Assembly (NCBI GenBank): GCA_029783825.1
Contig: JAREIK010017160.1
Coordinates: 1-64,000 of the forward strand
Length of the DNA: 64,000 nucleotides
Origin: Sapria himalayana
Taxonomy: Eukaryota; Streptophyta; Magnoliopsida; Malpighiales; Rafflesiaceae
Reading direction: 5' to 3'
Position numbers and translations under genes: made by a program. Positions 1 through 64,000 of this stretch are shown piece by piece (position 1 is the stretch's first letter; every line of letters begins with the position of its first letter). The notes below the pieces were generated by a model that saw only the letters and a list, made by a program, of their open reading frames with translations, did no database searches and was not told the DNA's origin.

Positions 1-421
1 AACTCACATAACAGATCTTTCACACATTTTATTTTAACTAAACTCTATAAATTGAGTACTCATTTTTATTAATATGACAAGAACAATTTTATAAAACACA
101 TTCATCACCAAGATATAATAATCACAAAAATATATATGTATTTACGTACCCATGTGCCAAATTTCTTAGCACCATATTTTTCCAATAGATTTTGAATAAT
201 TACGCTTTATTCAATTAAACTTTGGTTAACAATTTATATCAAATCTAATATTTTGTAAATTTATTTTTATCATAATTATAACATCTAGTCAAAAATTAGG
301 CTATATTATAACCAACTTCATAAATTACCCATCACCACATTTTTACCTAAAATATTGACAATAAATAATTTTAATCAAAAAATAATGACAAAATTTACCA
401 TTATTTAAATATATGATAGCC
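1..421. other. AT-rich sequence 3' of ATG5
   Basis: No coding similarity, RNA gene or repeat unit recognised. It would hold the ATG5 3' UTR. Confidence 0.5.
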
Positions 422-813
422 TCAATAAAATGAATGAAAATTGATGAAATCACAAGAAACTTTATATATATGTGTATGTATTTTTGGGCACGTGTATATA
501 TATATATACACACACACACAGCAATGGGTCATGATAAGGCACCTTTTCTTCCATTCTATTTTATAATCGCTCTGCTCGGTGAAATTGATGAAGACACAAA
601 TATGAAGAAATAGATCGGGATTCTTTAGGTTATTGACGACCCAAGAAAAGGGTATTTCCAATTTAGGTTCGACCCCTTGAACACGTATAAGCTTAATTTC
701 AGACGTAGCTGGTGAGCAGTCAAGTGCGACTGAGTCCTGATATGAACTCCCTATCTCTTGTTCCTCTTTTCCTCTAGTATTGCAGTTACCGTGCCTTTCC
801 ATTGGCGATGCAA
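422..813 (-). CDS. ATG5: ATG5 exon 8 (C-terminal ubiquitin-like region), no stop at the usual end
   Basis: Begins after the acceptor CTTCTTCCAAG|TTGCATC. It encodes an acidic/serine-rich linker, then SEIKLIRVQGVEPKLEIP, then FSWVVNNLKNPDLFLHICVF, the hallmark C terminus of plant ATG5. Family members normally stop within a few to about a dozen residues after HICV. Here the frame stays open roughly 50 more residues, through a (CA)n/(TA)n microsatellite, to a stop at 422. Either the native stop was lost or the terminus is extended. A TIR element starts only about 17 bp upstream of the acceptor. Confidence 0.85.
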
Positions 814-829
814 CTTGGAAGAAGCATTG

Positions 830-1665
830 TTAGGGCCTCGCGCAGTGTCAAGTAAGAGTGTTTGATAAACATTGAAAATTTTCAAACCTTTGAAAATAAA
901 AATTTTCAATAGTTTTATTTTTTCAATATGAAAATATTCAAACCATTGATAAACCATTAATCCCTAAAATAAAAATTTTATGGATCACTTAATGAAATTT
1001 TAAATAAAAAACCATTCAAAATATGAGTATGTAGAGACCTACTTGTAATTGAATACAAAAAATTTCAATAAAATTTTTTGATTTAAGCTGACCATTTTGT
1101 ACTTTTTTTTTACCTTCATTTTTATTTTCTCATTCACGTTACAGTTCAATTTGTGAATCTGTATTCTTCTCCTCTTTTCTTCTCCACCACCACAAACCCT
1201 AATCCTCTTTTTATTATTAATTTAAGAGAGAAAATAAAAATTAACTAGTGATCAATAACTTTTATTTTTATATTATAGTTTGATGGTTTTAAAAAAATTT
1301 AGATTCTATTGATTATTTTTTAAAATATTTTTCAATTTTTAGAAATTATGATTTACTTATGAATATATTTCTAGTGATATTTTTTATATAATAATTAATA
1401 ATTATAGTGAAGAATAAAATATTATTAGAAACTCTATCTATTTTTGATTATGTGTAACACAATGATAATAAGAATGAATATGTAAAATACATAATTTTCA
1501 ATATTCAACATTTATAGTTGTCAAAAAATATTTCTTAGTATTCAATTGTCAGTAACTTATCAAACAGTTTTACAATACAAATTCAACACTTATAAAATTC
1601 AATACTTTATTTTTTTAGTATTTATTTTTCCATACTTAATTTTTTATTTATCAAACAAACCCTAA
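830..1665. mobile_element. TIR element, copy A (family of 2,424-3,123)
   Basis: The left end TTAGGGCCT...GTTTGATAAAC is mirrored by the right end TTTATCAAACAAACCCTAA. The interior (TCATTTAC-type lead, a CTTCTCCTC tract, then AT-rich) is shared in the same order with copy B about 1.5 kb away. No transposase is present, so it is non-autonomous. No convincing target duplication was found. Confidence 0.6.
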
Positions 1666-2423
1666 ATCTCAGAAGGATCATAACGAAAAATAATACTTCA
1701 CCAAATCAAGGGTAGAATTTTAATAATTTCACTAGAGATTTTTTTTTTTGAAAAAGTCAAAAATACCCTTGTACAGAAAATTTTAATGTTTTTGCATTTT
1801 CATGTTATCCAAAAATACTAGATAAATTGTGTATTTTATAATTGGATAAACATGTGTGGTCAATTTTATTTATTTTATAATATACTTATTTTCACACAAG
1901 ATAAATTATGCATTCACGACTCGATGCGAGTAACATCATATTGAGTTTCATTATATAATCTCATTCAATATCATATACGTTGAATCGGTCCGCCACATAT
2001 TCTACTACATTTACATTACCACTCCTAAATTTTTTAATATTTTAATTAAATTTATTCTTTATTATTTTATGAAAAATTTAAAAATAAAAAAAAATGATAT
2101 ATTTAGAAAATGATTATTCGTATACATCTTGAGCAGTCATAAAAAAAATTACCAGGTACATAAGCTCATATCTGATTACTTCTCAATTATGTCCTCATAT
2201 CTTTAAATATGTCAAATCGAATGAGTCACTACTCAATGCAGACTATCGCGTACCATATTAACCTTGAGTAAGTTTTTCTAACTAATATATCTCATGCTCT
2301 ATGATCAAAATGTCTTATAATTTGGGTAAATTATTCTAGACTTCACAAGAGATAGGTGACCAAAATGAGAATTCACGAAAAATAATCCACCACACTCAAA
2401 AATATAAAATACATCTTACAAAG
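1666..2423. other. AT-rich intron sequence
   Basis: Nothing recognisable between the two TIR elements. Confidence 0.4.
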
Positions 2424-3123
2424 GAACTATTTGGTAACGCACTTTGAATCTTCAAATTATTAAATATTAAAAATTCAACGGTTTGAATTTTTAAGTGCAT
2501 TTTAAAAAATATTGGAGCTAAAATTTTAAAATTTTAAGTAAAAATTCATTAAAATTTCCAATTTATCCTTTTTTTATTATTTTTCATTTTCTCATTTACA
2601 TTACAGTTTAATTTTAATCTGTCTTCTCCTCCTACTTTCTCCGCCACTAGAAATCCTAGCACTAATTCTCTTTCATATTAATTTAAGAAAAAAAATAACA
2701 ACAACTAATTGTTCGTTATTTTTATTTTTATATTAAATATTTAAATAATTTTAAAAAGTTTAGCTTGTATTTGTTATTTTTAATTAATTTTATTTCTTTT
2801 ATTTATAATTTATTATTAATATATTTTAGGAATTTTAATTTCTTTAATAATTAATAATTATAGTAAAAAAATAATTTCATTCAAATTTTATTTATGTTTA
2901 ATAATATGTAATACAATGATGATAAGAGTAAATATGTAAAATATATCATTTTCAGCATTCAACATTTACCGTTATCAAATAATATATGTATATGCATTAT
3001 ATAATTAACAGTAATTTATCAAACAATTTTTCAATACAAAATCACCACTTATAAAATTTAATCTTAATTTTAACAATTAATTTTCAGCACTTAATTTTTT
3101 AGTTTTATCAAATAGATCCTAAA
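2424..3123. mobile_element. TIR element, copy B
   Basis: The left end AACTATTTGGTAACGC pairs with the right end TTTATCAAATAGATCCTAA. The interior matches copy A in order and orientation: a CTCATTTACATTACAGTTTAA-like lead, a TCTTCTCCTCC tract, a TATGTAAAATATAT tract and a CAGCATTCAAC tract. Non-autonomous. Confidence 0.6.
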
Positions 3124-5710
3124 TCTCAAGTAAAATTTTTCTTAAAATCTTTTAATTTTAAAACAAACATCATCTGTACATGTAAATAATCTAAAAAGTT
3201 TAGCTTCACACAAAAATATACTAACAGAACAATCAACAATAAGAAAGGCATGCAAAATAACAAAGACTCAAACTGGATATTACAATCATCAATGCCTTTG
3301 AGATATTTACTATTAGCTACAATAATATTTTTAAAATAAGAAAAAAAATATAATAAAAATAAAACAACTAGTAATACTTAATAAATAAAAAAATCTAATA
3401 TCTTGAATTGACTTTTATCTCAAGGACTTGTGCAGATGATCTCGAGCAATTGGCATTTATCTCAACGACGACTAGTTCATGACTCTCACTCTGTTGGACA
3501 AACCTCTATCATGAGCATATCCCACAATATTGGTCTTTATTATTCGTAACTTTGATTAATCAAAAAATAAATCTTGAGTTGCTACTAAAGGCAATAACCA
3601 AAAGGATTGTAGGTAAAACTAAATGTCGCTAGAAGTAAGATTCAAAATAACTCAATGCAGAACTATTTATCAATCAGCTCTATTAAAAATCATATTTATA
3701 GTCAACAATTTACTTGATAAATCCTCGTGTATAATTTTTATCTATTTTTTCTTATGTCTATATCTATTAAATTTTCTTCCATTCACCCTAATAATCATAT
3801 ACTTCCTAACGATGTGCCAGGATGCCTGCATTTAATATAACGAAACAACCTCAAATAATTCTCATTTATTTTTCACACACACACACACACATGAATTATT
3901 TTATTTTTTTTTCTAAAAATTTCATTTCTAATCTCTTCTTTTATTCTTATCATATATTTATCTTATCATTGTTATTTATGCTACTTTTATCATTTGAATA
4001 TGTTACTTTTTTTCACCCAACATTCACTTATAAATAGCATGACAAGTCTCATAAATATTTTATAATTTTTTTTTATTTGCTACTTTTTCTAATATAGATA
4101 TTTGATATTTTTCTTACATAATACCTACCAAGTTAAATATATTGCTGCTATTATAAATTTACTCCAAATTAATTAATATGATCAAAAGCCATTTTTTTTA
4201 TTTTTCATGTTTCTTGGGTTGATTATTTTTTATTCTCTAAAATTCTTATTTTTTTTTCTTTATCTATGCTTGATCATTTTTCCCCATAGCTTAATAATGT
4301 GAATTGTGAGATTTATACATCAATAGTTATTACAATTTTTAACTTCTCTCTTGTTCTTACGGCTAGGAATTCTAATATTTTATCAATATTCATCCGATAT
4401 GATTTTGATATTCATGACCCTCCAAAATTCAAGAAAGTCACCATCATGCCCTAAAACTTTTCTGGCATTCCTTTTCTTGAAAGCATTCCTAACCTCCATT
4501 AGCCTTATTAAGCTATGTGGGGTGCGACAATATAAGAATAGGTGTGCCAAAACCCTAGGCACGCTAATCTGCCCATATTATGACGTGCATTCTGGACAAT
4601 GATACAAAGGCATCTACCATGGCATCATGCACAATGAATTGTCCAAAATAGGTGCATGGAGAGAAAAAACAATAAAGGAGAGAAGCAAATTTTTTGAGCT
4701 GTAGTTATGAGTGGCACCAACATAATTTATTCGCTATGATAGTTACTACTAATTGTATCAAAACTTTTTCTATCGGACATCATGCACTTGATATTCTTCA
4801 AATATTACTTATTTTTTACTAGTACTTATACAACGTTCCTCACTAAAAAAGATCAAACAATTATGTTCTTAGAATATCACTAAACTATTCCGCGAGACAA
4901 TATAGAGAATTATTATTTTTTTTTAAGTGTGCAATACGTGCTCAATGCAACGTGCACAAGCACCACCAATAAGCCAAATGAAGAAAAACAAAAACCAAAC
5001 TAAACATGAGGAATAAAAATCTTTTAAGTAGTAATTGTGAGTGACAATAACTCACTATCGGTGCCAAAGCATTTGTGTGGTATACCACCCACTATGGTGC
5101 CAATTTGGAAGTGTTGTGATATGTGCCTGTATACACACACATGAGATTCTTACCATAGACATAGCATAGAAGAAAAGACATTACAGAGAGAGATTTCATC
5201 AGTACGAGATATGAAATAGTAGGTGATCACTTGATAAATAGGAAAGAGACTACAATATATGATTGTCGTGATATATATTGGTGTAGCAACAAGTTTTGAA
5301 GAAGAAGTCGTGACACATATTGATGGAACACAATAAAAGAGGCAATTATGAAAGAAAAAGTAGATTTAAAGATGTTATAAGGCCAATTATAAAATATCTT
5401 AGAAAGGTTAATCCCGCTATTAGAAAGTGGTGAAAATAAATATTCAAAATCACTGAAATCTATAGTATTTGTCATATTCAATTGCTAGATAAATAGTCTC
5501 ACCAATGGATGCCGAACAAATGTGGAATGACGATTCTAAAGTACACAGAGGAGGATGAGATTTAGAAGTGCATAATAAATAGATGGCACATATGCACATT
5601 CTACTGAAAGCTCACAAGAGAACGAGAAATGATCACTATTCTCGTCCATTTACAAATCAAAAGTGCTAAAGTCAACTCTAATACTAAATATTAGTACTCA
5701 TAGCTAATGT
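3124..5710. other. Intron sequence without recognised features
   Basis: AT-rich. It includes a (CA)n run near 3,877-3,892 and a loosely repeated unit near 4,690-4,760 and 5,030-5,110 (GTAGT...GAGTG...CACTATCGGTGCC-like). No coding similarity was found on either strand. Confidence 0.4.
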
Positions 5711-6205
5711 CTATGAAGCACGGATACGGCTATCTATAGTCGTTTTCATGTGTCGGACAAGTGGACACGGTATAGACAAGACACGGATACATGTCCGATA
5801 CTCCGCGTGGCGTATCGGACAGATACGTCGGATGCCGTATCCATGCCGACAACGCCGAGTGGCCAACATCCAACAACGTCGACTGACCAAAATCGCCCAC
5901 GACCTGAAATCCGACCGGGTTCGGCCTGGTTCAGCTCGGGCAACAAATTTTTTTAAAAAAAAATTAGGATTTCAGAGCGTGATATCACTCCCGTGGTGAC
6001 CATGCTCGTTGCGTAATCACACGTGCCGTGCCGACGTGCTGGGGACCCTTGCCGTGCCTAGCACGGCACACGAACCAAAATCCCTCGGCCCAGCATGGCT
6101 GTTGCCGAGGTTGCGCCCAGCACAGGCCCTGGCAAAGCACGGTAGCATGCAGGGCACGGGCCGAGCCCGAGATAGCCCGTTTGATACCTTTACCATGAAG
6201 TCGCT
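5711..6205. repeat. GC-rich composite repeat island
   Basis: The first part (5,711-5,830) has interleaved GGACACGG, GGATACGG and TCCGATAC motifs, typical of a dispersed plant repeat. The second part (about 5,880-6,200) has GTGCCGTGCC / GGCACGGCAC motifs and ends CCCGTTTGATACCTTTA. That ending is the reverse complement of the left end of the hAT-type MITE family seen at 48,554 and 53,336, so this is an inverted, truncated copy. The open frames here are by-products of GC content. Confidence 0.5.
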
Positions 6206-6834
6206 ACATCACTTACTTATCATGCCACGTCAACATCTTAGTGCATTTCATTGAGAACAAGGCTGCAACATTGTTACCAATCGAAACGACATTATCTTAG
6301 AGCCGCAACAACAAGTCTCATTATTCAGCTAAGATGTTAAATGTGAAAAAATAGATAAGATGTGAAAAAAATTAAAAAGGCTGACGAAAGAACTGAATTT
6401 CCAAAAGATAGTTAAGATGCTAACAAGAGGAAAATGGCATTGGTGTGGTACATTTGGGCACATACCAAGAGGAGACACGACTGAAAGGTGCAACAAAAGG
6501 AAGATGAGCCCCATGATTCATCCAACTTTCATCTCTCAACTGCGCAAAATGGAGACAAATGGAAGACACGTGCTCAAAAATATCACATCTAACACTGACT
6601 AGTATGAACCCACTAGAACCATGCGAAGGAGATGAACGAAAACAAAGAACAACACCTAAAGAATGATCCAGTCATCAAAATATATACTTTTGGCATGCTG
6701 TATAGGGTCAACAGCCAAGAATATAAAGTTTTTATCAGACAGAGAGACAACCACCATTGACGTCAAAAGCGAAGAAATCACGTTGTGACCCTTTTCCAGC
6801 CATAACCAAGAAGCACGATATCGACCAATAGAAA
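6206..6834. other. Intron sequence without recognised features
   Basis: Less AT-rich than its surroundings, which suggests an old repeat or UTR-like fragment. No product recognised. Confidence 0.3.
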
Positions 6835-6915
6835 CAAATTAGCAGCATACAACACTATTTAGCAGCAGACAACACAAATCATCAGCAGACAACACTATTT
6901 AGCAGCTGACAGCAC
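6835..6915. repeat. Short tandem repeat, about 20-bp unit
   Basis: Four imperfect units of AGCAG(C/A)ATACAACACTATTT type adjoin the exon 7 remnant of ATG5 and blur its 3' border. Confidence 0.7.
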
Positions 6916-6991
6916 CACTAAAAGCCTAGGCATACAATCTGCTCCTATAAAAGCTCTACTGGCAGGATTGACTTGTTAAGGAAAGATTTAC
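6900..6991 (-). pseudogene. ATG5: ATG5 exon 7 remnant, acceptor lost, stops
   Basis: About 140 nt after the exon 6 donor, in the phase set by exon 6, the minus strand reads GKSFLNKSILPVELL and then TAG. This aligns with the plant ATG5 segment G-K-x-F-T-L, then A-[IL]-K-S-[IL]-L-P-E-F, with about three codons missing. The expected acceptor is gone: the pyrimidine-rich stretch ends in CTTTT directly before GTAAATC, with no AG. A second stop follows GF. The 3' limit is uncertain because the sequence runs into a short tandem repeat. Confidence 0.55.
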
Positions 6992-7131
6992 AAAAGCAAT
7001 GAAAACATTTAGTTTAGCTTATTTTTAAGGTTCCGCATGTGCTTTGCTTGAATAACAAATAGAAAACATGAGCATGCAATAATAGGAGAGAATCCAATAT
7101 ACGAATAGGACATTCAGCAGAGATTGTGTAC

Positions 7132-7257
7132 CTCTTTGCACCTCAATAAGTCAGTTCACATAGGACAGTTTCTCCCAATCATCAAGCTTTGCTATATCAT
7201 CCAGGTCTTCAAAATCCTAACCAACACTATAAACATACAGCCTAACTGGAATTTTTC
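7132..7257 (-). pseudogene. ATG5: ATG5 exon 6 with two in-frame stop codons
   Basis: 126 nt between the acceptor CTTGACAG|GA and the donor AAAGAG|GTACAC. The frame reads GKIPVRLYVYSVG, stop (TAG), DFEDLDDIAKLDDWEKLSYVN, stop (TGA), LIEVQR. It aligns with the second ubiquitin-like region of plant ATG5 (RIPVRLYVRS, then D-F-x-L-E-D, then SY-[IL]-NRP-[IV]-E). The second stop sits where NRP is expected (TGACTT against CGACCT), so two C-to-T steps explain it. The Arg expected after LYV is Tyr. Splice sites remain intact. Confidence 0.85.
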
Positions 7258-8526
7258 CTGTCAAGGTTTTGAACAGAGAAAAATTAAATCAAATAAAAAC
7301 ACATCCTAAATAAGATTTTTAATGCAAAAAAAAAAAAAAAAAGACCTGAATAAAAATAAATTTCAACTATACCATAAACAATCTGATTTAAAAATAAATA
7401 AACATAATTCACCACTAAACTGTAGAGGACGTGAGTTTTGATCTCTAGAGATGTCGGATACGTGTCATAAGACATACGTCTTTATTGAACACCATATAAT
7501 TACTGATAAAATAAAAACCCTACCTTCTCCAACCGAGAGGCCCCAAGGCTCATAAATTGGGGACCAAGAAATAATAAAATATGAGGTGAGAGAGAGATTA
7601 AAGGGATATATACGTATATATATATATACACACACACACACATACACATAATCCCTAAAACAAATATTAAAAATTATTAATTTCTTCACATATCTAAGTA
7701 TAAAATTATATTATTTTTTAAATGTGTCGTAGATTCATCTAGGCACGAATGCATTGAAAGTCACTTCTTTTGGTTGCCTTTAGTGAGGCACATAACATGC
7801 TGGGCACAATCCAATGGTTCAACAATTGTCAGATAATTACGACATTTTTTTATAAAAGAAATTGTTTACAAAACTATTTAAAACTCATCTATGAATAGCT
7901 TTCTTTAAAATGTTGAATTCCCTCACTTCTGCTTACATAAATAAAAGAGAATATCATCATTATTAAAGCAAGAACATATTATGATGAACGTCCCCCAGGT
8001 GAAATTTTGTTGCTTAAATAAATTATAATAACACAAATTCGAAAATAAATACAACTTACATATGTAGTCTTTGATGATCTTCGTGACTTCATCCCATTTT
8101 TTAATGGTCCAAGTGTTTTTTTTACAATAACTAATAATTTGTCGATCAAATATTTTTTTTTATTGAAATTCTACATAATTGCTGACTTTATCTCTCTCTA
8201 ATTTTGTTCTCATATAGGTTTGCTATATAAATATTTCTTAATTCTCAGATATTTAATTTATCTTAATAATTTTATTTAGATCTTTATATACGAATCTCTA
8301 CTATAGTCGTCTTATAAATATTATATTTTCCAATAGCCCAAATTTTTGAATCATAAATAATAATTTTTCAAATTTGAGAAAATTAGACCAGCAAGCTAGG
8401 AACATAACCAAAAATATTATTATTTCAAAATTCACAAGTCGGGCATGTGGTCGTATTGTTATTGAACTGATAACTTCATTTAAATATTTTATATATTATA
8501 AAAACTAAAAATACTTAAAGAATATT

Positions 8527-8578
<52 letters not shown>

Positions 8579-9460
8579 CAATAAATATAAATATATAGTA
8601 CTTAAAATTATATATATAAATATATAATTTTTAGATATATGAAAAAATATCAATAAAAATATAAAAAATATTCAAAATTAATAAAAATACTTAAACAAAC
8701 TTCTAAGACATATAAAATAAATAAAATATATATTTAATTATTTGTAAGTATAAATCATGTGAAATTTATTTATTTTACACATTCAATGATATAAAATAAA
8801 TATTTATATAAATATATATGTAGCTGATTTTTTTAAAATCTATATTTTTATATTTTATTATTATATAAATAATATAACAAATTGTATTTTGAATATTATA
8901 ATGATAACTCATTTATTTTGGTAATTAATTAAATAAGATACAAAAATAAAATAATTAAGATAAATTAATTTATTAAAATATTATTTTAATGAAAATATAT
9001 TTTTCAAATGGTATATAAAAGTAAGTAAAATAAATAATTTCCAAATAGCTTTGGTGGTGAATAGATCATTTTCAAACTCTTAGGTCAATAATTAAATCCA
9101 ACTAATCATCATAAAAATACTTTTTAGTGACAGAATGAGACTTGTAGGCTGATCATTTGACGGCGGGATCAATTCGACCAACTAATCAGTGTTATCACCC
9201 ATAATAACTTCTACAATATTTTTTTATTTAATAGATTTTTATACAGCAAAATAATTCATCTTACTAATAAAATTTTATGGCCGACATCTCATTTAATTTT
9301 GATAGTCTTTTAAATTATAAATAATAAAAAAAATATACATCTTGAGATTTTAATATCATAAATCTCAATTAGATTATTTTTTTCGTCTAATTCAATTTTA
9401 AAGTTACCAAATAGATATTTTATATTCAATATGCTAATTTTTAAAATTTTTACCTTCTAT
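7258..9460. other. Intron sequence, mostly AT-rich
   Basis: Includes a poly(A) run at 7,326-7,342, (TA)n/(CA)n at 7,610-7,640, and a long (CA)n(TA)n tract at 8,525-8,578. A candidate exon 5 is annotated separately. Nothing else recognised. Confidence 0.4.
8060..8118 (-). other. Possible ATG5 exon 5 remnant
   Basis: A short minus-strand stretch ends at the strong donor TACATAT|GTAAGTTG. In one frame it reads TLGPLKNGMKSRRSSKTTY, which resembles the KLKLG plus Ser/Arg-rich segment between exons 4 and 6 of plant ATG5. The upstream half has no clear counterpart, no acceptor is obvious, and the phase does not join cleanly to exon 6. It lies in the right place between exons 4 and 6. The similarity is short and could be chance. 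Confidence 0.25.
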
Positions 9461-10344
9461 AGCATCACTAGAGATGGCAATTGTGTCCGTATCTGTGGAT
9501 TTCCAACACGATCTGATCCGGTCAAACAGTAGAAAAATCCGTTGACTGGATAATGGATATGGATTTAGGCATATCCGATCCGAAACCCATATTTGATCTG
9601 ACCCGAACGTGCGGATATCCGATCTGATCCAATTATATCTGATCTGTTCTACCAAATATAATACACACACACACACAGACATATATATATATATATATAG
9701 TCCATATATTATAAGAATTTTTAGATTCGTCTTGCGAAATCTAGTGACATAGAAAAATTTCGTTGAATTCTGAGACAATAAGAATATTTTACGAATTTTT
9801 AGGTGACGAGTATAGAGTAAAACCTGATAATGAGATTTTAGAAAAATCTCAAAATTTTCAAATATTTAAAGAATATCCATTTAAGATTAATACAATTGAT
9901 ACCAGAATAAAATGATGTGTTTTAAAGCTGAAATAGACTAAAATAGACAAAGTGGGACACATGAGTCCCACATTGAAAAAAAATAAAAAAAAATACAAAT
10001 CAAGCAAGCAGTGGAGTTACTGGAGTAGGAGGCGCACACTAGAGGAGAAACGATTTCTAATTTTTTTTTATTTTTTTTCTCTCTTTAATTTTTGAGTTTT
10101 GGACCGTCGGAATTTATTGGGCAAAGAATGAAAGTTGCTTTATACTACGAGGGCTACGCATAGATACCAAAAGCATAGGATTTGGCTGTGAAATCAGGTA
10201 AAAATTCATAAATTTCTAATTTTTAGTTTTTTTCAGACTTACGTCATTTTAAAGGTCAAAATATTTATGATCAAGAGTTAAAGTTACTATACACAACGCG
10301 AGCTACGCGTGAGTACCAAAATCACGGGATTTCACCGGTTTTTC

Positions 10345-10645
10345 ACTTGAATAGTGAATAGTGAATCGGAATAGTGAATAGTGAATCAGAATAGTGAATC
10401 CGGAATAATGAAATGAATAATGAATCAGAATAGTAAATTCAGAATAGTGAATTCGGAATAGTGAATAGTAAATCAGAATAGTAAATCCAGAATAGTAAAT
10501 AGTGAATCAGAATTGTAAATTCAGAACACATAATAGTAAATTCAGAATAGTGAATCAGAATAGTAAGTCAGAATAGTGAATAGTGAATTCGTAATAGTAT
10601 ATAGTAAATCAAAATATTGAATTCGAAATAGTAAATAGTAAATAG
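10345..10645 (+). repeat. Minisatellite inside the hAT element
   Basis: About 20 imperfect units built from GAATAGTGAATC and variants (AATAGTAAATTC). It lies just 5' of the transposase start. Two related ~55-bp blocks at 10,134-10,197 and 10,280-10,335 (CGAGNGCTACGC...TACCAAAA...GGATTT) precede it. Confidence 0.85.
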
Positions 10646-10862
10646 TTGTGGGTTTAATTAGGTTATATTAGACAAATTTAATATGTTTACCTACATTTTG
10701 CATGAACCACTATACTAGTTCTAGGATTAAAGATATAGGTTACTTTAATGATTATTTATGTGACTAATTTTTTTTTTATTTTGAGCAATACAACTTATGT
10801 AGAATAACATGCACTAAGGCATCTAAGTTATATTTGATTGTGATTTTTTTTTTGTATATAAT

Positions 10863-12990
10863 ATGGCACATTCACAATCTAGCACTTGTAGCAGTAGTGT
10901 TACTAGCACAAGAATCAGGCCCAATGCAATTATTGTAAAAAGCTTTTTGTGGGTAAATCATCCTATGGTACGTCGCATTTGAAGCAACATTTTAATAGGT
11001 GTCCAAGAAGAAAATCAACTGGGAGTGACATAAGGCAAATGATTTTGAAAAGTGATTCGAATGGAAATGATAATTCTGGACATTCAGGTGCATTTAATGA
11101 AAAACAGGGAATAGAGAAAATAGCAAAGATGATTATTCTTCATGACTATCCTCTTTCGATGGTGGAGCATAAAGGATTTAGAGATTTCACAACTATTATT
11201 CAACCTCTTTTCAAGTGTCCTTGCCGTAATACTGTGAAGAAGCATATCTTGACCATTTACGGGGAAGAGAGGGATAAAGTCATGAAGTTGATCGAGAATA
11301 ATGATAGTAGAGTTGCTATTACAACGGACATTAAGATTCTAGTAACCAAAAAAGGGATTTCATGTCTGTTACAACACATTTCATTGATAAATTTTGGACA
11401 TTACATAGTCTAATCCTGAGGTATAACAAATTAACATGTTCTTTCATAAATTAAGTATATATATATCTTTATTCATTGTTTACTTTATTGATAATTTTGT
11501 TATTTTTTCAGGTTTATTAATGTCTCTTGCCCTCATACAAGTGATGTGCTAACAGAGGTGTTGATAGATGCTATGCTGGGGTGGAATGTGGACTCAAGGA
11601 TATCCGCTATTACAGTGGATAATTGCTCTACTAATAATAGCATGATTGGTAAGATAAAAGAAAAATTGAGTGTTGATTGCTTATTGAATGACGGGTCTTT
11701 ACTTCATATGCGTTGTGCTGCACATATCTTGAACCTTATTGTTATGATTGGTTTAGATGTGATCAAGCATGTCATTGATAATGTCAGGGACAGTATAGTT
11801 TTTTGGACAGCATCTCCAAAAAGAATAGAAATGTTTGAGGATGTTTGTAGACAAATGAAAGTTCCTTGTACTAGAAGATTGGGTTTGGATTGTCCAACAA
11901 GGTGTAACTCCACTTATCTAATGCTAAAAACTGCTTTGGCTTATAAAAATGTGTTTCCTAGACTTAAGTTGTTTGAGTCACACTTTGTGCTTGTGCCTAG
12001 TGAAGCAGAATGAGAGACTGCGAAGGATGTTTGTGATAGGTTGGAGTTGTTCTATAATGTCACTGAGTTATTTTCTGGGACAAGATATCCCACAGCCAAT
12101 ATGTTTTTTCCTGTGATTTGCAGAATTAAAATGACATTGAATGAATGGTTCATATCATCCAATGTAGTAATTAGTACAATGGAAAAGAGTATGATTGCAA
12201 AATTTGATACATATTGGAATGTGATCCATAAATTGATGGGTGTTGCTTTAGTATTGGACCCTAGGTATAAGATGACTTTGCTACACTTTTACTTTCCTTT
12301 GGTTTATCCAAATGACTTTAGTGAACAAATTAGCAACATTCAACGACTTTGTTATGAGTTGATGGAGGAATATTATACAAGAATGTTTAAAGGAACAAAT
12401 ACAGAATATGCAGTACATGGAACGGTCACTTCAACTTCAAAAGAGAGTTCAATAACTATCGATAGTAATTATCAATTGTTTGTGAAAAGGATGAAGACTA
12501 ATAAAACTAATAGTTTCAGAACTGAATTGGACCATTACTTGGAAGAAGATGTTTTGCCTGAAAATTCTCAGTTTGATATTTTATTATGGTGGAAAGTTGA
12601 ATGGGGTAAAGTATCCTGTCTTGCAAATTATTGCAAGAGACATATTAGCAATTCCAGTATCTACTGTTGCTTCAGAGTCTGCATTCAGTTCTAGTGGGAG
12701 ATTAGTTAGCCCTCATCGTAATCGACTTAATCCGAAGATGATAGAAGCATTGATGTGTGCTCAAAGTTGGTTGTGGAGTGAAGTGACAAAACATGATGGT
12801 AAATTTATTTCATTGATTATTTATTTTTTATTTACCTATAATTACATAATATTTGTAAAATTTTAATATTATTTTTCTTTTTATATTTTTTTTTCTTGGT
12901 GGAGATGACTTGTTCATTTCAGATGGTTATGCATCAATTTATGAAGAAGATATTAACGTGCATGATGAATGTATTAAATTTTATAACTAA
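10863..12990 (+). pseudogene. hAT transposase (BED finger, RNase H-like core, dimerisation domain), broken
   Basis: Order of parts: MAHSQSSTCSSS leader; a half BED zinc finger (CNYCKKLF, then HLKQHFNRC at 10,925-11,010); the hAT core (ILHDYPLSMVEHKGFRDF, VAITTDI, ITVDNCSTNN, MRCAAHILNLIV); LELFYNVTELFSGT, VLDPRYKMTLL; and the C-terminal dimerisation motif (ARDILAIPVSTVASESAFS). Exons run 10,863-11,420, 11,512-12,798 and 12,923-12,990, with GT-AG introns at 11,421-11,511 and 12,799-12,922. Lesions: the first half of the BED finger is deleted with a frame change near 10,918, there is a frameshift near 11,335, a TGA (Trp expected) at 12,011, and a frameshift near 12,598. It cannot make active transposase. 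Confidence 0.92.
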
Positions 12991-13458
12991 TAAATTTTAA
13001 TTCATATTGCAATTTAAGTATTCAAATATTGAGTTTTTTTTTTATAATTGTATGATTCGAGATTACACATGATCGATGACAACATTTTTATCAACTTTTA
13101 TGAAGATAAAGTCTATCAAACCTTGTTGAAACTTTGTTTAAGATTTTAAACATTTTGAATTTGTCACTTGATACAAATATTTTGATTTGTGATGTTTTAT
13201 TAACATTAGACTTTGGTTTATATTACTAAATTTATAAATCATGAAATTATAGCTGGTGTCATGGGTTAGCAAAATACGTCTTAATATCGCATGGATAAAT
13301 CTGATATCCGTGAAGAATATCCGAAATCCGATGGATAGGATATGGATTTAAATTTTTTTTATCCGTAGTATATGGATATGGATATGGATATATTATTTTT
13401 ATTTAGGATCGGATATGGATTTTGAAAAATCCGATCCGATGCCATCCCTAAGCATCAC

Positions 13459-14859
13459 ATTTCAAATCTAATTTTGGATATAAATATTCAATAGATTCGT
13501 TAATTATGAAATTATATTTTGTGAACAATATATATCCAAAATTATTCATTTTTTTGTGATTATCATTTTTTAATCCAAGTATAGAAAAGTTTACGATATA
13601 AATATGAAGCACGTAAATAGGAGCACACTGGTTGAGCACTCCCACCATTAACACAATACAAGTACAAAATAACTAAAAAGAGAAAAGGTGAAAATTATAA
13701 CATCCCCCCTTAATTGATACATAAATATCTAAAATATTAAACTTTAATAAAAAAATGATTTTATTGAACATTCAACATAATAATTGTTTACAATGTTAAA
13801 TGATACGTTGTCGCTTTAATTTTTTTTTATATATTTATTAAACTTTGTTTCATTTATTAATGAAATTTTCAAAAAATAAAACAAAAATGTATTCTAGAAT
13901 AGAAAATGATAAAATAAGTAAATTAAATATAATTATTAATAAACGTAACAAAATATCTAAATCATTTTTATATGTCATCTCTACTAGACGTCTAAATGCA
14001 TGATTATATCACATAAAATGAGTCATTACTTGCACTAGCATGAAGAGCAATACATGAAGTTTTGATATATTTTTTTAACCGAAATACTTTATTCTCTAGT
14101 GTAGAGATTTTCAATCACTGTGATATAATATTCTCAACTTGACTAAGAATAAATGTTTAAGTCAAGAATATATCATAAATGAATTAATCATAATCAATCA
14201 AATGTGATATTTTAATCTAAAATAAAAAATATTTAATATATCATACATTCATACTAAATCCCAAAAGAAATTTTATTCCAAATCATATGATACTACAAAT
14301 AAATTATCAGTAAAATAAAATAAAATCAAATCAAAATTGAATTATCTAAAAAATTAAATCATAGAAATAAGGCTAATTAGATAAATGAAAAAAAAAACAT
14401 AACAAATAAAAGAAATAAATGATTAAGCTGAATATTACCTTCATGAATGAAATGTGGTGTTTTTTCATTAACTACACAATTCTTAATGAAGATGAAAAAA
14501 ATAATAATAAAAACAAAATAATTATCCATAAAATGACTATTAACTCATGACTTGATAATTCCTAAGTTCAAAGTAAAAGGATGAGTCACGAGGACTCTAG
14601 TGCTTGAAGATCAAGAAGAGTATACTGCTATTCTATTGGAGAGCTATATTTTGTGTCTTGGTATTTATGAGTTACATAGTGATAGATACACAACATATCA
14701 TTGAGAGTGATCACTTAGATAACTTAGATTATGTCGAGCACTATTTGGACCTATTCATTGACTTTGTTGCCATCTTTGTGGATTCTCATCGTCATGTTTA
14801 AGAATATATTGGAGAAGAACAAAAAGATACTTGTATCAAAATTGAAGAATATATTCGAG
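13459..14859. other. AT-rich intron sequence
   Basis: No coding, RNA or repeat feature recognised. Confidence 0.4.
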
Positions 14860-15106
14860 AAAAAATATCATTTTCAAAGACTTGTTAGACAAGGCTCTTG
14901 AATCCTTCTTTCAGGGCTCCCGGAGTCATTGATCAAATTCAGTTGGATTGGCATCTTCAAATGCTTCCTTCACCAAGTCCCATAGATTCGAGACTTGAAC
15001 CTCGTCATCATTTTGATCCTTCAAAAACTATAGTTTTTCCCTTTAAAAAATAGAATCTAAGAAGACTAAGGCACACCATTGCTCATTATGTTTCCCTCTT
15101 ATACCA
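14860..15106 (-). pseudogene. Ty1/copia gag fragment with primer-binding site
   Basis: On the minus strand a TGGTATAAGAGG motif (15,095-15,106) resembles the initiator-Met-tRNA primer site TGGTATCAGAGC. Downstream the frame reads QVSNLWDLVKEAFEDANPTE, a stop, then KKDSRAL and NDIFSRI. This matches the gag start of copia elements (LWDLV, then KKD-x-x-AL, then IFxRI). Stops and frameshifts break it. The LTR should lie at higher coordinates (about 15,107-15,390), but its limits are not clear. Confidence 0.6.
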
Positions 15107-15393
15107 CTTTGTTGTTAGTAGTAAAAAAAGTGTGTGATGATTTAATAGATTCCAATAATATCACTATCTTAATTACGTTAGCTAAAGAAAATTTATATAA
15201 TATGATACATGGCCTGAATACATAAGTTGTGAGGTGGATAGTGGAGAGGCGATGATAACTAACACGTTTACTTATTCATTTGATTAAGTAAAAAATTATC
15301 ACATTTTGAAGTACTGCTCAATTGACTAAGTAAATAACTTTCAAGTTTTGAGACATTACTCAATAAAACACAAAAACAAATAGGGTTTCAGCA

Positions 15394-15550
15394 GATATGT
15401 CAATTGGGACAGATAGACCAAGGCAAGGCCCAAGGCACGGCCCAAGGCACGGCCCAATTCAGCAGTACCTAGCATGGCCCGGGATGCTAATTCAAAACCA
15501 TGTCAAGATATGCTGTAGGCTGTGCTTGGCATGGTTAAATATTGATCCCT
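15394..15550. repeat. GGCACGGCAC-family MITE fragment
   Basis: Starts with AGATATGTCAATTGGGAC, a decayed TAGAGGTGTCAA-type end. Tandem AAGGCACGGCCC units and GGCATGG motifs follow. The right end is unclear. Confidence 0.45.
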
Positions 15551-16009
15551 GTGGTATCTTGTATAACATCAAAATTTATTTTTCCTGATATTATGAATAT
15601 TAGTTTAAATAGGAAAATAAAATTCTAACTAAATATTATAAAAATTTTAACATATTTAAAGTATTGAAAAAATATACTTATGATTCTTCAAATATTATAA
15701 CTAAATGATAACTTACATGATGAAACCAAAATTTTAAATTATAAAGATAAAATATATATAGAGTGACTAGATAATGATCATGATCTAGGACTAGGAACAT
15801 TAGCAGATATTTAATTAGCATTAATTTTATTTTTATTTTTTTCATATACAAATAATTTATCAATTTGAATTTATTTTATTTTACTTATTGTATTTTACTT
15901 TATATTGCACTTTTTAATTACAAATATTTTTTTAATATTATTTAAATTTTTCTTTTTATAATTTTTATATAGTATATATTATATTATATAAATAAAAATA
16001 TAATATAAG

Positions 16010-16215
16010 TAGGGCACGAGTCTATATTGTAGCCTAGCTCTAAGGCCCTAGGCCCTTAGGCTAGGTCGATTGGAGTTTGCATTGTACCAAACCCATTCCG
16101 AAGGGCCCAAGCTAGGCTCCAGCAATTCAGACTAGCCTCGCCACACCTTGGGCCCCAGGCTAGCCTAGATCACACCTAGGCTAATTTAGAATAGTCCATG
16201 CTCACCTACACAGCA
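16010..16215. repeat. GC-rich repeat island
   Basis: Dense CTAGGCC, GGCTAGG and GGGCCCAAG motifs in an otherwise AT-rich region. Probably a diverged member of the same dispersed family, but no end motif was seen. Confidence 0.35.
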
Positions 16216-17282
16216 CCCTTTCCAACATGTTTGAAATTTCTAGCTTTATGAATTTTTTACATTTATTAATAATATTTTAGTTTACATGATTAATACTTCT
16301 TTGGTCTAAGTTAAACTTTTTCTATTTTCTAATTATTTTCATAAATAAAAAAAATTAATTTAATAGGAACATAAAAAATAAAACATGATAATATATTAAA
16401 ACATGTGTCAAATATTTTCTATACTTACCATATAAATCATGAGATCATACATCAATCTTCTAGTATTAGCACACCCACACATAACTGGATTGCAGAAATA
16501 ATTAATTGCCTTTCGATTTTTAAGAGTATATATTTTGCACACGCTCTCTTTCCATGGCAAGACAATATGATATTTAGAGCCTTACGTCAATGCCCAACAA
16601 AGATACAAGTTACTTTCTCTAAAGTCAAATAAAATATTAATAATTACTAACATTATTTTTTTTTTTGCATAGGAATGGTATAAGTCCATACGTTGTACAT
16701 AGATTCATTATATTTTCTTTCTCATTTAATTCTACCTGAACCTCAAGTTAATACAAAAAATTACGTGTTTGTTATATTTAAACTTGTTGATTCACAAAAT
16801 TATATCACTCCTATAAATAGATTATATGTGCTAATAAGTAAATATTATGTTAATTATAGAAATAGTAAAGTTTCCCAAGAAAATAAATTTTCCTCTTATC
16901 CAAAATACATAATAATACATTAGTCTATTGCATCAAAAACACATACTGAGCTAAAAATAAAAAATTTGACCAAATAGAACATAAGAGTTCGTATTATCAG
17001 AATGAAACATAAATAATTTACTCAAACCAAAGAGACATCTAATAAGAAGTCAGATGATCATGAAGCAGTAGATGAGATATATTCAACACTCAATTTCATA
17101 TATTATATAATACTCATGTGTTCTTTTTTGTTTTCTTTAATCTTGTTCTCTAAATTGTGCTAAAAAAGTTTAGAAAATGTTTAAAGAGAAATCTTTCTTT
17201 CTAATAAGATTTGAGAACTAATATAATGACAAATAAAAAGATATATTATTAGTAGAAACTATAAAGTAGATGTGATAAACAA

Positions 17283-17790
17283 GTCAGGAGGCCCAACACC
17301 AGCCTATGGCACAGCCTTGATTACACGACCCAGGCACAACCCAACACGATGTGAGTAGTACATGGAATAGACACATGCCAAATTTTATCTGGCATGGCAA
17401 GGCACAACACAATGGTCTTCTCAGGACAAAACCAACCTAGTGACAAAACAACCCAAGTCACACTCATATCAACCTCAAGGCTAGCCTGAACCTAATAAGA
17501 AAAATAAAAAAAAAAGTACTCCGCCTCTACTTTTTATTGGCATAACAAGCCATGTTTTTTTTATGAAGTGAACAATCATGCTCCCAAAAATATCTTACTA
17601 TGCCTATTAAAATTACTCTCGTACTAGTTTGGATTGAACTGGAGCTGGTCAAGTCCAGCTCTAGCTTGCCAGGAGCAAACCCGAACTAGCATGGGTTCGA
17701 ACTATTTTGGGTCGAGCATGGTCAAGCATGACCTAGCACGACCCGAGCAACCTGTAGGCCAACAGATCATACCGTGCAACCCTTTGGCAT
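17283..17790. repeat. Two GC-rich MITE-like islands
   Basis: 17,283-17,480 carries GGCACAGCC, GGCATGGCAAGGCAC and CACAACCC motifs. 17,630-17,780 carries GAGCATGG, AGCACGACCC and CCTGTAGGCC. Both are word-similar to the hAT-type MITEs at 48.5 and 53.3 kb but have lost recognisable ends. Confidence 0.4.
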
Positions 17791-18114
17791 TCATCAAAAA
17801 GAATAATTTCTAAATTTAAATTATCTTATATTTCATTAAATAAGAATAAAGATTACAATATGAATAATTCAACAAAGCAAGAAAATGTATATATACAAGA
17901 ATAAAAATGTGAAATGGAAATAAAAAATAATATTTTTTATAGAATTAAATGATTAACAATATCTTTTTTTTTATCTTTTTTATTTTATTATAATTTTTGT
18001 GTGAGATTACATAAACACTAACATATTAAATTTCATAAGAACTCTGAAGTTAAATATATTTAAATAACAATAATATTCTGATAGTTGAACACCTAAAAAA
18101 TTCATGTATTATGA

Positions 18115-18140
18115 GTGTGTGTGTGTGTGTGTGTGTGTGT
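18115..18140. repeat. (TG)n microsatellite
   Basis: Uninterrupted GT dinucleotides. Confidence 0.9.
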
Positions 18141-18544
18141 AATTTAAAGATCATCTCCTTGTACAATACGAAGTATTTTTGTCCAAGGTAGTAGTAGGTC
18201 TTGAGTCTGATAGACATAATCTTTGATTATCAAAGATAAGACAGTCGAGATATTAATTTCTCTTAGATCTCAAGCTAAATGTGAACTTTATGCATTGGGT
18301 ACAACCTTCACAATCTCCATATTCTATTTTATATTTTTTATATTTTAATTTTCCATGTTTTATTATTATTTATCATAAATATTTATGTGTATTTTTTATG
18401 TTTCATTTTTATTCAAACATGATATATTGATATATTTAAAATAATAATATATAAAATTTATTTTATTTATATTTATATTAACACGTATTTAACACTAATA
18501 AATTATCAATACATGTGCTTATTTTAATAAAAAAATAGATAATG

Positions 18545-18645
18545 ACATAAGACACAAACATTGGCCCTCGATCAAGCCTCAAGCGGGGAGCAAGTATGGT
18601 TCCTATCTCTATTTTATGCTTTTTAAAACCATGGCCCACACAAGT
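18545..18645. repeat. AAGGCG-family MITE fragment
   Basis: Contains CAAGCCTCAAGCGGGGAGCAAG and ends GCTTTTTAAAACCATGG, the end motif of the element at 20,322-20,717. Confidence 0.35.
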
Positions 18646-18794
18646 ATGTGTATTTCATCCAGAAATGAAGAATCCCCCAGTTTTGCTAAAATTATTTATT
18701 TTAAAACTACCGCAAAACATAATAAACCAGAACGTTAGCCTGAACACAAGTTAAAAAATTAACTTTAGAATCTCTCTATCAAGATTTTAAATAC

Positions 18795-18882
18795 CATGTT
18801 TCACAGAGTTCCAGAGCTCCAATTGATCTGATTGAGACATATGCATAACATTTTTGCAGTTTTCATTTATTATGTAGTCAGC
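18795..18882 (-). CDS. ATG5: ATG5 exon 4 (helical region)
   Basis: 88 nt between the acceptor TTTTGCAG|GC and the donor AAACATG|GTATTT. It encodes ADYIINENCKNVMHMSQSDQ followed by LELWNSVKH and a split Gly codon. This is the helix-rich linker of ATG5, whose plant consensus is roughly NVMNMSQSDQ followed by LWxSVMxG. Reading frame and splice phase follow from exon 3, joining as SLKE-ADYI. No disabling change is visible. Confidence 0.9.
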
Positions 18883-19199
18883 CTGCAAAATACTTCTCAA
18901 AAATCAATCACAGAGCACCCTTTTTATTTTATACGCCAAGAGCATCCTATTCCTACCTCAAAAAAAAACACAGATACAACTACGATACAACCATAGATGG
19001 AAATGTCAACTGATATGCAACAATTATTTCAAGCATCAACCAACAATGAAATGATAAAGGAAAGCAGAAGTCATTTTCCCAAAATATTTGCCAATATACT
19101 AATATTCCACCACTATATCACCAATATATTGGTGAAATATATTGTCCAAAAAAAGAAATTGCCGAAAAAATGGCAACTTGTAAAAAAATATGATGTTTT

Positions 19200-19510
19200 A
19201 TGATTTAAAAAAAACTACCACCTTTGGGAAAAAATCCACTGCAGCTACATCGGGATTTATTTAAAAAATAATTTTATCCAATAATTATAATTAATTTCTA
19301 AAGTCTAGTTTGGCCAAAGAAAAATTATCAATACCCAAATTTTCTTTTGGGTATTGAATGATTATTGGAATAAAATAAGTTACAATTTCTGTAATATTTA
19401 TTTACTATTTTCACTTTTATGATATGAGCACATAAGGAAAAATATTTCTTTCAATTAGAGAGTTTTATTAGTTTGTATCTGACTTCACTAATTCTACATG
19501 GTATCAGAGC
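19200..19510 (+). mobile_element. Putative LTR end and primer-binding site
   Basis: TGGTATCAGAGC at 19,499-19,510 is the copia-type initiator-Met-tRNA primer site. It directly follows a sequence ending CTACA, as an LTR would. The 5' end of the LTR is not resolved. No gag or pol follows. Instead there is a GTG-rich stretch and a minisatellite, so the element is non-coding or internally replaced. Confidence 0.55.
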
Positions 19511-19829
19511 TCAGATCTACAAACCCTAAAGATTGTGTGCAACAATGTGTGTGTGCGCATGGTAATGTTGTCCATGAAGTGCGAACCATGTGTGAGGTTT
19601 ACATGGTGCATGCACGTGGTACACTGTGTGCATGATGTGGTGTTGATGGGTGTATATGTGGTGCAGTGTTTGTGTCGACGCAGTGTTAGCGTCAGCATAG
19701 TGTTGGGGTCGATGTGGCAAAGTGACAATGTGAGTGCATCATCGATGCAGAGTTGGTATCAAAGAAGCATTGTGGATTGTGGTCATGACAACAACGTAGC
19801 ATTGGCATCAACACTGGGTTAGTGTGTCT

Positions 19830-20230
19830 GCTGCAAAATGTAACAGTGTGTGCAGTGAGCATAAAGGTGTAACAGTGCGTGAAGTGAGCAGGCAAGTGTT
19901 AACAGTCTTTGCTGTGAGCATGCAAGTGTTGATAGTGTGTGCAATGAGCATGAAAGTGTTAACAGTGTGTGCAGTGAGCATGAAATGGTTAACAGGGAGG
20001 GCAGTGAGCATGAAAGGGTTAACAGGGAGGGCAGTGAGCATGAAAGTGTAACTCTGTGTGCAGTGAGAATGAAAGGGTAAACAATGTGTGCAGCGAGCAT
20101 AAAAGCGTAACAGTGTGTGCAGCGAGCATGAAAGTGTAAGTGTGTGCAGTGAGCATGAAGGTGTAACAGTGCGTGCAATGAGCATGGTGTAACAGAGTGT
20201 GCAGTGCGACGTGCAGTGTGGTGAGTGTAG
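19830..20230 (+). repeat. Minisatellite with about 30-bp unit
   Basis: Around twelve imperfect units of GTGCAGTGAGCATGAAAGTG followed by TAACAGTGT. It lies in the interior of the LTR-like element whose PBS is at 19,499. It creates long antisense frames rich in His, Cys and Thr that are not genes. Confidence 0.85.
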
Positions 20231-20321
20231 TATTGTGTGTCATAGAGCAGTGTAGCAATGTGGACATGCAATTTTACTTATTAAAATTATTTCAGTTATT
20301 ATTATGGGATCTTGCAGTATC

Positions 20322-20717
20322 CTCATAGTTTTAAAAAGCACAAGGCGCACCAAGGCGCACCAAGGCGCAAAGGTTTCTTGGAGATTTGAGGCGCAAGGCG
20401 CACATTAGGCGTGGACTTTTGTGAAGTGAATATAACTTTAGATGCACATAAATTTTTATTAAATATAATTCTATTGATAAAAAAATAAATATTTCTAATA
20501 TTTATATAAATTTTGATAAAAAAAATAAATAAAATTATATAAATTCCAATATATAATATTATATTTTTGCTAATAAATATATTTTTTAAAAAAAATATAA
20601 TATATAAGGCGCGGCTCTTCAGTAAGACGCATACCTTGGAAGGCGAGACGCTATAGCTAGGAAGTGGTTGTGCCTTGAGCCTATGCACGCCTTAAGCCCG
20701 CCTTTCACAACTATGAG
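20322..20717. mobile_element. AAGGCG-family MITE
   Basis: The left end CTCATAGTTTTAAAAAGC pairs with the right end GCCTTTCACAACTATGAG. Inside both ends are AAGGCGCACC / GGCGCAAGGCGC motifs around an AT-rich core. No transposase. A target duplication was not identified. Confidence 0.6.
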
Positions 20718-21997
20718 ATTGAGACAAGAACATAAAGAGCCGAAGCAGATTATTATTTATTTCTCTTATTTCACATTGTTAGTTGTGTAGTTTATGAAGG
20801 TAATCTCTCAAAAAGTAGATGTGCCTACATGATTAAAACAAAGATGATATTATTATATTCTTTACTGATAGTTCTGTGAGATATGATATCATAGTCAAAT
20901 TGTGAATTATCATATTTTTATCTCCATGACAGAGATTTATTATCAAACATTGTAGTATATCTATAAATTATAAACAAAAATTTAATAACTAAAAGGTTGA
21001 GTGGACATAATTTTTAATAAAACTAATTATAAATTATAAACAAACATTGTAATTACGCTTCCACGTTTGTGATTTCAAAGATTCAGAAGAAGCGAAGAAT
21101 AAAAAACAACAAATAATATATATATCCACAACTACAATCCAACAAAACCACAACAGAATCAAAACCACAACAAAAAATATAAAATAATGTGTTTCGCTGG
21201 TCATTCACCACGACTAATAACATCCACTAGAAAAATACTTATGTGTTTATAGATTATAACCAAATTAAAAAATTCTTATAGTCTGTGAGCAGAAACAATC
21301 ACGAATAAAATCACTAAAAAAGGAGAAAAGACTGAGATGAATAGTTCCACACTAGAATTACAGCAGCATAAAAAAAATTAAAAAATCAATTTATATCAAT
21401 ACAATTTTTTGATTTTATTAAACGGTGCAGGTTGGATCACTCGGCAAACCAGGTTCTGGTTCAAGAATTCTACGACCCACTAATCGGACAACGAGAGCTC
21501 AATTATTATGTTATTACTGCATTACTGGCCTCTTAATATTTTCTTTTATGCACTTATATGAATATATTAAAACAGAAAAATATTTTGGTTATATATCTAA
21601 TTTATCAATACAAATTATATACAACATAATTAAAATAAAATTTAATTAATAATGATGATATATCTCTCTAATTAAGATAGTCAAAGATTGTTGAGAGATA
21701 TTTCTTATGTCGTTACTTGGAGGCAGGAAGAATACCAATCATAATAGATGTAATGGCACAAGATCCTTAATATAATATATATGATGTTGAAAAAATTATC
21801 CTACCGTGAAGTAGTATTGGAGTAATTTTCAAAAAAAAAACAAACATGAACGTTGCAGATTGTTGAGAGAGTAAGGCCACGAGGTGGTAAAAAATTTAAA
21901 TGACCCAACCAAGCATACATCCCGCCCCATAAAAACTCAAACTTGGCATGAATGCCCTATCAAGACTAGCCATGGGTCAAGATATTGTTAATTTGTG
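20718..21997. other. AT-rich intron sequence
   Basis: Nothing recognised. Confidence 0.4.
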
Positions 21998-22005
21998 ACT
22001 CAAGC

Positions 22006-22209
22006 AATGATTAAAATATCGATTTCTACAGATATATCAATACTTGAATTTTACGAAAATATCGGATATATCAAATATATATCGCTGTATTTGTATATGA
22101 GCACCGATCAAGGATAGATATATCGATTTTAATGAATTTATCGATACTTTAAATTTATTATATATATCAGAGATATATCGGTGGATATATCGAAAATTTT
22201 TATCATTGG
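22006..22209. mobile_element. ATATATCG MITE, copy 1 (204 bp)
   Basis: The ends AATGATTAAAAT and ATTTTTATCATTGG are inverted repeats. The interior is packed with ATATATCG/CGATATAT words. Flanks ACTCAAGC (21,998-22,005) and ACCCAAGC (22,210-22,217) match at 7 of 8 positions, an hAT-like 8-bp target duplication. A second copy lies at 46,493-46,686 in the same orientation. Confidence 0.75.
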
Positions 22210-22439
22210 ACCCAAGCACTATGTATAATATCATGCACTACTTTTTAAAGAAAGACCATTTTGATTCCATTGTTTGGCATAATCAAACTATTGTATTTAA
22301 CCCGTTGATAAAATCCAACAATTGGCTTTTCCCAACAAAAATAATAAACAAATAAATATTTCAATATATGAATATAAAGATCGTACCCGATGAACAATAT
22401 TCCTAATTTAACTAAAAGTATGTATAGATTAATATCTCA

Positions 22440-22560
22440 ACAATCTTACTGCTAGAATTCAAAAAAATCATATATGATGAGTCTCGAACCCGAGACCTGT
22501 AAACTTTAGACGAAGACAGTTATCATCACATCAAGGAAATACTTTAAACAAAAGCATGCA
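22440..22560 (-). mobile_element. Possible tRNA-derived SINE remnant
   Basis: The minus strand has GGTCTCGGGTTCGAGAC (22,482-22,498), a good pol III B box, preceded by GATGTGATGATAACTG, which could be a decayed A-box region. No tRNA fold is preserved. Confidence 0.35.
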
Positions 22561-23840
22561 GCGCAAAGATTTCTAGGTGATTAGCTATCCCAGTAATATC
22601 CTTAAACAAATATTTTTAACTTCAAAATTTTTATAAGTTACAGTATATTAATGTTTGTGCAATTGTACTAATTATCTGACTATTAATATATTATATATAT
22701 TCTATGCAATCAATATAATTAGTTGATTACAAAATTATCTTTGGCAAGTTCACTCAAGCACAACTCCTTTATACCAAGGTATTGGAAAAAAGTCCTTCGG
22801 ACATGATGTGAGTGTAATATCAAAAAATTTAAAATAATACTTCATTTAGAATAACATAATGTAGTGTAGATTATATATCTTCTCTCTTACAGTAAAATTT
22901 CCTTCTAAATATTAGAGTTTGTTAAATTTTTTACTTATTTATTCTCAACTTACTCATCAACAATCCATTACTAGCCAAGTTAAAAAAATTATATCCTAAT
23001 ATTAATAATATTTCTATATTATAATATGCAATGTGTCGATTAAAAAAAAAATATCAGAGCTTCTTATCTTTCATGCCAACCAAATATAAATAGAAATTCA
23101 TTATATCCTATACACTCAAAAAAAAGGAACCTAATTGAGATAATCAAAAACAAATTAAATACTTAGTTATCTTTATTGATAATTAGTCACAATATATGTA
23201 AGCATTTCTTATTCATGATAAATCACATATACTTTTTATTTTTAAAATATTTCATAAAATAATTAAAATCAATTTAATAAAATTATCAAAAAAATAAGAA
23301 ATAAAAATGCATTATAATACATGTGAATCAAATTCAACACACATAATATGAATCATGAAATTATAACAGCAATGATATAAGTTGGCCCCTTGATAGAGTA
23401 GGACTACTAAAATACATGACCATGCTGAAATAAGTCAATATGAGATTATAACTTATTTGTTTAAGTCAATTTACTTAAAGATCAAGAAACATATAGATTG
23501 ATGTGTGGATGTTACATTTTAGAAATGTGTGTCATTATTGACACATCCTTTTAGTAAATTGCACATCCTTTTAGAAAATTGAGTGAAAAAAAACCAAATG
23601 GTTTTATAAAATGGGAGAGTTAAAACAAGATAAATAACAAAGAAACATTTATGTTGACCGCTAGAGGCACGAAACTTTTGACTGTGCTAGGTTTCAACTA
23701 AACCATTCAAAATCAAAAGTATTTTTTCTACTCAACAATAAGTAACATCTTTGCACTTTGTTTAATTATATTCACTTGGATAATTGGTTAGTTCCTAGTC
23801 CCAAACAAGATTCAGATATGAAATTTACTGGATCTATAAC
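22561..23840. other. AT-rich intron sequence
   Basis: Nothing recognised before the GATA array begins. Confidence 0.4.
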
Positions 23841-25112
23841 AAGATAGACATATAGAAAGAAAGATAGTTAAATAGATAGATGGATGGATATATAGATAGA
23901 TATATAGACATATAAATAGGTAGATAAATAAGTAGATAGGTAGATAGACAAATAAATAAATAGATTAATATATAGATAAATAAATAGATAGGCAGACAGG
24001 TCAATATTCAGATATATAAAAAGATCGATAGACAAGTAGAAAGATCAATATTCAGATAGAAATATAGATAGAAAGATAGTGAAATTGACAGATAAACAAA
24101 TAGATAGATAGACAAATAGATAGATAAATAAACACGTAGACATATAGATGGATAGATAGATAAACAGATAGATAGTCAAAAAAATATATAGAGATATAGA
24201 CAAATAGACAGACAGACAGATATATATATATATATATATATAGTTAGATAAATAGATTGTCAGATAGAAATATTGATAGATAGACAAATAGATGGATAGA
24301 GATATAGAAAGATATATAGATAGGTAAATAAACAGATTGATATATAGACTGATAAAGTGCTAGACAGATCGACAAATAGGTAGACAGATTGATTGATTGA
24401 TTGATTGATCTATTGACAAATATGTAGAAAGATATATAAAAAGATAGATAGATATAAAGATAGCCAGATAAATAAATAGATAGGTAGATATACAAAAAGA
24501 AAGACAGATAGATATATAGAATTATAGATAGACAGAAAGATATATAGATAGATAGATAGGCAGATAGACAAATAGAGAGATAGAAAGAGATAAATAGACA
24601 AATCAATAGAGCGGTAGATAGGTAGATATAAAAATAGATAGATATACAAATAGTAAGATTAGTAGATAGGTAGATAAAAAAATAGATAGATAGATAGATA
24701 GATAGTTTGATAGACAAATGGATAGATTGGCAGATAGATATATAGATAGGAAAATAGATAGATAGTTAGACATATAGACCAATAGATATATAGATAGATA
24801 AACTTATAGACTGATAGAATAATAGACTAATAGATAGAAGGATAGTTAGAAAGATAGATTGATTGATAAATAAATAGATAGATAAACACATAGTTATATA
24901 ATTAGATAGATAGATGGATAGCTAAACAAATAAATAGATAAAAAGATAGATAGATAGACACATCGACAAATATACATATAGGCTGATAGGCAGATAGAGA
25001 AATAAATAGATAGAATGATCAGATAGATAGACAGATAGTCATATAGACATATAAACAAATAGATAGATATGCAAATAGACAGATAAATAGATAGATATAA
25101 AAATAGATAGTC

Positions 25113-25153
<41 letters not shown>

Positions 25154-25532
25154 CTAATAGACTGAAAGATAGAAAGATTTATTGATAGATAGATAGAAAG
25201 ATTTATTGATAGATAGATAGAAAGATTTATTGATAGAAAGATAGTTAGATAGATATCAAGTTAGTTAGATAATTAGTTAGATAGATAGATTGTTAGATAG
25301 TTAGATAGATTGATAGATAAATACAAAGATAGACAGACAAACAGATAGATAGATAGACATATAGAAATTTACATATATAGATAGATAGATATATAAATAG
25401 ATAGACATATAAATAGATAAATAGATAGACATAGAGATATATAAACACATAGAATATAGATTAATAAATAGACAGATATATAGATAGACAAATAGATATA
25501 TAGATAGATAGATAGACATATAGATATATATA

Positions 25533-25566
<34 letters not shown>

Positions 25567-26648
25567 GATTGATAAAAATATAAACAAATAGATATATATA
25601 CATATAAATAGAAAGACAGATAGATAGATAAACATATAAACAAATAAATAGATATAAAGAAAGATAGAAAGACATAATTAATAGAAACATAGATAGATAG
25701 ATTAATAGTCTGATAAATTGATTGATAGATAGACAGATAGATAAATTGATAGATAAATAGATAGAGAGAAAAAGAGATTGGTAGATTGTATATATATAGA
25801 TAGATAGATAGACCAAAAGAATGAAAGTTGATATATTGATAGAAAGATAGACATATACACAAAAGGACAAATAGACAGATATATCAAAAGACAAATTGAC
25901 AGATAAATAGATAGTAAGATATAAAAATATATAAATATACATATTAATAGTCAGAAAAATAAACATTTAGATGGATAGATAGATAGACAAGTATGCAAAT
26001 ATATAAAAATAATGATATACAAATACATAGATATATAGGCAAATAGATAGATAGATAGATAGATAGACAGATAGACAAATAAGTAGATAGGTAGATAGAA
26101 GAATAGACAGATATATAGAACTATATATATATATAGTTAGATAGATAATTAGATTGGCAAATAAAGAGATTGGCAAATAAAGAGATTGGCAAATAAATAG
26201 ATACACATATAAACATATAGAGAGAAAGATAGATAGGCTGATAGATAGAAACATAGTTAGATAGACAGATAGATAGATATTTAGATAGATAGTTAGATAG
26301 ACAAATAGGCAAATATATAGAAAGAAAGATAGAAAAATCGATAGATTAATAGGAAAATAAATAGATAGATAGATAGGCAAATAGATAGATAGAAAGATAG
26401 GCAAATAGATAGATAGATTGCTAGACAAATAGGTTGATAGGTAGATAGATAGACAGATGGACAGATAGAGAGATATATAGTTAGATATATAATTAGATAG
26501 ATAAATAAATAGATTGGTAGATAGACATAAACACATATAAACATATAGATAGATAGATTGATTGATTGATAAAAACATAGGAAGATAATTAAATAGATAG
26601 ACAGATAGACAAACAGATAGACAGAAAGATAGATAAATATATAGATAG

Positions 26649-26696
<48 letters not shown>

Positions 26697-26878
26697 AAAT
26701 AGAAATATTGACAAATAGATAGATAGATAGACAGAAAGAAAGAGATTGATTGATAAATTGATTTCTACATAAATTGATAGATAGATAGATAGATAAAGAG
26801 ATAGATAGATATATAGGTAGATAGTTTGATAGATACATAGATATATTGACAAATTGACAAATATATTGATATATAGCT

Positions 26879-26921
<43 letters not shown>

Positions 26922-27251
26922 GATAAAAAGATAGGTTGATATAGTGATAAACAATTAGACAGATAGATAGATAGATAGATAGATAGAAATATATATAGTT
27001 TGATTAATAAATAAATAGATAGAAAGATAGATAGATAAATATTTATACAAACAGATAGATAGATAGATAGATAGACATATAAAAAAGTAGATATATAGAC
27101 AAATAGCCATATTGACATATATAAAGATGAATAGACAAAAATTAAAACTATTACATAGATAGATATATAAATAGATAAAGATATATAGGTTTACAATTAG
27201 ATAGATATATAAATAAATAGATAGCTTGATATACAGATAGATAGATGGACC

Positions 27252-27289
<38 letters not shown>

Positions 27290-27455
27290 CCAATAGATAG
27301 ATAATTAGATGGATAAATAGATAGATAGATAGATAAAAAAATGGATAAATAGAAAGATAGACATATAGATAGATAGATTGATAGATAGATTGACAGATAG
27401 ACAAATAGATAGATAGTTAGATAGATAAAAAGATAGATAAATTGATAGAAAGATA
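23841..27455 (+). repeat. Degenerate (GATA)n array 1, 3.6 kb
   Basis: Almost continuous GATA on the + strand, mixed with GACA, GATT and AATA variants and five or more (TA)n blocks (for example 24,221-24,240, 25,112-25,150, 26,650-26,692 and 26,883-26,920). Larger units are visible: AAAGATTTATTGATAGATAG three times at about 25,170-25,225, AGATTGGCAAATAA three times at 26,150-26,192, and a ~340-bp duplication at 26,060-26,580. The antisense frames encode endless Tyr-Leu-Ser-Ile runs and are not proteins. Confidence 0.95.
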
Positions 27456-28606
27456 CACTAATAACAAAATATTGATTTAGCTATGAAATTTTAGCTAGAG
27501 AATTTTAGCTAGGGATCAATCCCAAGCTAAATTGTGAGGGATTAGTTAGGGAATAATAAGAAATTTATGTTTTTTCATTAAAATAAAAATTTACAACGAA
27601 TTACAATAGATTAGAGATGGATTATCGATGAAATAATTTCGTAAATTGCACATCAGAAAAAAGTGGGGAATTTAGTAACGAATTAGCGATTGAATATTTT
27701 CGTAAATTTTGGTCAAAAAAAGTGGGAAATATAACGATGTAATAAGTGATGGAATTTCCGTAGCTAATAAAATCTGGAATTTAGCGATGGATTTTGTGAT
27801 ATAATTTCCCTAGCTAATTAAATCTTGAATTTAGCGATGGATTTAGCGACGGAATTTTCCTACCTAATAAAACCCGGATTTTAGCGACGGATTTAGTGAC
27901 GAAATTTCCCTAACTAATATAATCTGAAATTTAGCGATGGATTTAGCGATGGATTTTTCCTACCTAATAAAATCCTTAATTTAGTGACGGATTTAACGAT
28001 AGAAACATATCTAATAAAATCTAAAATTAGTGTCGAATTTAGCGATGAAATTTTTCTAGCTAATAAAATCTGAAAATTATCGATAGATTTAATGACAGAA
28101 TTTCCTTAATTAATAAAATCTAGAAATTAGTAATAGATTTAGCAACAGATTTTCTCTAGCTATTAAAATCCAGAATTTAGCTATGGATTTAGCGATAGAA
28201 TTTTCCTAGCTAATTACATCCGTAACATAGCGACAGATTTCATCTATGGAGTTCCCTAGCTAATTACACACTGAACATAGTGACGACTTTTAGTGACATA
28301 ATTTCTCTTGCTAATTACATATCGAAAATATAGCTACGTATTTAGCGATGAAATTTCCCTTTCTAATTACATACTTAATATAGCGATGGATTGTATCGAT
28401 GAAACTTCTCTAGCCAATTACTTCTTGAATATAGTGACTGATTTTAGTGACTTAATTTCACTAACTAATAAAATCCGAAATATATCGACGGATTTTGTAA
28501 GGGAACTTCTCTAGCTAATTAAATCCGGGATATACTGACGGATTTAGTAACTAAACTTCCCTAGCTAATTAAATTCAAAACATAGCGACGAAATTTTCCT
28601 AGTCAA
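27456..28606 (+). mobile_element. CACTA-like terminus with ~50-bp subterminal repeats
   Basis: The GATA array stops abruptly at CACTAATAACAAAAT, the form of a CACTA (En/Spm) terminal inverted repeat. There follow about 20 units of ~50 bp built on TTTAGCGACGGA and CCTAGCTAATAAAATC, the typical subterminal repeat style of CACTA elements. The left flank is ATA. No opposite terminus was proven and no transposase is recognised. The clean junction with the array suggests insertion into it. Confidence 0.65.
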
Positions 28607-30836
28607 TATTTAATTATTTAATTTTTTATAATTTATTATTAGTCTTAATATTTTATTTAATTTTGTTTATTAAATTATGTTAATGGTCTATAGATGAGCG
28701 ATCCTTGAGAGTTATATTCTCCTCATAAAATCATAAAAAAATGATATTATAAATAAATAATTTTAAAAATATAAAAATACAAAAAATTTATATTAATAAG
28801 GACTAGCATATATATTTTTATGATGTATTAATTTTTTATAAAATTATAAATAAAATTTTTCTAAAATTTTTAATTAAGAACCATAAAAATTTATAAAGTA
28901 ATATTAAATAATTAATTCAATAAGTATAATAATTTATTTCGATATTTTAAAATTAAATTAATATACATTAAAATTTTTACTAATATAAATGTAAACTAAT
29001 TCATTGTATAATAAGATATAAAATATTTTCAGAAATATCTGAATTGATGAATAAACTAGTAAATATTATTATGATTATTAGTATAACAAAATTTTATGAT
29101 TATAGGAAACATTTAAAAAATATAATTAATACAAAATTTGAAATTTTTGAAATATAATGAAAATAATTAAGAATTAAAGTTAAAAGAAAATAAATTAATA
29201 TTTAAAAATAAATACATATATGTTTGCCCCTACTAAAATTATAAGAATTAAATAATTAAGTAATATTTTTTCTATTAGCTTTTAACATTCGGTCTTTATT
29301 AAAATAATTATTATAACTTTTTTTAATTATCTTATCACTTTAAGTAATTTTTGAATTTTAAAAATTATAAATGATATCAAATAATTTGTAATTTTATGTC
29401 TTTAAAATTATTACATATTATCTTCATAAAAATTAATATGATTAATTCTTAAAATTTTATAACCATAAAATATAAATTTTTATATATTTTTTAACATAGA
29501 GTATTTTATAACACTTGTGAGAGTGACTAGAGGACAAATCATCTTTTCGTGTATGCCTTATTATATGAAATTTGTTAATTTCGTAGCTATTTTATATTTT
29601 TTTATAAGGTTAAACATATATTTTATTAAATTATTTATATATTTATTATTTAATTAATATTATAATAAAAAATTGTAAGATGTATATTTTTAATTTATAC
29701 CTTGCTACACGCACATTAATTTATTTGAAAAAATTATGATGGTAAATAAATTAAATGAGTCTTTTTGTATTATATATATATATATATATATATTATTTAT
29801 TTAATGTTTTTATAATTAAAAATAAAAATATTTTGGAAATACATATAATTTGTTTATTTTTGAAATATATTTATTGTTTATTCTGTCGAGACTAAGTCCC
29901 CCATCTTTCTCTCGACATTTTAAAATAATAAGCGGCGCGACACCTCCTCAGTCCTCCATACTTTTCTTGACACCGACGCAACATAAACATATTCAAATTA
30001 AGCGATAATTTGTTATTGATATTATGTACTTTTTCTACCCTAATTCTTCATCGATTATCTTAATGCATATTGATTCTATTAATTTTTTTTCCGAAATTCT
30101 TTTTTAATCGTATACTTTAACTTAATTATACTTATTGCGATGCATACCTAATGTATATGTGTTGTGTTGGGCAGTAGGTATGCTAATATAAACTTAATTT
30201 AATTATACTTTTTTTAATACATATTCTGTTAATTTAATTATACTTTTTTTAAATACATATTCTGTTAATTTAATTATAATTGGATTGGTTATATAAACTT
30301 AATCGTATATAACACAATATGGGTGTTTTATGTTGGGCAGTGTGTATATAACACATAAATATATAAGTGTATTTTATTATATTTATAACTATAAAAATAG
30401 TTTACATAAACATAAATATATATAAATATAACAACATTCATACTGGATTAAAATATATAAGATATTCACCTCATCTGACATACATTATTTCCTACATGAA
30501 TTGATGCCGATGACTTTTTGATGGGTTTGAGAAGTTCCACCTATATGGATGAGCAGATCTCACATATTTTATCACCACTATAGCCATTAACTCATAAATT
30601 GTATAACCATGGACTTGTTACTGTTTACTTTTTGTAAACAAACCATAGAATTGTTTACTTGAGTAAACATTATAAACTATTTAATTATTGTAAGCTTAGA
30701 TAATGAAGAACCTTTGATAATTAATCCAAATAATCAATATCTATGAAATGATAATCCAGATTCATAGAATTAACTTTATTACTTGTTAAACTCATATACT
30801 TGTGATATATTTTATCGTGCTATAAAATAAATAACA
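28607..30836. other. AT-rich sequence
   Basis: No gene recognised. One GC-richer patch lies at about 29,885-29,990 (CGGCGCGACACC). It could be the interior of the CACTA-like element, an older insert, or further decayed copia. Confidence 0.4.
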
Positions 30837-31320
30837 CTTACATTGATTTTTGTAGTGTCTTATCTCTCTATAATTTCAATACTTAATGGTCTTTGAGTTA
30901 TTATAATTACAATGATTCTTAGATTTAGACCTCTTGTTTTTTGATCTGCTTTGAAGTTTTCTCTTGGTTGAATTTTTTACAATTAACTTTGTATATAATT
31001 CTAAAGAGGTTGATATTTCACTTATCTATCTCTGTTGAATCTCCTTGCTTAGAATTAGATCATGAAGATAATAAAATTTCAATTTATTAGTTCTTGATGA
31101 ACTATGCACAACTATAATTGTAATACATTAATATTTGATAGAGAACACTGAAGTATGAATACATATACTTCATCATTGACTTCAATACCAAACAAACATA
31201 ATTGGGTTGTGATTGTGTTGACTTCATTGAGTTGTTGGCTCATTGAAGTGATTTCTGTCAAATTTAGATTGAGAAAACACCTCATCATGTGCACTTTTGT
31301 AGCATCAATTAGTTTTCGTA
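30837..31320 (-). pseudogene. Ty1/copia gag fossil (UBN2 domain to zinc knuckle)
   Basis: The minus strand reads LNLTEITSMSQQLNEVNTIT then TQLCLFGIEVNDEVYVFIL, close to the copia gag pattern L-x-EG-x-S-x-x-x-HLNEFN-x-I, then QL-x-x-x-GI-x-x-x-DE. After frameshifts come LILSKEIQQR, SKNKRSKSKN and a decayed CCHC knuckle at 30,837-30,881 (Y, stop, NYREIRHYKNQCK, where CWNCG-x-x-GHYKNQC is expected). Pol is not recognisable downstream. Confidence 0.7.
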
Positions 31321-31798
31321 TATACTAGCAAGAGCCATCGTAAGCCTTACTATGCTCTTCTCATTTTTTTATATTGGAAGTAAGTTGATAAGATATCATA
31401 TTTCAGATGAATTCAAGTGCTAGTATGTGCTCTTCTTTATTCATAGACTCTATCATCTTCCTCAGAAGGGGTTGATATAGATTTTTTAGTATATATAATC
31501 TTCCATCTATATTATCTAGAATCCAAATTTTTTTGCATAAATTTTTTTTATTTTAACTTTTCCCTCATATGTAATCATTACTATCTACAAAATATGAATT
31601 CTTCTAGACAATTCTTGCAAAACACTATGCATAAGAATTGAGAACACCTCTTTTGACATGCTGATATTGTCTGCAAAATTTTTATTATTCATTAAATTCA
31701 TTATTATCATCAATAGTAACTTTGCCCAATGGTCCATCATAATGCACAACCTAAACCACCACTACCAATTGTTGAGAATAACTTGATTTCCTATTTGT
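31321..31798. other. Sequence between copia gag fossil and GATA array 2
   Basis: Moderately AT-rich. It may hold the copia 5' leader in minus orientation, but no primer site or LTR end was found. It meets the GATA array at CTATTTGTTA|GATAG. Confidence 0.35.
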
Positions 31799-32794
31799 TA
31801 GATAGACATTTAGATAAACTAACAAATATAAAGGTAACAGATAGAATGATTGATAGATAGATGATAGATATATTAATATATATAAATATATATAGAAAGA
31901 TTGACAAATAGGCTGATAAATATAAAGACGGTTAGATAGTTAGAGAGATAAAAAAATAGAAAGAAGATATATAGATAAATTGATAGATATAATAGTTAGA
32001 TAGTTACATAGATATATAGATTGGCATATAAACATTTTGACATAAAATCATTTAGAAAGAAGGATAAATAGATAGACAAACATATAGATAAACATATAGA
32101 TGAATACATAGATATACAAATAGATTGAAAGATATATTGATAGTCAGATTGATAGATAGTCTAATAGACTAATAAACTAATGGACTGGTAGATTGATAGA
32201 GAGGTAGATAGATAGATAGACAGATAGATAAATTAAAAATTAGAAAGACAAATAAATAGATAGATAGGTAGGTAGAGAGCTATATAGATAGATAGATAGA
32301 TATAAACATAGATAGATAGATAGACAAATAAGTAGATGTATATTAAGATAGATAGATAAACAGATAGATATATATTAGATAGACAAATAGATAGGTTAAT
32401 TGATAGAAATATAGATTGATTAATAAATAGATAGATATAAAGATAGATTGACATTTAGAAAGGTATATAGATAGAGAGATAAATAGTCATATATATAGAC
32501 AGATATATAAATAGATTATTAGACAGGTAGATAAAAAATAGATATAAACATAGATAGATAGATAGATACATAGATATAAAGATAGATTAATATACATATT
32601 TATAGAATGATAGATAGACATATTGATAGATAGATAGATTTATATAAGATTGATATACAAATTTATTGATAGAATGATCGACAAATTGATAGAGAGATTG
32701 ATAGACTATTTGATAGAAAGATTGATAAACATAGTGATAGATATATAAATAAATAGACAAACTTATGGAGAGTTAGATACTTACATACAAAGAT

Positions 32795-32830
<36 letters not shown>

Positions 32831-33040
32831 CTGATTGATTGAGTGATATATAGATAGATAGATAGATATACAGATAGATAGACAGAAATATAGATAGAAA
32901 ACAGACAAACAGATAGATATATAGATAAATAGACATATTGATAGATAGTTAGATAAACAAATATATAGATAAATAGATAGATAGATATATAGATAGACAA
33001 ATAGATAGACATATAGTAAGACAGATAGATAGACACATAG

Positions 33041-33075
<35 letters not shown>

Positions 33076-33686
33076 AATAGATATATAGATTGATAGATAA
33101 ATATATAGATTAATTGATTAATTGACAGATAGATATATAGATAGATAAATAAATATATAGATATATAGATAGATAGTTAGATAAACAACTATATTTAAAA
33201 ATATATAGATAGACAAATAGATAAACATATAGTTAGATAGATTGATAGACACATATATAGATAGATAGATATATATACAAATAGATAGATTGATAGATAA
33301 AAAAATAGATTGCTAGATAGATTTATTGACTGATAGATATATAGATAGATAAATAGATAGAGACATAGATAAAAAATTGATAGATATATAGATAGATAGA
33401 GACATAGATAAAAAAATTGATAGATATATAGATAGATAGAAAGATAAATAGATAGTTAGATAGAAAGAAGATAGATAAATAGATATATTGATAGATATAT
33501 AGATAGACAAATAGATAGATAGACAGACAAATAGACAGACAAACAGATATATATATATATATTGATAGATAGTTAGATAGATATATATATTGATAGATAG
33601 TTAGATAAACAAATATATACACAAATAGATAGATAGATATATAGATAGAAAAATAGATAGACATATAGTAAGACAGATAGACACAT

Positions 33687-33720
<34 letters not shown>

Positions 33721-33929
33721 GAATAGATTGATTGATTGATAGATAGATAGATAAATATATAGATTTATTGATTGATTTACAGATAGATATATAGATAGAT
33801 AATTAGATAGATAAGTAGATAGATAGTTAGATAAACAAATATATAGAAAAATAGATGATAGATATATAGAAAGACAAATAAATAGTCAAATAGATATGCA
33901 TATAGTTAGATAGATTGATAGACACATAG

Positions 33930-33970
<41 letters not shown>

Positions 33971-34880
33971 AATAGATAGATAGATAGATAGATAAGTAGA
34001 TTGATTGATTGACAGATAGATATATATATATATATATATAAATAAATAGATAGATAGATAGAGATAAAAAATTTGATAGATATATAGATAGATAGATAAA
34101 TAAATAAATAGATAGAGAGATAAATAAATAGATAGAGAGATAAATAGATAGTTAGATAGAAACATAGATAGATAAATAGATATATTAATAGATATATAGA
34201 CAAATAGATAGATTGATTGATTGACATATAGATAGATATATAGACATATAGATAGAGAGATAGATTGACAGATAGATAGATATATAGATAAGTAGATAGA
34301 TAGATAGATAGATAGACATAAAAATAGATAGATAAATATATTGATATGTAGATAGACTGATAGATAGATAGATAGATAGATAAAAAGATAGATAGAATGA
34401 TAGACATATAGATAGACAGATTAATAGACAAAATAATAGATAGATTAATAATTTGTATCAATATATAGATTTAAAGAAGATTGATAGACAAATTGATAGA
34501 GAGAATGATAGACAGATTGAAAGACAAATTGAATGACAGATAGATAGACAAATAGATAGACAAATTGATAAAAATATAGATAAACAGATAGATAGACAGA
34601 TAGAAAGATAGATATATAAAAAGATTAATAGACAAATAGATTGAAAAATAGATTGACAGATAGATAGACATATAGATAGATAAAAATATATTCGGATATA
34701 TAGACATATAAATAGATAGAAAGATATACTAATAAATAAACAGATATATAGATAGAAAGATAGATGGAAAGATAGATAGACATTTAGATATAAAGATAGA
34801 TTGATTGATTGATTGATTGATTGATAGATAGATAGATAAAAAAATAAATAGATAGATAGAAAAATAGATACATAGATAGA

Positions 34881-34912
<32 letters not shown>

Positions 34913-36073
34913 TTGATATACAAATATATAGATAAATATAAAGAAAGATTAATAGATAAATAGATATATAGATAGTCAGATTGATAATTTGTTTGAAAGT
35001 TAGATTGATAGACATATTGATATATAGTTTGATAGCCAAATTGATACACATATTAATAAACAATTTGGTAAATATATTTAAAGATAGATATATTGATAGA
35101 ATTATAAATATATAGATAGACAGATAAATAGACATTTTGATAAATAGATAGATAGACAGATAGATGAAAAATAAATAAATATATATATAGATAAATAGAT
35201 TGATAGACAAATAAATAGGCAAAAAAATAGAAAAAAAAAAGAAGAAAAGTTTGATAGATAAACATATAGATATATAGAGAGATTGAAAGATAGATTGACA
35301 GATAAATAGTCAGCTAAATAGACACATAAATAGATAGATCGATTGATCGATAGATAAATAGTTAGATAGATAGTAATATAGAACTATAGACCAATAGACA
35401 AATAGATAATTATATAGATTGATTGATTGATTGATAGGCAGATAGACAGTCAAATAGACAAATAGTAATATGGGAATATATACAGATAGATAAATAGATA
35501 TGTATATAGATTGATTGATTGATAGTCAGATATGCATATAGATAAATAAACAGATAGACAGACAGATAGGCAGGTAAATAATTAGAGAGATAGATATATA
35601 GATAGATAGCCAGAAACATAGATATATAGATAGACAGATTAATAGACATAATAATCGACGGATTTCTAGATAGATTGATAGAGAGATTGATAGACAGCTT
35701 GATAGACATATTGATAGATAGATTGATAGGTAGAATGTAAAACTGATTGAAAGACTAATAGATAGATAGATAGATAGTCAAATTGATTAAAAGGTAGATA
35801 GATAAATAATATAGAGAGATAAATAGATAGATTATTAGTCAAATAGATTGATAGATAAATTGAGAGATAGATTGAAAAATAGATAGATAGATAGATAGAT
35901 ATATAGTCATATAGATAGACATATAGATATATTGAAAAATAAATAGAATGATAGACAGATAAATATACTAATAGATAGACTGAAAGATAGACAGACACAC
36001 AGATAGATAGATAAATAGATTGATAAATAGATAAAAAGATAGTTAGAATGATAGATAGATAAATAGATAGATA

Positions 36074-36104
<31 letters not shown>

Positions 36105-36946
36105 GATAGATAGATAGATAGAAACATACATAGCCAAATCGATAGGAAAATATATAAATAGATTAAAAATTATATAGGCAAATAGATAGTCAGATTGATA
36201 ATTAGATTGAAAGATAGATTGAAAGTCATATTTATAGCCAAATTGATAGCTAAATTGTTAGACAGATTGATAGGCAAATTGGTAGAGAGATTGTTAGATA
36301 TATTTATATACAGAAATATATACATATGGATATTCATTTATATAGATAGATAGATAGATAAATAGGTAAAAAATAGTTTTGATAGATAGATAGACAGATA
36401 GACAGAAATATAGATAGAAAAATAGACCGATGGATAGATAGATAGAGATAAAGATATACAAAAAAATAGACCGATAGATAGACAGATAAATAGATACATA
36501 GAAAGATAGATAGATTGATTGATTGATAAATAGATAGATAGATAGACAAGAAAAAGATAGACAGATAGATAGATAGACATACAAATAGACATATAGATAG
36601 ATAGACAAAGTGGAAGACATATTGAAAGAAAGATAAATAGACGAATAAACTAATAGATAGAGAAACATATAGATAGACATATAGATAGGTAGATATACAA
36701 ATAGAAAGAAAAATAAATAGATAGACAAAATGATAGATAGATAGATATATTTATAATTAAAAAACATATAGACATATAAATAGATAGACATATCTAAAGA
36801 AAGACAAATGGATAGTAAGATAGACATGTAGATTGATAGGTAGATAGACAAAAGATAGATATACATATATTTATATAGACAGATAGTTAGATAGACAGAT
36901 AAATAAATAGATAGAAAACTAGTTATATAGATATATTGACAGACAA

Positions 36947-36983
<37 letters not shown>

Positions 36984-39482
36984 CAGACATATAGATAAAT
37001 TGATAAGTAGATAGATTGATTGATAAATAGATAAATAGATAGATTGATAAACATATAGATAGAAAGATACACAAACATATATATAGACAGGTAGATAGAC
37101 TAATAGATTCATAGATATACATAGATATAAAAAAACAGATATACAGATAGATAGACAAACAATTAGATAAATACATAGACAAAAATTATATAGATAGATA
37201 GACATATAGATAGATTGACAGATAGACAGATACATAGATATATATACATACAAATAGATAATCAGATAGACAAAGCAATAGATAGAGAGATAGTAGATAT
37301 ATAGATAGTAAGATAAATAGACTGACAGATAGTTAGACAAATAGACCGACAAATACATATATAGATAGATTGACAGACAGATAGACACACAGAAAGATAG
37401 ACAGAGATACTTATACACATTCAAATAGATAGATAGACAAATATATAGATAGATAGATAATTAGCTTTATAGATAGAGATACAAATATACTAATAAATAG
37501 ATAGATAGACTGATATATAGATAGATAGATATATAGAGAGTTTTAAAGATAAATTGATAGATAGATAGATAGACATAATGATACATAAATAGATAAATAG
37601 ATAGATATTCAGATACATAAATAGGTAGATATACAAATAGATAGAATGATAGATAGATAGGTAGATAGATAGACAGATCAGATAGATATATAGATAGATA
37701 GATAGCTAGTCAGATTAATAGGCATAAAGATAGACATATATGATAAATAGATAAACAAATAGATTGATAGATAAATAGATAGATTGATTGATTTATTGAT
37801 ATATAGAGAAATAGACAAATAGATATATAGACAATTAGATAGATAAATAGATAGATAGATTAACAATTAATGAAATAGATAGACAGAAAGATAGATAGAT
37901 AATTAGATAAATAGATACGTAGATAGACAAGTAGATAACATACATATTGATTAACAAATATACAGACAAATAAATAAACTGTTAAATAAATAGATAGACA
38001 AATAAATACATATATAGTTAGATATATAGATATATAGATATATAGAAAAATAGGTAGTTTATTAGATAGATATATAGAGAGAAATATTGATTTATTTATA
38101 GTTCAGAGATATATAGATAGATTGATAAATTGATTGATAGAAAGATAAATAGACAAATAAATCAACACATAGATAGATACAAAGATAGAAATATAGATAG
38201 ATATATAGATAGATAGATAGATAGAAAGATAGATAGATAGATAGGCTGAACGATCGACATAAAAATAGCATGATAAATAGACTAATAGATAGGCAGATAA
38301 ATAGACAGATCTATAAACATATAGATAGATAGATAGAAATATAGATAGATTTATAGATAAATAGATAGATAGATAGACAAATAGATACAAAAATTGATAA
38401 TTTGACTGATATATTGATGGATAGACATAATGATATGCATATTAATAGACAAATTGATTGGCAGATTGATATATAGATTGATAGACAAATAGTTAGATAG
38501 ATTGATAGACAAATATATAGATAAATATATAGAGATATAGAAAGAATAGACAAATAAATAGACAGATAGAGAGATATGGATATTGAGATATAGATAGATA
38601 GATAGATAGATAGAAATATAGAAAGATATATAGACAGACAGATAGATTGATTGAAAGATATAGAAATTCATAAACAAATCGATAGTCAGATAGTTAGATC
38701 AAGAGATAAATAGAAAGATAAATAGATATATATATTGACAGACAGATAGAGAGGTAGATATACTGACAGATAAACAAATAGGTAGAAAGAAATATATATA
38801 GATAAATAGATAAATTGAGACACAAATAGACATATAGTTAGATAGACAGATAGACAGACAGATTGATTGATTGATAGATAATTAGTCAGGTTATTATATA
38901 GATAGATATACATATTGATTGAATTATTAATAGATAGATAGAGAGACAGATTGATAATTTGATTAAGAACTAGATATAAAAAAAGATGAATAGATAGATA
39001 AATAAATAGATAGACAAATAGACAAAAAGATAGACAGACATCTGATAGACATACAAATAGATAGATAGATAGATAGCTAGCTAGATAGACAGATAGACAG
39101 ACAGCCAGACAGACAGACAGACAGATAGATAGATATACATATACATAGATAGATAAATATAAAGATAGATAAATAGAAAAATACTTAGATAGATAGATAG
39201 TAAGTTGGATAATTTGATTGATAGTAAGATTGATAAACAGATTAATATATAGATTGATAGATAGATTGATATACAAATTGAAAGATAAACAGATTAATAG
39301 ACATATATATAGATAGATAGATAGATAGAAAAATAGACTTATAGATAGATAGTTAGATAGACAGATAGATAAATTATTAAACATTAAATAGATAAATTGA
39401 TATATAGATAAACAGACATATAAATATATAGATAGATAAAAAGATATACAGATAGATATTTAGATAGATATATTGATTGATG
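31799..39482 (+). repeat. Degenerate (GATA)n array 2, 7.7 kb
   Basis: Same strand and composition as array 1. (TA)n and (CA)n blocks occur at 33,042-33,075, 33,690-33,720, 33,930-33,970 and 36,074-36,092. A segmental duplication of ~0.65 kb is readable: the series GACATATAGTAAGACAGATA, (TA)n, ATTGACAGATAGATATATAG, TTAGATAAACAA occurs from about 33,007 and again from about 33,660. Together with array 1 this is roughly 11.3 kb of GATA-type DNA. Confidence 0.95.
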
Positions 39483-40425
39483 GAATAATTACTTATTATA
39501 TATCTATACACAAAATAATTTACTATGCATGATCAATGTGCTTTGATAATGTCTGGTATTTAATAAAACACATTGAGACAATTTTGCACAATGTTGTTTC
39601 CCTACTTACAATAATGTATAGTATACTTGGGTTCTTAGCCTTCTACACTCCCATTTCTCTATTAAGTGTGCTTTGATTCTACATGCCAATATTAAATAGA
39701 TATAATAAAGTCTTAGTGTATTTATTTATTTTCAATAGTACTATTAAACAAAAAATTAATATTAGGCTAATTGAATTAAATAAAGCATATACAATCTTAA
39801 CAGAATAGAATTATTATAGAATTTATTGGATACCTAATTAAAGTCTAAAAAATATGATTATTTAAGAAAAAAAACTAAATAAAATTCATCATCATTCACC
39901 AACAAAAATTACAGCATCAAAGAACTACCAACATGAGCAATGTCAACAAAATTAAAGGTTATGGTTAAGCTGTACCTTATTCTTTGAGAAAAATTTAAGA
40001 TTTTCAAACTATAACCATAGAAACCTAATTAGTAGATAAATTTCCACAAGTTCTTTATATTCATCTTCTCTACATGACAAAAATTCTAAAATATAAAAAA
40101 CCATTAATTAAAATATAAGATATAACTTGAATTTAAAAAATTACAGTACCTTTCTCTTATTCTCCTCTTGTTTTTTTCTTCGTCCTCTTTTACAATTCTT
40201 CTTCAAATTTCAAAGCTAGCACAATTTCTATTGATTTGAAATCCATTAAACGTTTTAAAAAAATCATTAAAATAAAATAAGTTCACACTACCAATTTATC
40301 ATTAACATAGGACTCAACAAAAAAGCACCATTTAACTCACTACCAATTTTAAATTTCCAAAACTCACTACAAATTACTCATTAAATTATACTGAAAATAA
40401 ACAAAAAACATGTAGAGAGTGAGAG
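39483..40425. other. AT-rich intron sequence
   Basis: Nothing recognised. Confidence 0.4.
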
Positions 40426-40545
40426 AGAGATGTTCTTTGTTTGATATGGATCTTCAAAATGATGTTGCGACGGTAATGTGTTCAAAGAGATGTTCTTTGT
40501 TTGATATAGTTCTTTGAAAGGATGTTGCGATGCCTGTGTGTTCTG
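40426..40545 (+). repeat. 60-bp tandem duplication
   Basis: GAGATGTTCTTTGTTTGATA recurs at exactly 60-bp spacing, with GATGTTGCGA in each copy. Confidence 0.85.
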
Positions 40546-43500
40546 AGAGTCAGAGGTTTTTTAGAAGTGAACAGACCTAATTATGTAGAGATGGCTAGAA
40601 GGGGGAGAGATGGTTTAGAGACAAAAAATATTAGAAAACAAAATTATTTTTTATTCGACCATTAATTATATTATATACTAAATAAATAAATTTATGGTTA
40701 ATAGATTATGAAATTTTTATGGTTATTTTTTATATTAGTATTTAAAATTTAATCAAATCAATTTCAGAAATAAAAAAAATTAATTTATGGTTATTTATTA
40801 AAAAAACATAATATTTTATATAACTATTGATAAATTGTATAAATGTATATCCATACAAAATTTATAACATCACAATTAAATAAAAAATAAATAACCAAGT
40901 AAAAATGAATAAGTAACTTATCAATAATATTCAAACAACTAATAAAATATCTGACCATAAAAATAAAAATCTATAATCTTAACATTATCCAAAAAAATAA
41001 AATTAAAAATTAATTACTTACAAATATAACTTACAAAAATAAGACAAAAAATAGATCTAAAAAAAAAAAAAAAGACAAAAGCAACCAAATTTCAACTTGT
41101 ATATTACTATAACAAATGATTTTAGATAATTTTTTAATAGCTATTTCAATATTTTAAAAAAACAAGAAGAATATCTAAAGCAAATAATAATTTTCTATAC
41201 TATGATTATTAACATTTGAGATTTTGAGTTAATAAACATACATCTAAGTTAAAAGATGAGTTACAAAACTATAGTAAATAACAAATGATAAGTATCAACA
41301 ACAATTTTTTTTTAAATATTTGTTTACTTCTTTAAAGTAAGTATCATGATAGAGGAGCTCTATGAAGACACCTAAATGACATTGATAATTGACTTGTCTC
41401 CCTCAATACCCAATAATACTCTCGGCCTCATTCATAAATAAAACTACTAATATTTCTCTATGATATATCATTTCTTCATATGATATATACATTATAGAGA
41501 TAATCTATTGTGTATGCATACAAGCATCATATTGCACATCACTATTCTAATAGTTTCACATTTATATTAAAGTTTAAACTTTTATATATAATGACATATG
41601 ATTATATAAATGTATAAGTGTTAAGATATAATGTTGTGTTTAAAATACTTTTTTAAATGCTACACACATATATATATATGTAACACTTTTATAAATATTA
41701 TATAGTATATATATCACGAATTATATAAACATTATAAATATTATATATTTATATAAAAATTTATATGTTATATAAATATTTATTAAAATGTATAAATATT
41801 TTATATGTTATATAAATGTTATATAAACTATTATATAAATAGATAGTATTATGTAAATGTTGTATAAATATTTATAAACATTTATACATATGTATAAATA
41901 TTTATATATAACATTATTTGTTTATATAAACATATCAATGTTTATATATAATGTTACACATTTATATATATTTAAGTATAAACATTTATATATAATGTCA
42001 TATGTTTATATAAATGTTTAAATGTTTATATATAATGTTGTGTTTATAATATTTATATAAATATTATATTACTACAAATTAGGCATACTGCTATCCAAAA
42101 TAGTATACCTCTCATGCTATAGTGTTTTTGAAAATAGATTTTTTTGTTTTAATTTTTTCATTTTTTTTTTCAAAACATGAAATATACATGAGGAATAAAA
42201 TTATTTTGAGTTTACTAGAATGTATAAATCTTTTATTTTCATGTATATTTTAATATGAGTATTTACTTATTTAGGTACTTTATAAAAAAATATTATTCTA
42301 ATTCACCATTACATAATTTTTCCTATGTCTAATAACATCCAGCAACAATAAAAAATATTTTCAAACAATATTAAACTAGCAAAAAAAAATTTACTAATCA
42401 GCATCACCATTAGTAGCTTATATTTTATATTTAATTTAGGATGGTTTTTTGTTTACATGAAGAAAATTAATTTTTTCCTTAATTATATCAAAATTAAGGA
42501 GGTTGTGAAAAAAAACATGACCAATATCAAATTTAATGAATTTGATTTTATCATGATTATAAAATATCAACAATTCTTTCACTAATTATGAAATATTCTT
42601 GATTATATGAGTATTCTAATTTGGGTTGGATATAAGTTTTAAGCAAAAGATTAACAATTCTTTAAATATTATCTCTTGATAAAATAAAAATTTATTATAT
42701 TTTAACATTACACGAAGTCAACTTGAAAATTTATGTATCACACCCTGAGTAGGTATTCACTTGCAAGCTAAGCAAAAAAGATCTAGGTTGAGTATTTTCA
42801 GCCTACTAAATCAATGTGAGCAACCAAACTTTCTGAGATATTAGTTTTTCCTATCTTAATTGCCAATTAAACTCACTGAGTTAAAACTTCCATCACTTGT
42901 AAACCCTTTTGAATCATACACCAGAAAATATATGATTTTCTTTTAATAAAATTATTCATGAATAAATAAAACATATTGTGTTAGACTATAATTTACATAA
43001 TAAGATTTAAAAGAATACTGACATTTAATCCTATGCATTATTTTTCTACATTATGATGATATTCATGTATAGTCATCATATGTGTCAATAGGTACAAATT
43101 TGTTAATTTTAGAGAGAGCAAAGTTCCTTAGAAGAGAAAATCTCATTCGAATCTAGAAGACAAATAACTTACGAGTCCATTTAGTTTAAATTTATAATAA
43201 ATTAGATTCTAGGATAGATGACCACCCAAGGGTCAGGACTTGGGACTTACACTAGTAGGATGTGACATGCACATGTTCAAACATAAATAAGTCTACTAAT
43301 GAGCTAAATGAGCTAAACTTCTGATCTACACATCTGATCACTCTTCAAAAAAAAAAAGAAAAATTATAATCATCACTTGATCTCAGATGTATTATTGTAT
43401 ACACGTCTTCTCTTTTCCCTCACTTCTTGAACTACTTTTCCAAACAATATTAAGATACCCTAATCTTATTCTAGAGTCATTATTTCATTCAAGAATATAC

Positions 43501-44837
43501 CGAGCGATGTTAGACAAGAAAGAAATATTTCACTCCAATAAGACATGAGAACTAATATAACAATCTACTCAAAAACCTGTTAGTTGGTTGCAGGTAAGTA
43601 TTCATTTTAAAGCATTGTCCAAATAAAAATATAGATCTTAAGACAAAACTTATTATGAGAAAATTAACTCAATATTTAATATGAACTATCATAACAATTT
43701 TTCTCCAATGATCAACATGCTCTCTAGAAAAATTCTCTAAATAAATTCTTATATAAAAAAAAATTTCTTTATAATAATCTTAAAAAGAAAATATATATGA
43801 TCAAACAGCTTGGTTTAGAGAATGCACTACTACCACGACCTTCGGAAAGATATTTTTTTTTAAATGTGAAGTGTTCATTATGAAAGCTAATCATGATGAT
43901 AAAATAAATTGTCTAAAAATGAAACTCATTACAAAAATATCTATGTGAACTTTTAATGTTGATTATCAAAATATTTTCTCTTTAATAATCAAGGTGAGTT
44001 TCTTACTAATACTCATATCACTATCAGAAAGACAAATATTATTTTAATTCATAGAGAGACACATTAAAGAAGAGATACATATAGAGCAAAGAAACCACCC
44101 AATTTTTGAAACCATACGAAATATTTAGATACAATATATAGAAAGTGAAAGATCTTATACAACAGAAACCAAACCCTAAAAGTATGAATTGCCAAATTTA
44201 ATGTTATTATTACCTTGTTTGATTTTCACTTGCATTTTATTAATTATTTATTTTCTTAGAGGAGTTAGGATTCAATATTTATTTGTTGATTGTATATATA
44301 AATAATAATGAGAGATGATATTATTCAAAATAAAAATCATTATTATTTTTTTAGGAATAAAATAATTTATAATCATAGAGATATTATATTATCATATGAA
44401 AGATATATGTTGGATACACAAAAAAATATCATTTAAGTCCACTCCAACAGTTACACCTACAAAGCTAATTAATGATCTTTTATATGATAGAAAATCTAAT
44501 TAAATATAATGACTTATTGCTAAACAATAAATTTTTTGGATAAAACATTTTAATCTAGTTATTTAAAATATTTAATTGATAAAATTATAAATTTTATTAA
44601 TAAGATTTAATTCCTTATGATTCTTAATGTATATTAAAAAACTATTAATGAATATGTTAAACATTAAATGTGGTGCATCACGATAAAAAATTTTGAATTA
44701 TATTTTAAAATACAAATTATAAAATTATTTACAATATTACAACTTATTAATTTATAAAAAATAATTAAACTTCAATTTTTTTTGTAAATTTATAAGAGAA
44801 AGCACTAAATTATAATATCAATATATGAATAATTTCA
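40546..44837. other. AT-rich intron sequence
   Basis: 41,580-42,070 is a low-complexity block of TTTATATATAATGT / TATATAAATGTTTA words. Around 43,500-43,560 and 17,150-17,230 there is a shared motif, AATAAGA-x-x-TGAGAACTAATATAA, hinting at a dispersed repeat. No genes recognised. Confidence 0.4.
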
Positions 44838-45020
44838 CCCCTCTTATAGGGAGCTTAGCTGGTTAAGACTCTTGGCAATGTCCAGGAGGTCACGAGTTCA
44901 AGTCTTACCGATGGGGGGTACTGGGGATATTATTTAGCTGCTAGGTTCTCCGGGGGCCCAAGTGGACATAAGGGTCCACGTAAGTGGACATTGAAGCCCT
45001 TGGTTCTCAATATATATTTA
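44838..45020 (+). mobile_element. tRNA-derived SINE
   Basis: A pol III A box (TAGCTGGTTAAG, 44,856-44,867) and a B box (GAGTTCAAGTC, about 44,894-44,904) have tRNA-like spacing. A GC-richer non-tRNA body (CTCCGGGGGCCCAAG) follows and the element ends in an AT-rich tail. The body does not fold as a complete tRNA. Exact ends are uncertain. Confidence 0.7.
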
Positions 45021-45566
45021 TATATATGAATATATTTATATGAATATATATATAAAAGTAATGCAACACTATCAATCATAGTTTCTTAATTAAAAATAAG
45101 AAATAACAATGAGTATCTAAAATGAAGAAAAAAAACTAAAAAAAAAAACTCACAACAAAAGTTGACTAAATATTTGATGATGATATATTAAAATGAGATG
45201 ATATTGACAGAGGCAATGGGATAGAAAAGATTGTATGTCTATATTAAAAAAAAATTTAACTTCAAGTTTTATGAGCATATCTTCTCTTTCCATATTAAAT
45301 AAAGATGAAATAATTATATTAATAATTCATCATGAGAAGAGAATGTAATAGTATATCAAAATGTCATTAATGATAAAAATGACTATTTTTTAAAATTTAA
45401 ATGATTAGTAGCATTTTTTTATTTGCATTTCAATGTATTCTTAGTATTTTTTTATTATTATTAATCACAAGTATTTATGTATATTCTTTTTTATATATTA
45501 TTTTTATTAAATCATTATAAATTAATACATTTAAAATTATAATATATACAATTTACTTTTAATTGA

Positions 45567-45569
<3 letters not shown>

Positions 45570-45621
<52 letters not shown>

Positions 45622-45715
45622 CATAAGGCACTCTCCTAGGTACAACTACTTCGCCTCATACAAGGATAAGGCATGATACCTATGTGTACCTTGCACCTTT
45701 TAAAATCATGGACTA
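45570..45715. repeat. (TA)n tract and AAGGCG-family MITE fragment
   Basis: About 50 bp of (TA)n is followed by AAGGCACTC...CCTTGCACCTTTTAAAATCATGG, a decayed end of the family at 20,322-20,717. Confidence 0.5.
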
Positions 45716-46492
45716 CACAATTCAAGAATAGCAAGGCAAGGCAAGGTAAGAATGAGACATTTTATTGACATCAATAAACTTGTGATTATAAATAAAGTTT
45801 TTGATTGACACATGCAGTTCATCCTTAAATGAAGCACTACCCCATTTCTCATAGGCTATTTATTCTGAATCTATCAAAATACATAATAAATCAAATCATT
45901 AGACTAAAAATATGCTTGATAAATATAAAAATCAAAAAATTAAAATAATAAAAAATGATATCTATCTAAATAAGATATACAAAAAATTATAAATAATATA
46001 TAACATGAATTGGGATAGCCAACATGTAAGGTATTCTCATCAATAAAATATAAAAGAAAATAAAAAAAATTAAACAAACAATATAATATCTCCACTCAAA
46101 AGTTGATGTATAAATATCTAAAATATCAAATTTTAAAAAAAATAAGTTAAAATTTCTTCAAAATATTCGTGTAGATTTCTGTAGACTACTATGTCATGAG
46201 TACACAAGCTATTATATTAGTCTTGTCTTTAAATAGTAATCACAAAAAAAAATTATCACAAATAATGGTAATGTTGACAAGAGTAACACACTATCGAAAA
46301 AAATAATATAGTGACAATCTGCCATTGTTTTGCTATTCTATGATCATGTTGAATATAATTATTAAAATAAACATGAGCTTTGTTTTTTAAATATAAAAAA
46401 TAACAAAAAATAATACATTATAGACACTTCACACGAACAATAAGGAACTGAAGTAAAAGAATAATAAATAATAATTTCAACTAGTTTATATC

Positions 46493-46686
46493 AAGAATTA
46501 AAATATCAACTTTTACGGATATATCGGTACTTGGATTTTACAGATATATCGGATATATCGAAGATATATCGGTGTGTATTTGTATATGAGCATCAATCAA
46601 TGATAGATATATCGGTCTTAATGAATATATCGATACATAAAATTTATGGATATATCGATAGATATATCGGAAATTTTTATCATTGG
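46493..46686. mobile_element. ATATATCG MITE, copy 2 (194 bp)
   Basis: Homologous along its whole length to 22,006-22,209 and in the same orientation, with shared TATTTGTATATGAGCA and ATTTTTATCATTGG. Flanks TTTATATC (46,485-46,492) and TTTATATT (46,687-46,694) match at 7 of 8 positions, supporting an 8-bp target duplication. Confidence 0.75.
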
Positions 46687-46822
46687 TTTATATTATATAC
46701 AATTATTTAAGGAAAACAATAAATATCGTATTATTTTTGCTTCTTCCAGATAATAATCACTATTAATTTCTAATAACACACAATGAGAGAGTAATAAATA
46801 CATACACCTCAAGTAAACATGC

Positions 46823-47062
46823 ATGTTTGGGAGCTCTCACATTTGGATTGTGGTACTAGTGTGGACAGGCTTGCGCAGACAAAGAAGAGAGCAGTCTCTT
46901 GACGAGTGGGCATTCTACTTCTCCCACGTCAATCAGGTGCAACGAGTAAACCCATCTCTTGATAAGAAGTTTCTTCAACATCAGAACTTAATTTCACGTT
47001 TCTACAAGACCACTAAAGTGGATGTCTCCTCGAAGAAAGTTTCAACAAACCTCAAAAAGTAA
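46823..47062 (+). other. Coding-like open frame in ATG5 intron 3, unrecognised
   Basis: 79 codons, less AT-rich than the surroundings, with a believable amino-acid mix: LDEWAFYFSHVNQVQRVNPS, then LDKKFLQHQNLISRFYKTTK and a basic C terminus. I do not recognise the family. It is antisense to ATG5 and starts about 230 bp past exon 3. It could be a captured or retroposed gene fragment, or the exon of an unannotated gene. Confidence 0.35.
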
Positions 47063-47294
47063 AAAGAGTAAAATCATATGCCGCTTGACTGTTTAGGCAA
47101 TAAAGTAGGACAAGAAAAATGCAACAATCCCAATATATGAGTAGCAAGTGTAGTTTTTTTATTTCAACACTAGCAGCAAGACCATCGTAAATTAAAAAAC
47201 ATTTAAACGTATGATGTCAATTTATTCTCACAATCCCAAACGGAATTACATTGACTTGGATGAAAACTAATCAGGTGAGGAATTATGAACCAAC

Positions 47295-47384
47295 CTCTTT
47301 CAATGAATTTATGAAGCTCCATTTAACTGACTCTTCACCTTCGCAAGGGACCAACAAATCACTTGGATATCCTCTAAAATGAAC
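47295..47384 (-). CDS. ATG5: ATG5 exon 3 (contains the ATG12-acceptor lysine)
   Basis: Exactly 30 codons between a good acceptor (TTTTTTCAG|GTTC) and the donor GAG|GTTGGT. The peptide begins VHFRGYPSDLLVPCEGEE and ends WSFINSLKE. It matches the plant ATG5 stretch that follows PWNLT. By family alignment the Lys of SLKE is the residue that forms the isopeptide bond with the ATG12 C-terminal glycine, and it is retained. No stop or frameshift is seen. The flanking introns are about 9.9 kb upstream and 28.4 kb downstream. Confidence 0.9.
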
Positions 47385-47589
47385 CTGAAAAAAGAAATGA
47401 AAGCAACCTTAGAAAATTAGAAAGTTTGTATTTGGCACAATGGCTAGACTAAAGATATCCTAATACCGCCACCAACATATTCATAAGTGAGCATACACGC
47501 TTTAAAAGCCAGTCATTTAATAACTATTGAGGTTTAGTTTATCTTTTTTATTTATTATTTTTTCATTTGTTATTTTTCATTATTCGAGA

Positions 47590-47613
47590 GCACTCAACTT
47601 GAAGGCTGTCCCA

Positions 47614-47660
<47 letters not shown>

Positions 47661-47765
47661 GCTGAATATTGAACTTTGCTTTCTCAAATTAATAAAATTT
47701 TAATTTTATCATTTATCATCCCTCTCTCTTCTCCTTCCTTAGGTCCTAACCCTAATCCTACGCGA
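47590..47765 (+). mobile_element. LTR-like fragment A
   Basis: Shares with 51,561-51,806 the series CTCAACTTG...GGCTGTCCCAAA, (TA)n, CAAATTAATAAAATTTTA, CTCTCTCTTCTCC and CCTAACCCTAATCC. AATAAA followed by a short C/T-rich stretch fits the polyadenylation part of an LTR. Confidence 0.5.
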
Positions 47766-48545
47766 ATTAGCATTGAGCATGTTATCAAATGATAGTTTTC
47801 GACTTAGTGGAGGCCACAACCAAGTGTGCAGGTGATGGCGCACCCTCTATCAGAGTTGGCGAAAATAATCATTACAAGTTTACCATGCCAACGATAGCAC
47901 CAGGGGTTTGCGACAACGACGGTAGCTATGTCATACTGTAACAATAAATAATCACATACAATGAGTATTTTAGAATTTTTCTTTGTGCTCAAAGACCATA
48001 GAAATTCCAAGGATGTATTTCAGATGGTCAAGAAGATCCTTCGTGGTTATTTTGACCATAAGATAATATTATATTTTTTAGCTATATAAATTTCTATTTT
48101 TGAGAATTTTACATAAAATTATAATATATATAATTATTATTTCTAAATTTGACATTTGTGTGAATGTGTGCAGTATTGTGAGAAATTAAAATTAGAATTA
48201 GTATATGATCACTATTAATAACCTGATAAAAATTAATGACGGATATTGATATATATTCTTTTTGTGCTACATCAATAAGGATATAATTTGTAACCCAAAA
48301 ATACATAAATCATTTATTGAAAAACTCACATCGAATTAAGATTAATAAGTGGATGATGAGTGACGCACAGCTACTAATGCACATATAGCAGTCATTTAGC
48401 TCCAACATATCAAATGTGTTTGGCTAATGTGATACTTATATGAGAGTTTGAGATTTGGCCAATTCAATATAATCTTCATAAATATTTTATTTATATGATA
48501 ATAAGGAGTCTCATTATACAATTTTGACATGACTGTGAAAGACGA
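47766..48545. other. Intron sequence, unassigned
   Basis: 47,770-47,950 is GC-richer, possibly retrotransposon leader following the LTR fragment. The rest is AT-rich. No gene recognised. Confidence 0.35.
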
Positions 48546-48553
48546 CTATTAGT

Positions 48554-48999
48554 TAGAAGTGTCAAACAGGCCGGGCAAGGCCGGGCAGGCCCTTTTTTTT
48601 TGAGCACGATCGTGCCTGGCCCGTCAATGTTTAAAATAGCCGAGCCCTGCAATGTTTAAAATAGCCAGGCCCGGCACGTCAGGCCGTGCCGTGCCTTGCC
48701 GGGCCCACTCTGGTTGGCCTGTCTGTATGGTTCAATATTCGGGGGACCACAGATCAGGTCGAATCAAACCCGACCCGCGGTCTTTTTTGCGGGAGGGGCC
48801 ATTGCGGGGTCGGGCTCAAGGGATACCCGTCACGGGACAAACCAATGCCGGTGTGTCGTGCCACGGGTTGATCCGTGCCGGGCCAGGGACGGCACGACAC
48901 GGGCCTGGGCACGGTATTTTCCCGTGCCGGGCCGGCCCAGGCACGGCTGAACCGTTCCATGACTCGGGCCGGGCCGGGTCACCCCGGTTGACACCTCTA
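48554..48999. mobile_element. GGCACGGCAC hAT-type MITE, complete, 446 bp
   Basis: The left end TAGAAGTGTCAAACAGGCC and the right end GGTTGACACCTCTA form TIRs. A perfect 8-bp duplication, CTATTAGT, flanks it (48,546-48,553 and 49,000-49,007). The interior is very GC-rich (GGCCGGGC, GTGCCGTGCC, GGCACGGCACG), against an AT-rich background. 8-bp duplications and TAGNGGTG-like ends place it with hAT. It has no coding capacity; GC-driven open frames are spurious. Confidence 0.88.
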
Positions 49000-49320
49000 C
49001 TATTAGTATGAAACATGTGTTGATAGATAAAATGCATTGAAAAGATTCGACGATGTGATTTATAGCATCATTTACATGAATTTATCAAAAAGATGATATG
49101 ATACTTTGCAGACAAATTCTTAGAGAGAATATTTTTTTTTCTCATTTGTTTATCAAAGAGTGATTTAAGCAACTAAAATTATATCTTGATAGAGTAAAGT
49201 TAATATTATCAATCATAACACTACAATATTTTCATCACATGATATTTAAAGAACTAAGAGAAATAGAATATGTGTGCTATGAGGTAAAAAGAGAATAAAG
49301 ATATTTTTTTTTGTTGGAGG

Positions 49321-49720
49321 TTGAGTCATTCTCAAAAGAGCTGCAAGACGTTACACTCGGTATTACAAAAAATTCTTGGAGATTCAAAGGTTATACATCA
49401 GACTACAAGACCTGCTCAATTTAATTCTTCTATAATCGTATCTGCTAGTATGGCTACACTATCATTTCCTCGGAATGAGTATGCCAAACTATATTCTTTG
49501 GGTGCTACTAGTTCAGGCACATCTACATACACTACATGTTCTGCACACTACCTCACTCCAAATTTGTTGGTAGTGGAATTGAGAGCAAATCACTAATAAT
49601 CACACTCTTTTTATTCCTTTTATTGGGTCTAAAGCCATTGACTTGTCATGGACAAAAATACCATTGTCCAGATCAAAAGCACAATAATATCAATGATGAT
49701 CATTTCTTTTTAATACATTT
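49321..49720 (+). pseudogene. Copia-like gag/protease fragment
   Basis: Reads SHSQKSCKTLHSVLQKILGD then MATLSFPRNEYAKLYSLGAT, resembling the segment after the copia zinc knuckle and before the protease. Next comes LVVELRANH, stop, stop, SHS, which could be a decayed W-[IV]-[IV]-DSGA-x-DHMTHS active-site stretch. The identification rests on short motifs. Confidence 0.45.
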
Positions 49721-50204
49721 CTTACATGCATCAAAGTTATAATATTATAGTTTATTTTTTGTCAATTACTTTACCAAGAAATAAGATTTTAACATTGTTC
49801 ATCTTCTTCAAGTATTTTTATATAAAAATATAAACTAGACAGATGACTTTACAATGTATTAAGAAAGATATTTATCTATTATTAATTAATTAATAAATCA
49901 CTCTCAACTAACACTTTCTCACTGAACAAGCTGACGATTCTAAAACTAAGAATCACAGTGAGCGCTGCATATTAAGTAAAAATATATCAATTATAAAATC
50001 AAACAAAAACTTTTTATTTGACACATTAAGAAAGGATTAGAAAAGACCTATTTCATATGAATCACATTACATTTAGATATTATGTAGGATGATTATGTAT
50101 GATAGCTTTAGATGTTTTTTAAACTTTTTTGAATTATTATACTCAATTTATATAGTTGTACACATTTAAATATGTTAGAGTTTTGCCTTTTTTATGAAAT
50201 TTCA

Positions 50205-50417
50205 TTAAAAATAAAAAATATGTTTGACTGTGTCATTGAGATGTTGAAAGGTGACAATACATTACAATGCACTTCTTTTTATTTTTTTTATTTCATTGAA
50301 CAGGATAAAATAAATGATCAAATATTTAGTGCTGACATTCTTACACTAGATGAAATAGCTGAAAGAAAGAAACATCTGATTGAAAAGGCTATGATGCTCC
50401 TACTCATTATTATTTGA
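50205..50417 (+). other. Coding-like fragment, two possible exons
   Basis: NMFDCVIEMLKG, a possible 65-bp intron (GGTGAC...TTGAACAG), then DKINDQIFSADILTLDEIAE and RKKHLIEKAMML. Composition is protein-like and the putative splice sites are acceptable, but I do not recognise the product. It ends at a stop next to an AAGGCG-family fragment (about 50,420-50,520). Confidence 0.35.
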
Positions 50418-51560
50418 GACACGAGACACACCGAGGCACAAAAACCTTTTAAAGCCTTAAGGAGCAAGGCATATATAAGGCATGTGCTTTTTTTGAGAAA
50501 CGCAATCTACATAAAAATATATAAAAATTATATATTTCACTAAGCAGTTATCTATAATTATTATCTAGTAATAAAATACAATAAACTAAATAATATCAAA
50601 CATAAAAATCATATAACAATAATATTTTCAATCATCATGATCATTCAAAATTATATAATAAAACAATTAGATTTCAATAATCCAACAAATAAATATAATT
50701 AGCTTGTGTCAAATAATGGTAGGGAGAAAATATATTAATTTATGCGAGGTGGAGATTTTAAAAATATGTGTTGGAGAAATTTAATATTATATTTTAATGT
50801 TTGTGTGATTCACTTTTGTGTGGGATGTATTGCATTAAGTTTTTTTTTTTGTTAGGGGAGGGGGTATTGCATCGGGTTCACTTTTGAGCGGGGAGTATAT
50901 TCCTAGCATGTCAAAATATACACCTACTAACTCACCATTTAATCCAGATATAAATTTATATATAAATATTAGTTCATTAGTTGATTTTACTAGATATACG
51001 AGAATTATAAAAAAAATAAATTAGCTAATAGTGATCGGGTCATATATTACTAATAATGTTAGTATAATTAATTATTTTTTTATATTTTCCTATATATATT
51101 CACATGAATTTAGAGTTTAAGTTTTTTGTGTTGTAAAGAAAATTAAAAAAAAAAGATTATGCTTAGAGATCATTAGCATAGTCTAATAAAAATATATTTA
51201 GATTTTAGTTGAACTCATATGATTAAGAAAGAAGATCCATCACAAATTTTTGCATTTTTTTTTTACATGTAACCTCAAATTATGAAAGCAAAAAGCAGAC
51301 AGTTATTTCAAGATCTAATTAAGAAAAAAAAAATACATGACTATGACATTAATTACTTGTTAGCTACAATGGACTAGTCAATTCTTTGAGAAGATTTGTC
51401 TATTAGTGCAAAGACTAATGATATTTTAGTGTGATAGTCTGACAACTAAACACGTTGTTAACCCATTATTCCATGAGCAGACGAAATATATTAAGATTTA
51501 TTGACAATTTAAATATTTTTTTCCTACTCCAAGCTGGGTATATATGAAATAAATGCCCAA

Positions 51561-51659
51561 ATTGAAGAGAGATGTTTAGGTTTGGCATATCTTTTTAAAT
51601 TATTATTTATTTCATTTGTTTTTTTATTGTTTGAGAACTCAACTTGTGAGCTTCCACAA

Positions 51660-51701
<42 letters not shown>

Positions 51702-51806
51702 TTGTGTTGTATTTTGAATATTATTTTTTCAAATTAATAAAATTTTATGTTTTCTCATTTCTCTTTCTTTGCTACTCCTTCCCTAAATCCTAACCCTAAC
51801 CCTAAA
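51561..51806 (+). mobile_element. LTR-like fragment B (copia-type)
   Basis: A purine tract, GAAGAGAGA, precedes TGTTTAGG at 51,573, the usual PPT-LTR junction. There follow CTCAACTTGTGAGCTTCCAC, (TA)n (51,663-51,698), AATTAATAAAATTTTA and CCTAACCCTAACCCTAA. The last motif looks telomere-like but recurs at the same place in fragment A and, weakly, D, so it belongs to the repeat. Confidence 0.55.
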
Positions 51807-53327
51807 AAAAGTAGTATTAAACAATAACAATGATGAGATAAAATATAATCAAACTATCAAACAAGCTTCCCTCACTGTTCTTAATTAATCTAAAGTGATA
51901 TTTAAACAAATAATACAAATAAGTTTCAAACAACCAAATAAAATATTTTTCTATTATTTCAACTAAAGAGCATACCATTATTAAAGCAAAACTGGTCACC
52001 ATGAGATATTTTCGTATTACTTTCTCATATCATTTTTTGTCTAGACATCTTTTTAATTCGACAAACTTGCTGCATTTTGAATTTATAATCAACAATAAAC
52101 TTCCTCTTATCCCATTCTAGCCATATCAACAATAAAATCTAACAACATCAGTTTAAGCACAAGAAAATTTAATAGGAAGCTCATGAGAACTACTTGAAAA
52201 TTTAGAAAATCATTGAAATATGATAATTATACCTATGACATATCAATCAACAATGTAACGATAATATGGTAGCAAAAAAATTAGTTTTTGAAATTATATA
52301 AGGGAGTATAATAACAAATGTAATTAACAGATGGAGAAAAAAAAAGAATTTTTTTTAAAAATTATTGAAACAATCAGAATCAACTCATACTTCAGAGGAA
52401 CGTAAATAATTTTTAATCATGAGTCACAAAAGCAAAATAATCCAAAACAAAACAAGGATGCTCATTACACATGTCAAATCAACACCCAGGAGAGCATAAT
52501 TTGTAACATTCTATCATAGCTCCTGCTTGCCACTAAATTTTACCAAATAACACATTTGAGACTCAAATTTGGTCATAACACAAATCATTAGGAGTTAGGA
52601 CCACCAATTTGCTCTTGTAGTCATTTTGTGAATGAGTAAGGATATAACTCACTTGAGGCAAGGAAAAGAACATATGATTTCTTATATCAAGAAATACATT
52701 TTTGTCGGATACTCTATTACTCACAATGGGTATGGGCATTACCCACCAAATGACTATATGATCATTACATGTATGGACATGATATTCTTAATGAATTAAT
52801 CATTTTCAATGACTCGATCTAATAGAATTGACATTCAAACACCATGATAAAAGAATCATTTTTATGTTTAATTTTTACTAATCATGAAGTGGTAACCATT
52901 GCCCCTACCAATGCGACTATATCTGATACGACAAGCATAGCTAATTTTGAAAAGTAATGATACTTTTATTCTTGATATTAGCAAAAAAAGAAATCTTGTT
53001 TGTGTCCCATATGATGCGAGATATGAATCTTGCTAGAACGAAGAAGAATTTGAAAAATTATTTATCTCAACCTAAAAAAATATACCACATGGATACATCT
53101 TAAGCCTTCCCAAAGTCTACTGTCCTAACCGTTACTCTAGTTCAAAGTAATGACTTAAACCTTATAATTATTTTATAATAAGAACATAAAGTATGATCTA
53201 CACAACACTCATTACCACAAATATTCTTTTATTTTCATTTTAATACTGCATATTCTAATTTTTTGTCATCTTTTGATAGTTGCAAGATTTGATATAATTT
53301 TTAAGATATTTAATTTATTCAGGATGA
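51807..53327. other. AT-rich intron sequence
   Basis: Nothing recognised. Searched specifically for the missing ATG5 exon 2 without success. Confidence 0.4.
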
Positions 53328-53335
53328 AGGAAAAG

Positions 53336-53821
53336 TAGAGGTGTCAAACAAAACGTGTCGGGCCTCCCCAGCCCATTTTTTTCAAGCCCGACGGTGCTTT
53401 CATGTCGGGCCATGCACGACACGGTTACAGTTTCGCGTCGTGCCTGGCCCGACGCGGTTTTGTGGAGTTCAGCACGATACGGGCCCACAGCACGATAAGA
53501 CCTAAATTAAAAAAAAATTATGAATTCCACGTGCCCGAACCCCTAATTTAAAAAAAAATAGAGTTTCGACGCTCCCGTAGGCCGTAACCCTAATTTTAAA
53601 AAAAAATATTGATTTCAACATTGTACCGTACCAACGGGTCACGGTACCGTGCCGAGCCAGGCACGAAACGAGGCCCGGTTGGCCTCTGCACGGCATAGCA
53701 CAATCGTGCCATGGTCAGGCACGGCACAAGCACGGGCACAAAAAATTTCCGTGTCGGGTCAGCCCAGGCACAGCAAAATCGTGTCGTGCCTCATGCGGGG
53801 GTGGGCCAGTTGACACCTCTA
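53336..53821. mobile_element. GGCACGGCAC hAT-type MITE, 486 bp
   Basis: The ends are TAGAGGTGTCAAAC and GTTGACACCTCTA. Flanks AGGAAAAG and CAAAAAAG agree at 5 of 8 positions, a decayed target duplication. The interior has the same GC-rich words as 48,554-48,999. Confidence 0.8.
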
Positions 53822-55505
53822 CAAAAAAGTTGATCTCATCCAATTGTACTTGAGATCTCATTGCAAGATCCATGAAACAAATTAATTTGAATGAACAAAG
53901 CACAATCACATCCAATTGTACTTGAAAACTCATTCTGAAATATTTAGATAAGCATGCAATTGAATGCAAATGGGTTACATGGTAAACACTTTACATAAAG
54001 AAAAAATTGATCAGCTCAAAGTAAAGTTGATAACCATGAAATTTATATAAACTTATGATGTTAACTATTATATTATTTTTGGGGCCAAAATGACTACTAT
54101 GAGATTGCTATTTTTTATTGTTACTTCCCATATATGAATTATATATCAATTAGATATGAGAATAGATTCCTCAGGGATGATCTCAATGAAGAGGTATTTA
54201 TACAATAGTCACTACATCATGTTTTATTATTCATAAGAGCACAAGCATTATGTGTAGAATATGAAAAATTATTTATAGCATTGAAATAATCTCCTATGGA
54301 ATAGTTTGGCATGTTTTCTTTTCCACTAATCATATTCAACCTTAGATAATACAAGTCAAATTATGTATATTTTTACCTACATAGATCATGTCAATAGTTT
54401 ATTATATTAGTAGTGCAAGTTTATAATATTATGATTATAAAAAATCATCTATTAAATATAATTTAACTAAAACTATTCATATCAATTGTATTTTACTTAG
54501 ATATTTCCTACGTATTAAAATTAAATACTCAAAAAATATCATTTTTTTACTCAAATAATATATGTTTTAGATATATAGTCTAAATTTAATATGATTGAAT
54601 ATACACTAGTTGACTCACCACTTGATAACAACATAAACTTGTTCACAAGTATCGATTCCTCGAGTGATTCTACGAAATACAAAATTATAAAAAATAAAAC
54701 TATCTAATAGTGATCAATCTAGATACCATCTATGTTGTTAGTTGTTAGTATAATTATAATTAGTTAGTTCTTAAATTCTCATATTCATATAAATACAATT
54801 CTGATGATTCTAGTACATGTAAAAAAGATTTCAAGAAATAAAATTTCATTCAGAGATCTCAGATATAGCCAGGTAAAAATGATATCAAATATCAATTGGG
54901 CTCCAATAATTATAGAAAAAATGACCTATAATATGATTATTTTTTTTGAGACAATCTTATCTCCTAAAATAATATGAAACAACCTATTATTTCCAGACCC
55001 AACAAAGAGATAAAATATAACAATATAAAATTGGCAACTTATAAGCTTCAATGATTCAGTCACTTCTTGAAAGATCTATACTTAACAATTGAGAAAATAA
55101 AATATGTTAAAATTGATTATCACTTCATATGTGAGAAAATCTAGGATTATTCATTGTTAATAATATTTTAATAATATTTTAACGAAAATTCTCAGAGGAT
55201 CATAAATTTATTTTTTTCTCTTTCTACTTAAATATTGTCGATACTAAGACGTCAACTTGAAGGAAAATATTGATATTATTTTTAGTTGGTGAGTTTTATT
55301 TTTTTTAGTATTATTATATTGTCTGAGAGAACTAGAGATGTAGGTTGTTCCAAATCATATATATATTTGTAATTGTATTTTTCATCTTTTAAACACCAAG
55401 CACAACCAAAAACATCATGAATTATGCATGAGCCATCCCATAGCATAGCTCGGGTGATCTTGGGGTAGGATTCCTGACTTGTGTGCTGCAAAACATGTAG
55501 CACAA
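53822..55505. other. Intron sequence, unassigned
   Basis: Contains a ~30-bp unit (CATCCAATTGTACTTGA) twice at about 53,834 and 53,909, and an LTR-like patch near 55,310-55,390 (CTGAGAGAACTAGAGATGTAGG...CCAAATCATATATAT). No gene recognised. Confidence 0.35.
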
Positions 55506-55514
55506 TACAACTTC

Positions 55515-55766
55515 CATGTCAACCTATGTGGACTGATTTCAGCCCGACTTACCAACCTAGGCTAGCTTAGAATGAACTAAGCTAGCTTAGAATGAACTAG
55601 GCTAGTTTGAAATGAACTCAAAATAGTATAGGTTCCTACCATGCCTAGTACAATAATATGTCGGGTTGGGCATAGCCCAACCGGCCTAGCATGACCCACT
55701 ATAACCCAGAAAATCAATGAGCCAACGGGCCTTGCTGGCCTGGCATTGCCCCTTGAACACCTCTAG
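55515..55766. mobile_element. GGCACGGCAC-family MITE, diverged
   Basis: Starts near CCATGTCAACC and ends CCCCTTGAACACCTCTA. Inside are CTAGGCTAGCTTAGAATGAAC repeats and GGGCCTTGCTGGCCTGGCA. A target duplication is not evident. Confidence 0.55.
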
Positions 55767-55769
55767 CTT

Positions 55770-56010
55770 GAAGGGTTCCTTAATGTAATGAAAGTTTGAT
55801 TTTTTTAGCTTATTATATTTATTTTTTTGTTTTAGTCAGAATGGAAGCATCCAACATATAAGCTGCTCCAACTTGAATATGTAGATCTTATTGTGATTTT
55901 TAAATTTTAGAATTAATGATAATCAAATCATTTTCCACCTCTCTCCTCTACACTCTTTTCTCATCTCTCTCTCTCTCCCTCTCCTTTTTCCCAAAACCCT
56001 AGAAGTGTTA
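55770..56010 (+). mobile_element. LTR-like fragment D
   Basis: CCAACATATAAGCTGCTCC, a long CTCTCTCC tract and AAAACCCTAGAAG, in the same order as LTR-like fragments A and B. It directly adjoins the MITE. Confidence 0.4.
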
Positions 56011-57275
56011 GGCTTGAATAGTGATTGATTAAATTAAAATTATGTATTTGTTGTATACGGTGTATTTTGATAATCTATTTATATGATCAAATATTTTTGT
56101 TTTAATATTTGCTTGTAAGTACATGGAAGAAAATATTAAGAAGTTAGAAATACAGCAGTAATATAATAATGGAGGTCAGTGAGCAGAAAAAATTTTTGGA
56201 GTAGAGTCTTACCTGTCTGATAATCCGACCCGCTCCGATTAATTAAACCAAACAATTTTTAATATAAAATATTTTGTATTTTATTTTTTTGGGTTATTGT
56301 TTTTACAATCTAGAACTGTTCAGCTTCTCTCTCTCTTTCTTTGCACTATTTATCGCGACTGCTTCTGTGTTGCACATACTGGAAGACTTCTGATTTTAGT
56401 TTAATATGTAACGCATAATCATTTTTTGGTAAATGTAGCTAGTCATGCTGAGCGACTAGAGAACCACGTTATTTCATACATTTCTATTATGGTTTCTGTT
56501 TTGTTTTTATTATCTAATACTTGAATTGTGGATTGGGTATATATCATTTATTATTTTTATTATTTTTTCTTCTTCTGTATCTTAAAATCACAACTGTTGA
56601 AGCGCAATTGCCCAACAGTATTGAATATTTCAACATATATGATATATTGTGGCTTTATGTATTTTTATATATTAATGATGTACTTAAACTTTATGTATTC
56701 CTTATTTATGTATGACGAGACCTGCGAGCTTGGGTTGCTTCAAAGTATTGATACTTAAGATTAACATATTTGTAGTTATCAGTTTATTGGACTCATCAAT
56801 GTATTTGCACTTATCATCAAAAAAATTATATTTGCATAAATATCATAACATGCAAAATAGTTATAGGGCTCTATCTGTCTACGCCAACTCCTAATTTTTA
56901 AATAGCTTTCAACAAGATTGTTTTGTGCTTCATTTTTGTTCAATAGTTATCGGCAAGATTTTTTTTGTTTGAACAATATGACAAAAAATTAAATACAATT
57001 GTTTACACATATAACTCAACCAAATTCCAAATACGCTAGGAAATAATATTGTTTTATTCCTAATACACAATAGTAATTATTTTCACTCTTCCCACTTTAC
57101 CTTTTATTTCACTTTTATTTCTCCATCAAGAGATTTTGAGCAACAATTAAGAAAAGAATAGAATGACAACGAGAATTGTGTAGCTTTTCAATCGTCGAGC
57201 GGAAAAGTAAAATAAACAAAAAAATAACAGTCCTCTAGTAAGTTCCTAAGCTTGGATGCAATAAAAGTCTGCGAC
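56011..57275. other. ATG5 intron 1 proximal part
   Basis: AT-rich. A minus-strand ATCAGACAG|GTAAGACT at about 56,216 looks like a splice donor, but no coding sequence precedes it. No gene recognised. Confidence 0.35.
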
Positions 57276-57281
57276 AATTAC

Positions 57282-57505
57282 CATTTTAAGGGCAAGCCGT
57301 TGTAGTCAAACCAGACAGCACCCTGTACAGGAGGCAGCGCCGATGACAAATAAAGTTTTATCGAGAGAAGAAGAAGAGGCAGGTATCCTATGCGAGGCGC
57401 TAGGATGTGGACTGGAGGAGGCGGTGGAAGGACCGTCACTTCAGACTCGTGGAGGTGAACTTGAAGAGGAATCGCACCTTCCCAGACGTACTTCATTGCC
57501 TCCAT
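57282..57505 (-). CDS. ATG5: ATG5 exon 1 (start codon and first ubiquitin-like region)
   Basis: Open from ATG at 57,505 for 74 codons plus TG. The split Trp codon is followed by the donor TG|GTAATT. The peptide starts MEAMKYVWEGAIPLQVHLH and continues through LAPRIGYLPLL to WFDYNGLPLKW, all hallmarks of the plant ATG5 N terminus. Exon length and phase agree with the plant gene. No disabling change is visible. The start is chosen because MEAMKYVWEG aligns with the known N terminus (family pattern M-x-x-x-VKYVWEGAIPLQ). The next exon should begin with YIPTGV, and I could not find it. Confidence 0.93.
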
Positions 57506-57599
57506 TTCTCGCAGCCCAACCTAACCTCAATTTTTTTCGTTCAGAGGACACTACCGTTAACATAAAACCGAGTGCTTAATTTATTAGGGTTCCCAGGCC

Positions 57600-57625
57600 G
57601 ACGGATTTTTATATAAAAAATTATA
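57600..57625 (-). promoter_or_regulatory. Candidate TATA box upstream of ATG5
   Basis: Read on the minus strand, a TATATAAAAA-like motif lies about 100 bp before the ATG5 start codon, separated from it by a GC-richer leader. Position and sequence fit a TATA box, but the region is AT-rich and such motifs are frequent. Confidence 0.25.
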
Positions 57626-57849
57626 TAACAAAAAATGATTAAATTACTATTTCTCAAAATAGTAAACTTGATATATTTAATGAACAATTTTTTAATTAGG
57701 ATAGATTAGGATATATATATATATATACTTGTCCAATAGGATACGAATAAAAAATAATTATCCTAAATAGTGAGCAAGATTATGATAATTAATTTTGAGT
57801 ATAATTTATTCGAAAATACCAAATATATCCTTCGACAATAAAGTATAAA

Positions 57850-58045
57850 AATTATCTTAGTTGCAAGCTGTGTTTTATTAATTTAAGGTCATTATCATCA
57901 TTATGATCATGATTGCCGTCGGAATACAGAGGTAGACCATCATTTAATAATAACACAGACCTTCTATCATGGAAGACAAGTGGCTTGGGATAGTTATTCA
58001 TTGAGCTCTCAATGGAGCCAGGTGATTTGGGAACTACGCGAGGCA
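57850..58045 (-). other. Possible terminal coding exon of an upstream gene
   Basis: The minus strand reads VPKSPGSIESSMNNYPKPLV, then FHDRRSVLLLNDGLPLYSDG, an acidic Asp/His stretch and KLIKHSLQLR, followed by a stop. The mix is protein-like and ends about 350 bp before the ATG5 start codon. I do not recognise it. Its upstream side runs into a MITE at about 58,050. It could be a neighbour's last exon or a gene fragment. Confidence 0.3.
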
Positions 58046-58049
58046 TTAC

Positions 58050-58300
58050 GCGATTCATGTGTTTGGCATGGCACAGCCCGATTAAAAGATGTGCCTGGGC
58101 CAAACTCGTGTCGGCATGTAGCACAGTTTGAGCCATGCCGAGCCAGATTACCCAGCATAGGAGGTGTGGCATGGCATGACCTAGACAAAAAACAAGCTAT
58201 TTGACCATGCCGGACTACCTATTTTAGGATTAAGTTGGCATGACATTACTCATGCAAAAAACTATGCAGTACCCCAGCACAGCCCACTTGGCACCATTAA
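58050..58300. repeat. GGCACGGCAC-family MITE fragment
   Basis: GGCATGGCACAGCCCG, GAGCCATGCCGAGCC, GTGGCATGGCATGACC and CAGCACAGCCC words. An isolated right-end motif, CCATTTAACACCTCTA, lies at about 59,188-59,203. Confidence 0.45.
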
Positions 58301-59224
58301 TTCTGCATGAATATTATCATTGTACTAGCTTCTCTAGTACTCTCATATTGTCGATACCTTCTAAGTTACCCTTCAATAATTAGAATGGGACTTACACAAA
58401 CATTATATATAACAAACATGGTTTTGTCAGCATAAAGGTCACTCGAAAGCTCTATATCACAAGTTAATAAACTATAATTAATTGTAACACCAACCTCAAA
58501 CATGGAAGCCTAGAAACCAGGCAGGGTCTACTGCTAATATATCACTTCATGGCCCACCACCATTTAATATTGTAGTAGTCACCAAATTAGGTTCCTCCAT
58601 TAATCCTCTTCTTCAAAAGTTTTTCTCCCAGCATTAACAAGTTGTGCCATTAAACCATCCTCTTCTTTAGTTTTTATTTATGACATTCTAGTATTTGGTC
58701 AAGTTTCATTATCTCCTTTAAAATATTTATCATCCTCATAGACTTTATGAAAGTTAAGTCTCGTGATATTTATGACAGTAATAGACATAAATTAGTAAAA
58801 TTTTCAGTCGTACCATTTATCATAATTTTTTTTATTCATTCTTATTTATTTGATTTTATTCAGTATGACCCCTAGGAGCATCCTCCTATTCACACAAAAG
58901 GATGATCTTAATATTATGTATCACTCATTGATGATCATACTCACTATTGATGGCATTGTTTAATAAAATATTATTTTGAATTCTTTGACAAACTATACAT
59001 TTATGTGTTATTGTAAAAAGTCAACACTCTACAATTATCATATGTTCGAAGTATGATATTGCCCATTTGTGATGAACATATCTCTAATAAATTTCTTGAG
59101 TTGCTTATCTCAAATGAAATAATTCATCAAACTCTACTTATAAATATTCCGTTACAGGAATGACATGATTGCCTTACTATGTCATGCCCATTTAACACCT
59201 CTAATTCTATCTATCACTTTGTTA
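58301..59224. other. Unassigned sequence
   Basis: No gene or repeat unit recognised apart from the MITE end noted near 59,195. Confidence 0.35.
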
Positions 59225-62200
59225 TAACATGACTAGATATTATCTTATTATTATTAATCATTTTTAGCGGGTTTTGCTAGCTTGTTTTCTCAAGTTTCTA
59301 GTACTTCGAAAACCCCTTCTCATATTCTTCCTCATTTTTCCTTGCATTTTATTCATAATGTTTGTTCTAATAATATTATAGGTACTAACACTCTAGCCTC
59401 CAGAACACCTAAAGCTTCCCCTTCAATATGGTCCCTCGAGCTTTTTACAAGACTGTGGATCCACCTATATGTTGATCCATGTGTTTATTAAGCTACGCTA
59501 CAAAGTTATCATATTTTGCTTTTCTTTTTATTCCTTATCTTTTATTTCTTTTTTAGCTTCAACTCATTCTTTCTCTAAGTATTCATCTATAAATAGATCA
59601 TTCTTGATCCACGCCGACTGTAAGTTATAAATGAAGAACTTTCTACTTTGTATAAGATAAATACTTAGGATTCAGTTTATCTACCTCCTAATAATAGTAT
59701 TGTAGTTGTCCCAAAGTATATAATATCAAGATTAATTCTGATAGATCTATCAATCAGTTCAAAGCTAGGTTAGTTATAAGAAGATATTCACAATAGTATG
59801 ATATGTATTATGAAGAGACTTTTCCTCTTGTTGCAAATTTGACTACTATTCAAACTCTTATTATTGTAGATTTTCTAGTTCAACATTAATGTTTTTTCTC
59901 AACTTGTTAAAAATATATTTTTGAATGGGGATCCCCAAGAAAAAGTTCACATGGAGCCTCCTCCTAATAGTTATCATGCTTCTTGCTATATGTATAAGCT
60001 AAGGAAAGTATTATATGGTCTCAAACAAGCACCTCGTGCTTGATTTGAGAAAATTCTCATTGTGATATACTATATTAGATTTGTTATTAGTAGTTATGAT
60101 CATACTCTTTTTTTTTCACTCTCCCCCCAATCACCCCTTACAAATCTCATGATAGATGCATATGATAAACTTCCATACTAATCAATCATCTTGGTAGTGA
60201 TTGTGACCATCTAGCTAAAATCACTTCAGCTATCCATCAATGGGCTGGGAAACTACTTTCAATTGCCGGTAGACTGGAACTCCTCCGCACAGTGGTCCAC
60301 GGAATTGATGGCTATTGGTTCTCGATTTTTTTACTTCCTACATATATTATCAAATCTATCGAAGGAGCTTGTAGAATATTTCTTTAGGGTGCCCAACCAT
60401 ATGGTAGATATAGACCTAAAGCCTCCTGGGAGAAAGTATGCCTTCCTACCCATCTTGGAGGCCTTGGGCTTTAAAATATATCTACATGGAATAGAGCCTT
60501 CTTTATAAAAACTCTGTGGAGGATTAACAACAAAGAAGACTCTCTTTGGGTTAAGTGGATACACCATATCTACTTAAAGGGTGCAAATATAAGGGAGGTG
60601 CGATGCTCAAGGGAGGATTCCCCATTCTGGAAGAGTTTGATTTCTGTTAGAGACACTATGATGCTTAAAGCCGGCTCCACTGAAGCTGCTAGATCCTAAT
60701 TAAGAATATGGGATGAAAAAGGCAGAATCGTATGTAATGCTTATCATTTTCTTGCTAATTCTCACTCCAAAACAAGGAAATCAAGGGCGAATCTCATATG
60801 GACAAAGAAGCGTATCCCCAAGCATGCGGTAAATCTTTGGATTGCCAAGCAGAGCAAATTCTGGACCAAAGACATAATGTTCACGTCCTCTAATGGCAGC
60901 TGCGAATTCTGTGGAATGGCTGAATCGTTCAAGCACCTCTTTTTTAATTGTGTGTTCTCAAAATTCATCCTTGAAGTATTACAATCATGGGCTACGATCG
61001 AAGGCGACATCCTTACCCTGCCAATGGGGTTCCGAATCCTAAAAAAGATGTATAAAGCCAACACATTAGAGATTAATCTTCGGAAAGCCACATTTGCTGC
61101 GGTTGTTTATCACATATGGAAAGAGAGGAACATGCGATATTATGAAGCAAAAGCCACGAATGCATATTCTTTAGTTAAGGAAATCAAAACTGAGATGTAT
61201 ATTATTTTTCACAAGGAGCACAAGTTGCTGCCTATGCCATAGATTGTAAAGATTTTTGATAGTGCAGTTTTTACTTATCAAAAAAAAAAAATGGTAGTGA
61301 TTGTGACCAAGCACATTTAATTTTAGAGTTCTCATGAGATATGGTGTATTAGTGATAGTTTAAATAGATATACTGATGTAAGCTGTATTCTCATTTCTTT
61401 ATACATAGATAATATGATTATAACTAGTGTTGATATTGATGATATCTCATTTTTGAAGACATGATCAATATATGTTCGAGATTTTTTTGAGTGAGCAGCA
61501 TTAGCTAGAATTATTGATAAAAAAACTATTGATACTCCCAATGATGTTAATGCAAATTATTCTTCTTCTAATTGTATCTTTGTTATTAGATAATGTTGTA
61601 CTATTGTTAAGAGTTTGGGTATGTCTTTCTATTACTCATCATGATAGTGTTTATGTTGTTCATGTTAGTTAGTTTATTGATTTCCCTACTATAGTTCAAT
61701 GGGCAATTGTTCTTCATATTTCGAGGTATCTCCAAGATACATTCATTCTGAGTCTTATACATTTAGTCATCACTACTCTATAGTTGATTGCATACTTTAA
61801 TGTTGATTGTGACAATTATCTAATTATCATAACTCATTTAATAAATTTTATATCTTCTTATGTATTTTTCTTATCTATTAGAAGAAAAAATAATAATTTC
61901 TCATTTTTATATTTTCAACAAAAAAAAATATCATGCTATGATATCTACTACCAAAAAAATTATGTGGTTATATTGGTTACTTGTAGATACGTAAGTAATT
62001 ACATCTCCATAGTCCTTTGTATTGCGATAGCAATAGTAACATTTAGATTGCTCACAACTCAGTCTTTCATGAACGAACCAAGGATTTTGAAATTGATTGC
62101 CACATACACATTATTATCTCAAGCATCGCTTTATGCTGTGTCTTCTTCTATGTAGCCTATAGATTTCTTTATCAAGACTCATTATGATTTTTGTTTTCAT

Positions 62201-62255
62201 TTTCTAGTTCACAAACTCTTAATTCTTATTGAAGTCACATTGTGACTAATGAATT
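59225..62255 (+). pseudogene. Ty1/copia pol remnant (RT and RNase H), interrupted by a LINE
   Basis: Reverse transcriptase motifs appear across frames: [34 protein letters not shown] (a TGA follows where Trp is expected), then after the LINE ILISLYIDNMIITSVDIDD, a decayed form of the catalytic LLLYVDDM. Further on, VQWAIVLHISRYLQDTFILS and QSFMNEPRILKLIA match the RNase H region (VHWxAVLRILRYLxG; VFHERTKHIEID). A purine tract, CAAGAGAGAA, at 62,256 is followed by TGTTAATA, the expected PPT and 3' LTR start. Stops and frameshifts are everywhere. Confidence 0.88.
60210..61291 (+). mobile_element. 5'-truncated L1-type LINE inserted in the copia pol
   Basis: An exact 18-bp duplication, TGGTAGTGATTGTGACCA, flanks it (60,192-60,209 and 61,292-61,309), and it ends in poly(A). 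It encodes the C-terminal part of plant LINE ORF2: WAGKLLSIAGRLELLRTVV, SWEKVCLPTHLGGLGF, then a zinc-knuckle-like CEFCGMAESFKHLFFNC and FAAVVYHIWKERNMRYYE. Only a few lesions are seen (a TAG after FL, a frameshift near 60,473, a TAA near 60,698), so it is younger than its host element. Confidence 0.93.
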
Positions 62256-62265
62256 CAAGAGAGAA

Positions 62266-62600
62266 TGTTAATATATATATTATTTGTTAGATATGAATTT
62301 GATCTTTGAAGACTCAGTCATTTGGGTGATCAATCTCTTGAATACATAATCATGAGGAATTTGAATTATTTTAAATTTTCAGCTTTTAAAGTAGATTTGA
62401 TATAATAATATGTGTTAGTTATGTGTGCAAATACTTAAATGATAAATTATATAGACAAATTAGATCCGCTTTTAATTTATGTATATTCTCATCCTTTCTA
62501 TCTTATTTATAATGTTTTAATATTCATATTCTAATATCTCATGGCATTAAAAAAATTCTCACAACTTATTTAAATATTTTTTTTATTTAATCAATGAATC
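62266..62600 (+). mobile_element. Probable 3' LTR of the copia element (end not resolved)
   Basis: Begins TGTTAATATATA directly after the purine tract. No terminal CA or target duplication could be fixed, and no matching 5' LTR was seen in the window. Confidence 0.4.
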
Positions 62601-63019
62601 TTTTAATGGTGAATTTGTATCTTGGTGCAAAAAACACAAAAAAATATAAAAAAACAACATTTTCTTTCAAAGATATTAAAAAAATACACCAAAACATAAA
62701 ATAATAATATTTAGATACACAAAATCAGAAACCTAATTTTACAAATAACTACACGTTAGATGTTTAAAAAATAAAAAGTAAACTAATAATATCACTTTCA
62801 ACACTAACATGTTGAAAGTGAGATTCAAATCATTACCATCAAATATTTTTTAATCAAATGTAGCACTTTACCTTATCATCAAGACTACACGTGAAACTAA
62901 TTAACTATAGAAAATACTAATATATATATTATATAGAAATATATTAAATGTATTTATATATAATAAAATGCATACATACATAAATATATAAAAATAAACA
63001 AATACAAATATATTAAAAA

Positions 63020-63490
63020 AACATATATAAATCAACACGACATGATTAAACGACATGATTAAATATTGATTAAACGAGATTGGATGAGATCTAAACGGGT
63101 TCGGATGATAAACGTGTCAACCCGTTTAACAGATTTAATAAATGAGTTGTGTTCGGGTGAGACATGCTAACCTATTTATAACCCGTTTAACCATTTAAAT
63201 AAATGGAAAAATAGTTAAACGGGTGATTTATCGTGTTAAATGGGATAAACATGCGATAAACAAGTAAATGGGTCAAATAAATAGTTTATCGTATTAAGAC
63301 GACCCAACCCAACCCATTAAAATTAGACGTGTTAAATGAGATGTGTCGTATTGCTCATTTATTAAATGGTTTATATTCGTGTTTAGATTTTGTACTCATT
63401 TATTAAACGTGTCATATATGAGTTACATATTTTTCAATCGTCATCAATTTAACCCGTAATCATTTAACCCAACCTAATTCGTTTAATACC
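63020..63490. repeat. Repeat island with ACCCGTTTAA on both strands
   Basis: Many copies of AACCCGTTTAA, AAACGGGT and AAATGGGT in both orientations, ending in CCCCCACACACACAC. Dense two-orientation motifs of this kind are usual in the subterminal parts of plant DNA transposons. No ends were identified. Confidence 0.5.
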
Positions 63491-64000
63491 CCCACACACA
63501 CACATACAGAAACACTTTCACAGAAATACCTTTTTATCAAAGATTAATATTTTGTTGTACCAAACTTTTCATAATTAGAAAAAAAATAAACCAAATTTAG
63601 AATAATTAATTATATTTACAACAAACATTTCATTAAAAAAAAAATATACCAATTTTTAAAATATAAAATTTTTGTAACCATATAAATAACTCTATCATAC
63701 TTGTATAATTAAAATAAGCATATTAAAATATTTATATATTAAAAAAATAAAAATACATATACGAGCATACATAAATTTATGTATGTATATATATATATAT
63801 GTTGGATTTTGGACAACTTGATTATTGCGTTAGTACTGTAATATATACGATACAACATAGGGACGCATATGTTGTATATATTTAGTCAAATAATATAATG
63901 TTAATATATGGTTTATTGGACCAATTTAATGATCTAATACAGTTAAGGGTCCAATTGTCTAATTAATACAGTGTGGGGGCATAATCTGTAATTGTGCAGA
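63491..64000. other. AT-rich end of window
   Basis: Nothing recognised. Confidence 0.4.

Follow-up and report, generated by a model that had tools for sequence, protein, structure and literature searches.

The window analysed here, the whole stretch of 64,000 nucleotides from contig C16961 of Sapria himalayana, has a mean GC content of 27.3% and contains the remains of an ATG5 gene. A tblastn search with the Arabidopsis ATG5 protein yielded five exon-sized matches on the minus strand, which represent exons 1, 3, 4, 6, and 7 in this order and bear out the arrangement proposed in an initial annotation of this DNA. Exon 1 (57282-57505; E 1.4e-29) consists of an open frame with start codon and GT donor; it encodes the Pfam UblA domain (PF20638, E 8e-15) and also matches solved ATG5 structures (E 2.7e-8). 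Exons 3 (47295-47384; E 2.4e-12) and 4 (18795-18882; E 1.3e-10) are likewise open and flanked by AG and GT borders, and all three exons are thus as clean as initially described. The damage noticed in the last two exons could be located precisely: exon 6 (7132-7257; E 8.4e-9) keeps its borders and carries two in-frame stops (TAG at 7219-7217 and TGA at 7153-7151), while exon 7 (561-857; E 5.8e-15) has lost its splice acceptor by a 2-base deletion, is frameshifted near position 791, and lacks one further base near its 3' end. The exons are separated by 6.3 to 28.4 kb, which indicates that the introns have been retained. Of the claim of a giant intron, the length of 28.4 kb holds for the intron between exons 3 and 4 of the window (47294-18883), whereas the usual intron 3 of the gene measures about 9 kb.

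Exon 2, already missed in the initial annotation, is indeed absent from the window, and the same applies to exon 5; the best ungapped scores for both were far below the respective self-matches and fell at scattered places. From the exon phases, a direct junction of exons 1 and 3 would shift the reading frame, while skipping exon 5 alone would preserve it. In ATG5 isoforms deposited for Durio and Theobroma (P0001, P0005), the stretch corresponding to exon 5 is missing without a frame change, and going by these records, exon 5 appears to be skippable in other plants. As judged from its sequence, the copy in the window cannot encode ATG5, because exons 2 and 5 are absent, exon 6 contains stops, and exon 7 has lost both its acceptor and its frame.

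Losses and extra sequence in the window copy

A comparison with contig C15495, which carries another copy, suggests how exon 2 disappeared. The exon consists of 67 bases and has been removed exactly between its splice borders, leaving the acceptor of intron 1 fused straight to the donor of intron 2 (52230-52233, minus strand). C15495 has the motif GGTA at either border of the exon, and one of the two is left in the window, which points to a deletion between these short splice-border repeats as the likely route of loss. This exact loss is confined to the window among the 36 places of the assembly matched by a DNA probe of 311 bases that spans exon 2 of C15495. The four places with matches about 40 bases short, on C7725, C11881, C2991 (124621), and C12853, were read directly and have a different deletion in common, which removed the acceptor together with the first half of the exon. 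At the other 31 places exon 2 is covered by the match ranges, with C15495 and C2608 read directly; at two of these 31, the match exceeds the probe length by about 39 bases.

Two further large changes distinguish the window from C15495. The length of intron 3 is due to about 19.7 kb (23366-43036) at a place where C15495 has about 0.4 kb, and a segment of about 18.3-18.7 kb including exon 5, which is kept in C15495, C5507, and C12872, is missing at a junction at 15530-15539. The distance between exons 3 and 4 is 9.0-9.4 kb in the 11 other contigs in which both exons were matched side by side, including C2608. The extra sequence in intron 3 is common to the window and C5507 and holds two degenerate AGAT arrays with strong GC skew, at 23842-27455 (3.6 kb) and 31839-39481 (7.6 kb); among the copies compared, C5507 is the only one aligning in this region, with 99.0-99.9% identity. 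Pieces of mobile elements were also encountered. Remnants of a hAT transposase lie on the plus strand within an ATG5 intron (10907-12866), where pieces of the BED finger, the RNase-H domain, and the dimerisation domain each occupy an open frame of their own, and a zf-RVT (reverse-transcriptase zinc-binding) retroelement piece is located upstream of exon 1 (60700-61242).

ATG5 copies across the assembly

The search for other ATG5 copies called for in the initial annotation was run on the window's own assembly (2.06 Gb in 18,497 contigs). With a plant ATG5 protein (P0003) as query, 179 first-look candidates were obtained, and all 111 of those scored proved to be exon matches (E of 9.2e-9 or lower). 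The genome-wide tally from this search and the exon 2 probe covers exons 1, 2, 3, 4, 6, and 7 on 51 contigs and amounts to 35 matches for exon 1 (some of them partial), 35 for exon 2 plus the scar in the window, 31 for exon 3, 17 each for exons 4 and 6, and 11 for exon 7; the UblB family of ATG5 was found at 11 places. The assumption that ATG5 is a single-copy gene therefore fails here, since exons 1 and 2 each occur about 35 times. Note that these numbers are partly too low, as the search missed exon 6 of the window and exons 4 and 6 of C5507, which were seen by local comparison, and that they may also be too high, as exon 7 of the window contig, C5507, and C13980 may be one sequence counted three times. 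These three contigs are identical over their first 2124 bases and nearly identical, gaps aside, up to about 4 kb, which could stem from overlap in the assembly or from an exchange that took place very recently.

Two other gene families of the pathway behave differently. The same exon-by-exon search for the ATG7 N-terminal family gave three matches, all in order over 86 kb on a single contig (C2121:299891-386177), and that for PF03987 (ATG3 and ATG10) gave three matches on two contigs. Each of the ATG7 matches carries a flagged internal stop, which may be intron read-through. The partner search suggested initially was thus successful for ATG7 and for the ATG3/ATG10 family, while ATG12 (PF04110) had no match among 11 candidates in the genome. 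None of these families gave a match in the 14 control genomes either, so that the negative result for ATG12 is uninformative. Redundancy of the whole assembly or general polyploidy would have multiplied ATG7 and PF03987 too, which argues against either as the source of the ATG5 amplification.

Alignments of the window with ten other contigs (about 10 kb fetched for six of them and 25-70 kb for four) gave identities of 92.4-100% per 2-kb bin, gaps aside, wherever the sequences align, introns included. C15495 aligns, with gaps, as far as the last base of the window, and the shared segment exceeds 64 kb in C15495. Because the homology runs through introns and flanks, the copies must be regarded as duplicated DNA segments rather than copied messages. 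Their arrangements are tandem, inverted, and scattered: exon 1 is repeated on the same strand of C3173, C2991, C3317, and C13332 with a spacing of 31.6-54.9 kb, and inverted pairs are present on C6773 and C343. Breakpoints of the duplications were not found in the stretches compared, and the ends of the duplicated unit lie beyond them. A transposon confined to exon 7 was considered and rejected, as the homology continues through exon 6, the introns, and beyond. A subtelomeric origin was likewise discarded. TTTAGGG arrays occur about 3.6 kb past exon 7 on C15495 (87062-87378), C12872 (24527-24680), and C12812 (23629-24195), and the last of these extends to the contig end; those of C15495 and C12872 are interstitial, since a long stretch of T and shared sequence resembling retroelements come after them, and no such arrays are present in the 3' flanks of C2608, C3173, and C12752.

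The identity between the window and C5507 changes repeatedly along the alignment, with values of 100% (bins from 1 to 4 kb), 95.7-96.5% (4-12 kb), 98.9-99.3% (12-16 kb), 96.8-98.2% (16-22 kb), 99.0-99.9% (22-46 kb), and 94.7-96.1% (46-52 kb). Such a mosaic would result from exchange between copies, but could also be produced by chimeric assembly.

The apparently whole copy on C2608 and the state of the others

Contig C2608 (422,668 bases) contains all seven ATG5 exons with canonical AG/GT borders, spread over 78 kb (exons 1-4 at 291653-291876, 296883-296949, 301312-301401, and 310416-310503; exons 5-7 at 318633-318773, 362648-362773, and 369724-370025). Intron 3 of this copy measures 9.0 kb and intron 5 reaches 43.9 kb. 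The exons join without any change to a protein of 345 amino acids, which scores 98.0, 85.3, and 64.4 bits for the UblA, helical bundle, and UblB domains (cut-offs 23, 21.3, and 20.4, respectively) and is most similar to ATG5 from Euphorbiaceae, with identities of 62.5% to Mercurialis, 60.8% to Ricinus, and 60.3% to Hevea. In a phylogenetic tree it falls among the rosids without a supported neighbour, on a branch of 0.88, and this long branch indicates that the evolution of ATG5 was probably fast in this lineage. The C2608 copy reads as whole and is likely to still supply the ATG5 function, and autophagy has probably not been lost in this plant. The loss of a central pathway gene, one of the two outcomes initially envisaged for the window, is thus unsupported, and the other, a degenerate duplicate with its introns retained, agrees with the data, at a copy number far above what had been proposed.

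Seven other copies, which were read in part, are all affected by lesions. C15495 shows stops in exons 6 and 7, C5784 a stop in exon 7 and a TGA within the exon 6 match, and C12812 stops in exon 7. C5507 and C13980 both combine a frameshift in exon 6 with the same exon 7 state as in the window. The acceptor of exon 7 is lost in C13219 and in C12872, the latter also having a frameshift in exon 4. On C3173 and C12752, of which exon 7 was read, this exon is open and preceded by an acceptor, and further whole copies of ATG5 besides that on C2608 are possible.

Over 270 codons, the window and C2608 differ by 13 nonsynonymous changes at 624.5 sites and 10 synonymous changes at 179.5 sites, corresponding to a dN/dS ratio of 0.36. 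A value of 0.37 was obtained for C2608 and C15495 (312 codons), while other pairs of copies range from 0.15 to 1.45 with few changes each. Since the ratio for the window and C2608 is 0.36 and not 1, decay was not neutral throughout on both sides, and some constraint appears to have acted, either on the side of C2608 or before the death of the window copy. The synonymous divergence near 0.06 suggests a recent origin.

Interpretation and comparison with known systems

The dead ATG5 copy in the window is real, and pathway loss is not supported by it. The window very probably represents a broken, intron-bearing ATG5, one of about 35 copies of exons 1 and 2 spread by segmental duplication, with the gene itself likely supplied by C2608. 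Its frame is disrupted, its introns are kept, and an intact relative is present in the same genome; moreover, high-identity homology extends through introns and flanking DNA, and the copy would best be read as an unprocessed, segmentally duplicated pseudogene whose parent gene still exists. Whole DNA segments carrying a gene tens of kilobases long would have been duplicated repeatedly through non-allelic recombination; the ATG5 copies would then have decayed in a mostly neutral manner, by deletions at microhomologies and large ones, by point mutations to stop codons, and by insertions into introns, with some exchange between them. Several points count against this reading: the same 2124-base start in three contigs means that some copies may be one sequence assembled repeatedly, chimeric assembly could account for the mosaic of identities, breakpoints of the duplications did not turn up, and the dN/dS ratio of the window against C2608 is below the value of 1.

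The first two of these points lead to the proposal that the copies are uncollapsed haplotypes or chimeric contigs derived from one or a few loci, for which the fragmentation of the assembly into 18,497 contigs would also speak. We consider such an artefact improbable, because some contigs carry several copies, as with the three exon 1 matches on C3173, because the lesions differ between copies, and because ATG7 and PF03987 are not multiplied. A complete loss of ATG5, with C2608 being either a recent promoter casualty or a consensus blended from several copies, would agree with the broken or incomplete state of the other copies read (C15495, C5507, C13980, C12872, C13219, C5784, and C12812) and with the long branch of the C2608 protein, but is quite improbable in view of seven intact exons out of seven with every splice border in place, dN/dS ratios of C2608 to other copies that are mostly below 1, and the presence of ATG7 and PF03987 genes.

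Spreading of ATG5 along with a transposable element that had captured it might be suspected from the dispersed copies of about 94-97% identity around exon 7; this appears very improbable, as the shared segment keeps introns and flank over more than 64 kb in C15495, and the pieces of hAT transposase and reverse transcriptase that it contains are remnants. More speculatively, ATG5 may have become a young macro-repeat, whose segments are still multiplying and exchanging and whose array is kept as it supplies or tunes ATG5 via several live copies or RNA from dead ones, a proposal which we regard as unlikely.

Returning to the segmentally duplicated pseudogene, the case has some wider implications. 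By sequence, ATG5 has been amplified in this genome into dozens of long, mostly partial copies beside at least one whole copy. Such an amplification is unusual, and in the resulting series of copies one can trace how an exon is lost precisely, how introns grow, and how duplicates exchange sequence. The precise removal of exon 2 between GGTA motifs implies that splice-border motifs could serve as microhomology for deletions. The case also calls for caution with giant-intron, duplication-rich genomes, where a dead core gene in one window may be one of dozens with a whole copy elsewhere. Among the open-licence papers listed, none dealt with ATG5 amplification or loss in holoparasitic or other parasitic plants, and the main text of the paper on the Sapria himalayana genome (PMC10246380) makes no use of the word autophagy.

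Plants usually carry ATG5 once or twice. In a legume survey, one ATG5 gene each is listed for Arabidopsis, Phaseolus, and Medicago, and two for Glycine (PMC8703869). The C2608 gene resembles plant ATG5 (At5g17290 and its orthologues) in its UblA, helical, and UblB domains and in its 62.5% identity to the Mercurialis protein, but differs from it by the many copies present here, compared to few elsewhere, and by introns of up to 43.9 kb. Long-intron genes are known from the holoparasite Sapria himalayana itself, and the genome paper describes low GC content, giant introns, and a genome near 2 Gb, as observed here (PMC10246380). The reported 1.92 Gb, 18,718 scaffolds, and 27.47% GC (PMC10246380) are close, but not equal, to the 2.06 Gb and 18,497 contigs of the assembly searched and to the 27.3% GC of the window. 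Finally, the ATG5 copies share with the unprocessed pseudogenes of segmental duplications their retained introns, shared flanks, high identity, and tandem and inverted neighbours, but are unlike the usual cases in that the parent is a core autophagy gene, the unit spans tens of kilobases, and about 35 exon copies are present.
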